From Catellatospora paridis (GTDB lineage: Bacteria; Actinomycetota; Actinomycetes; Mycobacteriales; Micromonosporaceae), in assembly GCF_009720365.1 (NCBI RefSeq), contig NZ_ML769315.1, positions 279,621 through 343,620 of the forward strand: a DNA stretch of 64,000 bases, in the 5' to 3' direction. The position numbers were made by a program, and so were the translations under genes. The notes under the pieces are model-generated. The model did not search any database and was not told the origin of the DNA. It was given only the letters and a program-made list of their open reading frames with translations. Position 1 is the stretch's first letter. Every line of letters begins with the position of its first letter. Shown piece after piece: positions 1-64,000 of this stretch.

Positions 1-483
1 GGTCACCGCGGCGTACTCGGCGAAGCACGCCGCGGTGTCCCGGTCCCCCCAGCCGCCCCGCCCGTGGGACTGCAGCGCGAGCGGCAGGTCCCAGTGGTAG
101 AGCGTCACCATCGGCTCGATCCCGTGCGCCAGCAGCTCGTCCACCAGCCGGTCGTAGAAGTCCAGGCCGCGCACGTTGACCGGCCCGGTCCCGTCGGGCT
201 TGACCCGCGGCCAGGCGATGGAGAAGCGGTACGTGCCGACGCCCAGCTCGGCCATCAGCGCGACGTCCTCGCGGTAGCGCCGATAGTGGTCGCACGCGAC
301 GTCCCCGGTGTGTCCGGCGAAGACTCGGCCGTCCTTGCGCGCGAACGTGTCCCAGATGGACGGTCCCCGCCCGTCCTCGGCCGCGGCCCCCTCGATCTGG
401 TACGCCGCCGTGGCGGCCCCCCACCGGAACCCCTCCGGGAACCGCAACATCTCCGCCGATGCCTCTACCTGCACTGTGCTCAT
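1..483 (-). CDS. bglC: GH1 family beta-glucosidase, partial (3' part beyond left edge)
   Basis: Hydrolyses cellobiose or short beta-glucosides to glucose in the cytoplasm after import by the adjacent transporter. Only the N-terminal 161 codons are present. After a short leader the protein has the GH1 start [19 protein letters not shown] (about residues 14-32), then [21 protein letters not shown] and the strand [11 protein letters not shown], followed by [10 protein letters not shown]; all are hallmarks of the GH1 barrel. The catalytic Glu residues lie beyond the edge. The ATG at 483 overlaps the cebG stop codon by four bases (ATGA), so it is the last gene seen of a cebEFG-bglC operon, the same order as in Streptomyces. 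The name rests on this context. Confidence 0.93.
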
Positions 484-1292
484 CCCTTCACCGCTCCCTG
501 CATGATGCCGCCGATCAGCTGCTTGCCGAGCAGGCCGAACACGATGAGCAGCGGCAGTGTGGCCAGCATCGTCCCGGTCAGCGCCAGCGAGTAGTCCTGC
601 ACGTAGCCGGCCCGCAGCTGGGACAGCGCGACCTGGACCGTCTGGTTCTCCGGCGAGGCCAGCACGACCAGCGGCCAGAGGTAGTCGTTCCAGACGTTGA
701 GGAAGGTCAGCATGCCGAGCACGGCCGCGGCCGGACGGGCGACCGGCAGCACCACGTGCCAGAACAGCCGATGGGTGCCCGCGCCGTCGATGCGCCCGGC
801 CTCCAGCAGCTCGGTGGGCAGCGCCTCGGACAGGTACTGCGTCATGAAGAACACCCCGAACGCGTTGACCAGGGCCGGCACCGTCACCGCCAGCAGCGTG
901 TCGTGCCACTCCAGCTTGGTGATCAGCATGAACAGCGGGATGATGCCCAGCTGCATCGGCACCATCATGGTGCCGACGACGGCCAGCAGCAGCGCGGTGC
1001 GCCCCTTGAACCTCAGTTTGGCGAAGGCGAACCCGGCCAGCGTCGAGAACAGCACCACGGACGCGGTGTTGATGCCCGACACGATCAGCGAGTTGAGCAG
1101 CGCCTGGTCGAACGGCACGGTGTCGAAGACCCGCTTGATGTTCTCGATCAGGTTCGCGCCCGGCAGCACCGGCGGCGGCACGTGCGAGAGCGCGGAGTTG
1201 TCCTGGCTGGCCACCACCACGCTGAAGTACAGCGGGAACGCGGTCAGCATCAGCACCCCGGTCAGCGTCAGGTAGACGAGTCTGCGTGTCAT
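480..1292 (-). CDS. cebG: Cellobiose/cellotriose ABC transporter permease CebG
   Basis: Inner-membrane permease of a carbohydrate-uptake (CUT1) ABC importer, 270 residues with six predicted membrane segments. The EAA loop, which contacts the ATPase, is visible as [23 protein letters not shown] (centre near residue 187). Typical CUT1 features include the [12 protein letters not shown] segment. The ATG at 1292 overlaps the cebF stop by four bases, and its own stop overlaps the bglC start, so translation of the three genes is coupled. No ATPase gene is nearby; such actinobacterial operons use the shared ATPase MsiK encoded elsewhere (family knowledge). The substrate is inferred from operon order and the operators. 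Confidence 0.9.
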
Positions 1293-2200
1293 CGGGAGCT
1301 CCGGATCCGGCGCGTGATCAGGTAGTTGACGGCGGCGGCGAGCACGATCAGCCCGAACATCACCCAGGCGGTGGCCGAGGCGTAGCCGAACTCGAAGCCG
1401 CGGTTGAAGCCGTGCTCGTACATGTAGAGGGTCAGGGTCTGGAACTGCCGGTCCGGGCCGCCGATGATGCCGTTGGGCCCGCCCCCGGCGAACAGCTGCG
1501 GCTCGGCGAAGACCTGCAGGCCGTAGATGGTCGACACGATGACCACGAAGATGACGGTGGGCCGGATCGACGGGATGGTGATCTTCCGGAGCTGCTGGCC
1601 CGCGGTGGCGCCGTCGAGCGTCGCCGACTCGTACAGCTCTTTCGGCACCGCCTGCATCGCGGCCAGGAAGATCAGCGCGTTGTAGCCGGTCCAGCGCCAG
1701 GTGATCATCGCGGCGATGGCGACGTGCGAGGACGCGACACCAGCCTGCCAGTCGATACGGCCCAGGCCGAAGCTCTCCAGCAGCCAGTTGATCAGGCCGA
1801 AGTCGCGCCCGAACAGCTGGCTGAAGATGACCACGACCGCGACCACGCTGGTGACGTTCGGCAGCAGCAAACCCAGCCGCCACAGCGTCTTGGCCCGCAG
1901 CGGCCGGTTCACCAGGTGCGCCAGGATCAGCGCCAGGATCAGCTGCGGGATGGTGGACAGCGCCAGGATGGACAGGGTGTTGCGCAGGGCGTTCCAGAAG
2001 TACGGGTCGGCCAGCAGTGCGGAGTAGTTGCCCAGGCCGACGAAGCTGTGCTCGTCGGCCAGCAGGCTCCAGTCGTGCAGCGACACCCAGGCGGTGTAGC
2101 CGAGCGGGAACAGGCCGAAGACCGCGAAGAGGATGAAGAACGGCGAGATGTAGACGTACGGGGACAGAGACGTGTCCGCCTTGTAGAGCCAGGTGCGCAC
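1289..2200 (-). CDS. cebF: Cellobiose/cellotriose ABC transporter permease CebF
   Basis: First permease subunit of the importer, 303 residues, six predicted membrane segments, with a typical LacF/CebF N-terminus ([19 protein letters not shown]) and an EAA loop [21 protein letters not shown] around residues 195-215. The start is GTG at 2200, preceded by GGGGAG about ten bases upstream. The palindrome GGAGCGCTCC lies immediately 5' of this GTG and overlaps the ribosome-binding site; it is the core of the CebR operator. It lies 121 bases downstream of cebE, and that gap holds hairpins. It forms the membrane channel with CebG. Confidence 0.9.
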
Positions 2201-2212
2201 GGAGCGCTCCCC
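2199..2212. promoter_or_regulatory. Internal CebR-type operator at the cebF start
   Basis: ACGGAGCGCTCCCC matches 11 of 14 positions of the Streptomyces CebR operator TGGGAGCGCTCCCA (known consensus) including the whole ten-base core. It lies at the ribosome-binding site of cebF, so bound repressor could block read-through from cebE. Function is inferred. Confidence 0.5.
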
Positions 2213-2280
2213 TTCCCTGAAGGGCCCGGTGACCGGGCGGGCAACGGTGTGCGCCGCCCGGCCTCCGGAAGTCGGTGGAA

Positions 2281-2315
2281 CACCGGGCCGACCGATCGCG
2301 CCGGCCGGCCCGGTG
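2281..2315 (-). terminator. Attenuator-like hairpin after cebE
   Basis: CACCGGGCCGACC (2281-2293) pairs with GGCCGGCCCGGTG (2303-2315) with one mismatch and a nine-base loop, six bases after the cebE stop codon. There is no T-tract. A second smaller hairpin, GCCCGGT with ACCGGGC, lies at about 2222-2237. Hairpins between binding-protein and permease genes commonly give excess binding protein by partial termination or by protecting the upstream mRNA (general knowledge). A similar hairpin lies at 44685-44724 in the other sugar operon. Confidence 0.6.
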
Positions 2316-2321
2316 GGAGCG

Positions 2322-3590
2322 TCAGCCGAGTTTGGCCACGTCGGACAGGACCTGCTTCCAGGCGTCGTCCGGGGACTGCTTGTTCTGCTCGATGCGGCCC
2401 AGCCCGGCGCCGATCGTGTTGAACACGTCGCCCTGCTTCGGGCCCTGGTGCTGCGGCTGGACCGCCTGCGCCGAGGCCGTGAAGATCTTGCCGAGCGGCG
2501 CGTTGTTGAAGAACGGCTTGCTGAACCCGGTCAGGTCCGGGTCGGTGTACAGCGACGGGGCCGACGGGAAGTTCCCGGTCGCCTTGAAGATCTTCTTCTG
2601 CTGCTCCGGCGCGGTCAGCCACTTGATCAGGTCGTACGCCGCCTGCGCGTTCTTGCCCTGCTTGGGCAGCGCGAGGTGCGAGCCGCCCATGCTGCCCGCG
2701 CCACCGGGCACCGCGGCGATGTCCCACTTGCCGGCCGCGTCCTTGGCGTTGGTCTCGATGTACGCCGTCATCCACGCCGGGCACACGATGGTCGCGAAGG
2801 TGCCCTTGCCGAACGCCGCGCTCCACTCCGGCGTCCAGGCCGCCAGCTTCGCGGACTGGCCGGAGGCGATCGCGTCGACGGTGAGGTCCCAGGCCTTCCT
2901 CACGGACGCGTTGCTGTCCACGATGAGCTTGTCCGCGTCGTCGTACACGCCGGTCGGGGCCTGCTCGACCATGGCCCGGAACATGTTGCCCGAGGCCTCC
3001 ATGAAGTACGACTTCGGCGCGGCGGCCTTGTACTTCTTGCCGGTGGCGACGTACTCGTCCCAGGTCGGCCACAGCTTGGACACCACGTCACGGTCGGTGG
3101 GCAGGCCCGCCGCCTTGAACAGGTCGGTGCGGTAGCACATGGCCATGCCGCCGACGTCGGTGCCGAGGCCGATCAGCGTCTTCTTGTCGGTCGACAGGCC
3201 CTGCTGCCATTTCCACGGCAGCCACTGGCTCTCCAGCGACCCGGCGCCCAGGTCGAGCAGGTTGTGGAAGCGGTTCGGGGTGGCCGTGAAGCTGGACAGG
3301 TAGCCGATCTCCACGGCCTCGATGTCGGCCGCGCCGCTGCCGGTGGCCAGGTGCGAGATCAGGCTCTGGTGGTGCGCGGCGTAGTCGGAGATCCGCTCCT
3401 TGACGGTGATGTTCGGGTGCGCCTTGGAGTACTCCTCGTAGAGCGGCTTGAAGCCGAAGTCGCCGAAGAGCGCGACGTTCAAAGTGATCTTCTCGTTGCC
3501 GGTGGGCTGTTCGTCCGAACCGCATGCAGCGGTCGCCAGCAGTCCGGTCACCATGATCGGGACCAGCAGGCGGCGCGTCCAGGCACGCAT
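2322..3590 (-). CDS. cebE: Cellobiose/cellotriose-binding lipoprotein CebE
   Basis: Extracytoplasmic solute-binding protein (family 1), 422 residues, that captures cello-oligosaccharides for CebFG. The N-terminus is a lipoprotein signal peptide with lipobox ending LATAAC, giving lipidated Cys23. The mature part shows the family-1 fold motifs, for example KITLNVALFGDFGFKPLYEEY and AYDLIKWLTAPEQQKKIF near the C-terminal third. The ATG at 3590 is preceded by the strong ribosome-binding site AAGGAGG. It is the first gene of the operon, transcribed from a TTGACA promoter with an operator at the start site, divergent from cebR. Substrate assignment rests on the operator match and gene order. Confidence 0.92.
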   Translation of the reverse strand: MRAWTRRLLVPIMVTGLLATAACGSDEQPTGNEKITLNVALFGDFGFKPLYEEYSKAHPNITVKERISDYAAHHQSLISHLATGSGAADIEAVEIGYLSSFTATPNRFHNLLDLGAGSLESQWLPWKWQQGLSTDKKTLIGLGTDVGGMAMCYRTDLFKAAGLPTDRDVVSKLWPTWDEYVATGKKYKAAAPKSYFMEASGNMFRAMVEQAPTGVYDDADKLIVDSNASVRKAWDLTVDAIASGQSAKLAAWTPEWSAAFGKGTFATIVCPAWMTAYIETNAKDAAGKWDIAAVPGGAGSMGGSHLALPKQGKNAQAAYDLIKWLTAPEQQKKIFKATGNFPSAPSLYTDPDLTGFSKPFFNNAPLGKIFTASAQAVQPQHQGPKQGDVFNTIGAGLGRIEQNKQSPDDAWKQVLSDVAKLG

Positions 3591-3656
3591 GACGACCCTC
3601 CTTGGGGGTGTCAGTAGGAACCCGGCCGCTCATCAGGGCAATTCGCGGCCGGGTTG

Positions 3657-3705
3657 AGAGAGCGCTCTCACAGCAGAGAATGAAGTCGGACCCCTGCGCT
3701 GTCAA
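3657..3705 (-). promoter_or_regulatory. cebE promoter with CebR-type operator
   Basis: On the minus strand TTGACA (3705-3700), a 17-base spacer and CATTCT (3682-3677) form a strong vegetative promoter. The palindrome AGAGAGCGCTCTCA (3657-3670) falls on the predicted start site. It resembles the CebR consensus TGGGAGCGCTCCCA with G-to-A changes in both arms, so repressor there would block transcription until cellobiose is present. Confidence 0.8.
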
Positions 3706-3734
3706 GGGTCTATGACCGGCTCGTTTCTGAGCTG

Positions 3735-3802
3735 TGCAAACGCTCTCATCCTGAAAGCGCTCTCACGTGCGGCTTCGTGCCGTAACGCGAAAGGGGTAAG
3801 GT
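3735..3802 (+). promoter_or_regulatory. cebR promoter with two operator copies
   Basis: TTCGTG (3774-3779), 17 bases and TAAGGT (3797-3802) form a likely cebR promoter. Upstream lie TGAAAGCGCTCTCA (3752-3765), a good palindrome, and TGCAAACGCTCTCA (3735-3748), whose right half is intact. With the site at 3657-3670 this gives three operators in the divergent region, suggesting autoregulation. Confidence 0.65.
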
Positions 3803-3875
3803 CACCTTCGCCGGAGTGTGGTCCGGCACAGGTCGGCGGCACCTACGCCGGCGAGGCGCGCAGCGAGGAGTCCGC

Positions 3876-4886
3876 ATGAGCCAGGCACACGAGCGGCCGA
3901 CGCTGGAGGCCGTGGCGCGCCTTGCCGGAGTCTCCCGCGCCACCGTGTCGCGGGTGGTCAACGGCTCGCCCAAGGTCGCCGAGCCGATCCGCAGCGCGGT
4001 GCGCCGCGCCGTCGAGGAGCTGGGCTACATCCCCAACGCCGCCGCCCGCAGCCTGGTCACCCAGCGCACCGACTCGATCGCGCTGGTCCTGCCGGAGAGC
4101 GCCAGCCGCGTCTTCTCCGACGACCCGTTCTTCCCGAGCATCATCCACGGCGTCAGCCAGGAACTCGACGCGGCCGACAAACAGCTCGTGCTGATGATGA
4201 CCAACACCGTCGCGGGGTACGAGCGCGTCGAGCGCTACACCACCGCCCGCCACGTGGACGGGGTGCTGTTCGCCTCGACGCACGGCGTCGACCCGCTGCC
4301 CGGCCAGCTCGCCCGGCTCGGCGTCCCGGTCGTGGTCACCGGCCGCCCGCTGGGCCGCTCCGCGGTCCCCTACGTCGACGTCGACCACGTCGGCGGGGTG
4401 CGCGCCGCGGTGCGGCACCTGCTGGAGACCGGCCACTCCCGCATCGCCACCATCGCCGGGCCGCAGGACATGGTCGCCGGCATCGACCGGCTCGCCGGAT
4501 ACCGGGCCGAGCTGCGCGGGTCGGACCGGCGCTCGATCGTGGCGGTCGGCGACTTCACCCGCGAGTCCGGCGCGACCGCGATGCGCCAGCTGCTGGAGGA
4601 CGATCCGCTGCTCGACGCGGTCTTCGTGGCCTCGGACCTGATGGCGCACGGGGCCATCACCACGCTGCGCGAGCTGGGCCGGCGCATCCCCGAGGACGTC
4701 GCCGTGGTCGGCTTCGACGACTTCGACATCTCCCGCTACACCGACCCGCCGCTGACCACCGTCCGGCAGCCGATCCTGGAGCTGGGCCGGGAGCTGGCCC
4801 GCCAGCTGCTGCGGGTCATCGCGGGCGAGGAGGTCCCGGCGGCCGTGGTCCTGCCGACCGAACTCGTGGTACGCGCATCAGCCTGA
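3876..4886 (+). CDS. cebR: LacI-family repressor of the cellobiose operon, CebR
   Basis: A 336-residue LacI/GalR regulator. Residues 7-30 are the helix-turn-helix (PTLEAVARLAGVSRATVSRV), followed by the hinge helix PNAAARSLVTQRT and a periplasmic-binding-type sensor domain ending with DDFDISRYTDPPLTTVRQP, the usual effector-domain signature. The ATG at 3876 was chosen over an upstream in-frame start because GAGGAG lies seven bases before it. It is transcribed away from cebE and lies next to CebR-type operators, matching the Streptomyces arrangement in which cellobiose releases CebR from TGGGAGCGCTCCCA sites. Confidence 0.9.
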   Translation: MSQAHERPTLEAVARLAGVSRATVSRVVNGSPKVAEPIRSAVRRAVEELGYIPNAAARSLVTQRTDSIALVLPESASRVFSDDPFFPSIIHGVSQELDAADKQLVLMMTNTVAGYERVERYTTARHVDGVLFASTHGVDPLPGQLARLGVPVVVTGRPLGRSAVPYVDVDHVGGVRAAVRHLLETGHSRIATIAGPQDMVAGIDRLAGYRAELRGSDRRSIVAVGDFTRESGATAMRQLLEDDPLLDAVFVASDLMAHGAITTLRELGRRIPEDVAVVGFDDFDISRYTDPPLTTVRQPILELGRELARQLLRVIAGEEVPAAVVLPTELVVRASA

Positions 4887-4909
4887 CCGGATTCGGATAT
4901 ACAGGACTC

Positions 4910-6259
4910 ATGGCTGAAGAAGTGGACGTCATCGTTCTCGGCATGGGCGTCGGCGGCGAGGAGGTCGGCGGCCGGCTGGCCGACGCCGGGCTGAGCGTGG
5001 TCGGCATCGAGAACCGGCTCGTCGGCGGCGAGTGCCCGTACTGGGGCTGCGTCCCGAGCAAGATGATGATCCGGGGGGCCGACCTGCTCGCCGAGGGCCG
5101 CCGGATCAACGGCATGGCGGGCTCCGCCGAGGTCTTCCCCGACTGGGCGCCCATCGCCAAGCGCATCCGCGAGGAGGCCACCGACTTCTGGGACGACAAG
5201 GTCGCCGTCGACCGGTTCGTCAAGCGCGGCGGCCGGTTCGTCCGCGGCACCGGCCGGCTGGCCGGCCCGAAGACGGTCGAGGTCGACGGGCAGACGTACA
5301 CCGCGCGCAAGGGTGTGGTGCTCGGGACCGGGACCAAGGCCGCGATCCCGCCGATCCCCGGGCTGGCCGAGACCGACTTCTGGACCAACAAGGAGGCCAT
5401 CGAGGTCGAGGAGCTGCCCGCGTCGCTGACCGTGCTCGGCGGCGGCGCGATCGGCCTGGAACTGGCCCAGATGTTCCAGCGCTTCGGGGTGCGGGTCACC
5501 GTCGTGGAGGCGATGGACCGGCTGATGTCGTTCGAGGAACCCGAGTCGTCCGAGCTGATCACCGAGGTGTTCCGGCGCGAGGGCGTCACCGTGCACACCG
5601 GGTGCCGGGCCGACCGGATCGACGGCATGACCGTACACCTCGCCGACGGCCGGGAGTTCACCTCGGAGAAGCTGCTCGTCGCCACCGGGCGCACCGCCGA
5701 CCTGCACAAGCTCGGCCTGGACACGGTCGGCCTGGACCCGGCCGCGAAGGCGATCGCCGTGGACGGCCGCATGCGGGCCGCCGACGGGCTGTGGGCCGTC
5801 GGCGACTGCACCGGCCACGGCGCGTTCACGCACATCGCGATGTACCAGGCGGCCATCGCGATCCGCGACATCCTCGGGCAGGAGGGGCCGCCCGCCGACT
5901 ACCGGGCGCACCCCCGGGTCACCTTCACCGACCCCGAGATCGGCTCGGTCGGCCTGACCGAGGAGGCTGCCCGGCACCAGGGCATCCACGTGCAGACGGC
6001 GTACACGAAGCTGCCCGAGGCGACCCGCGGCTGGATCCACAAGGCGGGCAACGACGGGTTCATCAAACTCGTCGCCGACCGGGACCGGGACGTGCTGGTC
6101 GGCGCGACCTCGGCCGGGCCGACCGGCGGCGAGGTGCTCAGCGCACTGGTCGTCGCGGTGCACGCGCAGGTCCCGGTGCACATGCTGCAGCACATGATCT
6201 ACGCGTACCCGACCTTCCACCGCGCCATCGAGGCGGCCGTGCAGCAGCTCGAGGTCTAG
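4910..6259 (+). CDS. FAD-dependent pyridine nucleotide-disulfide oxidoreductase
   Basis: A 449-residue flavoprotein of the lipoamide dehydrogenase/mercuric reductase family. Seen in order: the FAD Rossmann motif VIVLGMGVGGEEVG (residues 8-21), the redox-active disulfide Cys42/Cys47 in GGECPYWGCVPSK, the NAD(P)H motif LGGGAIGLELAQMFQ (about residues 178-192), the FAD motif GLWAVGDCTG, and the dimerisation domain from about residue 330. The C-terminal segment reads YAYPTFHRAI, so the base His of lipoamide dehydrogenases (HPT) is Tyr here; that argues against a true lipoamide dehydrogenase and for a quinone or small-disulfide reductase. It lies 23 bases after cebR. TATACA sits at -12 to -7 of the ATG, so the transcript may be leaderless. 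Confidence 0.85.
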   Translation: MAEEVDVIVLGMGVGGEEVGGRLADAGLSVVGIENRLVGGECPYWGCVPSKMMIRGADLLAEGRRINGMAGSAEVFPDWAPIAKRIREEATDFWDDKVAVDRFVKRGGRFVRGTGRLAGPKTVEVDGQTYTARKGVVLGTGTKAAIPPIPGLAETDFWTNKEAIEVEELPASLTVLGGGAIGLELAQMFQRFGVRVTVVEAMDRLMSFEEPESSELITEVFRREGVTVHTGCRADRIDGMTVHLADGREFTSEKLLVATGRTADLHKLGLDTVGLDPAAKAIAVDGRMRAADGLWAVGDCTGHGAFTHIAMYQAAIAIRDILGQEGPPADYRAHPRVTFTDPEIGSVGLTEEAARHQGIHVQTAYTKLPEATRGWIHKAGNDGFIKLVADRDRDVLVGATSAGPTGGEVLSALVVAVHAQVPVHMLQHMIYAYPTFHRAIEAAVQQLEV

Positions 6260-6270
6260 GGCAGACTGCG

Positions 6271-6343
6271 GCACGAGCGAGCGCCGGCGAGCGAATCATG
6301 GACCCAGCGGACATGACTGCGACGAGCGAAGCGAGGAGCAGGC
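6271..6343 (+). repeat. GAGCGAGCG leader repeat, copy 1
   Basis: The 73 bases before the next start codon begin with GAGCGAGCGCCGGCGAGCG then AATCAT, and end with GACGAGCGAAGCGAGGAGCAG just before ATG. The same two blocks in the same order precede the ATG at 29178. The 3' block supplies the ribosome-binding site (GAGGAG), so the element may be a mobile or duplicated 5' leader. Confidence 0.7.
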
Positions 6344-6748
6344 ATGCGACAGCTGGTCGTCCGGATCGGACTGGCGGGCGCGGCGGTGGTGCACCTGTGG
6401 TGGGGCCTGTGGGCGTACGCCGCCCCGCTGAACTTCTTCAGCACGTTCCCCGGCTTCGGGCAGCGCTGGACGGCCGGCTACCCGCCGTACAACGAGCACC
6501 TCGTGGTGGACCTCGGGGCGACCTTCCTCACCCTCGGCGTGCTGCTGGCGGTGCCCGCGGTGCGCTACCGCAGGGCCGTCGCCCGGCTGGCGCTGGCCGG
6601 CGCGACCATCTTCGGCACGCTGCACCTGGCGTTCCACGCCGGCCACCGCGGCGTCCTCAGCGGCCCGGACTGGACCGCCGGCCTCGTCCCGCTCGTGGTG
6701 GGCGTGCTGCTGCCGGTGGCGCTGTGGGTCGCCGCCCCGCCGGACTGA
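6344..6748 (+). CDS. Small integral membrane protein of unknown function
   Basis: 134 residues with about four hydrophobic segments (residues 5-27, 52-72, 78-98 and 110-130) joined by short charged loops. The first loop is aromatic and polar (FFSTFPGFGQRWTAGYPPY). His residues are clustered in and near the third segment (LHLAFHAGHRG), which could bind metal or haem, but this is speculative. No family was recognised with certainty; it resembles small DoxX-like or DUF-type membrane proteins in size. The ATG at 6344 has GAGGAG nine to twelve bases upstream, provided by the leader repeat. It converges with the ABC exporter gene, whose stop lies seven bases away. Confidence 0.75.
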   Translation: MRQLVVRIGLAGAAVVHLWWGLWAYAAPLNFFSTFPGFGQRWTAGYPPYNEHLVVDLGATFLTLGVLLAVPAVRYRRAVARLALAGATIFGTLHLAFHAGHRGVLSGPDWTAGLVPLVVGVLLPVALWVAAPPD

Positions 6749-6754
6749 GCCGGT

Positions 6755-8521
6755 TCAGGCGAGCTGGGCGGACTGCAGGCGGGCGTACGCGCCGCGGCGG
6801 TCGAGCAGCTCGTCGTGCGGACCGATCTCCTCGATGCGGCCGTCGCGCATCACGATGATGCGGTCGGCGTTGCGGATCGTGGAGAGCCGGTGCGCGACGA
6901 CGAAGACGGTGCGCCCGGTGACCAGCCGCTCCATCGCCTGCTGGATCAGCGCCTCGGAGTGGGTGTCCAGCGCGGAGGTGGCCTCGTCGAGGATCAGCAC
7001 GCGCGGGTCGCGGATCAGCGCCCGCGCGATGGCCAGCCGCTGGCGCTGACCGCCGGACAGCCGCGCGCCCCGCTCCCCCACCACCGTGTCCAGGCCGTCG
7101 GTGAGCTGGTCCACGAAGTCCAGCGCGTTCGCGTCGGCCAGCGCCCGGCGCACCCGCTCCAGCGGCACGTCGGCCATGCCGTACGTGACGTTGTCGAAGA
7201 TGCTGCCCTCGAACAGGATCGGCTCCTGCGGCACCACCGACACGAAGCGCCGGAAGGTGCGCAGGTCCAGCGTCTCCATGTCGCGGCCGTCGAGCAGGAT
7301 GCGGCCCGAGGTCGGCCGCAGGAAGCCGATGACCAGGTTCAGGATGGTGGACTTGCCCGCGCCCGACGGGCCGACCAGCGCGATGCGCTCACCCGGCGCG
7401 ACGTCGAGGTCGAAGTCGCGCACGGCGCTGCCTGCCGCGCCGTCGTACGCGAAACCCACGCCCTCGAACCGCACCCCGCCGCGCACCTCGTCGACCCGCT
7501 GCTTGCCCGCGTTGACCTCCAGGTCGGGGGCCTGCAGCAGTTCGCCCGCGGAGCGCACCGACTCCAGCCCCTTGACGAAGATCGGCCCGAGGCTCATCAG
7601 CGTCATCACCGAACCGGTCAGCGTGGTGAAGTACGCGCTGAGCATCACCACGTCGCCCTCGGTGATCGGGACCCAGCCGTAGTACGCGACCAGCGCCGAA
7701 CCGGCCAGGCAGGCCACGCTCAGCACCTGCATCTGGGTCCACGCCAGCGCGCCGAAGCGGCCGTTGAGCAGGTCCAGTCGCAGGCCCGCGCGCAGTACGC
7801 GGTCCAGCGAGCCGTCGACGCGGCGCAGCGCGTCGCGCTCCAGGCCGTGTGCCCGGGTGATCGGGATCAGCGTGGTCATCTCGGCGACCCGCGACGACAG
7901 CCGCTCGACCTCGCGGCGGAACGACTCGTTGTCGGTGCGCATCCGGTTGCGCAGCTTCATCACCAGGAACGCCGCGCAGGGCACCAGCACCAGGAACACC
8001 GGCAGGAACAGCGGGACCCGCAGCGCGATCACGACGGCCCCGCCGAGCAGCATCATCAGCGCGCCCACGCCGACGTCGCCGGCCTGCTGCACCATCTGCT
8101 CGATGGCCTCGACGTCGCGGATCACCTTCGACTGCAGCACCGCGGCCGACGAGCGGGAGTGGTAGCCGATGGACAGCTCCTGCATGCGGCGGCACAGGGC
8201 CGAACGCAGGCGGGTGCCCATGCGGCGGACGGAGCCGCTGTGGTTGCGTACGAACAGGACGTGGAACGGGTAGTTGAGGCTCAGGCAGGCGACCATCAGG
8301 CCCGCGTTCCACCACAGCTGCTCGACGGGCTTGTGCCGCACCACGACGTCGATGACGTTCGCGGTGACCAGGGGCAGCAGCCAGGTCGGGCTGTGCTTGA
8401 CGGCGAACGCCAGCACCCCGACCAGCAGCCGCCATCGGTCCTCGCGCAGCAGGTAGGCGACGGTGCGCACCGGGTGCTCGCCGTGGTAGCGGTGGTCAAG
8501 GGGGTGCTGCGCCAGCGCCAT
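6755..8521 (-). CDS. ABC transporter, fused permease and ATPase (MsbA/MDR type)
   Basis: A 588-residue half-transporter, probably a homodimeric exporter of lipid, peptide or drug. Residues 30-330 are the six-helix type I exporter membrane domain; 350-588 are the ATPase with Walker A GPSGAGKST (Lys390), the Q-loop VVPQEPILFEGSIFDN, signature [15 protein letters not shown], Walker B VLILDEATSALD and the switch His in VVAHRLSTI. The start ATG at 8521 has AGGAA seven bases upstream; an in-frame upstream start at 8572 lacks that support. The substrate cannot be read from the sequence. Confidence 0.9.
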   Translation of the reverse strand: MALAQHPLDHRYHGEHPVRTVAYLLREDRWRLLVGVLAFAVKHSPTWLLPLVTANVIDVVVRHKPVEQLWWNAGLMVACLSLNYPFHVLFVRNHSGSVRRMGTRLRSALCRRMQELSIGYHSRSSAAVLQSKVIRDVEAIEQMVQQAGDVGVGALMMLLGGAVVIALRVPLFLPVFLVLVPCAAFLVMKLRNRMRTDNESFRREVERLSSRVAEMTTLIPITRAHGLERDALRRVDGSLDRVLRAGLRLDLLNGRFGALAWTQMQVLSVACLAGSALVAYYGWVPITEGDVVMLSAYFTTLTGSVMTLMSLGPIFVKGLESVRSAGELLQAPDLEVNAGKQRVDEVRGGVRFEGVGFAYDGAAGSAVRDFDLDVAPGERIALVGPSGAGKSTILNLVIGFLRPTSGRILLDGRDMETLDLRTFRRFVSVVPQEPILFEGSIFDNVTYGMADVPLERVRRALADANALDFVDQLTDGLDTVVGERGARLSGGQRQRLAIARALIRDPRVLILDEATSALDTHSEALIQQAMERLVTGRTVFVVAHRLSTIRNADRIIVMRDGRIEEIGPHDELLDRRGAYARLQSAQLA

Positions 8522-8706
8522 GTCGTTTCCTGCCTCGCCGGGCGGCCCGCGTGCGAGGGGGTCCGTCGGCACGGCGCGCAGCCCTTCGCCGTCGAAGTCC
8601 AGGCCCGAGCCTAGGCGAGATCACCCGGCCGGGCCAAGACGGCCTGCGTCACGCCGCCCGCCGCCCGCCGCGCGCCTGCCCTGCTGAGCCACCATGGCGC
8701 GTCAAT

Positions 8707-8748
8707 AAGGGCACCTTCTACAACGCATAGCGATGTGAAGGTGCCCTT
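8707..8748. repeat. AAGGGCACCTTC inverted repeat, copy 1 (loop type a)
   Basis: AAGGGCACCTTC (8707-8718) and GAAGGTGCCCTT (8737-8748) are perfect 12-base arms around an 18-base loop containing ACAACGCATAGC. It lies just after the peroxiredoxin stop codon and is likely its transcription terminator. It belongs to a family with copies at 12295, 32163 and 46698 and a fragment at 11125. Confidence 0.9.
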
Positions 8749-8756
8749 CCTTGTGT

Positions 8757-9230
8757 TCAGGCGGTGGCGAGGGACTGGACTACCTCGAGGGCGCCGGAGA
8801 CGTGCTTGCCGATGTTGGCCTGGGAGGAGAAGACGTGGCGGACCACGCCCTCACGGTCGATGACGTAGGTGACCCGGCCGGGCAGGATGCCGAAGGTGGC
8901 GGGCACGTCGTACGCCTTGCGGACCTCGCCGCCGGCGTCGGCCAGCAGGACGAACGGCAGCTTGTAGCGCTGGGCGAAGCCGTCGTGCGACTCGACGGAG
9001 TCCGAGCTGACGCCGATGACCTGCGCGCCGGCCTCGGTGAAGACCTCGTAGCTGTCCCGGAAGGAGCACGCCTCCGCGGTGCAGCCGGAGGTGTTGTCCT
9101 TGGGGTAGAAGTACAGGACCACCGTCTGCTTGCCCCGGAAGTCGCTGAGCCGCACCGTCTCGCCGCCCTGCGACGGCAGCTCGAAGTCGGGCGCCACCTC
9201 GCCCACCTGCGGTCCACGTGCCTTCGCCAT
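8757..9230 (-). CDS. bcp: Thioredoxin-dependent peroxiredoxin (PrxQ/BCP)
   Basis: Reduces hydrogen peroxide and organic hydroperoxides in the cytoplasm using thioredoxin. 157 residues, the normal length for the family. The active site NTSGCTAEACSFRD carries the peroxidatic Cys and, five residues later, the resolving Cys characteristic of the atypical two-Cys PrxQ/BCP group. Other motifs are APDFELPSQGG near the N-terminus, VVLYFYPKD before the active site, and ATFGILPGRVTYVID. The start ATG at 9230 is preceded by GGAGG; upstream in-frame codons are not needed. It is a single-gene unit with a hairpin repeat immediately downstream. Confidence 0.93.
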   Translation of the reverse strand: MAKARGPQVGEVAPDFELPSQGGETVRLSDFRGKQTVVLYFYPKDNTSGCTAEACSFRDSYEVFTEAGAQVIGVSSDSVESHDGFAQRYKLPFVLLADAGGEVRKAYDVPATFGILPGRVTYVIDREGVVRHVFSSQANIGKHVSGALEVVQSLATA

Positions 9231-9360
9231 GCCTGCCTCCACTGTCACCGGATCATCCGCCGTCGGACCCGAATCGTATTCGTGTCCGTTCGGCCGAACG
9301 CACACCCGGTGCCGGTTGTTCCGCCTTGTCGACCTTAAGCCCGACGGCCCGTGCCGGTAC

Positions 9361-9399
9361 GCGGAAAGGCCGGCGCGAGTTCCGCGCCGGCCTTTCCGC
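9361..9399 (-). terminator. Terminator of the GH6 cellulase gene
   Basis: GCGGAAAGGCCGGCGCG (9361-9377) and CGCGCCGGCCTTTCCGC (9383-9399) form a perfect 17-base stem with a five-base loop, five bases beyond the cellulase stop. It has no T-tract, as is usual in actinomycetes. Confidence 0.85.
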
Positions 9400-9404
9400 A
9401 GCCG

Positions 9405-10892
9405 TCAGCTGCAGGTGACGTTGTTCAGCTTGAACGCGGTCGGGTTGGTGTTGGTCCCGCTGTACGACGCCTGGAAGCCGAAGCTCGCCGTGCCGCCGGT
9501 GCCGATGCTGCCGTTGTGCCCGGCGTTGCGGGCCGTGACGTTCGCCCCGCTGGCCGTGACCGTGGCGTTCCAGGCGTTGGTGACCGCCTGGTTGCCGGCA
9601 TAGGTCCAGGTCAGCGTCCACGAACTGAGGGCCGGGCCGCGGTTGGTGATGACCACCGAGGCGACGAAGCCGTTGCCCCACTGGCTGTCCACCCGGTAGC
9701 TCACCGAGCAGGAACCCGTGCCCTGACTGGGCGACGGCGACGGCGACGGCGGGGCGGACGGCGAGGCCGAGGGGGACGGCGAGGCCGAGGGGGACGGCGG
9801 CGTCGACGGCGAAGCCGAGGGCGACGGCGGACGCGACGGGGACACCGACGGCGACGGCACCGTGGACGGGCTCGGCGGCGGGCTGGTCACGATGCCGTTC
9901 TGCGCCAGCGAGTACGCCAGGTCCGGCACGAACTGCCCGGCACCCGCGGCGCAGCCGTCCGCCTCGCCCGGCGGCTTGATCCAGACGAAGGCGTCGACGG
10001 TCGCCTCGTTGGTGGCGGTCGTCGGCGCCTGGCCCGTGCCCCGGCCCGCCGGATCGCACCACTCGCTGCCCAGCGGGCCCTTGCCGTTGCGGGCGGTGTC
10101 GACGACCTGGTGCAGGTTGCTGTTGCCCAGGGCATTGAGCACGTTGCGGCCGAAGTTGACCTCGTCGGCGGTCCAGCGGAAGTTGGACGCGTTGGAGTAG
10201 AAGCCGGCCGCGTTGGACACGCCCGCCGCCTGCAGCCGCGACGCGGTGTCGGCGGCGCTGTTCCAGGCCGAGTGCCCCGCGTCGAGGTACACCTTCACGC
10301 TCGGGTTGACCTGCTTGAACTTCGTCACCGCGTAGCTGATCGCGGAGTTGCGGTCGGCCTTCTCGGTCGCGGACAGGCAGGTCTGCAGGGCCAGCGAGTC
10401 CGGCTCCAGGATGATCACGGCGGTGCGCGTGCCGAGGCCCGCCGCGAAGCTGTCGATCCAGGTCCGATAGGCGGTGATGGTCGGCGCGCCGCCCGCGCTC
10501 GCCCCGCCGCAGTCGCGGTTGGGCAGCGCGTACGGCACCAGCACCGGGATCTGGTTCACGCTGTTCGCGGCGTTCACGTACGCCGTGACCTGGGACTGGA
10601 TGGTGCTCTGGTTGTACGACGAGAACCAGCGCGCCTGCGGCTGGCTGCCGATGCGCTGGCTGATCAGCGACGCTCGGGAGTCGTTCGGGTTGGCCGCGAG
10701 CCACTGGTTCACGCTGGACGTGGGATCGCGGTAAAAGCTGCCGGTCAGCGTGCCGGCCGAGGCTTCGGTGGTGGCCAGCAGCACGCCGGCCAGCGCGGTG
10801 GCGGCGGTCATCGCGGCGGCCGCGCCGAGCGCGACCAGGCGGCTGTCACGGCGGCGACGATGGCGCGGCGATGACGTGGGATCGGGGGTCAA
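9405..10892 (-). CDS. Secreted GH6 endoglucanase/cellobiohydrolase with CBM2
   Basis: A 495-residue exported cellulase. Residues 1-47 are a signal peptide (RHRRRR then a hydrophobic core, cleavage near TEASA). Residues 48-325 are GH6: NRDCGG (Asp127) and ILEPDSLA (Asp165, the expected general acid) match the two conserved Asp motifs, plus DAGHSAW and WIKPPGEADG. A Pro-Ser linker (about 325-393) joins a family 2 cellulose-binding module with terminal Cys residues, WGNGFVASVVITN and SSWTLTWTY. The start is TTG at 10892, supported by GAGGAG six bases upstream. It probably releases cellobiose for the ceb system at 1-5 kb, though no CebR site was found upstream. Confidence 0.93.
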   Translation of the reverse strand: MTPDPTSSPRHRRRRDSRLVALGAAAAMTAATALAGVLLATTEASAGTLTGSFYRDPTSSVNQWLAANPNDSRASLISQRIGSQPQARWFSSYNQSTIQSQVTAYVNAANSVNQIPVLVPYALPNRDCGGASAGGAPTITAYRTWIDSFAAGLGTRTAVIILEPDSLALQTCLSATEKADRNSAISYAVTKFKQVNPSVKVYLDAGHSAWNSAADTASRLQAAGVSNAAGFYSNASNFRWTADEVNFGRNVLNALGNSNLHQVVDTARNGKGPLGSEWCDPAGRGTGQAPTTATNEATVDAFVWIKPPGEADGCAAGAGQFVPDLAYSLAQNGIVTSPPPSPSTVPSPSVSPSRPPSPSASPSTPPSPSASPSPSASPSAPPSPSPSPSQGTGSCSVSYRVDSQWGNGFVASVVITNRGPALSSWTLTWTYAGNQAVTNAWNATVTASGANVTARNAGHNGSIGTGGTASFGFQASYSGTNTNPTAFKLNNVTCS

Positions 10893-11100
10893 CGCGTCTC
10901 CTCAGGGACGTCTGTGCATGGTCAACGTGCAGCTATCTGCCCGGACCCGGCTACGACAGACGTCACGGCCTGCGCTACCCGTACGAACCGAATGGTTCTG
11001 CCCTTCGCACGGCAACGCCTCGACTCCGCCCCCATCATCGCCCGCCCCCGCGAGGAAAGGAAGGGCATCGTCGGCTCGCGTCAGCGAGACGAGCAGCAGC

Positions 11101-11140
11101 TCTGCACATCGCTATATGCAGGGGAAGGGCACCTTCTTGA
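11101..11140. repeat. Degenerate AAGGGCACCTTC element, copy 2 (fragment)
   Basis: One intact arm AAGGGCACCTTC (11125-11136) is present. Read on the minus strand it is followed by GCATATAGCGATGTGCAG, which resembles the GCATAGCGATGT loop of the copy at 8707. The second arm has decayed; CTGCA and TGCAG still form a small inner stem. It lies downstream of the AEC transporter gene stop. The rest of the 279-base gap up to 10893 shows nothing else clear. Confidence 0.6.
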
Positions 11141-11171
11141 CGCCGGACCGCGCGTGAGCAGGCAGGACGCG

Positions 11172-12155
11172 TCAGGCAGGGCCGAGCAGCCAGAGGATCA
11201 GCGTGAGGGTGCCCATCGACAGCAGGCTGGAGAACAGGATCGCGTCGCGGCTCAGCGCGGTCGACGCGCGGAACTCCGACGCGTACACGAAGGTGTTCTG
11301 CGCCGTCGGCAGGCCCGCGACCAGGGTGACCGCGAGCAGCGCCGCACCGTCGAGGTCGAGCAGGTAGCGCCCGATCAGGTACGCCGCCACCGGCTGCGCG
11401 ACCACCTTCAGCAGCACCGCCACGGTCACCTCCCGACCCGGCAGCCGCCACGACGACGCGTCGGTCTGGTGCAGCGACATGCCCAGCGCGAACAGCGCCG
11501 CCGGCACCGCCGCCCCGCCCAGCAGCTCCAGCGGCCGCATCAGCCACTCCGGCGGCAGCCACCCGGCCGCGCTCGCGGTCACCCCGGCCATCGATCCCAG
11601 GATCACGGGGGTACGCAGCGGCAGCATCGCCAGCCGCCGCCAGCGCGACGACGCGGCGGGCCTCGCCGGGTCCTCCGCGTCGTCGGCGGTCTCAGCCGCG
11701 AGCCGGTCCACGTCGGCGCGGTGCGCCGAGGCGTCCAGGCGGCCGACGATCAGCGGGGTCAGCAGCATGGTCTGGAAGACCAGCACCGCCATGATCAGCG
11801 AAACGTCGTCGAGGACGTACACCGCGACCGGCACGCCCAGGTTGCCGGCGTTGAGGTAGGCCGCCGCCATCGCCGCGATGACCCGGTTGCCGTCGGGGCC
11901 GGGCATCAGGCGACGCGCCACGAAGTACACCGACAGCCCGATCAGCAGCGTGCTCGCCGCGATCGCCGCCAGCGGACGCAGTGGCAGGTCCCCGAGCGGC
12001 ACCTTGACCAGCGAGGTGAACAGCACGCACGGGATGGCGATGACGAAGGTGAAGTTCGCCAGCGCCTGCTGGGTGGCCCGGGTCAGCACCCCGAACCGCA
12101 TGGTGCCCCAGCCCAGGGCGGTGATCATCCAGATCGGAGCGAACGCGGCGAACAC
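11172..12155 (-). CDS. AEC family transporter (auxin efflux carrier-like permease)
   Basis: A 327-residue membrane protein of the bile/arsenite/riboflavin transporter superfamily. There are about ten hydrophobic segments with the usual split into two halves around a hydrophilic loop (residues 137-165). The conserved NAGNLGVPVAVYV and the C-terminal GLPTAQNTFVYASEF motifs identify the AEC family, whose members move organic anions such as malate. The substrate is unknown. The start is GTG at 12155: there is no ribosome-binding site, but TAGCGT lies exactly at -12 to -7, so the mRNA is probably leaderless. Confidence 0.85.
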   Translation of the reverse strand: MFAAFAPIWMITALGWGTMRFGVLTRATQQALANFTFVIAIPCVLFTSLVKVPLGDLPLRPLAAIAASTLLIGLSVYFVARRLMPGPDGNRVIAAMAAAYLNAGNLGVPVAVYVLDDVSLIMAVLVFQTMLLTPLIVGRLDASAHRADVDRLAAETADDAEDPARPAASSRWRRLAMLPLRTPVILGSMAGVTASAAGWLPPEWLMRPLELLGGAAVPAALFALGMSLHQTDASSWRLPGREVTVAVLLKVVAQPVAAYLIGRYLLDLDGAALLAVTLVAGLPTAQNTFVYASEFRASTALSRDAILFSSLLSMGTLTLILWLLGPA

Positions 12156-12294
12156 CTGGTCACGCTAGTCCCACACCTCGGGTGGCCGCGCAGCCGGGAT
12201 ACCCCTGTGTCCGATAGATGAAGATCTGGTGGTGCACCGTCGGTGAATTCCACCCGAACCGATCCGCCCTGGTCATGCCCCATGCCGCGCCAAG

Positions 12295-12368
12295 AAGGGC
12301 ACCTTCGACGACGCGGAGCGTACTGAACTACTGCTCGTCACGCTCCGCGTGCCGACGAAGGTGCCCTT
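12295..12368. repeat. AAGGGCACCTTC inverted repeat, copy 3 (nested stems)
   Basis: AAGGGCACCTTCG (12295-12307) pairs with CGAAGGTGCCCTT (12356-12368). Inside, ACGCGGAGCG (12311-12320) pairs perfectly with CGCTCCGCGT (12341-12350), giving a long interrupted hairpin. It lies ten bases after the stop of the acyl-CoA ligase gene and may be its terminator. Confidence 0.9.
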
Positions 12369-12377
12369 CCTTTGTTC

Positions 12378-13931
12378 TCAGAGCTGGGCGCGGAGGTCCT
12401 TGCGGAGGATTTTGCCGGAGGCGCTCTTGGGGATGGCGTCGACGAAGGTGACGGCACGGACCCGCTTGTAGGGGGCGACGCGTTCGGCGACGTAGTCCTT
12501 GACATCCTGGGCCGTCAGGTCGGCGCCGGGGGCAGCGGCGACGAAGGCGTGCGGGATCTCCTCGCCGTCGGCGTCGTGGCCGGCGACCACCGCCGCGTCG
12601 GCGATCTGCGGGTGGCCCAGCAGCACCGCCTCCAGCTCGGCCGGCGGCACCTGGTAACCCTTGTACTTGATCAGCTCCTTGACCCGGTCGACGATGAACC
12701 AGTCGCCCTCGGCGTCGACGAGGCCGACGTCGCCGGTGTGCAGCCAGCCGTCGGCGTCGACGGTGGCGTCGGTGTCGGCGCGGCGGCCCAGGTAGCCCTG
12801 CATCACCTGGGGGCCCTTGATCCACAGTTCGCCGGGTTCGCCGACACCGAGGTCGTCGCCGGTGGCCACGTCCACCACCCGGGCCAGCGTGTTCGGGATC
12901 AGCGGGCCGACCGTGCCGGGCTTGACCCGGGTGTCGCCGTGCGCCTGCGCATGCGAGACCGGCGACAGCTCGGTCATGCCGTAGCCCTGCTGCACCAGGC
13001 AGCCCAGCCGGGCCGCGCAGGCCTGCGCCAGGTCGCCGTCGAGCGGGGCCGCGCCGGAGAACACGACCTGCAGCGCGGACAGGTCGTACTGGTCGACCAG
13101 CGGGTGCTTGGCCAGCGCCAGCACGATCGGCGGCGCGACGAACGCCCGGCTGACCCGCTGGTCAGCCATCGCGGTCAGGAACTCGACCAGGTCGAAGCGC
13201 GGCAGCACGACCAGGGTCGCGCCCTCGGACAGCGCCATGTTCATCAGCACGGTCAGGCCGTAGATGTGGAAGAACGGTAGCACCGCCAGCACCCGGTCGG
13301 CCGGGTCGTACTTGACCACCTGCTGGGTCTGCGCGATGTTGGCGACCAGGTTGCGGTGGGTGAGCATGACGCCCTTGGCCACACCGGTGGTGCCGCTGGA
13401 GTACGGCAGCACGGCCAGCGCCGTGGCCGGGTCGAGCTCGACCGCCGGCGCGGGCTCGCTCGTCGCCATCAACTCCTGGACCGAGCGGTATCCCTCCGCG
13501 GTGTCGCAGACGAAGATCTCCTGCACCAGCGCAGCCGCGGTCGTGGCACGGTCGAGGAACGGCGACACGGTGACGAGCAGTTTCGCGCCGGAGTCGCTGA
13601 GCTGGGTGGTCAGGTCCTTCGGGGTGGCCAGCGCGTTGACGGTGGTGACCGTGGCTCCCGCGGCCAGCGCGGCGTGGAAGACCACCGGGTAGAGCAGCGT
13701 GTTGGGGCTGAACAGGGCCAGCACGTCACCGGGTCGCAACCCCGCTCCGGCCAGCCCGGCGGCGAGCCGGTCCACCATGTGCGCCAGCTGCGCGTACGTC
13801 AGCGTCTGCCCGGTGCGGCCGTCGATCAGCGCGGGATGGTCGCCCCGCGCCGCCGCCGGTCCGATGACGAGCTGGGGGACGGAGACCTCGGGGATCTCGA
13901 CGTCGGCCAGGGGGCTGGAAAAGGGCATCAT
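12378..13931 (-). CDS. AMP-binding acyl-CoA ligase (4-coumarate-CoA ligase-like)
   Basis: A 517-residue adenylate-forming enzyme that would activate an aromatic or fatty carboxylic acid to its CoA thioester. Seen in order: the P-loop-like LPYSSGTTGVAKGVMLTH, the A5 motif QQGYGMTELSPVSH, A7 GELWIKGPQVMQGYLG, A8 WLHTGDVGLVDAEGDWFIVDRVKELIKYKGYQV (the hinge Asp within VDRVKE) and the catalytic Lys in PKSASGKILRKDLR near the C-terminus. The start is one of two adjacent ATGs at 13931/13928 with GAGG upstream. It is transcribed alone; the substrate is not evident. The 231 bases upstream show no clear regulatory element. Confidence 0.88.
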   Translation of the reverse strand: MMPFSSPLADVEIPEVSVPQLVIGPAAARGDHPALIDGRTGQTLTYAQLAHMVDRLAAGLAGAGLRPGDVLALFSPNTLLYPVVFHAALAAGATVTTVNALATPKDLTTQLSDSGAKLLVTVSPFLDRATTAAALVQEIFVCDTAEGYRSVQELMATSEPAPAVELDPATALAVLPYSSGTTGVAKGVMLTHRNLVANIAQTQQVVKYDPADRVLAVLPFFHIYGLTVLMNMALSEGATLVVLPRFDLVEFLTAMADQRVSRAFVAPPIVLALAKHPLVDQYDLSALQVVFSGAAPLDGDLAQACAARLGCLVQQGYGMTELSPVSHAQAHGDTRVKPGTVGPLIPNTLARVVDVATGDDLGVGEPGELWIKGPQVMQGYLGRRADTDATVDADGWLHTGDVGLVDAEGDWFIVDRVKELIKYKGYQVPPAELEAVLLGHPQIADAAVVAGHDADGEEIPHAFVAAAPGADLTAQDVKDYVAERVAPYKRVRAVTFVDAIPKSASGKILRKDLRAQL

Positions 13932-14162
13932 CGCCTCACTCTCGTACGCGGTGCACGTCGAAGTTCCGTCATCATGCGTGCACGTTCACGGTTCGGCAAT
14001 ACCCCGGCAACCTCCGGCGGCGATCCGGTCGCCGACGGCCGCTGCGCGTCGCGACGGTCGCCGGTCCACCCTGCGATACAACTAGCACGAGGCCGTGAGC
14101 TGCGCATTCATCGCGCGCTCGGACAGGGCCGACTCATGTCGCAACCATGCGGGGGAACGTAC

Positions 14163-15428
14163 ATGCGACCTATCACGACAGGACTGCGCGCCCTTGGGGT
14201 CGTCGCGGTCACCACCATGATCGCCCTGGCGGCGCCACACGCCGCCGGAGCGGTCGAGGGCAAGGGCGGTGGCAACCACGGCGGTGGCGGCCACGGCAAG
14301 CCGAAGCCGAAGCCCCAGCCGGAGGTGCCCGTCGCGGGCGTCGAGTCCTGGGGTTACAACGACTCCGGCCAGCTCGGCGACGGCACGCTGATCACCCGGC
14401 CGAGCGCGGTCAGCGCCAACGTTCCGGACGAGGTCCGCGACGTCGAGGGCGGCGGCCGGTTCAGCCTGGCGCTGCTGCACAACGGCTCCGTGAAGGCCTG
14501 GGGCGACAACAGCGACGGCCAGCTCGGCGACGGCACCACCATCGACCGGCCGATCCCCGGCTCCGTGCCCGGCGTGACCGGCGTCAAGGCGCTCGCGGCC
14601 GGCGGGTCGCACAGCCTCGCCCTGCTCACCAACGGCACCGTGCTCGCCTGGGGCGACAACGCGCGCGGCCAGCTCGGCGACGGCACCGTCGACGACAGCG
14701 CCACTCCGGTCGCGGTCACCGGGCTGACCGGCCGGGTCGTGGCCATCGCGGCCGGCTCGCAGTTCAGCCTCGCGCTGCTGGCCGACGGCACGCTGCGGGC
14801 CTGGGGCGACAACCGCTCCGGTCAGCTGGGCACCGGTGCCGAGAGCCCCGACCCGCAGACCACCCCGGTGGCCGTCACCGGCCTGACGGGCGTCCGGGTC
14901 AAGCACGTCGACGCGGGTGACAGCCACGCGCTGGCCGTGCTCGGCAACGGGACCGTGCGCGGCTGGGGCGAGAACTCGCGCGGTCAGGTCGGCAACGGCG
15001 TGGCCAGCCTCACCCCGGTGCCGACCCCGACGCCGGTGGTCGGCCTCACCGGCGCGAAGATCGTCAACGCGGGCGGCTTCGCCAGCCTCGCGATCCTGAC
15101 CAGCGGCCGGGTGAAGGGCTGGGGCGCCAACGGCGACGGCCAGCTCGGCGACGGCACGACGGTGACGCCGCGGCTGAGCCCCGTCGACGCGGTCGGCCTC
15201 ACCGGCGTCATCGACATCTCCACCGCGGGCTCCGGCGCGACCCTCGACGGCGGCTTCACCGTCGCCATCAGCAACGGCGTCATCAAGGCTTGGGGCGACA
15301 ACAGCTCCGGGCAGGTCGGCATCGGGTTCACCGGCTTCGACCCGGTCCTCACCCCGGCCACCGTGGTGACCGGGCTCGACAAGCCGAAGGACGTGTCGAC
15401 CGGCTTCCAGTTCGCGCTGGCCACCTGA
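14163..15428 (+). CDS. Secreted RCC1-repeat beta-propeller protein
   Basis: A 421-residue exported protein. Residues 1-29 are a Sec signal peptide ending APHAAGA, followed by a Gly/His/Lys/Pro-rich stretch (residues 30-56). The remainder holds seven tandem RCC1 repeats of about 50 residues, each with a core such as AWGDNSDGQLGDGT and FSLALL, so it should fold as a single seven-bladed propeller. Bacterial RCC1 proteins of this kind are extracellular or surface proteins of mostly unknown function. The ATG at 14163 follows GGGGGA; an in-frame ATG at 14136 would add nine residues and is less likely. No enzyme domain is attached. Confidence 0.88.
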   Translation: MRPITTGLRALGVVAVTTMIALAAPHAAGAVEGKGGGNHGGGGHGKPKPKPQPEVPVAGVESWGYNDSGQLGDGTLITRPSAVSANVPDEVRDVEGGGRFSLALLHNGSVKAWGDNSDGQLGDGTTIDRPIPGSVPGVTGVKALAAGGSHSLALLTNGTVLAWGDNARGQLGDGTVDDSATPVAVTGLTGRVVAIAAGSQFSLALLADGTLRAWGDNRSGQLGTGAESPDPQTTPVAVTGLTGVRVKHVDAGDSHALAVLGNGTVRGWGENSRGQVGNGVASLTPVPTPTPVVGLTGAKIVNAGGFASLAILTSGRVKGWGANGDGQLGDGTTVTPRLSPVDAVGLTGVIDISTAGSGATLDGGFTVAISNGVIKAWGDNSSGQVGIGFTGFDPVLTPATVVTGLDKPKDVSTGFQFALAT

Positions 15429-15438
15429 GCAGGCACAG

Positions 15439-15475
15439 CGAGAGGGGCGGCACGCGTGACGTGCCGCCCCTCTCG
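15439..15475 (+). terminator. Terminator of the RCC1 protein gene
   Basis: CGAGAGGGGCGGCAC (15439-15453) and GTGCCGCCCCTCTCG (15461-15475) form a perfect 15-base stem with a seven-base loop between convergent genes, so it can serve both directions. Confidence 0.85.
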
Positions 15476-15498
15476 TCATCCCTCGACCCGTCCCGCGT

Positions 15499-17034
15499 TC
15501 ACGGCACGAACGGTTCACCCCGCGGCAGCCGGGCCCGCCCGGCGGCGACGCCCAGCCCGGCCGCGACCAGCGCCACCAGGCACACCACCAGCCCGGCCCA
15601 GTACTGCGTCAGCCCGTACCGGCCGAGCACGATGCCGTCCCCGAGGATCGCGGCCCGCGACAACTCCGCCACCAGGGCGCCGACGGCACCGACCGCTGAC
15701 ACCGCGGCGACCTGGCGGCCGGACAGGTGCCCGGCGCGCCGCAACCGGGCGGTCAACCCGCCCAGTGCCACCGCCGCCAGCGCGCCGCAGACCAGCGCCG
15801 ACAGCGCCCAGCCGGAGCCGAGCGAGATGCCCGCGGCCACCGCGGCCACCATGCAGGTGATGGTGGCCGCAGCGGCGACCAGTCCGGCAAGGACCAGCTG
15901 AACCGTCGCCGTCACCCGCCGGCCGGCCGCGGCGGCGATCGCGCCGGCCGTCAGCACCAGCAGCAGCACGCCGAACGCGGTGAACCCCGCACTCCGGGCC
16001 CGGTCGGCCGGGGCGGGCCGCCAGACCTCGGCAAGCGCCGGAGCGGGTCTCATCGTGCCGTGCCACCACGTGCCGAGCCGGGTCCAGCTGCCGTCGACGG
16101 CGCGCCGCAGCAGCCCGTCCCGCCCGTTGGCGACCAGCACCACGTGCCCGCCGTCGCGCTCGAGCACGACCAGCGATCGCGAGGACAGGTCCCCGGCGGG
16201 CGTGCCCAGGATCCCGAACACACCGTCGTCCTCGTACTCGTCCGTCAGCACGGCGAGCTGCTCACCGCTGACCTCCCAGGCGGTGTGCCAGGTCGCGCCT
16301 CCGTCCTGGCTGGACTCGACGAGCAGCCGCCCGGCCACCGCCCGGTAGCAGACGTCGCCTGCGCAGTTCCGCGACGTTTCGGTGAGGGGCGGCGGTTGTT
16401 CGACGGGGCGCCAGGTCCGACCGTCGTCGGCACTGACCGCGTACTCCTGCCCGTTCTGATCCAGGACCACCAGGACGGCCTGCCCGTCCACCTCACCGAC
16501 GACGCCCATCTCCGGCCAATCCGGCGGGGAGGTGGCCACGGTGGCGAACAGAGCGACCGGCACCAGCACCGCCCCACGGACGAGCCGCGCGATGCCCCGG
16601 CCCGGGGCGGGACGCCTGAGCGAGCGCCGCCACGCCCACCAGCACACGCCCAGTGCGGGCAGCGCCAGCAGGTCGGTCGGATCGGCCCGCAGCACGGACG
16701 GCCCGAAGACGGCCGACCATGCCTGGGCGGCGAGTGACGCGCCATCCGCCGTGGCTTTCGCGAACGCGAACCCGGCGCCGGTGACGGCCAGCGCCGCCGG
16801 TGCGAGCACGCGGACCGGCACCCGCGGGGCCACCAGCGCGACGAGCACCGCCAGCAGTGGCGGGAACATCAGCATCCCGGCGGCGTCGCTCAGCTTCCCG
16901 GTGACCGGGCCGGGCTGCCACGCCTTCAGCACATGATCGTTGACCAGTAGCAGGAGCAGGCCGGCCACGCTGACCGGGTGGCCGAGCCACCCGAGCGCAC
17001 GCCGCAACGCGTCCCGCTGTTCCCCGTTCTCCAT
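15499..17034 (-). CDS. Membrane protein with extracytoplasmic BNR/sialidase-like segment, unknown function
   Basis: 511 residues, not assigned to a named family. Four or so hydrophobic segments lie in residues 15-165, then a hydrophilic domain (about 168-340) and a further cluster of about five membrane segments (345-500). The middle domain has Asp-box-like turns, SADDGRTW and SSQDGGATWHTAW, typical of BNR/sialidase-type propeller blades, and two Cys (SRNCAGDVC) that could form a disulfide outside the cell. The first segment contains LLVNDHVLKAWQPGPVTGKLSDAAGM, which is distinctive. It starts at ATG 17034 with no obvious ribosome-binding site. A sensor or surface role is possible but unproven. 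Confidence 0.75.
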   Translation of the reverse strand: MENGEQRDALRRALGWLGHPVSVAGLLLLLVNDHVLKAWQPGPVTGKLSDAAGMLMFPPLLAVLVALVAPRVPVRVLAPAALAVTGAGFAFAKATADGASLAAQAWSAVFGPSVLRADPTDLLALPALGVCWWAWRRSLRRPAPGRGIARLVRGAVLVPVALFATVATSPPDWPEMGVVGEVDGQAVLVVLDQNGQEYAVSADDGRTWRPVEQPPPLTETSRNCAGDVCYRAVAGRLLVESSQDGGATWHTAWEVSGEQLAVLTDEYEDDGVFGILGTPAGDLSSRSLVVLERDGGHVVLVANGRDGLLRRAVDGSWTRLGTWWHGTMRPAPALAEVWRPAPADRARSAGFTAFGVLLLVLTAGAIAAAAGRRVTATVQLVLAGLVAAAATITCMVAAVAAGISLGSGWALSALVCGALAAVALGGLTARLRRAGHLSGRQVAAVSAVGAVGALVAELSRAAILGDGIVLGRYGLTQYWAGLVVCLVALVAAGLGVAAGRARLPRGEPFVP

Positions 17035-17097
17035 GCGGCACAGGGTGACAGCGGCGCATCACGATCAGGCGACGCGGACGGCTCGGCCGTGCGGCTT

Positions 17098-18009
17098 TCA
17101 GCCCTCGCTCTTGTCGCCCTTGCTGTGCTCGGCCAGGAAGCGCTCCAGCTCGGCGCCCAGCTCCTCGGCGGTGGGCAGCGGCGCGGGCTCGGTCAGCAGG
17201 TTGCTGCCACGGCCGCGCATGAACGCGTCGTACTGCTCCTCCAGCGCCTTGACCACGGCCGCGGCCTGGTGGTTGTCGGTCAGCTGGCGCTCGATCTCGG
17301 CGCGCACCCGGTCTCCGGCCTCGCGCAGGTCCTCGGTGGGCAGCAGCAGGCCGGTGGCCCGCGACACCGAGGTCAGCAGCAGCTCCGCGGCCTGCGGGTA
17401 CTCGCTGTCGGCGAGGTAGTGCGGCACGTGCGCGGCGAAGCCCATGGCGTCGTGGCCGGACTGGCCCAGCCGGTACTCCAGCAGGTTGGTCATGCTCGCC
17501 GGGACCTGCACGTCGGCGATCCACGGCTCGTGCCCCACCACCAGCTCGGGCCGGGTGCCGTGGGCGGTGACGCCGGCGGGGCGGGTGTGCGGCACGGACA
17601 TCGGGATCGCGTGGATGCCGATGGTCAGCCGGACCTGGAGCTGCTCGATCAGCCCGGTCGTCGCGGCGACGAACCGCTCCCACTGGAAGTCCGGCTCGGG
17701 GCCGGTCATCAGCAGGAACGGGGTGTCGTCGTGGTCGCGCAGAGCGTGCAACTCCAGCTTGGGCTGGTCGTACGCCTCCCAGTGGTCGGCCGAGAAGTGC
17801 ATCAGCGGCCGGCGGGAGCGGTAGTCGTAGAGCTGGTCGAGGTCGAACTCGGCCACCACGGTCGAGTCGAGCGAGTCGAGCAGGTGCTCGCGGGCGAGCT
17901 TGCCGGCCGACCCGGCGTCGACGAACCCCGAGAGCGCGTGCAGCAGGACCGGACGGCCCAGCTCGGGCAGTTCGTCGCTCAGCTGGTAGAGCTTCTGTGG
18001 GTCGAGCAC
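17098..18009 (-). CDS. PAC2 family protein (proteasome assembly chaperone-like)
   Basis: 303 residues of the PAC2/DUF75 family found in all actinobacteria. Recognisable segments are LLHALSGFVDAGSAGKLAREHLL near the N-terminus, the DYRSRRPLMHF block, LLMTGPEPDFQWERFV, and the C-terminal helix HQAAAVVKALEEQYDAFMRGRGSNLL. In actinomycetes these proteins are thought to associate with the proteasome system by homology to the eukaryotic chaperone; direct function is not established. The start is GTG at 18009 with the strong site AGGAGG eight bases upstream. It is a single transcription unit. Confidence 0.85.
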   Translation of the reverse strand: MLDPQKLYQLSDELPELGRPVLLHALSGFVDAGSAGKLAREHLLDSLDSTVVAEFDLDQLYDYRSRRPLMHFSADHWEAYDQPKLELHALRDHDDTPFLLMTGPEPDFQWERFVAATTGLIEQLQVRLTIGIHAIPMSVPHTRPAGVTAHGTRPELVVGHEPWIADVQVPASMTNLLEYRLGQSGHDAMGFAAHVPHYLADSEYPQAAELLLTSVSRATGLLLPTEDLREAGDRVRAEIERQLTDNHQAAAVVKALEEQYDAFMRGRGSNLLTEPAPLPTAEELGAELERFLAEHSKGDKSEG

Positions 18010-18132
18010 GTCGTTCGCCTCCTGCAGATGGTCGTTCCACCGGAGCCAACAACGCGTGCGGGGAGCGCATTCCTGTTCCGGAACACGATCGTCTCGGATT
18101 CCCGCACCGCGCCGTACGGGCCCGCAGGGGAA

Positions 18133-18166
18133 TACGCCGGGCGCGCAGGCGGGCGCGCCCGGCGTA
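18133..18166 (-). terminator. Terminator of the membrane protein gene at 18174
   Basis: TACGCCGGGCGCGC (18133-18146) and GCGCGCCCGGCGTA (18153-18166) form a perfect 14-base stem with a six-base loop, seven bases past the stop codon. Confidence 0.85.
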
Positions 18167-18173
18167 CGTCAGC

Positions 18174-19193
18174 TCAGGCAGCCACCGTAGCGCCGAGGCG
18201 GCGGGCCGCCTCATGGGCCTCCGCGTCGTCCGGTGCGGCCTGCTCCTTGCGCCCTAGTCGGCCGACCCCGACCAGGGCCAGGCCGAGCAGCGCCCACGAG
18301 GCCAGCACCCAGGCCGCCGTGCCGCCGCCCGCGCCGCCGAACCAGGCGGCCGAGCGCAGCAGGGTCGCCCCGGCGCCGATGGGCAGCCACTGGCCGACCT
18401 CGCCCCACGGCTGCGGCAGCAGCTCCGGGGCCGCGCCGACCGCGCCCAGCGCGTTGCCGACCAGCAGGATGAGCACCACGCCCACGGCGATGCCGCGCGG
18501 GCCAGCGACACTGGCCAGGCCGTGCACGGTGGCGCTGATGGCCAGGGTGATCAACGCGATGGCACCGGCCACCGGCAGCCAGTCACCGCCGACCACGCCG
18601 AGCCAGCTCTGCAGCACGGTCGCGCCGGACACCCCGGCCAGCGCGGCGAAGGTGAACAAACCGACCACCCGGGCGGCGAAGCCCGGCACGGCGAAGTACA
18701 GCGCGATCGCGGCCAGCAGCGCGGTGATCACCAGGGGGAAGAAGCCCGCCGCGAAGCCGCCGCCGTGCGCGTCGTCCGCGCTCAGCGGAGCCAGGTCCGC
18801 GACCGTCACCTGCATCCCGGTGCCCGCGCCGAGCTGCGCGGCGGCGGCGCTGAACAGGTTCGCGACCGGCGGCGCGGCGGCCGTCGCGGTGTGCAGGGTG
18901 ACCCCGGTGGGGCTGAGGATGAAGGCGGCGTACGCCTGGCGGTCGAGCACCGCCGCGTCGGCCGCGGCGGCGTCGGCGACCGCGGTGACCTCGAACGCCC
19001 CCGGACTCATCGACTCGATCTTGGAGGTGAACGCCGCGACGGCCGGAGCCGGGCCGGCGACGACCACCGGCAGGTCACGGGGTGCCACGTTGGCGGCGGG
19101 ACCGGCGAACAGGGGCAGGAGCAGGGCCTGCAGGGTCATCACCGCAACGGCGACGACCACCGCCAGGACCGCTGGAGGCGGGGTGCGGCGCAT
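18174..19193 (-). CDS. YhgE/ABC-2-type membrane protein, probable efflux function
   Basis: 339 residues. One membrane segment (residues 7-28) is followed by an extracytoplasmic region of about 130 residues (LPVVVAGPAPAVAAF onward) and then six membrane segments, the layout of YhgE/Pip and DUF3533-type proteins. It lies divergent from a TetR gene with shared AACGA-N4-TCGTT operators, the usual arrangement of a drug- or lipid-responsive exporter. The ATG at 19193 has AAGGAG at nine to fourteen bases upstream and was chosen over an upstream in-frame start that would run through the operator. The transported compound is unknown. Confidence 0.78.
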   Translation of the reverse strand: MRRTPPPAVLAVVVAVAVMTLQALLLPLFAGPAANVAPRDLPVVVAGPAPAVAAFTSKIESMSPGAFEVTAVADAAAADAAVLDRQAYAAFILSPTGVTLHTATAAAPPVANLFSAAAAQLGAGTGMQVTVADLAPLSADDAHGGGFAAGFFPLVITALLAAIALYFAVPGFAARVVGLFTFAALAGVSGATVLQSWLGVVGGDWLPVAGAIALITLAISATVHGLASVAGPRGIAVGVVLILLVGNALGAVGAAPELLPQPWGEVGQWLPIGAGATLLRSAAWFGGAGGGTAAWVLASWALLGLALVGVGRLGRKEQAAPDDAEAHEAARRLGATVAA

Positions 19194-19208
19194 GGGGGAT
19201 CTCCTTAA

Positions 19209-19277
19209 AACGAATGTTCGTTCTCTTAGGTAAACGATGGCCTCGTCACCTCCACCTGTCAAGAACGATCGTTCGTT
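19209..19277. promoter_or_regulatory. Two TetR operators in the divergent region
   Basis: AACGAATGTTCGTT (19209-19222) and AACGATCGTTCGTT (19264-19277) share the palindrome AACGA-N4-TCGTT. One lies before the membrane protein gene and the other before the TetR gene, so the regulator probably represses both and itself. Confidence 0.8.
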
Positions 19278-19291
19278 TTACGATGAGAGCC

Positions 19292-19894
19292 ATGCCACGC
19301 GTCTCGGAAGCCCACCTCGCCGCCCGCCGCCAGCAGATCCTCGACGCCGCCCGGGCCTGCTTCGCGCGCAACGGCTTCCACGCCACCTCGATGCAGGACG
19401 TGATCTCCGAGGCCGGGCTGTCGGTCGGCGCGTTCTACCGCTACTTCAAGAGCAAGGAGGAACTCGTCACCGCCATCGCCGAGCAGGTGATCGGCGGGGT
19501 CAGCAACCTGCTCGACGAGGTCCGCGCGATGGATCCCCCGCCGCCGATCGAGGACGTGATGCGCCGCCTGCTGCGAACCGTCGACCCGCAGTTCGGCCCG
19601 GACGGGGTCTTCCCGATGGCGCTGCAGGTCTGGGCGGAGTCGCTGCGCAATCCGCAGCTGGCCGAGTTCGTGCGCGAGGTCTACGGCAGGATCCGCGGCC
19701 ATTTCGACGACATCGCCCGCGACCAGCAGGCAGCCGGGCGCCTGCCGGCCGACGCCGATCCCGAGGCGGTCGGCGCGGTGCTGTTCAGCATGGTGCCGGG
19801 ATACGCGTTGCAGCGGGTGCTGCTGGGACGGCCCGATCCGGACACCTTCCTCGCCGGCATCAAGGCACTGCTGCACACTCCTGACCAGAGCTGA
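19292..19894 (+). CDS. TetR-family repressor of the adjacent membrane protein
   Basis: 200 residues. Residues 8-54 form the TetR helix-turn-helix (RRQQILDAARACFARNGF, TSMQDVISEAGLSVGAFYRYFKSKEEL); the C-terminal two thirds is the helical ligand-binding domain, with no family-specific signature that I recognise. The ATG at 19292 is chosen because TACGAT lies seven bases upstream, consistent with a leaderless mRNA; an ATG at 19283 would add three residues. The operators on both sides of the divergent promoter region make it the local regulator of the membrane protein gene. Confidence 0.87.
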   Translation: MPRVSEAHLAARRQQILDAARACFARNGFHATSMQDVISEAGLSVGAFYRYFKSKEELVTAIAEQVIGGVSNLLDEVRAMDPPPPIEDVMRRLLRTVDPQFGPDGVFPMALQVWAESLRNPQLAEFVREVYGRIRGHFDDIARDQQAAGRLPADADPEAVGAVLFSMVPGYALQRVLLGRPDPDTFLAGIKALLHTPDQS

Positions 19895-19948
19895 GGCCCG
19901 GCCATACGGCTGTGACCTGGGTGACCGCTGCGGTTCATGCGAGCTTTG

Positions 19949-19978
19949 TTGACTGACGACTCAGTCAGCAAGTAGCCT
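19949..19978 (+). promoter_or_regulatory. Promoter with TGACTGA-N4-TCAGTCA operator (site A)
   Basis: TTGACT (19949-19954), 18 bases and TAGCCT (19973-19978) form the promoter of the CocE-type hydrolase gene. The perfect 18-base palindrome TGACTGACGACTCAGTCA (19950-19967) overlaps the -35 box and spacer, a typical TetR repressor position. Variants occur at 39744 and 40072. Confidence 0.8.
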
Positions 19979-20005
19979 TGCTGGGGAACCGGGAGGGGTG
20001 TCGGG

Positions 20006-21976
20006 ATGGCCACGCGGGCCGCAGGGCGCAGCGAGCAGGTCTGGATCACCATGGACGACGGTGTCCGCCTTGCCGCGACGCTCCAGCTGCCCGCCACGGA
20101 CACCCCGCAGCCCTGCCTGCTGGAGGCGCTGCCCTACCGCAAGGACGACGTCACCTCCTCGTACACCGAGGAGTACGAGCGCCTGCGCGACGACTTCTCA
20201 TACGCCGTATGCCGGGTCGACCTGCGCGGCACCGGCTCCAGCGAGGGCATCGCCGTGGACGAGTACCCGCTGCGCGAGCAGGACGACCTCGTCGCCGTCA
20301 TCGCCTGGCTGGCCGCACAGTCCTGGTGCGACGGCAGCATCGGCATGTACGGCACGTCCTACTCCGGGTTCAACGCGATCCAGGTCGCCATGCGCCGCCC
20401 GCTGGCGCTGAAGGCGATCGCGCCGATCTACGCGACCGACGACCGGTACACCGACGACGTGCACTACATGGGCGGCTCGCTGCGGCTGCTCGACGTCGTC
20501 GACTACCCGACCTACATGATCGCGATGAACGCGCTCCCGCCGGTGCCGTCGATCGCGGGGCCGGACTGGCGCGAGCGGTGGCAGGACCGGCTCGACCGCA
20601 CCGAGCCGTGGCTGCTGCGCTGGCTGGAGGAGGCCGTCGACGGGCCGTACTGGCGGCACGGCTCGCTGCGTGATCCCTCACTGGACACCGACGCGGACTA
20701 CGGCAACGACTACGCCCGCATCGCCGTGCCCACGATGGTCGTCGCGGGCTGGGCCGACGGCTACCGCAACAACAGCTTCCGCACGGTCGCGCAACTGCGC
20801 GACGCGGGCACCCCGGCGCGGCTGCTGGCCGGGCCGTGGAGCCACATGTCCGCCGAGTCGGCGCTGCCCGGCCCGCACGTCGACCTCGTCGCCGAACTGG
20901 CCCGCTGGTTCGACCGCTGGCTGCGCGGAGTCGACAACGGCGTGGACGCCGAACCGCCGTACACCTTCTTCCTGCGCGAATCCGGCGGCACCCCGGAGCC
21001 GGACGCGGCGCAGGTGGCCGGGTCCTGGCGCAGCATGCCGGACTGGCCGAACACGACCTGGCGATGCCCGCTGTCCTGGGTGATCGGCGGGGGCACCCGG
21101 GTGCTCGCGGTGCGCCCCGACACCGGCACCGCCGCCTGGAACAGCTGTGCCGGACGGCTGCCCTGGGGCCAGCCCACCGACCAGCGTTTCGACGATGCCG
21201 CCTCACTGACCTGGGACTTCCCCGTCGAGCAGGACATGACGCTCATCGGGCCGGGCCGGGTACGCCTGCGCGTCGCGGCCGACCAGCCGGTGGCGAGCGT
21301 GTCCGTGAAGCTGTGCGACGTCGCCGACGACGGCACCTCGACACTGATCACCCGCGGATTCCTCAACCTGACCCACCGCGACGGGCACACCGATCCCGTG
21401 CCGCTGGTGCCCGGCGAGTTCGTCGACGCCGAGGTCGAGCTGGAGACCTGCGCCTACACGCTGCTGCCCGGACGGCGGCTGCGGCTGTCGGTGACCGGGG
21501 CGGACTGGCCCAACACCATCGCGCCGCCGCGCCCGGTGACGCTCGCCGTGGACGGCGACCGGAGCACGATGCACCTGCCCGCGCCGCAGCACACCGACCC
21601 CGCGCCCCGCTACGACCAGGGGCAGCGCGCGGTCGAGGGCGACCCGGTGGGGTGGCGGATCAGCGACGACGTGGTCGACCGGGTCACCACGGCGACCGTG
21701 GAGCACGGCTCCACCTGGGACATCACCGGCGGCACCTGCACCGACCGGTACACCGGGTCGGTCAGCGTCGACCGGCGCACCTGGCGGCAGACGTCGACGT
21801 CGACCGCCCGTTTCACGCTCACCTGGGGCGATACCAGCGTGAGCACCGAATGCGCGGTCGAGCTGACCGCCGACGCCGACCACCTGACGGTCGCGATCAC
21901 GCTGCAGGCGTATGACGGCGACGCCGTCGTGAGCAAGCGCTGCTGGAACCACCAGGCGGCCCGCCGCTTCGGTTGA
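20006..21976 (+). CDS. CocE/NonD family serine hydrolase (X-Pro dipeptidyl-peptidase S15-like)
   Basis: 656 residues, predicted cytoplasmic as there is no signal peptide. The N-terminal alpha/beta-hydrolase domain has RVDLRGTGSSEG and the nucleophile Ser118 in MYGTSYSGFNA; the charge-relay Asp is likely in VVAGWADGYRNN and the His in GPWSHMSAES. The C-terminal region from about residue 400 is the jelly-roll domain seen in cocaine esterase and PepX (DLTWDFPVEQDMTLIGPGRV). Such enzymes cleave esters, amides or X-Pro dipeptides; which one applies is not clear. The ATG at 20006 has GGGAGGGG upstream. It is followed after 58 bases by an MFS transporter gene. Confidence 0.88.
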   Translation: MATRAAGRSEQVWITMDDGVRLAATLQLPATDTPQPCLLEALPYRKDDVTSSYTEEYERLRDDFSYAVCRVDLRGTGSSEGIAVDEYPLREQDDLVAVIAWLAAQSWCDGSIGMYGTSYSGFNAIQVAMRRPLALKAIAPIYATDDRYTDDVHYMGGSLRLLDVVDYPTYMIAMNALPPVPSIAGPDWRERWQDRLDRTEPWLLRWLEEAVDGPYWRHGSLRDPSLDTDADYGNDYARIAVPTMVVAGWADGYRNNSFRTVAQLRDAGTPARLLAGPWSHMSAESALPGPHVDLVAELARWFDRWLRGVDNGVDAEPPYTFFLRESGGTPEPDAAQVAGSWRSMPDWPNTTWRCPLSWVIGGGTRVLAVRPDTGTAAWNSCAGRLPWGQPTDQRFDDAASLTWDFPVEQDMTLIGPGRVRLRVAADQPVASVSVKLCDVADDGTSTLITRGFLNLTHRDGHTDPVPLVPGEFVDAEVELETCAYTLLPGRRLRLSVTGADWPNTIAPPRPVTLAVDGDRSTMHLPAPQHTDPAPRYDQGQRAVEGDPVGWRISDDVVDRVTTATVEHGSTWDITGGTCTDRYTGSVSVDRRTWRQTSTSTARFTLTWGDTSVSTECAVELTADADHLTVAITLQAYDGDAVVSKRCWNHQAARRFG

Positions 21977-22034
21977 CGTCGCCCACCGCGCCGACGTCGA
22001 CCATCCTTTACTTCCTCCTTGGGGAGACCTTTCC

Positions 22035-23354
22035 ATGTCCGGCCTCGCGGTCGTCACCGCTGCCCGCCGTTACCGTGCCCTCATCGCCAGCCCGGGTGTC
22101 GCCCGGGTGGCGGTGCCGTCCCTGATCGGCCGCCTGCCCTACGGCATGGCGACCCTCGTGTTCATCCTCGCCGTCCAGCACGGCACCGGCTCGTACGCCG
22201 TGGCCGGCATCGCCACCGGCGCGCACTCGGCGATCACCGCGTTCACCTCGCCCTGGCTGGGCCGGCTGTGCGACCGCGGGCACGCCGTCGCGGTGCTGCG
22301 GGTCACCGGCGTGCTCTACGCGCTGCTGCTGTCCGGCATGGTGGCCGCGCTGTGGACGCACCAGCCCGTGGCGCTGATCATCGGCCTGGCCGCGCTGGCC
22401 GGGGCCGCGAACCCGCCCGTCGGCGCGGTCACCCGGGTGGTGCTGCCCGGCCTCGCCCCGGCGCACGTGCAGACGGCGTACGCCTTCGACGCCATCACCG
22501 TCGAGCTCACCTACGTGCTCGGCCCGATGCTCATCGCGCTGGTCACCGCGGCCACCAACCCGTACATCGCGGTGATCGTCACCGCCCTGCTGGCCACCGC
22601 CGGCTCGCTGGGCCTGGCCGCCGCACCCGGGCTGACCGCCCGCTACCGCGAGGTGCGCACCTCCGCGCTCGCCCGCGCGGCGTCCGCCTCGAACGGTGTC
22701 ACCGTCAGCGCAGCAGCCCTGAAGCGCGCGCTGCGGGCCAACCGGTTGATGCGGCTGAGCATGGTCGTCGTGCTGGTCGTCGGCGCGCTGGAGGCCGCCG
22801 CGTACGGCGTGATGGAGGTGGCGATCCCGAAGTACGCCGCCGACCTGGGCGCGCCGCAGGCCGCCGGTGCGGTGGTGGCCGCCTGGAGCGCGGGCTCGAT
22901 CGTCGGCGGCGTCTGGTTCTCCGGCCTGAACCCCAAGCTGAGCCAGGCGAAGCTGTTCGCGCTGCTGCTCTGCCTGAACACGGTCGGCTTCGGCGCGATG
23001 CTGCTGGCCTTCGGCCTGCCCAGCCTGGCGCTGATCCTGTTCCTGGGCGGCATGGTCATCTCCCCGACCACCGCGGTCGAATGCGCGCTGGTCACCCGGA
23101 TCGCCCCCGCCGGGCGCAGCACCGAGGCGTTCACCTGGGTCGGCACCGGCATCTACGTCGGCTTCGCGGCCGGCTCGTCCATCTCCGGCCTGATCATCAA
23201 CCAGGGCACCAGCCTCAGCGTCGTCATCCTGATCGCCACCGCCATGGTCGCCACCGGCGCCCTGCTCGCCCTCACCGCCAGTCGCCGCATCGCCGCCGAC
23301 GCCGCCGCCAACCCCGACCCCGCCGCCCTGCCCGCTCCCGCCGCCGCCCACTGA
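22035..23354 (+). CDS. MFS transporter
   Basis: A 439-residue major facilitator permease with about twelve hydrophobic segments and a central cytoplasmic loop (residues 200-235) rich in Arg and Ala. The loop between segments 2 and 3 reads PWLGRLCDRGH, a form of the MFS motif A. Members with this pattern are usually proton-driven effluxers of drugs or small metabolites; the substrate is unknown. The ATG at 22035 follows GGGGAG. It lies 58 bases downstream of the CocE-type hydrolase gene on the same strand and may be co-transcribed from the same operator-controlled promoter, with the 69-bp hairpin repeat after it as end point. Confidence 0.87.
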   Translation: MSGLAVVTAARRYRALIASPGVARVAVPSLIGRLPYGMATLVFILAVQHGTGSYAVAGIATGAHSAITAFTSPWLGRLCDRGHAVAVLRVTGVLYALLLSGMVAALWTHQPVALIIGLAALAGAANPPVGAVTRVVLPGLAPAHVQTAYAFDAITVELTYVLGPMLIALVTAATNPYIAVIVTALLATAGSLGLAAAPGLTARYREVRTSALARAASASNGVTVSAAALKRALRANRLMRLSMVVVLVVGALEAAAYGVMEVAIPKYAADLGAPQAAGAVVAAWSAGSIVGGVWFSGLNPKLSQAKLFALLLCLNTVGFGAMLLAFGLPSLALILFLGGMVISPTTAVECALVTRIAPAGRSTEAFTWVGTGIYVGFAAGSSISGLIINQGTSLSVVILIATAMVATGALLALTASRRIAADAAANPDPAALPAPAAAH

Positions 23355-23404
23355 CCCAGGCCGGACCCACGCCGGCCGCCCCGGCCCGAGCGGGGTCGGT
23401 TGAT

Positions 23405-23473
23405 CGTCCGACTTGCCTGGCACCTGTGCGTATCTTGACCCCGCATTCGCCCATCTGCCAGGCAAGTCGGACG
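23405..23473. repeat. 69-bp CGACTTGCCTGGCA hairpin element, copy 1
   Basis: CGTCCGACTTGCCTGGCA (23405-23422) and TGCCAGGCAAGTCGGACG (23456-23473) are perfect 18-base arms around a 33-base loop starting CCTGTGCGTATCTTG. The copy at 41906-41974 has the same total length and loop start. Confidence 0.9.
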
Positions 23474-23552
23474 GTCTCGCGCCCCGGCGGCGGGCTTGAT
23501 CGGCGAGTTGGCGGATGGTGGGGCATGGACAGGCGTGCGTTAGGGTTCATCC

Positions 23553-24155
23553 GTGGCTCGACGAACTGCTGAAGTGCGCCTGGACTCGCTGCTGCGCACC
23601 GCGGTGGACGTGATCGTCGAACGTGGCTTCGCCAACACCCGCACCGCCGATGTCGCCAAGGCGGCCGGGGTCAGCCAGGCCCTGGTCTTCTACCACTTCA
23701 CCAGCAAGGACGCGCTGCTCGCGCAGGCGTTCGCGTACGCCGCCGAGCAGGACATGGCCCGGCTGCACGCGGTGATCGACTCCAACGCGTCGTCCGTCGA
23801 GAAGCTGAAGAAGCTGGTGAAGCTGCTCGCCCCGACCGGCCGGTCCAAGTCTTGGATGATGTGGATCGACGGCTGGTCGGAGGCGCTGCGCACGCCGGAG
23901 CTGGAGAAGGTCTCGCGCCGCATGGACCTGCGCTGGAAGGAGGGCCTCACCGAGGTCATCGCCAACGGGGTCGCCGACGGCTCGTTCACCTGCGACGACC
24001 CGGCCGGGGCGGCGTGGCGCATCAACGCCATCATCGACGGGCTCGCGGTGCAGCTCACCGTGCACGAGAAGGCGATCTCCCGCAAGCAGGCCTTCGACTG
24101 GATGCGCATGGTCGCCGCCCGCGAGGTCGGCCTGGACCCGTCCGACCTGGCCTGA
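23553..24155 (+). CDS. TetR-family regulator with BetI-like C-terminal domain
   Basis: 200 residues. Residues 8-55 are the DNA-binding domain (LLRTAVDVIVERGFANTRTADVAKAAGVSQALVFYHFTSKDAL), followed by a BetI-like C-terminal domain with WMMWIDGWSEALRTPEL and INAIIDGLAVQLTVH. The start is GTG at 23553; TAGGGT lies exactly at -12 to -7 and there is no ribosome-binding site, so it is probably leaderless. It stands alone between an MFS gene and a convergent DUF6807 gene. It is the nearest unassigned candidate for the TGACTGA-N4-TCAGTCA sites in the 20-40 kb region, but no such site lies at its own promoter. Confidence 0.87.
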   Translation: MARRTAEVRLDSLLRTAVDVIVERGFANTRTADVAKAAGVSQALVFYHFTSKDALLAQAFAYAAEQDMARLHAVIDSNASSVEKLKKLVKLLAPTGRSKSWMMWIDGWSEALRTPELEKVSRRMDLRWKEGLTEVIANGVADGSFTCDDPAGAAWRINAIIDGLAVQLTVHEKAISRKQAFDWMRMVAAREVGLDPSDLA

Positions 24156-24173
24156 CCGGCACCCTGGCGCGGT

Positions 24174-24983
24174 TCAGTCGCTGATCACCACGCGCAGCCT
24201 GCCGTGCCAGGTCTCGTGCGCCTCGATCAGCCGCGGATGGTCGTAGGCCCATGCGGCGCAGACTCCCGGATAACCGGTCGATCCTTCGCTGGTACGCACG
24301 AACCACCGGTCGCCGCTGCCCAGCCCCGAGAACCGCAGGGTGTACGCCGCGCCGCCCGACTCGCCCCGCCAGACCAGCTCGGCCTCCGCGCTCCCGTTGA
24401 CCTGCTCCTCGCCGACCAGCTCACCCGCGGTCAGGGCGAGGTTCGCCCCCGGCGCGATCCGCCAGAAGCACCCGCCGTACCCCGCCCCGCCTGGCCGCCC
24501 GTTGGTCGCCGGGCTGCCCAGCACGACGGTCTGCGTCGCGGTCAGCCACCATCCCAGCTCGAGCATCCACGACCGTTCGTCGAGGTACGTCGCCGTCATC
24601 GTGCGCCGCTCCGCCAGCAGCACCTTGCCGTCCGCGCCCCGCCATGCCAGCCGCTGCGCGAACCCGCCCGAGCCCACCTCGTCGAACCCCTCACCGGTGA
24701 TCGACCCGTGGTCGTCGAGCCAGGTGTAGCCCTGGTCCCGCACGTAGGTCCGGCCGCCCCACAGGTTGTTCCGGTTGACGTCCTGCATGGCCAGCGACAG
24801 CCCCAGGTGCCAGCGGTGGTCGTCGGGCATCGCATCCGTGACGAGCGTGCCCGCGAGCGTCCGGATCGGATGCAGGTATGGCCGCGGCCCCAGCGTCGGT
24901 TCGACCTCCGCCCCCGAGCGGTACTCCGCCACCACCCGACCCGCCACCATGAACTCCACGCGACCCGCCGCCTCTCCAGCCAT
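24174..24983 (-). CDS. PmoA-like protein (DUF6807 family)
   Basis: 269 residues of the PmoA/DUF6807 family, common in actinobacterial sugar-utilisation clusters, function not established. Typical blocks are RPYLHPIRTLAGTLVTD, HRWHLGLSLAMQDVN, FAQRLAW, and near the C-terminus the segment WFVRTSEGSTGYPGVCAAW. There is no signal peptide, so it is cytoplasmic. The name comes from distant similarity to methane oxygenase subunits and does not imply that activity. A LacI-type palindrome lies 21 bases upstream of the ATG, suggesting sugar-dependent control. No transporter or sugar enzyme is directly next to it. Confidence 0.8.
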   Translation of the reverse strand: MAGEAAGRVEFMVAGRVVAEYRSGAEVEPTLGPRPYLHPIRTLAGTLVTDAMPDDHRWHLGLSLAMQDVNRNNLWGGRTYVRDQGYTWLDDHGSITGEGFDEVGSGGFAQRLAWRGADGKVLLAERRTMTATYLDERSWMLELGWWLTATQTVVLGSPATNGRPGGAGYGGCFWRIAPGANLALTAGELVGEEQVNGSAEAELVWRGESGGAAYTLRFSGLGSGDRWFVRTSEGSTGYPGVCAAWAYDHPRLIEAHETWHGRLRVVISD

Positions 24984-25003
24984 GCCCGCCGCGGGGATGA
25001 TGC

Positions 25004-25017
25004 GGAAAGCGCTTACC
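25004..25017. promoter_or_regulatory. LacI-type operator before the DUF6807 gene
   Basis: GGAAAGCGCTTACC contains the eight-base palindrome AAGCGCTT with near-symmetric flanks. It resembles the operator at 27406 before the GH13 gene (core GGAAAGCGTTTTCC), so one LacI regulator not in this window may control both. Confidence 0.6.
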
Positions 25018-25027
25018 GCCGTTGAGG

Positions 25028-26092
25028 TTAGCGGGTTCCGGTGATCCCCGCCAGGGTTGCGACGGTGAGGGGGCCGAGGGTGGGCAGGTGGTAGCCGCCC
25101 TCATGCACGGCGACTACGGGCAGCCCCAGCTCGCGAACCAGTTCGCCGGTGCGGGCGTAGCCGTCCTCGGTGACCTGCAGCGGACTCTCCGGGTCGTCCT
25201 TGGCCGCGTCGACGCCCAGGGAGAGCACCACCGCGTCGGCGCGGTCGCCGATGAACTCGACCAGCTGCCGCACACCGGCCAGCCAGCCCTCGTCACCGGT
25301 GCCCGGCGCCAGGGGCACGTTGCGGTTCGCCCCTTCGCCCGCGCCGGTGCCCGTCTCGTCGGCGAAGCCCGCGTAGTGCGGGAACCAGCCCTCGCCCGGG
25401 TCCACGTGCACCGAGGTGTAGAGCACCTCCGCGCGGTCGTAGAAGATCGACTGGGTGCCGTTGCCGTGGTGGGCGTCCACATCGACCACCGCGACCCGGC
25501 CCACCCCCGCGCGCTGCAACGCGAGCACCGCGACCGCGGCGTTGTTGAGGTAGCACGAGCCGCCGAAGCCGCCGCGGGTCGCGTGGTGGCCGGGCGGGCG
25601 GCAGATGGCGTACGCGGCCCGCTCCCCCGCGGCGACCAGGTCGGCCGCGGTCGCGGCGGCATGTGCGGCCGCCCGCGCCGCGGGCCAGGTGCCCGGCCCG
25701 ACCAGGGTCATCGTGTCGTAGCAGAACTGCCCCGCCCGCGCGTGCGTCGCCGTGGGCCGGCGCATCGGCAGCCCTTCCAGCATCGCCGCGGTCGGGAACA
25801 CGTACGGCACCACCCGGTCCTGGTACTCCAGGTAGCCGCCGTCGACCCACTGGCCGTATACGCCCTCCAGGTGTGCCAGCAGCTCAGGCGTGTGGGCCTG
25901 GGCGAGCAGCTCGTCACCCAGCGGACGGGCCTCGACCAGGCGGGCTCCGGCGCGCACCAGCGCCGAGCGCAGCACGGTGGCCCGCTCGGGCAGCTCGGTG
26001 CCGGGCGTGCGCACACCGATCCAGATCTCGGCTTCCGGCACGTGCCGCAGCACGTCGTCGCTCCACACCACGGGCAGGTCCAGCTTCGCCAT
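25028..26092 (-). CDS. Histone deacetylase-like amidohydrolase (acetylpolyamine amidohydrolase type)
   Basis: A 354-residue zinc hydrolase of the arginase/deacetylase superfamily that removes acetyl groups from acetylated polyamines or lysines. The catalytic pair is His169-His170 in RPPGHHATRGGFGGSCYLNNAA; the zinc ligands are Asp206 and His208 in VDVDAHHGNGTQ and the Asp in LSLGVDAAKDDP; the catalytic Tyr is in HEGGYHLPTLG. These are all in place, so it should be active. The ATG at 26092 has no strong ribosome-binding site. It is divergent from the P1 peptidase gene across 74 bases, hinting at joint control of amide-bond-cleaving enzymes. Confidence 0.9.
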   Translation of the reverse strand: MAKLDLPVVWSDDVLRHVPEAEIWIGVRTPGTELPERATVLRSALVRAGARLVEARPLGDELLAQAHTPELLAHLEGVYGQWVDGGYLEYQDRVVPYVFPTAAMLEGLPMRRPTATHARAGQFCYDTMTLVGPGTWPAARAAAHAAATAADLVAAGERAAYAICRPPGHHATRGGFGGSCYLNNAAVAVLALQRAGVGRVAVVDVDAHHGNGTQSIFYDRAEVLYTSVHVDPGEGWFPHYAGFADETGTGAGEGANRNVPLAPGTGDEGWLAGVRQLVEFIGDRADAVVLSLGVDAAKDDPESPLQVTEDGYARTGELVRELGLPVVAVHEGGYHLPTLGPLTVATLAGITGTR

Positions 26093-26136
26093 CCCGGCAT
26101 GATGCCAGCACGGAGGGCCGGGCGGCAGGGATCGTT

Positions 26137-26160
26137 ACTGAGTCGAGACTCAGTTAGGCT
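26137..26160 (+). promoter_or_regulatory. P1 peptidase promoter with ACTGAGTC palindrome (site B)
   Basis: ACTGAGTCGAGACTCAGT (26137-26154) is an 18-base palindrome with one mismatched pair, directly followed by the -10 box TAGGCT (26155-26160), which sits at -12 to -7 of the ATG at 26167. The half-site TTACTGA/TCAGTTA resembles site A at 19950, but the spacing is eight bases rather than four. Confidence 0.7.
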
Positions 26161-26166
26161 GCGCCC

Positions 26167-27270
26167 ATGCCTCGTGTGACCGAACTCGGCATCACCATCG
26201 GTGAGCTGCCCAGCGGCCCCAGCCGCTCCATCCTCGACGTGCCCGGCGTGGGCGTCGGGCACGTCACCGTGTGGCGCGACGAGGACCAGCCGCCGGTCGG
26301 CCGTGGCGTCGCCCGCACCGGCGTCACCGTCGTCGACCCGGGAGGCAACGCGTTCCGCGAGCCGATCCCCGCGGGCGGGGCGATCCTCAACGGCGCGGGC
26401 GAGTGCACCGGCTTCATGTCCGCGCAGGAGTGGGGCCTGGCCGAGACGCCGATCTTCCTGACCTCGACGATGCAGCTGGGCCGGGTCTACGACGCCGCCT
26501 GCGAGCTGCTGATGGAGTCCGAGCCCGGCATCGGCGACGACGACGTGGTCATCCCGGTGGTGGCCGAGTGCGACGACAGCTTCCTGTCCGAGTCCCGCCG
26601 GATGCAGGTGACCCGCGACGACGTGGCTGCCGCGCTGGACGCCGCGCGGGCGAGCGCCGGCGCGGCCGCCGCCGACCGCGCGGCCGACCGTCCCGTCACG
26701 CCGCCCGCCGAGGGCGCGGTCGGTTCCGGAACCGGCATGAGCTGCCTGGGCTTCAAGGGCGGCATCGGCACCGCGTCGCGGGTGGTGCCGTCCGGCCATA
26801 CCGTCGGCGTGCTCGTCATGACGAACTTCGGCGAGCGCGGTCGCCTGACGGTGGCCGGCGTCCCGGTGGGACAGCTGCTGCCGCCCGCGCCCGCGCCGAC
26901 CGCGCCCCCGGCGGGCTCCTGCATCGTCGTCGTGATCACCGACGCGCCGATCGACCCTGCGGGCTGCCAGCGGCTGGCCCGCCGCGCCGGGCTGGGCCTG
27001 GCCCGCACCGGCTCGACCGCGCACCACGCGAGCGGCGAGATCTTCCTGGCCCTGGCCACCGGCCTGCGCGCGCCCCGCGGCACGGTCTCGCCGGTCACCC
27101 CGCTGCAGGGCCGCCAGCTGGACCCGTTCTTCGCCGCGGTGGTCGAGGCGACCGAGGAGAGCGTGCTCAACAGCCTGCTCAACGCCCCGACCGTGGTCGG
27201 CCGCAACGGCAACTCCTCGGAAGGCCTGCCCGTCGACCGCGTCGCCGCCCTGCTCGCCCTGCACTCGTAG
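26167..27270 (+). CDS. P1 family peptidase (DmpA/BapA-type aminopeptidase, S58)
   Basis: 367 residues of the N-terminal-nucleophile family that includes L-aminopeptidase D-Ala-esterase/amidase DmpA and beta-peptidyl aminopeptidases, which self-cleave into two chains. Diagnostic segments: ILDVPGVGVGHVTVW (residues 19-33), GAGECTGFMSAQEWGL, the Gly-rich GTGMSCLGFKGGIGTASR (about residues 194-211), VGVLVMTNFGERG and the C-terminal ATEESVLNSLLNAPTVVGRNG. I cannot fix the cleavage residue with certainty; it should lie at or after the FKGGIGTASR to VMTNFG region. The ATG at 26167 is leaderless by its TAGGCT box. It is followed by a large hairpin. Confidence 0.9.
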   Translation: MPRVTELGITIGELPSGPSRSILDVPGVGVGHVTVWRDEDQPPVGRGVARTGVTVVDPGGNAFREPIPAGGAILNGAGECTGFMSAQEWGLAETPIFLTSTMQLGRVYDAACELLMESEPGIGDDDVVIPVVAECDDSFLSESRRMQVTRDDVAAALDAARASAGAAAADRAADRPVTPPAEGAVGSGTGMSCLGFKGGIGTASRVVPSGHTVGVLVMTNFGERGRLTVAGVPVGQLLPPAPAPTAPPAGSCIVVVITDAPIDPAGCQRLARRAGLGLARTGSTAHHASGEIFLALATGLRAPRGTVSPVTPLQGRQLDPFFAAVVEATEESVLNSLLNAPTVVGRNGNSSEGLPVDRVAALLALHS

Positions 27271-27271
27271 A

Positions 27272-27361
27272 CCGGTCTTCATGATCCGTTTTTGTGGACA
27301 CTGGACGCTGCTGTAGCAACGTCGGGCGTCCGCAAAAACGGATCATCGGCCGGAAGACCGG
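27272..27361. terminator. Large two-part hairpin after the P1 peptidase gene
   Basis: ATGATCCGTTTTTG (27281-27294) and CAAAAACGGATCAT (27333-27346) are perfect 14-base arms; outside them CCGGTCTTC (27272-27280) pairs with GAAGACCGG (27353-27361). It begins one base after the stop codon and ends just before the GH13 promoter, so it likely terminates the upstream transcript. The AT-rich centre of the stem is unusual for this genome. Confidence 0.8.
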
Positions 27362-27364
27362 CCG

Positions 27365-27423
27365 TTGACCGTGAGAGAAACACCCCGGTAGGGTGGGCGA
27401 CCGCGATGGAAAGCGTTTTCCAT
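27365..27423 (+). promoter_or_regulatory. GH13 promoter and LacI-type operator
   Basis: TTGACC (27365-27370), 18 bases and TAGGGT (27389-27394) form a promoter. ATGGAAAGCGTTTTCCAT (27406-27423), symmetric except for the central pair, lies just downstream of the predicted start site, as a road-block operator for a LacI-type repressor responding to an alpha-glucoside. Confidence 0.75.
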
Positions 27424-27470
27424 CTTGTTACTATCGGACTACCCCACCCCACTCCCCCACGGAGCCGGAC

Positions 27471-29090
27471 ATGTCCTCACGACACGAACACCCCTGGTGG
27501 CGTGACGCCGTCATCTACCAGGTGTACCCGCGCAGCTTCGCCGACGGGAACGGCGACGGTCTCGGCGACCTCGCCGGCCTGCGGGAGCGCCTGCCCTACC
27601 TGCGCGACCTCGGTGTCGACGCGATCTGGCTGAGCCCCTGGTACGTCTCCCCGATGGCCGACGCCGGCTACGACGTGGCCGACTACCGCGACATCGACCC
27701 GGTCTTCGGCACCCTGGCCGAGGCCGAGCTGTTCATCACCGAGGCGCACCAGCACCGGCTGCGCGTGATCGTCGACATCGTGCCCAACCACTGCTCCGAC
27801 CGGCACCCGCGGTTCCAGGCGGCGCTCGCGGCGGGCCCCGGCTCGCCCGAGCGGGAGCTGTTCTGGTTCCGTCCCGGCCGGGGCGAGCACGGCGAGCTGC
27901 CGCCCACCGACTGGGGCTCGCACTTCGGCGGCCCGGCCTGGACGCGGGTCCCCGACGGCGAGTGGTACCTGCACATGTTCGCCCCCGAGCAGCCCGACTG
28001 GAACTGGGACCACCCTGCCGTACGCGAGGACTTCCAGACCACGCTGCGCTTCTGGCTGGACCGCGGCGTCGACGGGTTCCGCATCGACGTCGCCGACCAC
28101 CTGGTCAAGGACCCGACGCTGCCCGACCTGGCCGGGCTCGGCCCGGACGTCATCCGGCCCTGGCGCGATCAGGAGGGCGTGCACGAGATCTACCGCGACT
28201 GGCGCAAGATCGCCGACTCGTACCCGCAGCGCGGGGTGTTCGTCGGTGAGCTGTGGGACGACGACCCCGACCGGTTCACCCGCTACCTGCGCCCGGACGA
28301 GCTGCACACCGGCTTCAACTTCCCGTTCCTGTCCTGCCCCTGGGACGCCGCCGCGTTCCGCGACGTCATCGACACGACGCTGGCCACCCACGCCATGGTC
28401 GGCGCGCCCGCGACGTGGGTGCTGTCCAACCACGACGTGGTACGGCACGCCACCCGCTACGGCCGGGCGCACACCGCGCACTCGTTCGACGACGCGAAGC
28501 ACGTCGAGCCCAGCGACCTGGTGCTCGGCACCCGCCGCGCCCGCGCCGCCGCGCTGCTCACCCTGGCCCTGCCCGGCTCCGCCTACGTCTACCAGGGCGA
28601 GGAGCTGGGCTTGCCCGAGGTCGAGGACATCCCCGCCGAGCTGCTGCAGGACCCGCGCTGGCCGCGGTCCGGGTTCACCGACCGGGGCCGCGACGGCTGC
28701 CGGGTGCCGCTGCCCTGGTCGGGACAGACGAAGCCGTACGGCTTCAGCCCCGACCAGGCGGTCGCCGACCCGTGGCTGCCGCAGCCCGCGAGCTGGGCCG
28801 CGCTGTCCGCCGCCGCGCAGACCGGCGATCGGCGCTCCATGCTCGAGCTGTACCGCCGCGCCCTGCACGTGCGCCGCACCGAACCGGACCTCGGCGACGG
28901 ACCGCTGAAGTGGCTGCCCGCACCCGACGGCGTGCTGCACTTCCAGCGCGGCAACGGCTTCGCCTGCCTGGTCAACCTCGGCGACACGCCCGCCGACCTG
29001 CCGCCCTACGAGTACCTGCTGCTCACCAGCGATCCGTTGGAGGAGCTGAAGGTCGCCCCGAACAGCGCCGTCTGGCTGCGCACCGCATGA
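27471..29090 (+). CDS. GH13 alpha-glucosidase (oligo-1,6-glucosidase/maltase type)
   Basis: A 539-residue intracellular glycoside hydrolase that releases glucose from maltose, isomaltose or similar alpha-glucosides. GH13 conserved regions in order: VDIVPNHCSD, DGFRIDVADHL with nucleophile Asp206, FVGELWDDD with acid Glu260, and LSNHDVVRHATRYG with Asp322. The N-terminal WWRDAVIYQVYPRSFADGNGDGLGDL is typical of subfamilies acting on short oligosaccharides. The ATG at 27471 has GGAG ten bases upstream. It has its own promoter with a LacI-type operator, yet no transporter or regulator gene lies alongside. A leader repeat separates it from the next gene. Confidence 0.92.
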   Translation: MSSRHEHPWWRDAVIYQVYPRSFADGNGDGLGDLAGLRERLPYLRDLGVDAIWLSPWYVSPMADAGYDVADYRDIDPVFGTLAEAELFITEAHQHRLRVIVDIVPNHCSDRHPRFQAALAAGPGSPERELFWFRPGRGEHGELPPTDWGSHFGGPAWTRVPDGEWYLHMFAPEQPDWNWDHPAVREDFQTTLRFWLDRGVDGFRIDVADHLVKDPTLPDLAGLGPDVIRPWRDQEGVHEIYRDWRKIADSYPQRGVFVGELWDDDPDRFTRYLRPDELHTGFNFPFLSCPWDAAAFRDVIDTTLATHAMVGAPATWVLSNHDVVRHATRYGRAHTAHSFDDAKHVEPSDLVLGTRRARAAALLTLALPGSAYVYQGEELGLPEVEDIPAELLQDPRWPRSGFTDRGRDGCRVPLPWSGQTKPYGFSPDQAVADPWLPQPASWAALSAAAQTGDRRSMLELYRRALHVRRTEPDLGDGPLKWLPAPDGVLHFQRGNGFACLVNLGDTPADLPPYEYLLLTSDPLEELKVAPNSAVWLRTA

Positions 29091-29107
29091 ACATCGTCGG
29101 AGTCTTC

Positions 29108-29177
29108 GCATGAGCGAGCGCAGCGAGCGAATCACGAGCGGTCACGATGCCGCCGACGAGCGCAGCTAGGAGAAGGC
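29108..29177 (+). repeat. GAGCGAGCG leader repeat, copy 2
   Basis: GAGCGAGCGCAGCGAGCG then AATCA, about 30 variable bases, and GACGAGCGCAGCTAGGAG up to ATG 29178. It aligns throughout with the copy at 6271-6343, including the ribosome-binding site at its 3' end. Confidence 0.75.
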
Positions 29178-30131
29178 ATGAGCGCACACATCCTGGTCGT
29201 CGGCATCGACGGCGTCCGGCTGGACACCGCCCGCGCCGCGCACACGCCGCACCTGGACGCCGTCGAGCGCGAGGGGTGGCTGGCCGAGTTCGAGCTGAGC
29301 ACCGACGCGCCCACCCTGTCCGGGCCGACCTGGGCGTCGGTGGCGACCGGGCTGTGGCCGCGGGTGCACGGCATCTACGGCAACGTGTTCTCCGGCCACC
29401 GCCTCGACGCGTTCCCCGACGTGTTCACCACGGCCAAGCGCCGCGGCTTCACCACGTTCGTCGGAGCGAGTTGGGCGCCGCTGGTCACCACGGCGTACGG
29501 CGGCCCGATGTTCACCTCGCCCAGCCTGCTCACCTTCGCCGACGGGCACACCCTCGGCCACGACGTCGCCGACCAGCACGTCGCCGACGCCGCGGCACAC
29601 GCCCTGGGTGGGGGCGCCTTCCACGCCTCCTTCGTCTACCTGGGCGAACCCGACGAGGTCGCGCACGAGCTGGGCACGGGGTCGGAGTACACGGCGGCGA
29701 TCGAGCGCGCCGACCGCCGTCTAGGTCAGGTCCTCGACGCCGTGCAGGCCCGCCCCCGGTACGCGCAGGAGAGCTGGACGGTGCTCGTCGTCACCGACCA
29801 CGGGCACCGCGATGAGGGCGGCCACGGCGGCCGCAGCCGCTGGGAGCGCACCGCCTGGCTGGCCGCCTGTGGTGCGGGCATCGGCACGACACCGCCCGCC
29901 GACGTCAGCCACGTCTCGGTCGCCCCGACCGTGCTCGCCGTGCTGGGGCAGCCACTGATCGGCGAGAGCCACCTCGCCGGGACCTCGCTGATCCCCGAGC
30001 GGTCGAGCAACCGACCGGCCGCCGATCGGGACCCCACCGCCACTGGGCCGGCTCACGAAGCCGCGGCGGCCGCCGCGCAGAGTCCGGCCGCCGCAGCCGC
30101 GCCCGCCGTCGAGTCCGCCGTGACGGCCTGA
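29178..30131 (+). CDS. Alkaline phosphatase superfamily protein (nucleotide pyrophosphatase/phosphodiesterase-like)
   Basis: 317 residues. The metal-binding start ILVVGIDGVRLDTARAAHTPHLDAV, the nucleophile region TDAPTLSGPTWASVATG (Thr in APTLSGPTW), and the metal ligands in LGEPDEVAHELG and VVTDHGHRDEGGHGG match the type I phosphodiesterase/nucleotide pyrophosphatase fold. No signal peptide is seen, so it would act inside the cell on a phosphodiester or sugar-phosphate. The last 50 residues are a low-complexity Ala/Pro-rich tail. The ATG has AGGAGAAGG upstream. It is followed two bases later by the DMT transporter gene, so the two are an operon. Confidence 0.85.
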   Translation: MSAHILVVGIDGVRLDTARAAHTPHLDAVEREGWLAEFELSTDAPTLSGPTWASVATGLWPRVHGIYGNVFSGHRLDAFPDVFTTAKRRGFTTFVGASWAPLVTTAYGGPMFTSPSLLTFADGHTLGHDVADQHVADAAAHALGGGAFHASFVYLGEPDEVAHELGTGSEYTAAIERADRRLGQVLDAVQARPRYAQESWTVLVVTDHGHRDEGGHGGRSRWERTAWLAACGAGIGTTPPADVSHVSVAPTVLAVLGQPLIGESHLAGTSLIPERSSNRPAADRDPTATGPAHEAAAAAAQSPAAAAAPAVESAVTA

Positions 30132-30132
30132 C

Positions 30133-30996
30133 GTGTCGCTCACGGCGTTCGCGCTGGTCGGCGCTTCGGTGCTGTGCCACGCGACCTGGAACCTGCTGTC
30201 CAAGCGGGCCGCGGTCGCGGGCACGGCGTTCGTCGCCGTCTGGTCGGTGGTCGCCGCGCTGATCTGGGCCCCGTTCGGCATCTGGGCGCTGGTCACCGGC
30301 TGGGACGCGCTCGGCTGGGGCAGCCTGGTGCTGCTCGGCGGCGCGGCGCTGCTGCACACCGGCTACTACCTGCTGCTGCAACGCGGCTACGCGGTCGGCG
30401 ACCTGTCGGTCGTCTACCCCGTCGCCCGAGGGCTGGGCCCGGTGCTGATCTGCGCGGTCGCGGTGCCGTTCTTCGACGAGGACCCCGGCCTGCTCGGCTG
30501 GGCCGGCACCCTGGCGCTGTCGGTCAGCGTCGCCCTCATCGGCAAGCCCTCCCCCGACGCCCTCAAACGCAGGGCCCCCATCCTGTACGCGCTCGCGACG
30601 GGCGTGTTCATCGCCGCGTACACCCTCTGGGACCGCAACGCGGTCGCGGTCGCGGCACTGTCGCCGATCCTGGTCAACTGGGGCGGTGACACCGGCCGGG
30701 CGCTGCTGCTGGCCCCGTGGCTGATCCGGCACCGGGCGAGGGCGAAGCAGGTGTGGTGCGAGCACCGTCGCGAGGTGTTCGGCACCGCGATCTGCTCGCC
30801 CGGGGCGTACATGCTGGCCCTGACCGCCATGACGATGGCCCCGGTGACCGTGGTCGCCCCGCTGCGCGAGGTCAGCGTGCTGCTGGTGGTGTTCCTCGGC
30901 GCGCGGCTGCTCGGCGAGCGCGACATGTGGCGGCGGCTGGTCGCCGCGCTCGGCGTGGTCGTCGGCGCGGTCGGCGTGACCCTGGGCCGCGGCTGA
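30133..30996 (+). CDS. EamA/DMT superfamily transporter
   Basis: A 287-residue permease with ten hydrophobic segments in two EamA repeats of five (residues about 1-135 and 145-287). Each repeat has the usual small-residue-rich helices; VVYPVARGLGPVLIC and VVAPLREVSVLLVVFLGARLLGERD mark equivalent positions. Members export amino acids or other small metabolites; the substrate is unknown. The start is GTG at 30133, one base after the stop codon of the phosphodiesterase gene, so translation is probably coupled. An ATG is not available nearby. Confidence 0.85.
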   Translation: MSLTAFALVGASVLCHATWNLLSKRAAVAGTAFVAVWSVVAALIWAPFGIWALVTGWDALGWGSLVLLGGAALLHTGYYLLLQRGYAVGDLSVVYPVARGLGPVLICAVAVPFFDEDPGLLGWAGTLALSVSVALIGKPSPDALKRRAPILYALATGVFIAAYTLWDRNAVAVAALSPILVNWGGDTGRALLLAPWLIRHRARAKQVWCEHRREVFGTAICSPGAYMLALTAMTMAPVTVVAPLREVSVLLVVFLGARLLGERDMWRRLVAALGVVVGAVGVTLGRG

Positions 30997-31120
30997 TCTC
31001 GCGCCCGGCCGCGATCACACCCGCGGCCGGGCGCGAACCCCCGCTGACGTGCCGCTCGTCACGGGCCGACACAGCCCGGATGACGGGACGGCGACCCTGG
31101 TAGATCAACCGATTGAGTAA

Positions 31121-32155
<1,035 letters not shown>

Positions 32156-32162
32156 CCAAAGG

Positions 32163-32204
32163 AAGGGCACCTTCTTAACGCTCCGCGTTGCAGAAGGTGC
32201 CCTT
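32163..32204. repeat. AAGGGCACCTTC inverted repeat, copy 4 (loop type b)
   Basis: AAGGGCACCTTCT (32163-32175) and AGAAGGTGCCCTT (32192-32204) are perfect 13-base arms around TAACGCTCCGCGTTGC; the right arm is followed by CTTAACGC. It begins eight bases after the asd stop codon and is the likely terminator. Confidence 0.9.
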
Positions 32205-32302
32205 CTTAACGCCCGCTGCGGGTTTCCGCAGGTGTGTGGGGATGGTGTGAAGAGATCGTGCGGTCAGCCGCCGCCCGGCCGCCCGGCTGGTGCAATGAAG
32301 GG

Positions 32303-32752
32303 GTGACCCCCAACCCCTACCGGGCACCCCTGCTGACGGTCCCGCCGCTCGCTGCCGCGGCCACCTTCCAACGCCGCGACCGCGCCATCGTCGCGATGTC
32401 CGAGCCGGTGCCGGTGCCGACGGCGGTGGCGGTGCCGCCGGCCGATGAGCGCCGCAGACAGCGGGTGCGGCGGGTGCGCTCCGGCATCTGGACCGCGCTG
32501 GCCGGGCACGGCCTCGCCCTGACGCTCCCCCTGCTCCCGGCAGCACTGGCCGGCGCATCGGGCACGGTCTACACCGCATGCATCGTCGTGGCCCAGTTGC
32601 TGCTCGCGGCCACCGTCGTCGGGCTGGGCATCGCTCGCACGGTACGCCGCGACGGGGCCAACAGCGTCGGCCTGGCCATCGGCTGGATCGCGGGCGTCCC
32701 CGTCGCCGCGGTGGCCGGGATCGCCATCATGATCGCGCTGGCCGCCTCCTGA
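32303..32752 (+). CDS. Small membrane protein of unknown function
   Basis: 149 residues from the GTG at 32303. A Pro/Ala-rich N-terminal stretch (residues 1-50) is followed by a basic segment (DERRRQRVRRVR) and three hydrophobic segments (about residues 65-85, 88-108 and 123-146). No family recognised. The start is uncertain: GTG 32303 has only GAAGGG directly before it and TGCAAT at the position of a leaderless -10 box; ATG 32396 would remove 31 residues. Codon usage is typical of the genome, supporting a real gene. It converges with the HAD-domain gene. Confidence 0.6.
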   Translation: MTPNPYRAPLLTVPPLAAAATFQRRDRAIVAMSEPVPVPTAVAVPPADERRRQRVRRVRSGIWTALAGHGLALTLPLLPAALAGASGTVYTACIVVAQLLLAATVVGLGIARTVRRDGANSVGLAIGWIAGVPVAAVAGIAIMIALAAS

Positions 32753-32778
32753 GCCGCCCCGCCCTGCACCTCGGCGAT

Positions 32779-33231
32779 TCACGGCAGCAGCGCCTGCTCG
32801 ATGTGGTCGCCGGTCAGGCCCGCGATCGGGTCGACGTGGATCAGCCGGGTCAGGGCGGTCCGGCTCGCGGCCCACTCGTGGGCGGCCGCGCTGTGCAGGT
32901 CGTCGAACCACACCAGGGGGCGGTCGGCGACCCAGGGGGCGATCCCGAGCAGCTTGTCCTGGTGGCTGCCGGGCGGCCCAGCGCAGTGGATCACCGGCAA
33001 CCGCGGCAGCCCCAGCAGCGGGGCGAGCAGCCGGTTCGCCTCGTGCTCCCAGTAGGTGGCCCAGACCAGCTCGTAGCGGGTGGACAGCCGCAGCAGCAGC
33101 GGGCCGTGCTCGCGCCGCACCCGCACCAGCTCCCCGGGGAACAGCTCGTGCTCGGTGTAGCCGGGCGGGCAGGCGGCCGTGCCGTGCGGGTTGAGCACGC
33201 CGTCGACGTCGATCAGCGCCAGGGCCTTCAC
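32779..33231 (-). CDS. HAD domain-containing protein
   Basis: 150 residues. The first motif LIDVDGVLN (Asp8 and Asp10) is the HAD nucleophile/acid pair, and the C-terminal DLHSAAAHEW block could supply the last acidic motif (WFDDLHS). The protein lacks a cap domain, so it is of the small HAD type found in actinobacteria and in nucleic-acid repair contexts; the substrate is unknown. The start is GTG at 33231, overlapping the stop of the acetyltransferase gene (GTGA), so the two are translationally coupled. Confidence 0.8.
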   Translation of the reverse strand: MKALALIDVDGVLNPHGTAACPPGYTEHELFPGELVRVRREHGPLLLRLSTRYELVWATYWEHEANRLLAPLLGLPRLPVIHCAGPPGSHQDKLLGIAPWVADRPLVWFDDLHSAAAHEWAASRTALTRLIHVDPIAGLTGDHIEQALLP

Positions 33232-33716
33232 AGCGACCTGCGCATCGCGATCCGAGTGCCGAGATCGTCCAGGCCGAGCGCCGCCTCATGGCGGCGGATC
33301 TCCCGCAGGCCGGGGCCGAGATCGGTGACCGGGGTGAAGCCGCGACCCGCATAGAACGGGCCGTTCCAGGCGATGTCGGCGAACGTGGTCAGCGTGACCT
33401 CCCGGTGGCCCGACCGCGCCGCCCAGTCGCAGGCGGCTTCGAGCAGCGCCGTGCCGACACCCCGGCCGCCGTGGTCGGGATGGACGGACAGCTGCTCCAG
33501 GTGGGCCTGACCGTCGACCCGGCCCAGCCGGGCGAACCCCACCGGCGGATCCCCGACGACGAACACGCACGCCGCGGCGGCGAGCTCTTCGACGCTGCCG
33601 GGCGGCGGCAGCGGACCTATCCCGATCGCATCGAACACCCGGTCGGCGGCCAGTTCCACCGCCACCAGCGCCGGCAGCTCCGCCGTACGCGCCGGACGCA
33701 CCTGGTGAGCGCTCAT
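33228..33716 (-). CDS. GNAT family N-acetyltransferase
   Basis: 162 residues. The acetyl-CoA-binding motif A is LSVHPDHGGRGVGTALLEAACDWA (about residues 77-100), preceded by the strand PPVGFARLGRVDGQAHLEQL and followed by the motif B region YAGRGFTPV. The substrate, possibly a small amine or a protein terminus, is unknown. The ATG at 33716 has GGGAGGCGGG directly upstream and gives the usual GNAT length; longer upstream starts are not supported. It overlaps the downstream HAD gene by four bases. Confidence 0.88.
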   Translation of the reverse strand: MSAHQVRPARTAELPALVAVELAADRVFDAIGIGPLPPPGSVEELAAAACVFVVGDPPVGFARLGRVDGQAHLEQLSVHPDHGGRGVGTALLEAACDWAARSGHREVTLTTFADIAWNGPFYAGRGFTPVTDLGPGLREIRRHEAALGLDDLGTRIAMRRSL

Positions 33717-33873
33717 CCCGCCTCCCGAACCCCGCCGAAGAGCCGACACTATGGCAGCGGCGCGCGAACGTCTCGCGGTTATCGTCGACGCCGCCCGCCA
33801 GGACCACGGCCGCCACCGGGGGAACTCCCCCGCCGCCGGATCGGGTAGCGGGTGGAGTTCCTCCTCGTCGGGT

Positions 33874-34914
33874 TCAGGACGCCGTGACGCCGGTCGGCAC
33901 ACCGCCCGCGGCGCCCGCGATGCCGTCGCCGACGTGCCCGGGCAGCAGGCAGGCGGCTGCGTGGGCGCGGTGCAGCGGCAGCATCTGCAGCGGTTCGCCG
34001 ACACACCGGTCGGCGACGCCCGCGCGCTGGGCCCGGCCGTCGGTCAGTGCGGGGCATCGCGGGTGGAACCGGCAGCCGTCCGGGATGTGCCGCGGATCGG
34101 GCGCCTCACCGGTGAGGATGACGGGCTCGCGGTGCCGGGTCTCCGGCAGCACGGAGAGCAGCGCCTCGGTGTACGGGTGCTTCGGTGCGGCCAGCACCTG
34201 CTCGGTGCGCCCGATCTCGACGATGCGGCCCAGATACATCACCGCGAGCTGGTCGGCGATGTTCCAGGCCAGCCCCAGGTCGTGCGTCACGACCAGGACG
34301 GTCAGGCCGAGCTCGTCGCGCAGGGACATCAGCAGGGCCAGGATCTCGCCGCGCACCGACGCGTCCAGCGAGCTGACGGGCTCGTCGGCGACGATGACCT
34401 CCGGGTTGAGGACGAGCGCCCCGGCGATCACCACCCGCTGGCGCTGGCCGCCCGACAGCTCATGCGGGTAGCGGCCGAAGAAGTTCTCCGCGGGCCGCAG
34501 CCCCGCCAGCGACAGCGCCTGCGCGACCTTCGCCCGCTCGTCCCCGGGCACCCGGTGGATGCGCAGGCCCTCGGCGACCGCCTCGTACACGGTTCGCCGC
34601 GGGTTCAGCGCGCCCGTCGGGTCCTGCAGCACCAGCTGCACCTTGCGCCGGTACGCCTTCAGCGCGGAGTTGCGGTAGTCCAGCGGCGTCCCGTGGTAGA
34701 GCACCTGCCCCCGCCACGGCTGCGCCAGCCCCAGCAGCGTGCGGGCCAGCGTGGTCTTGCCGCAGCCGGACTCCCCGGCCAACGCGATGATCTGGCCGCG
34801 TTCGGCGGTGAGCTCGACCCCGTCGACGGCCCGCACCTCGGGCACGCCGCCCTTGCGGGGGCCGAACCCGACGTGCAGGTCACGAACTTCCAGTACCGGG
34901 TGGACGCTGGTCAT
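33874..34914 (-). CDS. dppF: Dipeptide/oligopeptide ABC transporter ATPase (DppF/OppF type)
   Basis: A 346-residue ATPase, last gene of the peptide-uptake operon. Walker A is GESGCGKTT, signature [15 protein letters not shown], Walker B VIVADEPVSSLD and the switch His in VVTHDLGLAWNIAD. The C-terminal oligopeptide/dipeptide extension carries the CRFHPRCP Cys cluster typical of Dpp/Opp ATPases. The ATG at 34914 overlaps the dppD stop by four bases. The last 45 residues after the Cys cluster are longer than usual and Ala/Gly-rich. A 157-base gap to the GNAT gene follows, with only a weak GGGGG/CCCCC hairpin. Confidence 0.92.
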   Translation of the reverse strand: MTSVHPVLEVRDLHVGFGPRKGGVPEVRAVDGVELTAERGQIIALAGESGCGKTTLARTLLGLAQPWRGQVLYHGTPLDYRNSALKAYRRKVQLVLQDPTGALNPRRTVYEAVAEGLRIHRVPGDERAKVAQALSLAGLRPAENFFGRYPHELSGGQRQRVVIAGALVLNPEVIVADEPVSSLDASVRGEILALLMSLRDELGLTVLVVTHDLGLAWNIADQLAVMYLGRIVEIGRTEQVLAAPKHPYTEALLSVLPETRHREPVILTGEAPDPRHIPDGCRFHPRCPALTDGRAQRAGVADRCVGEPLQMLPLHRAHAAACLLPGHVGDGIAGAAGGVPTGVTAS

Positions 34915-35921
34915 CGAAGGTTCTCCAGGGCCGTGGCGGATTCGGACGCGACGCCGACGTGTACGCAGGCCGCAGCCCGCCCGGGTGCCGCCGGCCGCAG
35001 CCGCACGTCCTCCGTGGCGCACTGCTCGATCGCCACCGCGCAGCGCGGGTGGAACGGGCAGCCGCCCGGCAGGTCCAGCGGGTACGGGGGATCGCCCGGC
35101 AGGCCGCGGGGAGCGCGGCGCGAGGCCATGTCCCCGATCACGGGGAACGCCCCCGCCAGCGCCTTGGCGTAGGGGTGGCACGCGTCGGTGAACAGGGTGC
35201 CGGCCGGCCCCTCCTCGACGATCCGACCGGCGTACATGACGGCGACCCGGTCGCAGACGTGGCTGAGCACCGACAGGTCGTGGCTGATCAGCATCATGCC
35301 GACGCCGCGTTCGGTGACCAGCGATTTGAGCAGCGCCATCACCTGTGCCTGCACCATCACGTCCAGCGCGGTGGTGGGCTCGTCCGCGATGATCAGGTCG
35401 GGCTCGCAGGCCAGTGCCATCGCGATCATCACGCGCTGGCGCTGCCCGCCGGACAGCTCGTGCGGGTAGCTCTGCGCCCGCCAGGCCGGCACGCCCACGC
35501 TCTCCAGCAGCTCGCCGACCTTGCCCGCGAGTGCCTTGCGACCCGCCTTGCGCTGCGCCGGGGTGCCGTGCAGCAGGATCGGCTCGGCGATCTGATCACC
35601 GATCCGGTGCACCGGGTTGAGGCCCGACATGGCGCCCTGGAACACGATCGACGCCGCCGACCAGCGGACCGCCCGCAACCTGCCCCAGGACATGCCCAGC
35701 ACGTCCTCGCCGTGCAGGCTGATCCGGCCGCGCACCGCAGTGCTCGCCGGGAGCAGCCGCAGCACCGCACCGGCCAGGGTCGACTTGCCGCACCCGGACT
35801 CCCCGGCCACGCCGAGGATCTGTCCCTTGCCGACCGTGAGGTCGACACCGCGGACCGCGGGCAGGAGGCCACCGGCGATCCTGTAGTCGACGTGCAGGTC
35901 CTGGATCTCCAAGAGTGTCAT
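34911..35921 (-). CDS. dppD: Dipeptide/oligopeptide ABC transporter ATPase (DppD/OppD type)
   Basis: A 336-residue ATPase that pairs with DppF to drive peptide import. Walker [10 protein letters not shown], signature [15 protein letters not shown], Walker [13 protein letters not shown] and the His in [14 protein letters not shown] are all present. The C-terminal domain has [17 protein letters not shown], the Cys motif of this subfamily. The start at 35921 overlaps the dppC stop by four bases, and its end overlaps dppF in the same way, so all five operon genes are coupled. Confidence 0.92.
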
Positions 35922-36835
35922 GCCCGCTCCCGCAGCCTCGGGTCGAGGATTCGCTCCGTCGCTCGACCGCACATGTTGAACGCCCGCACCACCACGACCA
36001 CGCTGAGACCCGGGAAGATCACCCACCACCAGGCGCCGTTGCTGATCGCGGCCTGCGCGTACGCGTCGTGCAGCACGGTGCCCCAGGACGCGTGCAGCGG
36101 GTCGCCGAGGCCGAGGAACGACAGGGTCGTCTCGGCCAGGATCGAGATCGACACGGTCAGCGTCGTGTTTGCCAGCACCAGCGGCATCACGTTGGGCAGC
36201 ACATGGTGGCTGACCTGGTGCCAATGTCCCGCCCCCAGTGCCTTGGCCCGCTCCAGGTACGGCCGCGCCTCGACGGTGAGCGCCTGAGCCCGGACGAGCC
36301 GGGCCGTGCCCGACCACGAGGTGATGCCGATGACGATGATCACCGCCAGCAGTTTCGGAAGCCCGTGGAACAGCTGTGCCAGCGCGATCGCCAGCGGCAG
36401 GAACGGGATCACCAGGAACCAGTCGGTGAGCTTGTTGAACACCCCGCCCCGCCAGCCGGTGAAGTGCCCGGCCAGCACCCCGACGAGGGTGCCGATGACC
36501 ATCGAGATCACTGTCGCGGCGAACCCGACGATCAGGGAGATCCGGCTGCCCCAGATGATGAGCGTCATGATCGGGCGCCCGTTGAAGTCGGTGCCCATCC
36601 AGAACGTTCCGGACGGCGGCTCGATCGGCCTGCCCGGCGCGTGCGTCACCGACAGCCCGGTCTCGGCGGCCAGCAGCGGCGCCGCGACCGCCACCGCGGC
36701 GATCAGCACCAGGAGGATCAGCCCGGTGAGCCCCTCACGGTCCCGCCGGTACTGCCGCCAGAAACCCGCCAGGGCGGCGCGCCGGCGCGCCCAGGCGACG
36801 CTGCCGCGCGTCACGTCCACGGTCGTCGTCGTCAT
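35918..36835 (-). CDS. dppC: Dipeptide/oligopeptide ABC transporter permease (DppC type)
   Basis: A 305-residue membrane subunit. The N-terminal cytoplasmic region is followed by one membrane segment (residues 39-59), an extracytoplasmic loop containing GTFWMGTDFNGRPIMTLIIWG, the DppC signature, and the five-helix core. The EAA loop is PYLERAKALGAGHWHQVSHHVLP (about residues 199-221). The start ATG at 36835 overlaps the dppB stop by four bases. The order dppA-B-C-D-F matches the textbook operon. Confidence 0.92.
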   Translation of the reverse strand: MTTTTVDVTRGSVAWARRRAALAGFWRQYRRDREGLTGLILLVLIAAVAVAAPLLAAETGLSVTHAPGRPIEPPSGTFWMGTDFNGRPIMTLIIWGSRISLIVGFAATVISMVIGTLVGVLAGHFTGWRGGVFNKLTDWFLVIPFLPLAIALAQLFHGLPKLLAVIIVIGITSWSGTARLVRAQALTVEARPYLERAKALGAGHWHQVSHHVLPNVMPLVLANTTLTVSISILAETTLSFLGLGDPLHASWGTVLHDAYAQAAISNGAWWWVIFPGLSVVVVVRAFNMCGRATERILDPRLRERA

Positions 36836-37854
36836 GCCGCACGCACCCTGGGGTCGATCAGCGGGTAGATGAGGTCCGCGATCAGGTTCATCACGATGAC
36901 CGCGGCCGAGAAGACCAGGAAGACCCCTTCCAGCAGCGGGTAGTCGGGGCCGCTCAGCGCCTGCTCGGAGAGCAGGCCCAGGCCCGGCCAGCTGAAGACG
37001 GTCTCGATGGTGATCGCGCCGGAGACGACGAAGCCGAGGCTGAGGAACAGCTGGGTCATCGACGGCAGCAGCGCGTTGCGCAGCGCGTGCCGGTTGCGCA
37101 CCTGGTCGTCGCGCAGGCCCTTGGCCCGTGCGGCGGCGAGGTAGTCCGCGTACCGCTCGTCGATGATCGAGGACCGCATGACGAGCGTGTACTGGGCGAT
37201 GTAGACGACGGTCAGCGCGGTCACCGGCAGCACCATGTGGTGGGCCACGTCCAGCCAGTACGGCAGGTCCGACCGGGGGTCGCTCATGCCGGAGACCGGG
37301 AAGAGCCCGAGACCGCTCTTCGACGCGAAGACGATGATCAGGATCAGGCCCAGCCACCACTCCGGCACCGAGTACCAGGTGAGCGAGGTGGCACTGGTGG
37401 CCCGGTCGAACCGGGAGCCGTGCCGCCACCCGGCCCGCGCGCCGAGCCACATACCGATCACCGCCGCGAGCACGAGCGCGGTGCCGGACAGCAGCACCGT
37501 CGGCCAGAAGCGCTCGGCGATGGCGTCGACCACCGGCTGGTGCTGCGAGTACGAGTGCTCCAGCTCGCCGTGCGCCAGGTTGTCCAGATACAGCAGGAAC
37601 TTCTCCCACCAGGGCTTGCCCTGGCCCATGCGCTCCCGCATGGCCTGCAGCGCGGCCGGGTCGTCGTTGCGCCCGCGCGGGGCGAACGTCTTGGCCGGGT
37701 CGCCGGGCATGACACGAAAGAGGAAGTAGTTGAAGATCGTCACGAACAGCAGCAGGACGGCCGCGCCGACCACCTTGGAGGCCACGTACCGGGGGGTGAG
37801 CGCCCGGAGGCGGCGCCGTGCGGCGCCGCCTCCGGTTCGTTGAGCCGTGCTCAT
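36832..37854 (-). CDS. dppB: Dipeptide/oligopeptide ABC transporter permease (DppB type)
   Basis: A 340-residue permease. The first membrane segment (residues 27-48) ends in FNYFLFRVMPGDPA, the DppB hallmark; the periplasmic loop GRNDDPAALQAMRERMGQ is followed by five further segments. The EAA-type loop YADYLAAARAKGLRDDQVRNRHALRNALLP is near residues 232-261. The ATG at 37854 overlaps the stop of the binding-protein gene. The protein forms the channel with DppC. Confidence 0.92.
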   Translation of the reverse strand: MSTAQRTGGGAARRRLRALTPRYVASKVVGAAVLLLFVTIFNYFLFRVMPGDPAKTFAPRGRNDDPAALQAMRERMGQGKPWWEKFLLYLDNLAHGELEHSYSQHQPVVDAIAERFWPTVLLSGTALVLAAVIGMWLGARAGWRHGSRFDRATSATSLTWYSVPEWWLGLILIIVFASKSGLGLFPVSGMSDPRSDLPYWLDVAHHMVLPVTALTVVYIAQYTLVMRSSIIDERYADYLAAARAKGLRDDQVRNRHALRNALLPSMTQLFLSLGFVVSGAITIETVFSWPGLGLLSEQALSGPDYPLLEGVFLVFSAAVIVMNLIADLIYPLIDPRVRAA

Positions 37855-39791
37855 TCGCGCTCGTCCGCTGTCGAGCGGCGCCTCATGGCGAAGACGGCGC
37901 CGCCGACCACCAGCAGGAGCACGACCGCACCCGCGATGATCAGGACGGTCCGGCTGCCGCCGGAGTCCTCCGGGGCCGCGGCCGGCGCGGTGTACGGCTT
38001 GATCGCCCGGTAGGACCAGGTGCCGATCTGGGCGACCATGGAGCCGCCCGAGGCGGGCTGCGGGACGAAGCCGGTGAACCGGTCGTTGCGGTACGCCTGC
38101 AGGGTCTGGTCGTAGTACAGCGTCGCGTAGACCGCGTTGACGTACAGGTTCTCCAGCGCCTTGTCGACGATCACCTTGCGCTTGGCCGGGTCCATCTCGA
38201 CGACGTGCTGCTTGTACAGGTTCTCGAACTCGGGGTTGCAGTAGAAGCTGTCCGACCAGCCGCCGGAGATGGCGTCACCGTCCATGGTCGAGCGCTGCGA
38301 GCAGGTGAACACCGACAGCAGGCCCTCCGGGTCCGGGCCCCACCACCAGTCCCACAGGAACATGTCGAACTTGCCCTTGCCGATGAGATCGGTCAGCGCG
38401 TCGTTGGAGACGACCTGCACGTCGGCCTTGATGCCGATCTCCTTCAGCCACTCCTGGATGTACCGCGCCTGGTCCTGCGACTCGGTGGCCTCGCTGCGCG
38501 CGAACAGCCGGAAGGTGAGCGGCTTGCCGTCGGGGCCGACCCGCACGCCGTCCGCGCCCGCCTTGTAGCCGGCCTCGTCGAGCAGCTGCTTGGCCTTGTC
38601 CGGCGCGAAGGTGCGCTTCATCGCGGCCGGCGGGTCCCAGTACCACGCGCTGTTGAGCGGGCTGTTCTCGCCGTAGGCGACCTTGGCGGTGCCCAGCAGG
38701 GTCTTGTCGACCAGCGTCTGCTTGTCGATCGCGTACTCGATGGCCTGGCGGACCTTGACGTTCTTGAGGGCCGGGTGCCCGTCACCGATCGGGGTGTTGT
38801 CCACCGTCGCCGCGCCGGTGTTCAAGCCGAGCTCGTACACGTACTGGCTGGGGCCCTGGTTCAGGGTGATGGTCGGGTCGCTCTTGGTCTTCAGCGCGTT
38901 GAAGGCCTTCGCCGTCAGCGCCGAGATGAAGTCGATCTCCCCCTTCTCCAGCGCCTGCACCATGGTCTCCTCGTTCTGGAAGAAGACCATCGTCAGCTCG
39001 CTGATGTGCGGGGCGCCGTTCCAGTAGCCCGGGTTCGCCTTGAACCGGTAGTACTGCCCCTTCTTCGCCTCGACCAGCTGGAACGGGCCGCTGCCGACGA
39101 CCGGCTTGCCGTCGCTGCCGTCGTTCGCATATGACCCGACGTCCTTGATGTTCTCCCAGATGTGCTTGGGCACCACCGGCACACCGCCGGCCATGGTCGC
39201 GGCGAGCAGCGAGGCGTTCGGCTCCGACGTGTGGATCACGAAGGTGTCGGCGTCGGGCGCCTCGACCTTGGTGACGTTGCTGAACGAGCTGCCGTACTGG
39301 CCGTTCTCCGTGGAGTCGGGCACCAGCACCCGCTCGTAGGAGAACTTGACGTCGGCGGAGGTGAGGTCCTTGCCGTCGGACCACTTCACGCCCTTGCGGA
39401 GATGGAAGGTCCAGGTCAGACCGTCCGCCGAAGTCTCCCACTTCTCGGCCAGCGAGGGCACGGGGGACATGTCCTGCGGCGAGCCGTCGGTGAGGTAGTC
39501 GTACATCAGCGCATACGCGTCGAAGGCCGGCACGAGCAGGCCGACGTACGGGTTCAGCGAGTCGATGTCCGCCTTGATGCCCATGACGAAGGCGTCCTTC
39601 GCGTGGGACTGGGCCGGGGCCGATGCGCTCACCGCGGTGCCGGGCGACGGGGTCCCGTCCGCGGCAGCTGGTGCCGCGACACCGCCGAGCGCGGTCAGTG
39701 CCACGGCGGCCACCAGTGCCATCCGCACGCGCAGATTCTTTACTGACTGATTGGTCAACCAGGATCTCGGAGCAGGAGGGGTGCTGCTCAT
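37851..39791 (-). CDS. dppA: Peptide-binding protein with C-terminal membrane anchor (SBP family 5)
   Basis: 646 residues. A Sec signal peptide (residues 1-45, ending APAAA) precedes a family 5 solute-binding domain with FVMGIKADIDSLNPY, the signature TWTFHLRKGVKWSDGKDLTSADVKFSYERV, and VRQAIEYAIDKQTLVDKTL. There is no lipobox Cys. Instead a hydrophobic segment, TVLIIAGAVVLLLVVGGAVF, sits near residues 612-632 and is followed by MRRRS, so the protein is anchored by its C-terminus. ATG 39791 has AAGGAG at the right distance. A TGACTGA half-palindrome lies inside codons 11-16. The protein delivers peptides (or similar ligands) to DppBCDF. Confidence 0.9.
   Translation of the reverse strand: MSSTPPAPRSWLTNQSVKNLRVRMALVAAVALTALGGVAAPAAADGTPSPGTAVSASAPAQSHAKDAFVMGIKADIDSLNPYVGLLVPAFDAYALMYDYLTDGSPQDMSPVPSLAEKWETSADGLTWTFHLRKGVKWSDGKDLTSADVKFSYERVLVPDSTENGQYGSSFSNVTKVEAPDADTFVIHTSEPNASLLAATMAGGVPVVPKHIWENIKDVGSYANDGSDGKPVVGSGPFQLVEAKKGQYYRFKANPGYWNGAPHISELTMVFFQNEETMVQALEKGEIDFISALTAKAFNALKTKSDPTITLNQGPSQYVYELGLNTGAATVDNTPIGDGHPALKNVKVRQAIEYAIDKQTLVDKTLLGTAKVAYGENSPLNSAWYWDPPAAMKRTFAPDKAKQLLDEAGYKAGADGVRVGPDGKPLTFRLFARSEATESQDQARYIQEWLKEIGIKADVQVVSNDALTDLIGKGKFDMFLWDWWWGPDPEGLLSVFTCSQRSTMDGDAISGGWSDSFYCNPEFENLYKQHVVEMDPAKRKVIVDKALENLYVNAVYATLYYDQTLQAYRNDRFTGFVPQPASGGSMVAQIGTWSYRAIKPYTAPAAAPEDSGGSRTVLIIAGAVVLLLVVGGAVFAMRRRSTADERE
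39744..39761. promoter_or_regulatory. Variant TGACTGA-N4 palindrome within dppA (site C)
   Basis: TGACTGA (39744-39750), TTGG, TCAACCA (39755-39761) matches site A at 12 of 14 arm positions. It lies 31 to 48 bases inside dppA and about 80 bases from the divergent oligopeptidase start. Codons here (AAT, TCA, GTA) are rare in this genome. An operator role is inferred. Confidence 0.4.
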
Positions 39792-39839
39792 CGGCTCTCT
39801 CCTTGGTGCCCGGGGGCGTGGCGGGTAGGGTGCCCGGTC

Positions 39840-41903
39840 ATGCCGCACGATCTCGACAACATCGCCGTCCCGCCGGTCGCCCCGCGCGAGCCCCACGAGC
39901 ACGAGCTGCACGGACGCCGGTGGACCGACGATTACGGGTGGATGCGCGACCACTCCGACCCGCGGTTTCTCGCCTACCTGCGCGCTGAGCGCGGGTACTA
40001 CGATGCCGCCGCGAACCGGCTGGAGGGCCTCCAGACCGAGGTCTTTCACGAGGTGGAGCGACGACTCCTTCCGACTGATGACTCAGTCAGTTGGAGACAT
40101 GGTTCACGTTTCTACTACACCCGGACCGTCGCGGGAAGTGAGTACGAGCAGTTCTTACAAGCTGGTCATGACGGCGACTCCGACCGGGTGCTGCTCGACG
40201 GGGCCCGGCTGGCGGGTCCCGACGGGTTCGCCGAGATCGGGTTGCGGGAGTTGAGCCCCGACAACACGCTCCTGGCGTATTCAGTGGATACCACCGGCGA
40301 CGAGGTCTATCGATTGAAGTTCCTCCAGTTGGCGACGTTGACTGACCTTTCGGAGGAGCTGCCGCGTACGTACTACACCGGCGCGTGGAGCGCGGACTCG
40401 GGCACGTTCTTCTACACCGTGCACGACGACCTGTTCCGCCCCCACCAGGTCTGGCGGCACGTCATCGGCACCTCACCGGACGCCGACGTGCTGGTCCTGC
40501 AGGAGGACGACGCCCGGTTCGAGCTCACCGTGCAGGCCACCCGCGACCTGCGGTGGATCATGATCGAGGCGCGCAGCCGGGACACCGCCGAGTGGCGGCT
40601 GATCCCCGCCGACACCCCGCAGGCCACGCCGGTGCTCGTCGCGCCGCGGCGCAAGGGCGTCGACTACACCGTCGACCACGCCGACGGGCGGCTCGTCATC
40701 GTCACCGACGACGGCGCGCCCGAGTTCCGGGTGATGTCCGCGCCGGTGGAGACCCCCGGCCCGGAGCACTGGACCGAGCTGCTCGCGCCGCGGCCGGGTG
40801 AGCGGATCACCGCCTGCCACGCGCTGCGTCGGCACTGGCTGGTCGAGCTGCGCCGCGACGGCTTCCCGCTGCTGCGCGCCGTGGACCGGGCGACCGGGAC
40901 GGTCGTCGAGATCGGCGCGGAGATCGACGCCGGCCACGTCCGCCTGACCACCCCGGTGGAGTACGGCGACACCACCGTCACGATCGTCGTCGAATCCCTG
41001 ACCGAACCGCCCGCCTGGCACTCCGTCGACCTCTGCACGGGCGAGCGCGAGCTGCGCAAACGCCGCGAGGTGCCGGGCTACGACCCGTCGGCGTACCGGA
41101 CCGCACGACGGCACGCGATCGCCCCGGACGGCACCGCCGTGCCGGTGACGCTGGCCTGGCGCGCGGACACCCCGCTCGACGGCACCGCCCCCGCCCTGCT
41201 CTACGGGTACGGCGCCTACGAGTCCGTGCTGGACCCCGAGTTCGATCCGGTGCTGCCCAGCCTGCTCGACCGCGGCGTGGTGTACGCGCTGACCCACCCG
41301 CGCGGCGGTGGCGAGAACGGCCGCGGCTGGTGGCATGACGGGCATCTCGCCGCGAAGGCCAACACCTTCACCGACCATCTCGCCGTCGCCGACTGGCTGG
41401 CCGACGGCATCGCCGACGGGTCGCGCCTGGCCACCCGCGGGCTGTCGGCGGGCGGCCTGCTGCAGGGCGCGGTCTACACGTCTCGCCCCGGACGCTGGGC
41501 CGCCGTCGTCGCGGAGGTGCCGTTCGTGGACGTCGTCACGACCATGCTGGACCCCGACATCCCGCTGACCGTCACCGAATGGGACGAGTGGGGCGACCCC
41601 CGCAAGCCCGACGAGTTCGACTGGATGTGGGCGTACTCCCCGTACCATCACCTGCCGTCCGGTCCGCGCCCGGCGCTGCTGGCCACCGGCGCGCTGCACG
41701 ACCCGCGGGTCATGGTGCACGAGCCCGCCAAGTGGGTGGCGCGCCTGCGCGCCACCGCCACCCCGGACGACGGCCCCCTCTACCTGCGCCCCGAACTCGG
41801 CTCAGGCGCGCACACCGGTCCCGCCGGCCGCTATGCCCACGCCCACTACGAAGCCGAGATCGCCGCCTTCGTCCTGTCCCACCTCCGGACCACCGCCCCC
41901 TAG
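39840..41903 (+). CDS. Oligopeptidase B-type prolyl oligopeptidase (S9A)
   Basis: A 687-residue cytoplasmic serine peptidase that trims short peptides, in the OpB group after Lys or Arg. Residues 1-400 form the gating beta-propeller (start WTDDYGWMRDHSDPRFLAYL is typical), and 405-687 the hydrolase domain. The catalytic triad is Ser536 in TRGLSAGGLLQGA, Asp621 in LHDPRVMVHEP and His658 in GSGAHTGPAGR. It is divergent from the peptide ABC operon with only 48 bases between starts, so import and cleavage of peptides are linked. Codons about 75-170 are AT-rich and include a TTA leucine codon (40155-40157), unlike the rest of the gene. Confidence 0.92.
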   Translation: MPHDLDNIAVPPVAPREPHEHELHGRRWTDDYGWMRDHSDPRFLAYLRAERGYYDAAANRLEGLQTEVFHEVERRLLPTDDSVSWRHGSRFYYTRTVAGSEYEQFLQAGHDGDSDRVLLDGARLAGPDGFAEIGLRELSPDNTLLAYSVDTTGDEVYRLKFLQLATLTDLSEELPRTYYTGAWSADSGTFFYTVHDDLFRPHQVWRHVIGTSPDADVLVLQEDDARFELTVQATRDLRWIMIEARSRDTAEWRLIPADTPQATPVLVAPRRKGVDYTVDHADGRLVIVTDDGAPEFRVMSAPVETPGPEHWTELLAPRPGERITACHALRRHWLVELRRDGFPLLRAVDRATGTVVEIGAEIDAGHVRLTTPVEYGDTTVTIVVESLTEPPAWHSVDLCTGERELRKRREVPGYDPSAYRTARRHAIAPDGTAVPVTLAWRADTPLDGTAPALLYGYGAYESVLDPEFDPVLPSLLDRGVVYALTHPRGGGENGRGWWHDGHLAAKANTFTDHLAVADWLADGIADGSRLATRGLSAGGLLQGAVYTSRPGRWAAVVAEVPFVDVVTTMLDPDIPLTVTEWDEWGDPRKPDEFDWMWAYSPYHHLPSGPRPALLATGALHDPRVMVHEPAKWVARLRATATPDDGPLYLRPELGSGAHTGPAGRYAHAHYEAEIAAFVLSHLRTTAP
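40072..40089. promoter_or_regulatory. TGACTGA-N4-TCAGTCA palindrome within the oligopeptidase gene (site D)
   Basis: CGACTGA (40072-40078), TGAC, TCAGTCA (40083-40089) matches site A at 13 of 14 arm positions, about 235 bases into the coding region. It is spelled by rare codons (ACT, GAT, TCA, AGT). Intragenic repressor binding is possible; chance cannot be excluded. Confidence 0.4.
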
Positions 41904-41905
41904 AT

Positions 41906-41974
41906 CGCCCGACTTGCCTGGCACCCGTGCGTATCTTGGGCGGCCTTTCGCACACATGCCAGGCAAGTCGAACG
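41906..41974. repeat. 69-bp CGACTTGCCTGGCA hairpin element, copy 2
   Basis: CGCCCGACTTGCCTGGCA (41906-41923) and TGCCAGGCAAGTCGAACG (41957-41974): the inner 14 bases of the arms are perfect, the outer ends differ. The 33-base loop begins CCCGTGCGTATCTTG as in copy 1 at 23405. It starts three bases after the oligopeptidase stop, between convergent genes. The next 120 bases hold nothing clear. Confidence 0.9.
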
Positions 41975-42095
41975 ACCTTGGTGAGGCCGCCGCCCGGTCC
42001 GGCATCGTGGTCGATGCGGACCGCGCGGGGCCCGGGCCGCGCTGTGGCCGAGGGCGGGACGGGCGTCCCGCGCGGACCGCAGGGCACCGGGCGGG

Positions 42096-43100
42096 TCAGG
42101 CGAGGACGGCGAGCTGGTCGGCGCGGATCTCGCCGGACAGGGGGCGGCCGGCGAGGAACTGCTCGACCTCGGCGACGGCGTACGCGCCCAGGCGGCGGGC
42201 CTCGGTGCCCTGGACGCCCGCGAGGTGCGGGGTGATCCACACGTTGGGCATGGCGAACAGCGGGTGCCCGGCGGGCAGCGGCTCGGGGCTGGTGACGTCG
42301 AGCAGCGCGTCGATCCGGCCGCCCGCGCAGGCACGGGTGAGCGCGTCGGTGTCGATGAGCGCGCCACGCGCGGTGTTGATGACGATCGCGCCGTCGGGCA
42401 GCATGGCCAGCCGCCGCTCGTCGATCATGTGCACGGTCTCGGGCAGCTCCGGTGCGTGCAGGGTCAGCACGTCGCTGCGGCGGCACAGCTCGTCGAGCCC
42501 GACCGGCTCCGCGCCCAGCGCGGCGGCGTCGAGCGGGTCCAGGTGCGGGTCGCTGACGAGCACCCGGAACCCGGCCGCACGCAGCCGCACGATGACGCGG
42601 CGGCCGATGCGGGACGCGCCGACCACGCCGACGACCCGGCCGTCGTTGCCGGCGCGCTCGTTGATCGCGAAGGTCGGCTGGCGGCCTTCGGCATAGCGGC
42701 GGGCGAAGGCGAAGGCGCGCTTGCCCGCCAGCAGCAGCACCGCGAGGGTGAAGTCCACGACCGGTTCGGCGTTGGCGTCGGCGGCCGAGGAGACCGCGAT
42801 GCCGCGGGCGAAGACCTCCTGGCCTACGTGCAGCTTCACCGAACCCGCCGCGTGCACGACCGCGCGCAGCCGGGGCATCGCGTCGAGCACGTGGTCGTCG
42901 AGCGGGGGGCAGCCCCACCCGGTCAGCAGGATCTCCACCTCGGACAGCACCCCGGCCACAGCGTCGAACCCGCCTACCGGATCGGGCGCGAGCAGTCGCA
43001 ACGAGCCGTCGAGCCGGGTCAGCAGATCGCCGGGGAACACCGCGCCTGCCGCCGACGGCGACATCACGATGAGCCCGGCAGGGCGGTCCGGCTGGCTCAC
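42096..43100 (-). CDS. D-isomer-specific 2-hydroxyacid dehydrogenase
   Basis: A 334-residue NAD(P)-dependent oxidoreductase acting on a 2-hydroxy or 2-keto acid. The catalytic residues Arg245 (INTARGALID), Glu273 (SPEPLP) and His292 (TPHLAG) are intact. The nucleotide loop is VGVVGASRIGRRV, with Ser163 at the second Gly position of GxGxxG, a variant. The GTG at 43100 has GGGAG upstream and was preferred to a start at 43202 that would run through the promoter. It is divergent from a sugar ABC operon with shared GTAAACGG motifs, so it probably acts in the same sugar or sugar-acid pathway. Confidence 0.87.
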   Translation of the reverse strand: MSQPDRPAGLIVMSPSAAGAVFPGDLLTRLDGSLRLLAPDPVGGFDAVAGVLSEVEILLTGWGCPPLDDHVLDAMPRLRAVVHAAGSVKLHVGQEVFARGIAVSSAADANAEPVVDFTLAVLLLAGKRAFAFARRYAEGRQPTFAINERAGNDGRVVGVVGASRIGRRVIVRLRAAGFRVLVSDPHLDPLDAAALGAEPVGLDELCRRSDVLTLHAPELPETVHMIDERRLAMLPDGAIVINTARGALIDTDALTRACAGGRIDALLDVTSPEPLPAGHPLFAMPNVWITPHLAGVQGTEARRLGAYAVAEVEQFLAGRPLSGEIRADQLAVLA

Positions 43101-43120
43101 GGCTTCTCCCGAGCGATCTT

Positions 43121-43250
43121 TAGTAAACGGTTGCTGTACGGTTCCAGGACCGTAGCCGCATCCGTTTACGAGGTCAACACTGGGTTCCCGCGTCGTTTGC
43201 AACGAGATGGAAACGACGACTTGACGCCGTGATAGAAACCGGTTTAGTTT
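43121..43250. promoter_or_regulatory. Divergent promoters with LacI-type operators
   Basis: Minus strand: TTGACC (43177-43172), 17 bases, TACGGT (43154-43149) serves the dehydrogenase; CCGTTTAC (43162-43169) lies in its spacer and GTAAACGGTTGC (43123-43134) downstream of the start. Plus strand: TTGACG (43221-43226), 18 bases, TAGTTT (43245-43250) serves the ABC operon, with the palindrome AAACCGGTTT (43236-43245) overlapping the -10 box. Both promoters should be repressed by a LacI-type protein. Confidence 0.75.
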
Positions 43251-43371
43251 CGGTCTCCGCCAGGGACGGTGATCTGAGCCACTCCCCCGGCATCACTCCC
43301 GGGCCCCAGGGCCGGGGCTCTGAACTGCGAAAACCTCCGCTACGATCCATTCCCCCCGCAAAGGAGCGGTC

Positions 43372-44676
43372 ATGAAGACCCGATCGATGAAGGCAGCCGC
43401 GACGCTCGCCGGCGCCATGGTTTCCATGGCTCTGGTCGCGACCGGCTGCGGCAAGGGTGCCGACACCCCCGCCGACACCCCCGCCGTCACCGAGGTCACC
43501 TTCTGGTCCTGGCTGCGCGCCTCGCAGGAGGTCACGGACGCGTTCAACAAGACCCACACCGACGTGCAGGTCAAGTTCGAGCAGATCCCGGGCGGCGCCG
43601 AGGGTTACGGCAAGCTCACCAACGCGGTCAAGGCGGGCAACGCGCCGGACGTGGCCACGGTCGAGTACGCGATGCTCCCGGACATGCTGGCGCAGGGCAA
43701 CCTGGCCGATGTCTCCGGCGACATCACCGACCTGGTGAAGTCGAAGTACCCGGCCCCGATCCAGGAGCTGGTGACGCTGGGGGGCAAGACCTGGACCGTG
43801 CCGCTGGACGCGGGCGCGATGGTCATGTTCTACCGCAAGGACCTCTTCGAGCAGCACAAGATCGCCGTGCCGAAGACCTGGGACGAGTTCAAGGCCGCGG
43901 CCGAGGCCGTGAAGAAGGCCGACCCGAAGGCACGCATCACCGACTGGAACCAGACCGACTCGGCGAACTTCGTGTCGCTGAACTGGCAGGCCGGCGCGAA
44001 GTGGTTCGGCATCCAGGGCGACTCCTGGAAGGTCACGCTGGACTCCCCCGAGTCGCAGAAGGTCGCCGGCTACTGGCAGGACCTGATCACCAAGGACCTG
44101 GTGACCAACGTCCCGGCTGAGGAAGTGCAGAAGCGCAAGGCCGCCGGCCAGGTGTGGACCCAGCTCGGCGGCGCGTGGGCCGCGGGCGGCCTCAAGGCCG
44201 GCCTGCCGGACCAGGCCGGCAAGTGGGCCTCGGCCCCGCTGCCCTCGTGGGACGCCGCCCCGGCGTCGGCCATGGTCGGCGGCTCGTCCTTCGGCGTGAG
44301 CAAGACCAGCAAGAAGAAGGAAGCCGCGCTCAAGTTCATCACCTGGATGACCACCACCCCGGAGGGTATCCAGGCCCGCCTGGCCAGCGGCGCCAGCTCG
44401 ACGCTGCCCGCCATCCCGGAGCTCGCCGACGTGGCGGCGAAGAACTTCGACACCAAGTTCTTCGGCGGCCAGGACATCTACGGCGTGGCCAAGGCCGCAC
44501 TGCCGACCATCAAGACCGGTTGGGTGTGGGGTCCGGGCATGCGCGGCGTGTTCGACGGCATCGGCGAGCAGTTCAAGCTCGTGCAGACGGGCAAGCAGCA
44601 GCTCCCGGCCGTGTACGGCCCGGTGCAGGCCAAGACCATCTCGGACCTGAAGAGCCGCGGCATCAACGCGTCCTGA
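43372..44676 (+). CDS. Sugar ABC transporter substrate-binding lipoprotein
   Basis: A 434-residue family 1 binding protein. The lipoprotein signal ends VATGC, lipidating Cys26. The mature protein starts EVTFWSWLRASQEVTDAFNKTH and shows the family pattern DVATVEYAMLPDMLAQG, GAMVMFYRKDLFEQH and SSFGVSKTSKKKEAALKFITWM. The ligand, presumably an oligosaccharide, cannot be read directly. The ATG follows AAGGAG. It is first in an operon with two permease genes and no ATPase gene, so MsiK is likely the energy source (family knowledge). A strong hairpin follows the gene. Confidence 0.9.
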   Translation: MKTRSMKAAATLAGAMVSMALVATGCGKGADTPADTPAVTEVTFWSWLRASQEVTDAFNKTHTDVQVKFEQIPGGAEGYGKLTNAVKAGNAPDVATVEYAMLPDMLAQGNLADVSGDITDLVKSKYPAPIQELVTLGGKTWTVPLDAGAMVMFYRKDLFEQHKIAVPKTWDEFKAAAEAVKKADPKARITDWNQTDSANFVSLNWQAGAKWFGIQGDSWKVTLDSPESQKVAGYWQDLITKDLVTNVPAEEVQKRKAAGQVWTQLGGAWAAGGLKAGLPDQAGKWASAPLPSWDAAPASAMVGGSSFGVSKTSKKKEAALKFITWMTTTPEGIQARLASGASSTLPAIPELADVAAKNFDTKFFGGQDIYGVAKAALPTIKTGWVWGPGMRGVFDGIGEQFKLVQTGKQQLPAVYGPVQAKTISDLKSRGINAS

Positions 44677-44684
44677 CGACCGCA

Positions 44685-44724
44685 GGGGCGGGCGGCGCTG
44701 TCACCAGGCAGCGGCGCCCGCCCC
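44685..44724 (+). terminator. Attenuator-like hairpin between binding-protein and permease genes
   Basis: GGGGCGGGCGGCGCTG (44685-44700) pairs with CAGCGGCGCCCGCCCC (44709-44724) with one mismatch and an eight-base loop, directly after the binding-protein stop. As in cebE-cebF (2281-2315), it probably lets more binding protein than permease be made. Confidence 0.7.
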
Positions 44725-44752
44725 ACTCTCGCTGCTGAAAGGAGGTGCGCTC

Positions 44753-45658
44753 ATGCCCCCCACCCGCTCCGGCCTGGCCCGCCGCCAGTACGGCGTCGCC
44801 GCGCTCTTCACCGCCCCGTTCTTCCTGCTGTTCTTCACCTTCACCCTCGCGCCGATCGGGTACGGCGGCTGGCTGAGCCTGCACCGCGAGCAGACGTCGG
44901 GCCTCGGCCTCGGCGGGGAGCCCGAGCAGGTCTTCGTCGGCCTCGACAACTTCACCAGGGCGCTGACCGACGCGCAGTTCCTCGGCAGCTTCGTGACGGT
45001 CGGCGTCTACTGCATGGTCTACATCCCCGTCATGATCGGCATCGCGCTGGTGCTGGCCCTGCTGCTGGACTCCGCGTACGCCCGCGCCAAACGCGCCTTC
45101 CAGCTCGCTCTGTACCTGCCCAACATCGTGCCCGGCCTGATCGCCGCGATGATCTGGACGTATCTGTACACCCCGGGCCTGTCCCCGATCATCGACGCAC
45201 TGGACAAGGTCGACATCCCGTTCAACCTCGGCTCGGACGCCGGGGCCGTCGGCGCGGTGGCCAACCTGACCACCTGGATGCACACGGGCTACAACGTCAT
45301 CATCTTCTTCGCCGCGCTGCAGGCCGTGCCGCGTGAGGTCATCGAGGCCTCCACCGTCGACGGCGCCGGGCAGATCCGCATCGCGTGGTCGGTCAAGGCG
45401 CCGATGATCCGCGGCGCGGTGGTGCTCGCGGTCCTGTTCACCGTCATCGGCGCGATGCAGCTGTTCACCGAGCCGTTCATCGTGCGCGACGCGGCCACCA
45501 CCATCGACCAGGCGTGGACCCCGAGCCTGTACATCTACCAGCTCACCAAGGCGTACGACATGGGTGGCGCGGCCGCGGCCTCGCTGATCCTGACCGTGGT
45601 GCTGGCCGTGGCGTCGTTCCTGGTCACCCGATTCTCGAAGAAGGGCGCGACGCTATGA
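44753..45658 (+). CDS. Sugar ABC transporter permease
   Basis: A 301-residue CUT1 permease (MalF/LacF type) with six predicted membrane segments. The first is AALFTAPFFLLFFTFTLAPIGYGGW. The EAA loop EVIEASTVDGAGQIRIAWSVKAPMI (about residues 198-222) contacts the ATPase. The ATG at 44753 follows the strong site AAAGGAGGTG. Its stop overlaps the next permease start by four bases. Confidence 0.9.
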   Translation: MPPTRSGLARRQYGVAALFTAPFFLLFFTFTLAPIGYGGWLSLHREQTSGLGLGGEPEQVFVGLDNFTRALTDAQFLGSFVTVGVYCMVYIPVMIGIALVLALLLDSAYARAKRAFQLALYLPNIVPGLIAAMIWTYLYTPGLSPIIDALDKVDIPFNLGSDAGAVGAVANLTTWMHTGYNVIIFFAALQAVPREVIEASTVDGAGQIRIAWSVKAPMIRGAVVLAVLFTVIGAMQLFTEPFIVRDAATTIDQAWTPSLYIYQLTKAYDMGGAAAASLILTVVLAVASFLVTRFSKKGATL

Positions 45659-46581
45659 GCCCCTCGCCGACGCTGACCCGCCCCGACCAGGCGGTCTCCC
45701 CCGACCGAACGTCCCGGCCCGCCGAGCGGCGCACGCGGTCCGCCTCCCCGCTGCTGAGCAAAGGCGTCGTCAACGGCGTGCTCATCGCCGCCATGCTGTG
45801 GACCGTGCTGCCGCTGACCTGGCTGGTCATCGCGGCGACCAAGGGCTACGCCGACCTGTACTCCACCGGCGGGTTCGAGTTCGCCCGGGTGCAGCTGTGG
45901 GAGAACCTGGTCAAGCTGTTCACCTTCAGCGACGGGCTGTTCCTGCGCTGGCTGCTCAACAGCTTCCTCTACGCCGGCGTCGGCGCACTGGTCAGCTCGA
46001 TGATCTCGATCCTGGCCGGGTACGCCTTCGACAAGTTCCGCTTCCCGGGCAAGGAGCGCTGGTTCGGGCTGGTGCTGCTGGGCGTGCTGGTGCCCGCCGC
46101 GGTGACCACGGTGCCGCTCTACCTGATGGCCTCGGACCTGGGGCTGACGAACAGCTTCTGGGGCGTGTTCCTGCCCGGCCTGGCCAGCCCGTTCGGGGTG
46201 TACCTGGGAAGGGTGTTCAGCCAGGCGTACGTGCCGGACGAACTGCTGGAGGCCACCCGGGTCGACGGCGCGGGCGAGCTGCGCACCTTCTGGCAGATCG
46301 CGTTCCCGCTGCTGCGCCCGGCGTTCGCGACGCTGTTCCTGTTCGGCTTCACCGGCGGCTGGAACGCGTTCTTCATGCCGCTGCTGATGCTGTCCGACCA
46401 CGAGCTGTACCCGGTCGGCCTGGGCCTGTTCATGTGGCGGCAGATGATCGGCACCGACCAGGACCTGTACTACCCGCTGCTGATGACCGGTTCGCTGGTG
46501 GCGATCCTGCCGCTGGTCGTCGCCTTCTTCAGCCTTCAGCGCTACTGGAAGGCCGGCCTCACCGCCGGCGCGGTGAAGTAA
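45655..46581 (+). CDS. Sugar ABC transporter permease
   Basis: A 308-residue CUT1 permease (MalG type). A disordered N-terminus of about 35 residues precedes six membrane segments. The EAA loop is ELLEATRVDGAGELRTFWQIAFPLL (about residues 198-222). The ATG overlaps the preceding stop codon (ATGA), so it is coupled to the partner permease. It is the last gene of the operon; two hairpins lie between it and the convergent LacI gene. Confidence 0.9.
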   Translation: MSPSPTLTRPDQAVSPDRTSRPAERRTRSASPLLSKGVVNGVLIAAMLWTVLPLTWLVIAATKGYADLYSTGGFEFARVQLWENLVKLFTFSDGLFLRWLLNSFLYAGVGALVSSMISILAGYAFDKFRFPGKERWFGLVLLGVLVPAAVTTVPLYLMASDLGLTNSFWGVFLPGLASPFGVYLGRVFSQAYVPDELLEATRVDGAGELRTFWQIAFPLLRPAFATLFLFGFTGGWNAFFMPLLMLSDHELYPVGLGLFMWRQMIGTDQDLYYPLLMTGSLVAILPLVVAFFSLQRYWKAGLTAGAVK

Positions 46582-46620
46582 CCGCCCCCACCGTCCGCCC
46601 TGGCCGACCGTCGGCCACGA

Positions 46621-46683
46621 TGATCGCCGTTTCGGGTCAGAACCTCGGGTCCAACCGCAGCTTCCGACCCGATACGGCGATCA
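46621..46683. terminator. Large GATCGCCGT hairpin after the sugar ABC operon
   Basis: TGATCGCCGTTTCGGGTC (46621-46638) and GACCCGATACGGCGATCA (46666-46683) pair with one mismatch around a 27-base loop. It lies 39 bases past the operon and directly before the AAGGGCACCTTC repeat, so two hairpins stand in tandem between convergent genes. Confidence 0.8.
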
Positions 46684-46697
46684 CGCTCTGCCAAGCA

Positions 46698-46754
46698 CGA
46701 AGGAAGGGCACCTTCTACAACGCATAGCCGCGTTAAGAAGGTGCCCTTCCTTCG
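46698..46754. repeat. AAGGGCACCTTC inverted repeat, copy 5 (longest arms)
   Basis: CGAAGGAAGGGCACCTTCT (46698-46716) and AGAAGGTGCCCTTCCTTCG (46736-46754) are perfect 19-base arms; the loop has ACAACGCATAGC as in the copy at 8707. It ends six bases before the LacI gene stop and probably terminates from both sides. Confidence 0.92.
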
Positions 46755-46759
46755 TCGCG

Positions 46760-47794
46760 TCAGATGAGAGGGCGGACGGAGTCGCGCATGGCGATGTGGG
46801 TGCCGAGCATGACGTGCTGGCGGGTGGAGCCTTCGCCGCGCTGGAGGGCGAGTTTGACGGCGGTGCGTCCCAGTTCCTCGTGCGGGAGGTGCACGCTGGT
46901 CAGGGCCGGCGTGAGTTCGGGGGCGAAGGGGGTGTCGTCGTAGCCGATGACGGAGACGTCGTCGGGGACGCTCTTGCCGGCCGCGCGCAGCGCCCGCATC
47001 GCCCCCGCGGCGACGAAGTCGTTGGCGGCGAAGATGGCGGTGAACTCCACGCCGTCGGCCAGCAGGCGCTGGACCTGGCGGAAGCCGGAGTCCTGGCTCA
47101 TGTCGCCGTGGGTGATCAGCGCGGGGTCGACGGACACGCGGAAGGCCTCCAGAGCCCGGCGGTAGCCGTCGAGGCGGGCGTCGAAGGTGGTGTTGCCGAT
47201 CGGGCCGCCCAGCATCGCGATCCGGCGGTGGCCCGAGGAGAGCAGGTGGCTGGTGGCCGAGAAGGCGCCGCCGGCGTTGTCGTACTCGACGGTGATGGCC
47301 GGGAAGTCCGGGCCGAGCGAGGGGCGGCCGCACAGCACCAGGCGGCTGCCCGCGTCCTCCAGGCCCTTGGCATAGCGGTACATGCGCTCGCGGTAGTCGT
47401 CGGTCATGTTCACGCCGCCGACCAGGATGACCGCGTCGGCGTGCTGCTCGCGCATCAGCTTGACGATCTCCAGCTCGCGGTCCGGGTCGCCGTGCGTGGT
47501 GCACACCAGGCACAGCCGGTCGGACTCGGTGGCCTGGTATTCCACGCCCGAGGCGATGAACGCGAAGAACGGGGTGACCACGTCGTACATGACCAGCGCC
47601 ACGACGTTGGAGGTGGAGCCGGACAGCGCCCGCGCGTGGGCGTTGACGACGTAGTCCAGCTCGCGCACGGCCCGCTGGACCTTGGTGCGGGTGGCGTTGG
47701 CGACGGGGTAGTCGCCGGAGAGCACCCGGGACACGGTCGCCACCGACACCCCGGCCATCGCCGCGACGTCGCGGATGGTGGGCCGCTTGTTCAT
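46760..47794 (-). CDS. LacI-family transcriptional regulator
   Basis: 344 residues. The helix-turn-helix is TIRDVAAMAGVSVATVSRVL (residues 6-25) with a hinge helix VVNAHARALSGSTSN; the effector domain ends GYDDTPFAPELTPALTSVHLP. The ATG at 47794 lacks a strong ribosome-binding site. Its promoter carries two LacI-type sites, so it is probably autoregulated. It lies between the sugar ABC operon and the PL8/GH20 genes, whose promoters have related GAAAnCGTTTnC sites; I infer that it controls that polysaccharide-utilisation locus. Confidence 0.88.
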   Translation of the reverse strand: MNKRPTIRDVAAMAGVSVATVSRVLSGDYPVANATRTKVQRAVRELDYVVNAHARALSGSTSNVVALVMYDVVTPFFAFIASGVEYQATESDRLCLVCTTHGDPDRELEIVKLMREQHADAVILVGGVNMTDDYRERMYRYAKGLEDAGSRLVLCGRPSLGPDFPAITVEYDNAGGAFSATSHLLSSGHRRIAMLGGPIGNTTFDARLDGYRRALEAFRVSVDPALITHGDMSQDSGFRQVQRLLADGVEFTAIFAANDFVAAGAMRALRAAGKSVPDDVSVIGYDDTPFAPELTPALTSVHLPHEELGRTAVKLALQRGEGSTRQHVMLGTHIAMRDSVRPLI

Positions 47795-47824
47795 AGGAAC
47801 CCCAGAAGGATGAGGAGAGCAGGG

Positions 47825-47852
47825 GAAACGATTCTAGAAAGCGTTTACCCTA
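47825..47852 (-). promoter_or_regulatory. Autoregulatory operators at the LacI gene promoter
   Basis: GAAACGATTC (47825-47834) and GAAAGCGTTTAC (47837-47848) lie side by side; the second overlaps the likely -10 box TAGGGT (minus strand 47852-47847). The related sites at 50837-51038 suggest the same regulator. Confidence 0.65.
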
Positions 47853-47915
47853 CGCGTCCTCATCCTTTCTGTCCACGCTGGCCGACAGGCGGACCGTTCC
47901 GCGCGAAGGACTCCG

Positions 47916-50798
47916 TCAGCCGGTGACGACCTGCAGGAATGCGGGCCGGGTGGCGTTGCTGCGGCTGTTGAGCACCGTCGCCCGGCCGGGCGCCGCCTGC
48001 CACAGCCCGATGGTCGCGGTCTTGTCCCCCGCGTACTCGGCCTGCACGAACGGCGTGACGTCGAGCGGAATCCAGTCGGCGACCTGGCACAGGGGCGCCG
48101 TGGACAGCTGGGCGCCCAGCGCCGGCGCGGTGTTCCAGGTGATCCCGGACTCGGTCCAGCTGTCGGCGCTGACGGCGTACGCGCTGATGCTGGTGTGGGT
48201 GCCGACGGAGTCGGCGGTGTTGCCGCTGACCCAGAGCACCGCCCGCTTCGGCGCGGCGCTCAGCGAGGTGAGGTCGAACTTGAGGAACGCCTTGCGGGCG
48301 TAGCCGACGCCGTCGTTCTTCACCTCCAGGGTGGCGCCGTTGTAGTTGGTGGTGGCGTAGCTGCCGTCGCGGGTGTGCGCGTCGGCGGTCGGTGCCAGGG
48401 TGAAGTGCTGGCCGCCGGTCACGGTGCCGCCGGTGCCGAAGGTGATGGTCCGGGAGCCGCCGAGCGCGCCGCCGACCTCGACCACCAGCTTGATCGGGTT
48501 GAGGCCGGTGACGGTGATGCGCCCGTCGCCGGAGGCGGTGCCGTAGCCGCTGCGGGCGATGGTGACGGTGATCGTGGTGGCGTTGCGGGTGGGGTCGGCC
48601 ACGGTGACCTTGAGCTGGCCGCCGGACTCGCGCATCAGCACCGAGCAGGGTGCGCTGACCGTGATCGTCCCGGCGGTGCCCGCGGCGAAGAAGTTCGCGG
48701 CCGTCACGCCGGTGGCGGTGTCGCTGATCGCCTGCGCGTTCGCCGTGTTGGCGAGCACGGTCACGGTGGGCGAGGCGGCGCGGGCGGCGGTCGTGGCGGT
48801 GTCCGCGCCGGGCAGCAGGTGGTAGCTGTACGAGCCGGCGGTCGGGTTGACACCGTGGTCGACGTAGAGCGTGAGGTATTTGCGGGTCAGCACCTCGGTG
48901 GTGCCGCCGGTGTTGATCTGCGACCAGCTGCCGGACCGCGATTCGCGCAGCGCCCTGACCGTCGCGCCGCCGGGGAACACGATCCCGGCGAAGGAGTTGT
49001 GTGCCCAGTTCACGCCGGTGAAGGTGGCTGAGCCAAGGGATGCGAGCTGCGCGGTCCCGTTGACGGTCAGCGGCTGGTTGCCGGTGCCGCCGCCGAGGTT
49101 GCGGTTGTCCACGATGGTCTCGACCGCGACGCCGTCGGTGCTGCTGATGCCCGCGCCCAGGCAGACGATGCCGTCGTCGAGGCAGAACCACGACTTCTTC
49201 GCCTGCAGCGTCGACTCCAGGCCGCGGGTGTCCTGGCCCAGCGCGGCGAAGGTCCCGTCGGTCGCGCCGCCGACCCAGCTGGTGCCGGGGTCGGGCGCGC
49301 CCCACGTGCCGCCCGCGCCGTCGGCGAGCGCCTTCTTCGACACCGTCGTGCCGGGCAGCCGGTACGGGTCCACGGTCGGCCAGAACGCGTCCGAGTACTG
49401 CCCGTTGCCCCAGGTCGAGCCCCAGTACGACAGCATGCCGTTGTTGGTGTGCCAGCCCTTGAGGTGCTCGCCGTTGCCGGTCTCGTAGTAGGTGGTGCGC
49501 TTGGAGCACATGGCGATGGACGCGGCCCAACCGGCGCGGCGGTGCACCGCCTGGTCCTGGGCGGCGAGCAGGCGGTGGTTGACGGGCTCGGCGACGGCGG
49601 TGACCGACGCGCTGTCGCGGGTCGCGAGGCAGGCGGCCAGGGTCGGCACGCTCAGCGTCTGGTCGTCGGCGAGGTTGCCCCAGTATTCGCGCTGGATCCA
49701 GCCCTTGACCATGCCCCGCCACAGCGCCGCCTCGGCCGGGGACGCGGCGTCGGCCATGCGCACGAAGCTCGCCACGATGCCATGGCCGCGCACATGGTCG
49801 TCGCCCTGGATGCCCAGGGTGTCCTGCACGGACAGGCCGCGGCTGACACCCCGGCCGCTGACGCAGTCCATGACGAGGCCGTTGTAGACGAACGGGGCCC
49901 AGGACCGGGTCATCGCGTCGAACGCGATCTGCCGGTTCGGGTCGCTCACCGCCCAGGTCGAGCCGGCCAGCAGGCCGAACAGGCTCGCCAGCCCGGACAG
50001 CAGCACCGCGCCGTAGGTGCCCTGGTAGGGCACCACGCCGTGCTGGATGAAGGAGCCGTCCTCGTAGTAGCCGTCGCCGGTGCGCGAATACGTGAAGATC
50101 GACGAGAGGCCGTCCCGCCCTGCGATGATCTTCGCGGCGTTCTTGCCGAGGATGCCGCGCCGCACCACCACGATGCATACGTCGGACCGGTTCGCGCCGG
50201 TGCTCGCCCCGCCGTTGAGCAGCGGCGACACCGAAGGGGTGAAGGTGTCGACGGCGGCCAGCCAGTTGGTGATCTGGGTGGCGGTGAGGTGGTCGTAGAC
50301 CAGCGCCATGATGTCGAGCAGCGCCTGCGGGGTGCCGATGTTCCAGTCCCACCAGTTGCCGAACCAGCTGGTCGACGGCTTGAAGATCTTCGTGTGCAGG
50401 TGGTCGAGGCCGGTGACGATCTGGCCGAGCAGGGTCGCGTCGCCGGTGAGGCCGGTGCCGGGCTGCGCCCAGGCCAGCGCCATGCCGCGCAGGCGGGAGT
50501 AGCTGTTGGTGACCGACGACGAGACGTCGAGCGGCAGGTCCGGCCACAGCGCGGCGCCACCGGGGGTCATCGCGGCCCGCCGCTGGTTCGCGACCTCGCC
50601 GATCACGGTCAGGCGCGAGGCATAGGGTTCCACCGCCGGGTTGAAGCCGGTGCCGGTGATGCTGTCGCGGTGGCGCAGGCGCAGCGTGTCGTACTCGTCG
50701 GCGGCGTACGCCGGGCCGGCCGGGAGCAGGGGCAGGGTCAGCGCGCCCAGTGCGGAGGCGCTGCCTGCCCGCAGCAGGTGACGGCGGGACAGGTGCAT
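47916..50798 (-). CDS. Tat-exported polysaccharide lyase family 8 (hyaluronate/chondroitin/xanthan lyase)
   Basis: A 960-residue secreted lyase that cleaves uronic-acid-containing polymers by beta-elimination. Residues 1-32 are a twin-arginine signal (LSRRHLLRAG, cleavage after AYA). The alpha/alpha toroid carries the catalytic triad Asn203 (GANRSD), His253 (IQHGVVPYQ) and Tyr262 (GTYG); the spacings of 50 and 9 equal those of Asn349/His399/Tyr408 in pneumococcal hyaluronate lyase. Beta-sandwich domains follow, and from about residue 790 a DNRLRE/CBM96-like domain (FTLAPTADAHTRDGSYATTN) may bind polysaccharide. ATG 50798 has GAGGA upstream. The polymer (hyaluronan, chondroitin or xanthan) is not decided by sequence alone. 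Confidence 0.9.
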   Translation of the reverse strand: MHLSRRHLLRAGSASALGALTLPLLPAGPAYAADEYDTLRLRHRDSITGTGFNPAVEPYASRLTVIGEVANQRRAAMTPGGAALWPDLPLDVSSSVTNSYSRLRGMALAWAQPGTGLTGDATLLGQIVTGLDHLHTKIFKPSTSWFGNWWDWNIGTPQALLDIMALVYDHLTATQITNWLAAVDTFTPSVSPLLNGGASTGANRSDVCIVVVRRGILGKNAAKIIAGRDGLSSIFTYSRTGDGYYEDGSFIQHGVVPYQGTYGAVLLSGLASLFGLLAGSTWAVSDPNRQIAFDAMTRSWAPFVYNGLVMDCVSGRGVSRGLSVQDTLGIQGDDHVRGHGIVASFVRMADAASPAEAALWRGMVKGWIQREYWGNLADDQTLSVPTLAACLATRDSASVTAVAEPVNHRLLAAQDQAVHRRAGWAASIAMCSKRTTYYETGNGEHLKGWHTNNGMLSYWGSTWGNGQYSDAFWPTVDPYRLPGTTVSKKALADGAGGTWGAPDPGTSWVGGATDGTFAALGQDTRGLESTLQAKKSWFCLDDGIVCLGAGISSTDGVAVETIVDNRNLGGGTGNQPLTVNGTAQLASLGSATFTGVNWAHNSFAGIVFPGGATVRALRESRSGSWSQINTGGTTEVLTRKYLTLYVDHGVNPTAGSYSYHLLPGADTATTAARAASPTVTVLANTANAQAISDTATGVTAANFFAAGTAGTITVSAPCSVLMRESGGQLKVTVADPTRNATTITVTIARSGYGTASGDGRITVTGLNPIKLVVEVGGALGGSRTITFGTGGTVTGGQHFTLAPTADAHTRDGSYATTNYNGATLEVKNDGVGYARKAFLKFDLTSLSAAPKRAVLWVSGNTADSVGTHTSISAYAVSADSWTESGITWNTAPALGAQLSTAPLCQVADWIPLDVTPFVQAEYAGDKTATIGLWQAAPGRATVLNSRSNATRPAFLQVVTG

Positions 50799-50836
50799 AA
50801 TCCATCCTCTTTACGTCAGTACTACAGCGGACTTAC

Positions 50837-51038
50837 GTAACCGTTTCCCCCATCGATGACGCAGAAGATAGGGCATGTGCTCTGCGCCACACAAGAGAAA
50901 TCGGAAAACGTTCTCTCCCATCGCTGGGGCGCACCGCCGCTGACCATTGCCTGACACCGGGGACACGACAGTTGTGGATCTTGACTACTGTTAAGAAGCT
51001 GTACTACCGTCGCAACTGCTGTTCCCGAAATCGTTTTC
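50837..51038. promoter_or_regulatory. Divergent PL8/GH20 promoters with LacI-type sites
   Basis: PL8 (minus): TTGTGT (50894-50889), 18 bases, TATCTT (50870-50865), with sites GTAACCGTTTCC (50837-50848) downstream and GGAAAACGTTCTC (50903-50915) upstream. GH20 (plus): TTGACT (50981-50986), 18 bases, TACCGT (51005-51010), with the palindrome GAAATCGTTTTC (51027-51038) after the start site. The sites resemble those at the LacI gene. Confidence 0.7.
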
Positions 51039-51065
51039 TAGGTGTCGTTACCCGGAGGAGCCGCC

Positions 51066-52586
51066 GTGCTGATCCCGCAACCCCTCTCGTACGCGCCGGC
51101 CCCGGGACAGCGGACGCTCACCCCGCAGACCACGGTCGGCGCCCCCGCCGAGATCGCCGACCTGCTCCGGGAACTGCTCGGCCCGGCCACCGGCCTGCCG
51201 CTGGCCGACGGCGGTGACGACGCCGAACTGGTCTTCACCCTGGACGGCACGGCCGACCTCGGCGGCGAAGGCTACCGGCTCACCGTCGACGGCACGGGCG
51301 TGCGCGCCGTCGCGGGCACCCTCGCCGGGCTGCGCTGGGCCGTGCAGGCGCTGCGCCAGCTGCTGCCCCCGCAGGCGTACGCGGCCACGCCCGTGACCGG
51401 GCTCGCGTGGACCCTGCCGTACGCGCAGATCGAGGACCGGCCCCGGTATCCGTGGCGCGGCATCATGATCGACGTCGGCCGCTGGTACCAGCCGGTGTCC
51501 TGGCTGCGCACAGTGGTCGACCTGCTCGCGATGCACCGGATGAACACGCTGCACCTGCACCTGACCGAGGACCAGGGCTGGCGCTTCGAGGTGAAGCGCT
51601 ACCCGCGGCTGACCGAGGTCGGCGCGTGGCGGCGGGAGTCGCCGATCGGCCACGAGAACATCAAGCAGGCCGACCGCACCCCGCACGGCGGCCACTACAC
51701 CCAGGACGAGCTGCGCGAGCTGGTCGCGTACGCGGCCCGGCGCGGTGTGACCGTCGTGCCGGAGATCGACCTGCCCGGCCACACCACCGCGGCCATCGCC
51801 GCCTACCCGGAGCTCGGCAACAACCCCGGCACGCAGCTGGCCACCGGCACCCGGTGGGGCATCTACGACACGGTGCTCAACTGCGACGACGCCACCGTGC
51901 AGTTCATGAAGAACGTGCTGGACGAGCTGGTCGACGTGTTCCCGTCGACGCTGATCCACCTCGGCGGCGACGAGGTGCCGCCCGCGGAATGGTCGGGCAA
52001 CCCGGGTGCGCAGGCGCGGATGAAGGAGCTCGGGCTGACCGACCCCGAGCACCTGCTCGGCTGGTGGATCTCCGAACTGGCCGGTCACCTGCGCGAGCAC
52101 GGCCGCCGGGTGGTGGTCTGGGACGAGCTGGTCGGCCGGGGCGCGCCCGCCGAAGCCGTGATCATGGCGTGGCGGAACCAGGAATACGTCACCGCGGCGC
52201 TCCAGGCCGGGCATGACGTCGTCGCCTCCCCCTGCGAACACGTCTACCTCGACTACTACGAGTCCGACGCGCCCGGCGAGCCGGTGAGCATCGGCGGCCT
52301 GCTGCCGCTGGAGAAGGTGTACGCCTACCAGCCCGAACCCGACGAGCCGCCGGCCGGCGACAACCGGGTCCTCGGCGTGCAGGGCAACCTGTGGGGCGAG
52401 TACCTGCCGACGGTCGGCCGGGCGGCGTACAACCTGCTGCCGCGGATGTCCGCGGTGGCCGAGGCGGGCTGGGGCACCCGCACCGCGCTGGGCGACTTCC
52501 GGCAGCGGCTCGACGTGATGCTGGCGCGCTTCGACGCGCTCGGCGTCGCGTACCGCCGCCCGGAGCCCTACCCGGCGGCCGAGTAG
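51066..52586 (+). CDS. GH20 beta-N-acetylhexosaminidase, cytoplasmic
   Basis: A 506-residue hexosaminidase removing terminal GlcNAc or GalNAc. Residues 1-125 are the GH20 N-terminal alpha/beta domain; the barrel begins with PRYPWRGIMIDVGRW and has LHLHLTEDQGWR, the catalytic pair Asp302-Glu303 in IHLGGDEVP, and a Trp-rich end (GVQGNLWGEYL). There is no signal peptide, so it acts on imported oligosaccharides. The GTG at 51066 follows GGAGGAG; an earlier in-frame start lacks this. Divergence from the PL8 gene with shared operators points to one pathway for hexosamine-containing polymers. Confidence 0.92.
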   Translation: MLIPQPLSYAPAPGQRTLTPQTTVGAPAEIADLLRELLGPATGLPLADGGDDAELVFTLDGTADLGGEGYRLTVDGTGVRAVAGTLAGLRWAVQALRQLLPPQAYAATPVTGLAWTLPYAQIEDRPRYPWRGIMIDVGRWYQPVSWLRTVVDLLAMHRMNTLHLHLTEDQGWRFEVKRYPRLTEVGAWRRESPIGHENIKQADRTPHGGHYTQDELRELVAYAARRGVTVVPEIDLPGHTTAAIAAYPELGNNPGTQLATGTRWGIYDTVLNCDDATVQFMKNVLDELVDVFPSTLIHLGGDEVPPAEWSGNPGAQARMKELGLTDPEHLLGWWISELAGHLREHGRRVVVWDELVGRGAPAEAVIMAWRNQEYVTAALQAGHDVVASPCEHVYLDYYESDAPGEPVSIGGLLPLEKVYAYQPEPDEPPAGDNRVLGVQGNLWGEYLPTVGRAAYNLLPRMSAVAEAGWGTRTALGDFRQRLDVMLARFDALGVAYRRPEPYPAAE

Positions 52587-52736
52587 CGACGGCTGTTCAG
52601 GGCTCCGTCCCGCGCCTGACCGGGACGCACACCATGATCCACGTGCGTCCCGGGCCTACCTGCGCCCCGTTTCGCGACGTAATGTGCTGGGCATCGCGGC
52701 CGGAGCACCGGCCGCGGCCCGGTGGGAGGGGAACAC

Positions 52737-53777
52737 GTGCGCGCGGTCGCCTATGACGGTTTCGGACAGCAGCCCGACGTGCGTGAGCTGCCCGAACCGA
52801 CCGCACCGCCGCACGGTTGCGTGATCAAGGTCGAGGCGACCGGGCTGTGCCGCAGCGACTGGCACGGCTGGATGGGCCACGACCCCGACATCGCGACGTT
52901 CCCGCACGTGCCGGGCCACGAGCTGGCCGGCACCGTGCACGCCGTCGGCGCGGACGTCACCGGCTGGCGGGTCGGCGACCGGGTCACCGTGCCGTTCGTC
53001 TGCGGCTGCGGCGGCTGCGAGCCGTGCCGCCGCGGCGCGCCGCAGGTCTGCGAGCACCAGACCCAGCCCGGGTTCACCCACCGCGGCTCGTTCGCCGAAT
53101 TCGTCGCGATCGACCACGCCGACCTCAACCTGGTCGGCCTGCCCGAGCAGCTGTCGTACGCCGCCGCGGCCGCGCTGGGCTGCCGGTTCGCCACCGCGTA
53201 CCGCGCGGTGGTGGCGCAGGGGCGGGTCGCCGCGGGGCAGTGGGTCGCCGTCTACGGCTGCGGCGGCGTCGGGCTGTCGGCCGTGATGATCGCCGCCGCG
53301 TACGGCGCGCGGGTCGTCGCCGTCGACGTCTCCCCCGGCGCGCTCGACCTCGCCCGCCAACACGGCGCCGTGGCCTGCGTGAACAGCCGCGAGACCGACC
53401 CGGTCACAGCGGTCCGCGAGCTGACCGGCGGAGCGCACCTGACCATTGACGCCCTGGGCAGCCCCGCCGTCTGCACCGCGGCCATCCTGAGCCTGCGCCG
53501 CAGCGGCCGCCACGTGCAGGTCGGCCTGCTCCCGCAGGGCGCACCCGAGCTGCCCATGGGCCGGGTCATCGGCTGGGAGCTGGAGATCCTGGGCAGCCAC
53601 GGCATGGCCGCCGCCGACTACGGCCCGATGCTCGACCTCGTCGTGTCCGGGCGGCTGCGCCCCGACGCGCTGGTCACCCGCACCATCGGCCTCGACGAGG
53701 TGCCCGCGGCGCTGACCGCGATGGGCGAGCTGCCCCCGACCGGCATCACCGTCATCACCCCGCGAGCCCTTGCCTGA
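52737..53777 (+). CDS. Zinc-dependent alcohol dehydrogenase (medium-chain family)
   Basis: A 346-residue MDR oxidoreductase. Catalytic zinc ligands are in TGLCRSDWHGW (Cys) and VPGHELAGTV (His-Glu); the structural zinc loop is the Cys-rich FVCGCGGCEPCRRGAPQVC, with four Cys in the expected positions. The cofactor motif is YGCGGVGLSAVMIA, followed by VVAVDVSPGALDLA, whose acidic Asp favours NAD over NADP. The GTG at 52737 has GGGAGGGG upstream. The alcohol substrate is unknown. It precedes the P450 gene by 33 bases; the P450 has its own promoter. Confidence 0.88.
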   Translation: MRAVAYDGFGQQPDVRELPEPTAPPHGCVIKVEATGLCRSDWHGWMGHDPDIATFPHVPGHELAGTVHAVGADVTGWRVGDRVTVPFVCGCGGCEPCRRGAPQVCEHQTQPGFTHRGSFAEFVAIDHADLNLVGLPEQLSYAAAAALGCRFATAYRAVVAQGRVAAGQWVAVYGCGGVGLSAVMIAAAYGARVVAVDVSPGALDLARQHGAVACVNSRETDPVTAVRELTGGAHLTIDALGSPAVCTAAILSLRRSGRHVQVGLLPQGAPELPMGRVIGWELEILGSHGMAAADYGPMLDLVVSGRLRPDALVTRTIGLDEVPAALTAMGELPPTGITVITPRALA

Positions 53778-53810
53778 ACGGTCGCTCACCCCGCCTAGTA
53801 CGGTGTCGGA

Positions 53811-54989
53811 GTGCTGTTCCGTACCTGGGACCAGCCTTTCGACAACGACGGGCGGGCCGAAGCGACCGTCGAGGTGACCGACCACGTCGGCGTCACCCAC
53901 GTCGTCGTCAGCGAGCACCGGCTCGTCAAGCAGGTGCTCGCCGACCCGGACACCTTCCGGCCCGACAACGCCCTCGACGCGATCAGCCCGATGCCGGTCA
54001 GCGCACTGCGCGTGCTCGCCTCGTACGGCTTCAAGCTGCCCGCCACGCTGGCCAACAACGGCGGCGTGTCCCATCCGGCGATCCGCGAGATCACCGCGCA
54101 GGCCCTGCACCCGGCCCGGGTCGAGGCGCTACGCCCATGGCTGACCGGGGTGGTGCGCCGCCGCCTCGCCACGCTGGCCGCGCGGCTGCGCGCGGGCGAG
54201 CCCGTCGACCTGTACGCCGACCTCGCCGCCGACCTGCCCCTGTTGGTGCTGGCGAAACTCGTCGAGCTGCCCGACGCCGAGGCGGCCGTCGTCAAGGAGT
54301 TCTCCCGGGCCGCGCTGGAGCTGTTCTGGGCCCCGCTCGACGCGCCCCGGCAGCTCGCACTGGCCGAGACCGTCGGCCGGTTCCACACCGTGCTGCGCGA
54401 CTTCGCCCGGACCGCCGGCGGCATGGTCGGCGAACTGCGCGCGTACACCGCGGAGGCCGGGCTGCCCCGGGACACCCCCGTCGGAGCGTTGTTCTTCCTG
54501 CTCGTGGCCGGTCAGGAGACCACGTCGCAGTTCCTCACCCTGCTGCTGCACCGGCTGTCCGGCGAGCCCGCCGTGCTCGACGGCCTGGCCCGGGGCACCG
54601 TGCGCGTGGACGACGTGGTCGAGGAGGGGCTGCGGCTCGTGCCGCCGATCCCCACCTGGCGGCGGGTGGCCGCTCGGGACACCGAACTCGACGGCTTCCC
54701 GGTGCGCAAAGGCGCGAGCGTCGTGCTCTGGCTGGCCCGGGCCGGGCTCGCGGTCGCCGAGCATCCGCACGACTTCGTGCCCGGCCAGCGCGGCTCCCGC
54801 CGCCACCTGGCCTTCGGCGCAGGCGCCCACCGCTGCGTCGGCGCGCAGCTGTCCCGGATGGAAGCCGCCGTCGTCGTCGCCGAGACCGCGCCGCTGCTCC
54901 GCGACGTCGAGGTTGTCCGCGCCCCCTGGTGCCCCGACAACCTCAGCTTCCGGATGCCCGACACCTTCACCGTCCACCGCCCCCACTGA
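53811..54989 (+). CDS. Cytochrome P450
   Basis: A 392-residue soluble bacterial P450. The I-helix is FLLVAGQETTSQ (Ala233 to Ser239), the K-helix ExxR motif is Glu272-Gly-Leu-Arg275, and the haem loop is FGAGAHRCVGAQLSR with Cys342 as thiolate ligand. The substrate is unknown; the short N-terminus and missing redox partners nearby are usual for actinomycete P450s, which use ferredoxins encoded elsewhere. The start is GTG at 53811: TACGGT lies exactly at -12 to -7 and there is no ribosome-binding site, so it is predicted leaderless. Confidence 0.92.
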   Translation: MLFRTWDQPFDNDGRAEATVEVTDHVGVTHVVVSEHRLVKQVLADPDTFRPDNALDAISPMPVSALRVLASYGFKLPATLANNGGVSHPAIREITAQALHPARVEALRPWLTGVVRRRLATLAARLRAGEPVDLYADLAADLPLLVLAKLVELPDAEAAVVKEFSRAALELFWAPLDAPRQLALAETVGRFHTVLRDFARTAGGMVGELRAYTAEAGLPRDTPVGALFFLLVAGQETTSQFLTLLLHRLSGEPAVLDGLARGTVRVDDVVEEGLRLVPPIPTWRRVAARDTELDGFPVRKGASVVLWLARAGLAVAEHPHDFVPGQRGSRRHLAFGAGAHRCVGAQLSRMEAAVVVAETAPLLRDVEVVRAPWCPDNLSFRMPDTFTVHRPH

Positions 54990-55034
54990 CGCCGCTTACC
55001 TGGCGCAACACCGGTGAGTGGATCCAAGGGTCGC

Positions 55035-55061
55035 GTCAGGGCGGTGTCAGGGCGGTGTCAG
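55035..55061 (+). promoter_or_regulatory. Eleven-base direct repeat GTCAGGGCGGT
   Basis: GTCAGGGCGGT occurs twice in tandem followed by a third GTCAG, so GTCAG recurs every 11 bases, one helical turn. It lies about 90 bases before the start codon at 55147. This spacing is typical of OmpR/PhoB- or SARP-type activator sites (general knowledge); the bound factor is unknown. Confidence 0.55.
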
Positions 55062-55146
55062 CCGTGGCGCCGATGGTGGACGCATCGCAGAAGACAGCGC
55101 TGCCCCACCTGAGCGCAGTCGCCACCCCAGGTTCAAGGAGTGCACC

Positions 55147-55551
55147 ATGTCCGTCACCCTTTCCGACCAGGACAAGACCACCCTGCGGATCGCCGCCTAC
55201 GGCGCCGTCACGCTGCTGTCCGCTGCCGGTGCCGCCAGCGGTTCACCCCACAAGATCGCCACCAACGGCAGCATCGCGCTGGGCTCGGCCACCGGCCTGG
55301 TCGGACACGTGCTCGCCGACTACCCCAAGGGCAAGGACCTGAACGGCAGGTCCGTGGCCGAGATCGCCGACCGCGTGCTGCCGGCCCTGACGGCAGCCAT
55401 GAGCCTGCTCAAGAAGCAGGCTCCGGAAGAGGCCGGCAACTTCCGCAGCACCGTCGTCACCGCGATCGCATCCGCCACCCACCAGAGCCAGCCCGGCCCC
55501 GTCGTGGCAGACATGATCCACAAGATCACCAACGCCCTCGACGCCGCCTGA
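55147..55551 (+). CDS. Hypothetical protein, 134 residues
   Basis: Not recognised. The sequence is Ala-rich and mostly helical, with a mildly hydrophobic N-terminal half (TLRIAAYGAVTLLSAAGAASG) and a second half with KKQAPEEAGNFRSTVV and a C-terminal amphipathic helix (VADMIHKITNALDAA). It contains no Cys or Trp and has no clear signal peptide or full membrane span. The ATG at 55147 has AAGGAG eight to thirteen bases upstream and the codon usage is normal, so it is a real gene. The 11-base direct repeats upstream suggest regulated expression, perhaps by a response regulator. Confidence 0.75.
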   Translation: MSVTLSDQDKTTLRIAAYGAVTLLSAAGAASGSPHKIATNGSIALGSATGLVGHVLADYPKGKDLNGRSVAEIADRVLPALTAAMSLLKKQAPEEAGNFRSTVVTAIASATHQSQPGPVVADMIHKITNALDAA

Positions 55552-55697
55552 CGGGAGGCCAACCCGCGCCGTTGTGCCGCAGGGTCCTTTCCGGATCCTG
55601 CGGCACGCGGTCGTGGGTGATGCGGCAGAGCGAGGTTCATGAGCGCCACGCCAGGACAACTCGCACAGATCGAACTTTGCACGTGAGGAGATCAACG

Positions 55698-55763
55698 ATG
55701 GGACATGGCAACAGCGCCTTCTCCGAAGTAAATCTGGAGAATTCGACAGGGGCACGACCATGA
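55698..55763 (+). CDS. 21-codon leader ORF coupled to the esterase gene
   Basis: A short ORF from ATG 55698 to TGA 55763, encoding a peptide that begins MGHGNSAFSEVNL and ends STGARP. It has a strong ribosome-binding site, GAGGAG, seven bases before the ATG, and its stop overlaps the next gene's ATG (ATGA at 55760-55763). The esterase has no ribosome-binding site of its own other than within this ORF, so translation is probably coupled. Codons GAA, GTA, AAT and ACA are AT-rich for this genome. It resembles no known leader peptide that I recognise. Confidence 0.55.
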   Translation: MGHGNSAFSEVNLENSTGARP

Positions 55764-56944
55764 CCGTGCCGATGGGATACGTGGGGACGACGGCGGTCTT
55801 CGCCTGGTGCACCTTCTTCGCCGTTGTCGCGCCGCGCCGGCCCCGACCGCTGGCGAGCATGAGCTTCTGGTTCGGCCTGGGCCTCAACGAGGTGCCGTTC
55901 GTGGGCCTCTACCTGTTGGTGGGCTCCACGGCACTGGCCGCCGCCGAGGGCGATCTGCGGTCACCGGGTGCCAAGGCGACGGCCGCGGTCGCCGCTGTCG
56001 CCGCCGCCGGGCTGGCTGTCTCCGCCTGGCGGGGCCTGCGGACGGACCGGGCGGTCGAGCGGGCCCTTCAGCACGGACTGGGGACCGACTGGCGGGATCG
56101 GGTGCGCGTATCCCTGCGCCGCCACCGGCCCTGGGCTCGCATCCTGCTGCTACCGGGCCTCATGTGGCGGCGGGATGTGGAGCGGATCCCCAACATCCGC
56201 TACGCGGACGCCGGGCGCCGGAATCTGCTCGACGTCTACCGCCGCCGCGACGCGCCGCAAGGCGGGCCGGTCCTGATCTACTTCCACGGCGGCGGCTACA
56301 CCGGCGGAGCGAAGAACCGCGAGGCCCGGCCCCTGCTGTACCGGCTCGCCAGCCAGGGATGGGTATGCCTCAGTGCCAACTACCGGCTGCGGCCGGAGAC
56401 CTCCTTCCCCGGCCACCAGATCGATGCCAAGAAGGTCATCGCCTGGGCCCGCGAGCACGCCGCCGCCTACGGTGCCGATCCGTCGAGGCTGTTCGTGGCG
56501 GGCAGCTCCGCCGGCTCCAACCTGGCGGGCCTGTGTGCGCTCACGCCGAACGACCCGGCGTTCCAGCCCGGCTTCGAATCCGCCGACACCTCGGTCACCG
56601 CCGCGATCTGTCTCTACGGTTACTACGGCCACTACTTCGGTGAGGAGCCCGACGAGACGCCATCCCCGTACCAGCCACAGGGATACATCCACCCCGGTGC
56701 GCCGCCGATCCTCGTCGTCCACGGGACGAAGGACGCGCTGGCGCCCGTCGAGGGCGCCCGGAACTTCGTGGCCCGACTGCGCCGCGTCTCGGACAACACC
56801 GTGGTCTACGCCGAGCTGCCCGGCGGGCAGCACGCGTTCGACGTTTTCCACTCCCCGCGCTTCGAGGCGGTCGTGGACGGCGTTGAAGCCTTCGCCTCCT
56901 GGGTCCTGTCTGCTCCGAAGCGCACTCCCGAGTCGGCCCGCTAG
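55760..56944 (+). CDS. Membrane-associated alpha/beta hydrolase (esterase/lipase, HSL-like)
   Basis: 394 residues. The first 100 residues hold three hydrophobic segments (about 8-25, 36-63 and 72-90), which should anchor it in the membrane. The hydrolase domain from about residue 150 has the oxyanion motif YFHGGGYTGG, the nucleophile Ser in VAGSSAGSNLAG, the Asp in VVHGTKDALAP and the His in LPGGQHAFDVF, matching the hormone-sensitive-lipase/BD-FAE group. The substrate is probably a short-chain ester or lipid. Translation begins at the ATG overlapping the 21-codon leader ORF. Confidence 0.87.
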   Translation: MTVPMGYVGTTAVFAWCTFFAVVAPRRPRPLASMSFWFGLGLNEVPFVGLYLLVGSTALAAAEGDLRSPGAKATAAVAAVAAAGLAVSAWRGLRTDRAVERALQHGLGTDWRDRVRVSLRRHRPWARILLLPGLMWRRDVERIPNIRYADAGRRNLLDVYRRRDAPQGGPVLIYFHGGGYTGGAKNREARPLLYRLASQGWVCLSANYRLRPETSFPGHQIDAKKVIAWAREHAAAYGADPSRLFVAGSSAGSNLAGLCALTPNDPAFQPGFESADTSVTAAICLYGYYGHYFGEEPDETPSPYQPQGYIHPGAPPILVVHGTKDALAPVEGARNFVARLRRVSDNTVVYAELPGGQHAFDVFHSPRFEAVVDGVEAFASWVLSAPKRTPESAR

Positions 56945-57052
56945 CCGGCGGGCAGGCGTTCGACCCACCGCGGCCGCTGACAACGCCCAGGTGCTGTGCG
57001 GCGTCGCACAGCGCCCCAGGCACATCGGGTGATCATGGTGCTGGGACCAGGG

Positions 57053-57787
57053 TCAGTCCTCGTCGAGGTCGGCGAGGGTGCGGGGGTCGTCGCAGTCGCC
57101 GTGCAGGGCGGGGCTGAGCCAGCCGGGAGCGCTACGGCGGAAGACGCCGGGCTCGATGGCGCCCGCGCCCTCGGGGAGCAGGCCGTCGAGGTCTTCGGGC
57201 AGGTCGGCGAGGTTGGCGAAGTGCACCAGTTCGGGGCGGCTGGGCCACGAGCCCAGCACGACCCGGCCGGCGATGTTGCGGCGGGCCATCGCCTCCAGCG
57301 TCAGCGCGGTGTGGTTGAGCGTGCCCAGCCCGGCCCGGGCGACCACGACCGCGGGCGCGGACAGCGCCACCGCGAGGTCGGCGAGCGACCACATCGCGCC
57401 GCCGGGGTGCAGGCCCATCGGCACCAGCAGCCCGCCCGCGCCCTCGACCAGGGTCAGCTCGTGCTCGGCCGCGATGTTCTTGACCTGGTCGATGATCGCG
57501 AACATGTCCAGCGGCGGCAGGCCCGCCACCCGGGCGGCCGCGGTCGGCGCGAGCGGATCCGGATACTCCGCGAGGGTGACCGTGGTGGCGGGGCCGGCCA
57601 GCCGGGCCACGACCGCCATGTCGGGCACCTCGCCGTAGGAGGGGTCGATGCCGGTCTGGGCGGGTTTGACCACCGCGGTGCGTACCCCCGAAGCGGTCGC
57701 CGCGGCCGCGATCGCCGCCGTCGTGATGGTCTTGCCCACCCCGGTGTCCGTGCCCGTGACCAGCACGATCCCCGTCAGCCCCGTCAC
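57053..57787 (-). CDS. bioD: Dethiobiotin synthetase
   Basis: Closes the ureido ring of dethiobiotin from 7,8-diaminononanoate, CO2 and ATP. 244 residues. Walker A is VTGTDTGVGKT (Lys19); VVKPAQTGI and EGAGGLLVPMG are the other BioD signatures. The C-terminus is slightly longer than in E. coli. The start is GTG at 57787, overlapping the bioF stop (GTGA), which fits translational coupling and rules out the longer upstream reading. bioA, the preceding enzyme's gene, is not in the window. Confidence 0.93.
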   Translation of the reverse strand: MTGLTGIVLVTGTDTGVGKTITTAAIAAAATASGVRTAVVKPAQTGIDPSYGEVPDMAVVARLAGPATTVTLAEYPDPLAPTAAARVAGLPPLDMFAIIDQVKNIAAEHELTLVEGAGGLLVPMGLHPGGAMWSLADLAVALSAPAVVVARAGLGTLNHTALTLEAMARRNIAGRVVLGSWPSRPELVHFANLADLPEDLDGLLPEGAGAIEPGVFRRSAPGWLSPALHGDCDDPRTLADLDED

Positions 57788-58920
57788 GGCCGCACCTCCA
57801 CGATGATCTCCATAGCCCGGGCGAAGTCCGCGGCGGGCACGCCTGCGTTGACCGTCAGCCGCAGCCGTGAACGACTGTCCGGAATGGACGGCGGGCGGAA
57901 GCACCCTACCGCCACGCCCTTGTCCCGGCAGGCTCCGGCCCAGGCCCAGGCCTGCTCGGCCGACGGGGCTTCGACGGACACCACGCCGCCCGCCGGGTCG
58001 GTGACGGCCAGGCCCGCCGCCCGGAATGTGTCGCGGATCGCGGCCGCGCGTTCGCGCAACACCGCGCGCAGCGGCGCACCGTCGCGGGCGAGGTCGAGCG
58101 CGACGCCCACCCCGGCGGCGATCGCGGGCGGCAGCGCGGTGTCGAAGATGAAGGTGCGACCGGTGTCGACCAGGTGCCGGATCAGCGCGGCGGGTCCGGC
58201 GACCACGCCGCCCGCGCCGCCCAGCGCCTTGGACAGGGTCGCCGTGACGATCACGTCGGGCTCACCCGCGAGACCGGCCGCGACCACGCCGCCGGCCCCG
58301 GACGGGCCGATCACGCCGAGCCCGTGCGCGTCGTCGACCAGCAGCAGCGCCCCGTGCGCGCGGGCGGCCGCGTGCAACTCGGCCAGCGGGGCGAGGTCGC
58401 CGTCGACGGAGAACACGGACTCGGTGAGCACCACCGCGGGCCGCCCGGCGTTCGCCGCGAGCACGCGGGCCGCGTCGGCCGGGTCGCCGTGGACGTACGT
58501 CGCGGTCTGCGCCCCGGCCAGCCGGCAGCCGTCGATCAGCGAGGCGTGGTTGTGCGCGTCCGAGACCAGCAGCGTGTTCGGGCCGCACAGGGCCCGGATC
58601 GCGCCCAGGTTGGCCAGGTATCCGCTGGAGTAGACCAGCGCCTGCTCGGCCCCCAGCCACGAGGCGAGCGCGTGCTCCAGTGCGGTGTGCACGTCGGTGC
58701 TGCCGCGCACCAGCCGGGAGCCGGTCGCGCCGAGGCCGTACTCGTCCAGCGCGGCCGCCGCGGCGGCCCGCACCCGCGGGTGGCGGGACAGGCCGAGGTA
58801 GTCGTTGCCGGCGAGGTCGACGAGAGCGTCGTCACCGGCGCGCGGACGCAGTTCCCGGCGCAACCCGGCGCGTTCGCGCAGGTCGGCCTTGCGTCGCAGT
58901 GTCGCCAGCCAGTCGCCCAT
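57784..58920 (-). CDS. bioF: 8-amino-7-oxononanoate synthase
   Basis: PLP enzyme joining pimeloyl thioester and alanine, the first committed step of biotin ring assembly. 378 residues. The PLP-binding Lys231 is in TATLSKALGGAGG; DDAHGLGVIGPSGAGG carries the Asp that contacts the cofactor ring; SDAHNHASLIDG and VYSSGYLANLGAI are further family motifs. The ATG at 58920 is divergent from bioB across 72 bases. It is first in a bioF-bioD operon. Confidence 0.95.
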   Translation of the reverse strand: MGDWLATLRRKADLRERAGLRRELRPRAGDDALVDLAGNDYLGLSRHPRVRAAAAAALDEYGLGATGSRLVRGSTDVHTALEHALASWLGAEQALVYSSGYLANLGAIRALCGPNTLLVSDAHNHASLIDGCRLAGAQTATYVHGDPADAARVLAANAGRPAVVLTESVFSVDGDLAPLAELHAAARAHGALLLVDDAHGLGVIGPSGAGGVVAAGLAGEPDVIVTATLSKALGGAGGVVAGPAALIRHLVDTGRTFIFDTALPPAIAAGVGVALDLARDGAPLRAVLRERAAAIRDTFRAAGLAVTDPAGGVVSVEAPSAEQAWAWAGACRDKGVAVGCFRPPSIPDSRSRLRLTVNAGVPAADFARAMEIIVEVRP

Positions 58921-58980
58921 GGTTCAACCCATCCATACCTCAGTCACTCGGCCTTTGGCCGACCCGAACAGGCCGCGTTG

Positions 58981-58986
58981 TAGGGT
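58981..58986 (+). promoter_or_regulatory. Leaderless -10 box of bioB
   Basis: TAGGGT at -12 to -7 relative to ATG 58993 predicts transcription starting at the start codon. The 72-base divergent bioF/bioB region should contain the biotin-responsive operator, but I could not identify a convincing palindrome for BioQ or BirA. Confidence 0.65.
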
Positions 58987-58992
58987 ACGCCC

Positions 58993-60000
58993 ATGTCGAC
59001 CAGCTCAGTATCGGTACTCGACCGCGCCCGCACCCGTGTCCTCGCCGAGGGACAAGGCCTCGAGGAAGCCGACATCCTCGAAGTGCTCCGGCTGCCCGAC
59101 TCCGACATCCCCGCCGCGCTCCAGTTGGCCCACGAGGTCCGCATGCGCTGGTGCGGTCCCGAGGTCGAGGTCGAGGGCATCGTCTCGCTGAAGACCGGCG
59201 GCTGCCCCGAGGACTGCCACTTCTGCTCGCAGTCCGGGCTGTTCTCCTCGCCTGTACGCTCGGTGTGGCTGGACATCCCGTCGCTGGTGAAGGCCGCCCA
59301 GCAGACCGCGGCCACGGGGGCGAGCGAGTTCTGCATCGTCGCCGCCGTACGCGGCCCGGACGCCAAACTCATGCAGCAGATGCGCAACGGCGTCAAGGCG
59401 ATCAAGGAGGCCGTCGACATCAACGTGGCGGCCAGCCTCGGCATGCTGAGCCAGGAGCAGGTCGACGACCTGGTGGACATGGGCGTGCACCGCTACAACC
59501 ACAACCTGGAGACCTGCCGGTCCTACTTCCCCAACGTGGTCACCACGCACTCGTGGGAGGAGCGCTGGGGCACCCTGAAGATGGTGCGCGACTCCGGCAT
59601 GGAGGTCTGCTGCGGCGGCATCATCGGCCTCGGCGAGACCCTCGAACAGCGCGCCGAGTTCGCCGCGCAGCTCGCCGAGCTGCAGCCCGACGAGGTGCCG
59701 CTGAACTTCCTCAACCCCCGGCCGGGCACGCCGCTGGGCGACCAGCCGGTGATGGACCCCAAGGACGCGCTGCGGGCCATCGCCGCGTTCCGGCTCGCGC
59801 TGCCGCGCACCATCCTGCGGTACGCGGGCGGCCGCGAGCTCACCCTCGGCGACCTGGGCACCCGCGAGGGCCTGCTGGGCGGCATCAACGCGGTGATCGT
59901 CGGCAACTACCTGACCACCCTGGGACGCCCGGCGACCTCCGACCTCGACCTGCTGGCCGAGCTGAAGATGCCGGTCAAGGCCCTGTCCGCGACGCTGTGA
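58993..60000 (+). CDS. bioB: Biotin synthase
   Basis: Radical SAM enzyme that inserts sulfur into dethiobiotin. 335 residues. The radical SAM cluster ligands are Cys71, Cys75 and Cys78 in [14 protein letters not shown]; the second cluster is supplied by downstream Cys residues in [22 protein letters not shown] and [13 protein letters not shown] and by the Arg in [25 protein letters not shown] is also typical. Predicted leaderless at ATG 58993. It is followed after eight bases by bsaP. Confidence 0.96.
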
Positions 60001-60008
60001 GGCCGGCC

Positions 60009-60197
60009 GTGGAGACGACCTACTGCGACCGCTGCGGCGAACCGGCCGACGGCGCGCCGCACCAGGGCTGCCGGGCGGCCCGCGAGCTGGAGCCGCCGCG
60101 CTTCTGTGCGCGCTGCCGTCGCCGGATGAAGGTCCAGGTCGTGCCCACCGGCTGGACCGCGACCTGCGTCGAGCACGGCACCCTGTCGGACCGCTGA
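60009..60197 (+). CDS. bsaP: Biotin synthase auxiliary protein BsaP
   Basis: A 62-residue Cys-rich protein eight bases after bioB. It has a CDRCGEP motif at the N-terminus, a lone Cys in HQGCRAARELEPPRFC, and the conserved C-terminal block CARCRRRMKVQVVPTGWTA with a further Cys and HG. Actinobacterial BioB is reported to need such a small partner, thought to help maintain its auxiliary iron-sulfur cluster (established for mycobacteria as I recall it). The start is GTG at 60009; the long in-frame extension through bioB is a shadow. A terminator follows. Confidence 0.82.
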   Translation: METTYCDRCGEPADGAPHQGCRAARELEPPRFCARCRRRMKVQVVPTGWTATCVEHGTLSDR

Positions 60198-60201
60198 ACG
60201 C

Positions 60202-60232
60202 CGCCGCCTCTCGGCACGGCCGAGAGGCGGCG
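60202..60232. terminator. Bidirectional terminator after bsaP
   Basis: CGCCGCCTCTCGG (60202-60214) and CCGAGAGGCGGCG (60220-60232) form a perfect 13-base stem with a five-base loop, exactly filling the space between two convergent stop codons. Confidence 0.88.
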
Positions 60233-61171
60233 TCAGGGCAGTGGTGCCCCCGGAGCCGGGGACGGCGGCGCGTCGGGCAGCGCGATGAGCGTGTAGCGGG
60301 CCTTCAGCCAGGGCAGCAGCGTCCGGTACGCGACGATGGTGTCGGGTTTGCCGTTGTCGTGCGAGAGCACGATCGAGCCGGGGCGCACGTCCCGCTCCAC
60401 CGCCGCGATGATGTGGTTCACCATCACGGTGCCCTTGCCGAACTTGGCGCTCTCCCAGTCGCGTGGGTCCACGTGCCAGTAGATCGAATTCATGCCCAGC
60501 TCGGACGCGATCTTCACCAGCTTGGTGGTGAAGTTGCCGCCGGGGGCGCGGAAGTACGCGACCCGGGCGCCGGGTGCGGCCCGCAGGATCATCTTGTTGG
60601 TGTTCTCCAGGTCCTTGCGGATGTACGCGTCATCCCGCTTGGCCAGGTCGAACAGGTGCTGCCAGGAGTGGTTGCACAGGGTGTGGCCCTCGGCGGCGAT
60701 CCGGGTGATCATCTCCGGGTTGTCCCGTGCCCGGAAGCCGACGACGCAGAAGGTGGCCTTCACCCCGCACTGCTTCAGCTCGTCGAGGATCTTGGGGGTG
60801 TTGATCGGGTCCGGCCCGTCGTCGAAGGTCAGCGCCACCGCGGGCGAGCCGGTCGACACCAGCGAACCGCCGGGGCCGGTGCCGCTCGCGACCGGCCTCG
60901 TCTGCGCGATCTCGCCCGTGCAGCTGATCGGCTTCGTCGAGGCCGCCGGCGGGGCCGGCTTGGGGGCCGGCGGCGCCGGGGCCACCGTCGGCGAGACGCT
61001 CGGCACCGACATCGACATCGACGGCGACGGGGCCGCGGTGGGCGTCACCGCCGGGGCGGGCGACGAGGTCGGGGTGGGGGTGGTGCCACCGGCCGAGGGC
61101 TTCGAGGCGGAGGCGCAGGCCGCAAGCGCGATCATGACGAACACAGCGACAACCGCGATGCGTCGTTGCAT
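60233..61171 (-). CDS. Polysaccharide deacetylase lipoprotein (NodB domain)
   Basis: A 312-residue cell-surface enzyme that removes acetyl groups from peptidoglycan, chitin oligomers or a related polymer. The lipobox IALAAC gives lipidated Cys19. A Pro/Ser/Thr-rich linker (residues 20-80) leads to the NodB domain: VALTFDDGPD (Asp117 base, Asp118 metal), metal ligands His168 and His172 in CNHSWQHLFD, YFRAPGGNFT and the final SIVLSHDNGK. All catalytic motifs are present. The ATG at 61171 has AGGAG upstream; an in-frame start 16 codons earlier is not needed. The 205 bases upstream to the NOS gene show nothing clear. Confidence 0.9.
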   Translation of the reverse strand: MQRRIAVVAVFVMIALAACASASKPSAGGTTPTPTSSPAPAVTPTAAPSPSMSMSVPSVSPTVAPAPPAPKPAPPAASTKPISCTGEIAQTRPVASGTGPGGSLVSTGSPAVALTFDDGPDPINTPKILDELKQCGVKATFCVVGFRARDNPEMITRIAAEGHTLCNHSWQHLFDLAKRDDAYIRKDLENTNKMILRAAPGARVAYFRAPGGNFTTKLVKIASELGMNSIYWHVDPRDWESAKFGKGTVMVNHIIAAVERDVRPGSIVLSHDNGKPDTIVAYRTLLPWLKARYTLIALPDAPPSPAPGAPLP

Positions 61172-61376
61172 GCGAACTCCTGGGGGGAGGGGGTTCAGCG
61201 TGCACCGACCATAGTCCATCCCCGGGCCTGATCGCAGCCTTGCTCAAGATCGATACCGGGCCGTCTCGGCCTGGCGGTCCGCCGGGGCGGCGGGGTCGGC
61301 GCTGCACGGCCGACCCACGCTCACCGCGGCGGAGATGATTGTCACGAGTTCTGGGACAACCCCAGGTCAGCGGCTG

Positions 61377-62888
61377 TCAGCCCAGGAGGCGGCGCAGGCC
61401 GCGTTTGCGGGCCGGCACCGGCTCGGCGGGGATCGGGGCGGGCGCGGCACCGGCCGGAACGGTCTCGGGCGCCGGTGGGCGGCCCACCCCGTCCACGAGC
61501 TGCGGGTCGTGACCGTCGAACGAGAGACCGTCCAGGTCGAAGTCCAGGTCGTCCTGGCCGAGGCCGTCCGCCGTGGAGTCGAGTCCGCGGTCGGCGGCGA
61601 ACTCCGCCGCCGGTGCGGTCGCGAACTGGCCGGTGATCGGGCAGCGGACCGGTTCGCCCGCCACGGGGGTGCGCGGTTCCGGTGCGGTGCGCTGGGCCGG
61701 CACCGTCACCGCGGGCGTCGCGGTCAGCGAAAGGTGCTGGGCGGACCGGTCGAGGTAGAAGTTCGGCCGCTGGTCGGCTTCGGTGTAGTAGCGGTGGAAC
61801 ACCGGGGTGAGGCCGCCCGAGATCGGCGGCACGATCCAGGTCCAGTCCGCCGGGGTGTCCCGGCCCGCCCGGCGCTCGCGCTCGACGTGGGTCAGAAACA
61901 GGCGCGACTCGCTGTGGTGGTCGGTGACGCGGACCCCGGCGCGCTCGAAGGACCACAGCACCGCGCGGTTCAGCTCCACCAGCGCCCGGTCCCGCCACAG
62001 CGTGGACTCGCTGCTGGTGTCCAGGCCCAGGCGCGCGGCGATCACCGGGATCTGGTTGTACCGGTGGCCGTCGGCGAGGTTGCGGGCGCCGATCTCGGTG
62101 CCCATGTACCACCCCGAGAACGGCGCGAGCGGGTAGTCGACCCCGCCGATCGACAGCCGCATGTTGGCGATCGCGGGCACGGCGTGCCAGCGCAGGCCGA
62201 GCTCGGCGAACCAGCCGTACTCCGGGTGGGCCAGCGGCACCTCCAGCACGGCCGACTCGGGCAGTTCGTAGAGCCGGGGCTCGCCGTCGCCGGTCTGCAG
62301 CACCAGTGGCAGCAGGTCGAACGCGCTGCCCTTGCCGGTCCAGCCGAGTCTGGTGACGGCCGAGGTGAAGTGCTCGTACTGCGGGTCGCCGGTCATGTCG
62401 TCCCCGCTGCGGTAGCCGGCGTACCGGATGAGCTGGTCGTTCCACAGCCGGGTGACCGGGCGGCCCGGCACCGCCTGCCCGAAGATCGAGATGACCGCCC
62501 GCAGCTTGCCCCGGTTGTGCCCCTCGCCCGTGGCCGTGTGCAGGTGGCTGACGAGGTCGTCGAAGATCTGGTCGGGCACGCGGTGCTGACGGCGGTCGAG
62601 CACCGTGAGGCTGCGCCAGTACACCCGGCCGATGCAACGGCTGGCGTTGCGCCAGGCCATCCGGGCGCCGTGGACCAGCTCGGTGTGGGTGTGGGTGTAG
62701 GTCCCCAGCGCGGCGATCTGTTCGCGCACCACGGCGAGCCGCGGCTCGACCGGGCCGAGCTTCGGCAGCTCGGCGTAGCAGGCACGCAGGAACTCCTCGG
62801 CCTCGGCGAAGTCGACCGGCCGGTCCGGGTGCCAGTCGGTCAACGGAGCGTCACGGTATCCCGTAAGAGGTGTGTGAGGGGCGGTCAT
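61377..62888 (-). CDS. nos: Bacterial nitric oxide synthase oxygenase with C-terminal extension
   Basis: Makes NO and citrulline from arginine using haem, a pterin and external electron donors. Residues 20-382 are the oxygenase domain: the haem thiolate is Cys85 in MAWRNASRCIGR, and the arginine-binding Glu265 lies in GWYMGTEIGARN; DHHSESRLFLTH, DWTWIVPPISGG and VFHRYYTE are conserved. No reductase domain is fused. Unlike typical bacterial NOS (about 360-390 residues), it continues for 120 residues, Pro/Ala-rich and then Asp-rich (DDLDFDLDGLSFDGHD), with one Cys (EPVRCPITGQF) and a basic end. The ATG at 62888 has no clear ribosome-binding site. Confidence 0.93.
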   Translation of the reverse strand: MTAPHTPLTGYRDAPLTDWHPDRPVDFAEAEEFLRACYAELPKLGPVEPRLAVVREQIAALGTYTHTHTELVHGARMAWRNASRCIGRVYWRSLTVLDRRQHRVPDQIFDDLVSHLHTATGEGHNRGKLRAVISIFGQAVPGRPVTRLWNDQLIRYAGYRSGDDMTGDPQYEHFTSAVTRLGWTGKGSAFDLLPLVLQTGDGEPRLYELPESAVLEVPLAHPEYGWFAELGLRWHAVPAIANMRLSIGGVDYPLAPFSGWYMGTEIGARNLADGHRYNQIPVIAARLGLDTSSESTLWRDRALVELNRAVLWSFERAGVRVTDHHSESRLFLTHVERERRAGRDTPADWTWIVPPISGGLTPVFHRYYTEADQRPNFYLDRSAQHLSLTATPAVTVPAQRTAPEPRTPVAGEPVRCPITGQFATAPAAEFAADRGLDSTADGLGQDDLDFDLDGLSFDGHDPQLVDGVGRPPAPETVPAGAAPAPIPAEPVPARKRGLRRLLG

Positions 62889-62922
62889 GAGTGAAATGGT
62901 GTGACGACCGCAAGTATGGCCA

Positions 62923-62939
62923 TCGCACAATGTGTGCGA
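62923..62939. promoter_or_regulatory. Palindrome upstream of the NOS gene
   Basis: TCGCACA (62923-62929), ATG, TGTGCGA (62933-62939) is a perfect seven-base palindrome 35 bases before the NOS start codon. It could be an operator; the regulator is unknown. Confidence 0.45.
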
Positions 62940-62975
62940 CCGCCTACCAACGGTCGTTCACCTCACCCACCCAGG

Positions 62976-64000
62976 TCACACGGCCGCACGCAGCTCGGAC
63001 ACCGCTATCGTGGCGCTGATGAGGGTGCCGTCCCGATCCGTCCGGGCCGGATGTGGCAGCCGTTTCATCGTCCGCAGCATCGCATCGTTGTCGCAGTGCG
63101 TGTGCAGGGTGACCGACCGGAAGCCGGCCGGACCCGCCAGCGACAGCAGGCGGCGCAGCAGCGCCGTGCCGATGCCTCGCCGCTGCCAACCGTCCTCGAC
63201 CAGCAGCGCCACCTCGGCGGTCTCGCCCTCGCCGATCAGGTTCGCCACGGCCACGACACGGCTGCCCGCGGTGCCCGGGACCGTCGTCTCGGCGATCAGC
63301 GTGCAGCCGCGGGCGGGGGTCAGCAGCCGGGACAGCCGGCCACGGCTCGGGCCGCGGGTCCCGGCGAGGTAGCGCATGAACAGGCTGCGGTCGCCGCAGC
63401 GCCCGTGCATGTCGTCCACCGCGGACACGTCCGCCGAGCCCGCCGGGCGGAACGCGACCTCGGTGCCGTCGGGCAGCAGCGCGACCGCACTGGCCAACCG
63501 CCGGGTCAGCGCCGCACGGGCGACCTCGACCAGCGCCTGCGCGCGGGCGAACTCGGCCGGCGTGAAGGCCGGGGCGAGCCGGGTCACCACCAGCACGCCG
63601 TTGTCGACGAACGGGTCCGCCAGGCGCATCGTGGTGTCGGCGTGGCCGGTGACGGTCGCGCCACCCTGCTCCCGCCGCACCAGGCTGCCGCCGAGCAGGC
63701 CGGACAGCGCCCCGTGCAGGCCGTCGGGGTCGGCGGCGAGCCGCGCGGCCAGGCCCAGCGCCTGGGTCGGGGGATCGATCAGCCCGTACACGTCGGTGCG
63801 GCTGACCCAGGCGTCGCGCCCGCGGCCGCGTTCGATCGCGGCGACCAGCTCGTCCTCGGACAGCGCGTCAGGCGCGTCAACCAGGAAGTCGTCGACGGCG
63901 CCGGCCTCGGTGGTGTGCACCTGGACCGCGAGTATGTTGACCGATCGAAGGGCGAGACTCGCCGTCAGCACCGCCAGGAACCCAGGACGATCATCGACGG
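62976..64000 (-). CDS. ACT domain/GNAT acetyltransferase protein, partial (5' part beyond right edge)
   Basis: The reading frame is open to the right edge, so the start is missing; at least 340 residues are present. The first visible part, DRPGFLAVLTASLALRSVNILAVQVHTTEAGAVDDFLV, is an ACT-like ligand-binding fold. A linker region of about 120 residues follows, then a C-terminal GNAT domain from about residue 180 with the acetyl-CoA loop VEDGWQRRGIGTALLRRLL and TLHTHCDNDAMLRTM. Actinobacterial proteins of this layout are thought to be amino-acid-regulated acetyltransferases; the target is unknown. It lies upstream of the NOS gene on the same strand, 87 bases away. Confidence 0.8.
   Translation of the reverse strand, partial: VDDRPGFLAVLTASLALRSVNILAVQVHTTEAGAVDDFLVDAPDALSEDELVAAIERGRGRDAWVSRTDVYGLIDPPTQALGLAARLAADPDGLHGALSGLLGGSLVRREQGGATVTGHADTTMRLADPFVDNGVLVVTRLAPAFTPAEFARAQALVEVARAALTRRLASAVALLPDGTEVAFRPAGSADVSAVDDMHGRCGDRSLFMRYLAGTRGPSRGRLSRLLTPARGCTLIAETTVPGTAGSRVVAVANLIGEGETAEVALLVEDGWQRRGIGTALLRRLLSLAGPAGFRSVTLHTHCDNDAMLRTMKRLPHPARTDRDGTLISATIAVSELRAAV

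Follow-up and report, generated by a model that had tools for sequence, protein, structure and literature searches.

A candidate TetR2 regulon in Catellatospora paridis with putative operators conserved inside coding genes

Palindromes and genes at the locus

The window analysed here is a stretch of 64,000 nucleotides from the genome of Catellatospora paridis, a soil actinobacterium of the Micromonosporaceae (contig NZ_ML769315.1, positions 279,621 to 343,620), in which one motif, TGACTGA-N4-TCAGTCA, marks the CocE operon, the gene for a peptide-binding protein and an S9 peptidase gene, as the original prediction had proposed. The features on which our argument rests are as follows, in window coordinates.

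19292 to 19894, plus strand: TetR1, a separate TetR gene that directly precedes CocE and was absent from the original prediction
19949 to 19978, plus strand: sigma-70-like promoter TTGACT-N18-TAGCCT, putative, assigned by eye and overlapped by O1
19950 to 19967, palindrome: operator O1, TGACTGA-CGAC-TCAGTCA (18 bp), within the CocE-MFS-TetR operon promoter
20006 to 21976, plus strand: CocE/NonD (peptidase S15) hydrolase gene (PF02129, PF08530, TIGR00976)
22035 to 23354, plus strand: MFS transporter gene (PF07690)
23553 to 24155, plus strand: TetR2, TetR-family regulator gene with a BetI-type C-terminus (PF00440, PF13977)
24174 to 24983: DUF6807 protein gene (profile match)
25028 to 26092: histone-deacetylase-fold protein gene (profile match)
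26135 to 26156, palindrome: 22-bp-class site TTACTGAG-N6-CTCAGTTA in the P1 peptidase promoter
26167 to 27270, plus strand: P1 (S58) peptidase gene (PF03576), apparently leaderless
33874 to 37609, minus strand: region of further importer genes (PF00528, PF12911, PF00005, PF08352), with a permease ORF (35918 to 37609) and two ATPase ORFs (34911 to 36317 and 33874 to 35181), starts placed mechanically
36832 to 37854, minus strand: ABC importer permease gene (PF00528), downstream of the binding-protein gene
37851 to 39791, minus strand: family-5 (peptide/nickel type) solute-binding protein gene (PF00496), first gene of an oligopeptide-type ABC importer
39744 to 39757, minus strand: operator O2 in its 14-bp form TGACCAATCAGTCA, inside the binding-protein gene (bases 35-48)
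39840 to 41903, plus strand: S9 peptidase (oligopeptidase B-like) gene (PF02897, PF00326), divergent from the binding-protein gene
40072 to 40089, palindrome: in-gene operator O3, CGACTGATGACTCAGTCA, at codons 78-84 of the S9 peptidase gene, 1 mismatch

A motif scan of the window recovered O1 (TGACTGACGACTCAGTCA, 19950-19967) with 0 mismatches. Its overlap with the TTGACT hexamer (19949-19954), which an 18-base spacer separates from TAGCCT (19973-19978), confirms the perfect 18-bp palindrome that had been predicted over the -35 box of the CocE gene, and the near copies predicted at 39744 (12 of 14 arm bases) and 40072 (13 of 14) are likewise present, with 2 and 1 mismatches, respectively. Together with an overlapping register at 39740 and a further match at 53771 (3 mismatches each), the scan yielded 5 matches with at most 3 mismatches against 1.36 expected, a number reached in 1 of 100 shuffles. 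A genome-wide scan had been proposed alongside the original prediction, and across the 8.97-Mb genome close sites proved to be few: only three have 0-1 mismatches, two of them inside the window, against one for a reversed control motif. At up to 3 mismatches, 83 sites compare with 54 for the reversed control; these weak sites are mostly chance matches, and most were therefore left unused. Sites with an ACGATCG core, such as C3:649921 and C7:185381, were set aside by eye as resembling the operator of another TetR. C7:78056 (ACTGA-N7-TCAGT), a site that recurs in other listed Catellatospora genomes, was left out on account of its different spacing.

The hydrolase encoded at 20006 reaches the subfamily cut-off of TIGR00976 (212 bits against 66.3). 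The conservation of O1 does not depend on this gene. The exact 18-mer occurs in all 11 Catellatospora genomes compared (8 of 8 in the family draw, plus G003, G004 and G005), including G002 and G008, where just 34-52 residues of the CocE C-terminus remain, and G009 and G010, where CocE is without a close match. Aligned across five relatives that possess CocE, the arms are intact, with weakened forms in G025 and G036. The 18-mer precedes the MFS gene in G008, G009 and G010, and an MFS orthologue lies downstream of the motif in these three genomes as well as in G019, G093, G111 and G124. By sequence comparison, the MFS transporter and TetR genes, rather than CocE, are the putative target kept most widely. 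Because O1 persists in the absence of an intact CocE and then sits before the MFS gene, the core unit would be the operator together with MFS and TetR2, CocE being an extra member in some species.

Putative operators within coding genes

The 14-bp form of O2 and its flanks comprise two 18-bp registers 4 bp apart, namely TGACTGATTGGTCAACCA at 39744-39761 (2 mismatches) and an overlapping register at 39740 (3 mismatches), an arrangement also found at C6:20017/20021. The 14-bp form is present near the gene start in all nine binding-protein homologues examined (a selection of six from Catellatospora, plus G019, G025 and G036), as TGACCAATCAGTCA in the genus Catellatospora, TGACTGGTCAGTCA in G019, TGACTGGCCGGTCA in G025 and TGACTGATCAGTCA in G036, and the residues encoded there vary among LTNQS, LTGQS, LTGRS and LTDQS. 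Protein constraint should be weak at this position, before or at the start of the signal peptide. Synonymous resampling reached 12 of 14 arm bases in 123 of 5,000 trials (first 60 codons) or 138 of 5,000 (whole gene); the case for O2 is comparative, since the window gene alone is unexceptional in this respect.

O3 lies in a gene whose product matches both the N-terminal propeller (PF02897) and the catalytic domain (PF00326) of S9 peptidases. The protein scored 404.2 bits against the oligopeptidase B equivalog NF007511, below its cut-off of 1313, and is for this reason called OpB-like. The arms ACTGA-N4-TCAGT are kept in all 13 locus-type S9 orthologues examined, over four genera (10 Catellatospora, G019, G025 and G036), while the spacer codons and residues vary (DD, DS, ES and DE). 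Only 1 of 5,000 synonymous resamplings of the S9 gene reached 13 of 14 arm bases, and by eye no good hexamer pair is present that would make O3 an internal promoter.

The rare codons of the in-gene sites, taken in the original prediction as a hint of selection on DNA, were confirmed. Based on 7,937 codons from 17 window genes, some with mechanically placed starts, the codons ACT (1.0%), GAT (4.1%), TCA (2.7%), AGT (1.5%), AAT (1.5%) and TTG (1.7%) are rare among those for their amino acids, and O3 is written with four of them (ACT, GAT, TCA and AGT, or 1-4% of their amino acids); moreover, O2 and O3 are kept at the DNA level in relatives even though the residues differ. The sites could in principle be chance products of protein conservation, and O3 does belong to a conserved TDxSV block. 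However, the housekeeping-type S9 paralogues examined mostly carry the same TDxSV residues, written ACC GAC CTG TCG GTG or similarly, and the arms occur in none of the 20 such loci examined, a subset of those listed. This paralogue is widespread (115 of 121 family genomes have some S9 match at E<=1e-100), and the other S9 paralogue of C. paridis itself (C9:26851-28956) contains no match to ACTGAN{2,10}TCAGT. Since all 13 orthologues also retain the arms, even where D has changed to E or to S, we regard a chance origin as very improbable.

The lac O2 and gal OI sites of Escherichia coli are intragenic operators, that is, repressor sites within the coding sequence of the genes they control. O2 and O3 resemble them in lying inside putatively controlled genes but differ in being kept across genera at the cost of rare codons. 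They differ also in lacking a fixed spacing that would support looping: the centre-to-centre distances of O2 and O3 in eight genomes are 330, 330, 330, 330, 338, 331, 302 and 323 bp, amounting to 28.8 to 32.2 helical turns. As these distances share no helical phase, a DNA loop is unsupported and we do not claim one.

The candidate regulator

The gene at 23553 encodes a BetI-like TetR protein, as predicted: its TetR_N helix-turn-helix matches PF00440 (E 2.3e-15, 56.5 bits, cut-off 24), and PF13977 covers the BetI-type C-terminus. TetR2 shares these Pfam models with BetI-type regulators, but its score against TIGR03384 (66.8 bits) falls below the cut-off of 201.3, so it is not taken to be the choline-responsive repressor BetI. 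One TetR2 homologue is present in the C. paridis genome at E<=1e-30, and the operon that includes the TetR2 gene is preceded by the palindrome O1.

The original prediction had pointed to this protein as a candidate reader of the motif. Comparison with other genera makes it the best candidate, because the motif adjoins TetR2 orthologues and paralogues in several of them. In G018, G019, G025 and G036, the TetR2 gene follows the start of a motif copy at a distance of 63-72 bp, with 0 of 200 base shuffles as good in each case. Three g61 genomes (G093, G111 and G124) and G019 carry the motif upstream of their MFS-TetR2 pair. The exact pattern TGACTGN6CAGTCA occurs at 63 sites in 121 family genomes, 18 of which (in 15 genomes) are located within 6 kb of a TetR2 homologue, against about 0.1 expected at random placement. 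Three of these 18 are 33-41 bp from TetR2 paralogues of 41-43% identity (G036, G087 and G106), the one in G036 preceding a gene that by eye is acyl-CoA dehydrogenase-like, and G025 has a perfect site in the gap upstream of a 5-guanidino-2-oxopentanoate decarboxylase gene.

Proximity of the motif is far from universal. Of 31 TetR2 genes examined, 4 are preceded by a site, and the other 27 have none with at least 12 arm bases within 150 bp upstream (for one gene, only 42 bp of upstream sequence). Among 58 genomes with a TetR2 homologue, 43 have no exact site within 6 kb, and the recognition helices are nearly identical with and without nearby sites. Class-wide, 38 of 246 genomes encode a TetR2 homologue at E<=1e-40, and the 1.5-kb flanks of 22 class-level loci (homologues of 44-68% identity) hold no site with at least 12 arm bases. 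Among genomes with a TetR2 homologue, 30 of 58 contain the exact TGACTGN6CAGTCA pattern anywhere, versus 7 of 63 without one (Fisher p 1.3e-6), a value that we do not count as evidence because the reversed control is skewed in much the same way (20 of 58 versus 4 of 63, p 1.6e-4). For the full 18-mer, the figures are 22 of 58 versus 3 of 63, with 5 of 58 versus 1 of 63 for the control. This genome-level association test is confounded.

Another regulator might instead bind these sites, with TetR2 a mere neighbour. TetR1 (19292) would be the obvious choice, being the TetR gene nearest to O1 and syntenic in the Catellatospora stretches. Its upstream region, however, carries palindromes of a different type (AACGAATGTTCGTT at 19209-19222 and AACGATCGTTCGTT at 19264-19277), and at the cut-offs used no TetR1 homologue accompanies the motif in the stretches fetched from other genera, whereas in several of these the motif lies near TetR2. 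TetR1 is thus not favoured, and a reader other than TetR2 is unlikely.

The closest operator likeness is to SbtR (TTHA0167), a TetR-family repressor of Thermus thermophilus, for which two reports give the selected consensus TGACTGGCCAGTCA, also written TGACYRNNYRGTCA (PMC4948773, PMC7022988). Both systems have the half-site TGACTG/CAGTCA in common, and O2 (TGACCAATCAGTCA) fits the 14-bp TGACYRNNYRGTCA, a likeness of operators only. The SbtR consensus spans 14 bp, with N2 between TGACTG and CAGTCA, whereas O1 and O3 span 18 bp (N6), and Thermus belongs to a phylum other than that of Catellatospora. Among the literature matches listed, no published description of this TetR2 regulon was found. 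We describe a proposed TetR regulon of a known kind, in which two putative intragenic operators are unusually well kept.

Site registers and the proposed regulon

Spacing was surveyed in 31 stretches (581,383 bases) selected for holding these genes or sites, with a threshold of at least 12 of 14 arm bases. Matches numbered 39 at spacing 4, 18 at spacing 0 and 25 at spacing 8, with between 0 and 2 at every remaining spacing up to 12. The reversed motif gave 33 matches in the same stretches against 39 forward; this large number arises from the four-base repeat that makes up the half-site, since 28 of the 33 overlap forward matches and the remaining 5 are P1 sites. In the first 12 fetched stretches, the motif had 21 matches, whereas 30 palindromes made by permuting its letters had 0.27 on average and never more than 3. 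The 4-bp steps in spacing suggest that a single type of site occurs in several registers.

There are two further sites. One, at C6:20017-20038 and thus outside the window, stands before an FAD-dependent oxidoreductase gene; all 11 Catellatospora genomes retain its block TCTTCCCAACTGA-N4-TCAGTCAG, whereas the upstream flank has diverged. The other, TTACTGAGTCGAGACTCAGTTA at 26135-26156, lies just before the ATG of the P1 gene at 26167 and recurs at all 10 Catellatospora P1 loci examined (G001 lying outside this set), those of G005, G009 and G010 differing by a single end base. The half-site at different spacing that had been predicted in the P1 promoter is real, but the assignment of this palindrome to TetR2, and with it to the regulon, is uncertain, given its other spacing class and its restriction to Catellatospora. 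That a different regulator reads it, through ACTGA-N8-TCAGT sites that also precede the gene for 6C RNA (RF01066), is a distinct possibility: the same 22-bp class stands before 6C RNA in five Catellatospora genomes and in G019, and no site of this class was found before the P1 gene in G019, G025 or G036. Pointing the other way, the P1 site shares its half-site and neighbourhood with the other sites, and its 22 bp can be divided, like O2 and the FAD oxidoreductase site, into a pair of 18-bp registers offset by 4 bp, although its inner bases fit poorly.

A broader reading, which we offer tentatively as a whole, would have a single repressor recognize TGAC-repeat half-sites, the 14-, 18- and 22-bp palindromes being one 18-bp register or two shifted by 4 bp. 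One dimer would then occupy O1 and O3, and two dimers would sit at O2, at the P1 site and before the FAD oxidoreductase gene. Selection would have written registers into two coding places flanking a divergent promoter, in four genera and with very rare codons, and in some species 6C RNA would likewise be controlled by this regulator or a sister of it.

Considering the sites and their placement, TetR2 is probably the repressor of a small regulon, acting through TGACTGA-N4-TCAGTCA and related sites. We infer that a dimer of TetR2 (23553-24155) would bind these sites and, at O1, cover the -35 box and spacer, blocking RNA polymerase on its own CocE-MFS-TetR2 operon. Bound at O2, just inside the binding-protein gene, it would act as an elongation roadblock that represses the peptide ABC importer, and at O3, about 240 bp inside the gene, as one that represses the S9 oligopeptidase; the FAD oxidoreductase gene elsewhere in the genome would also be repressed. 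A peptide- or amino-acid-derived ligand may free the DNA from TetR2, allowing peptide import and cleavage.

The claim that the regulon consists of peptide and amide genes holds for the CocE operon, the importer and the S9 peptidase. It does not hold throughout: the MFS and TetR genes are kept most widely and the FAD oxidoreductase gene is also a putative target, for which reason 'peptide scavenging' is no stronger than a plausible label. The regulon could alternatively mediate a detoxification or drug-efflux response, its peptide genes removing a peptide-like toxin. A hydrolase, an MFS exporter and a TetR regulator form a common resistance set, which is the layout of the CocE-MFS-TetR operon, and the sole NCBIfam match of the MFS protein is a weak one of 28.9 bits, to a subfamily of H+ antiporters whose cut-off is 319.6. 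Yet the co-marked importer and peptidase indicate uptake and use, and the neighbours of TetR2 in other genera belong by family match to amino-acid catabolism: proline racemase and DAO in L176, a DHDPS-like gene in L181, and 5-guanidino-2-oxopentanoate decarboxylase in G025 and G036. A PucR-type gene is a further neighbour by family match. Judged by gene content, these neighbours favour nutrient use over drug efflux, and we consider an efflux role possible though rather doubtful.

Under the preferred reading, in which TetR2 governs genes for peptide use, the locus provides an uncharacterised clade of Micromonosporaceae TetR proteins with a concrete regulon that can be put to the test. It also makes a comparative case for operators conserved in coding genes, with a built-in control in the second S9 paralogue, which lacks the site. 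The two targets marked by O2 and O3 would escape a motif search confined to intergenic sequence, and the conserved four-base registers pose the structural question of whether one dimer or two would occupy such sites.

Palindromes outside the motif class

Two palindromes of a type different from that of the motif TGACTGA-N4-TCAGTCA lie between the TetR gene TetR1 and a minus-strand gene, a common divergent TetR arrangement.
19209-19277 (window), AACGAATGTTCGTT and AACGATCGTTCGTT, 5′ of TetR1
Separately, a semialdehyde-dehydrogenase-family gene sits in the middle of the putative regulon, with one half on either side.
31124-32155 (window), semialdehyde-dehydrogenase-family gene (PF01118, PF02774)
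The palindrome class of the P1 peptidase site (window 26135-26156) recurs as TAACTGAGCGACGACTCAGTGA about 140 bp 5′ of a 6C RNA match, where it is aligned across five Catellatospora genomes.
G000:C9:113562-113798, locus of the 6C RNA match (RF01066; L274 and L173)
A related form (11 of 12 arm bases) is found upstream of the 6C RNA of genome G019; in the remaining 29 6C loci scanned, the best upstream arm score was at most 10 of 12.

Sites within genes

Matches to the locus-type S9 peptidase, which carries the putative in-gene operator ACTGA-N4-TCAGT, contain one in-frame TGA each in genomes G009 (L222) and G010 (L223), and both retain the operator arms despite it. A second perfect 18-mer, at 9242 of L176 (G093), lies within an MFS gene (match 8611-9690), possibly a third case of an in-gene site.

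The motif near TetR2 relatives and in genus g53

Paralogues of TetR2 (window 23553-24155), the proposed reader of the motif, have exact TGACTGN6CAGTCA sites 33-41 bp beyond the gene.
G036:C305, G087:C124 and G106:C32, TetR2 paralogues (41-43% identity)
The G036 site precedes an acyl-CoA dehydrogenase-like gene. In genus g53, the genomes G089, G108, G121 and G140 have no exact site closer than 6 kb to their TetR2 gene. Across these genomes, exact sites number 5, 8, 5 and 6, respectively (reversed control, 1, 0, 2 and 1), and their multiplicity may reflect a larger regulon in this genus.
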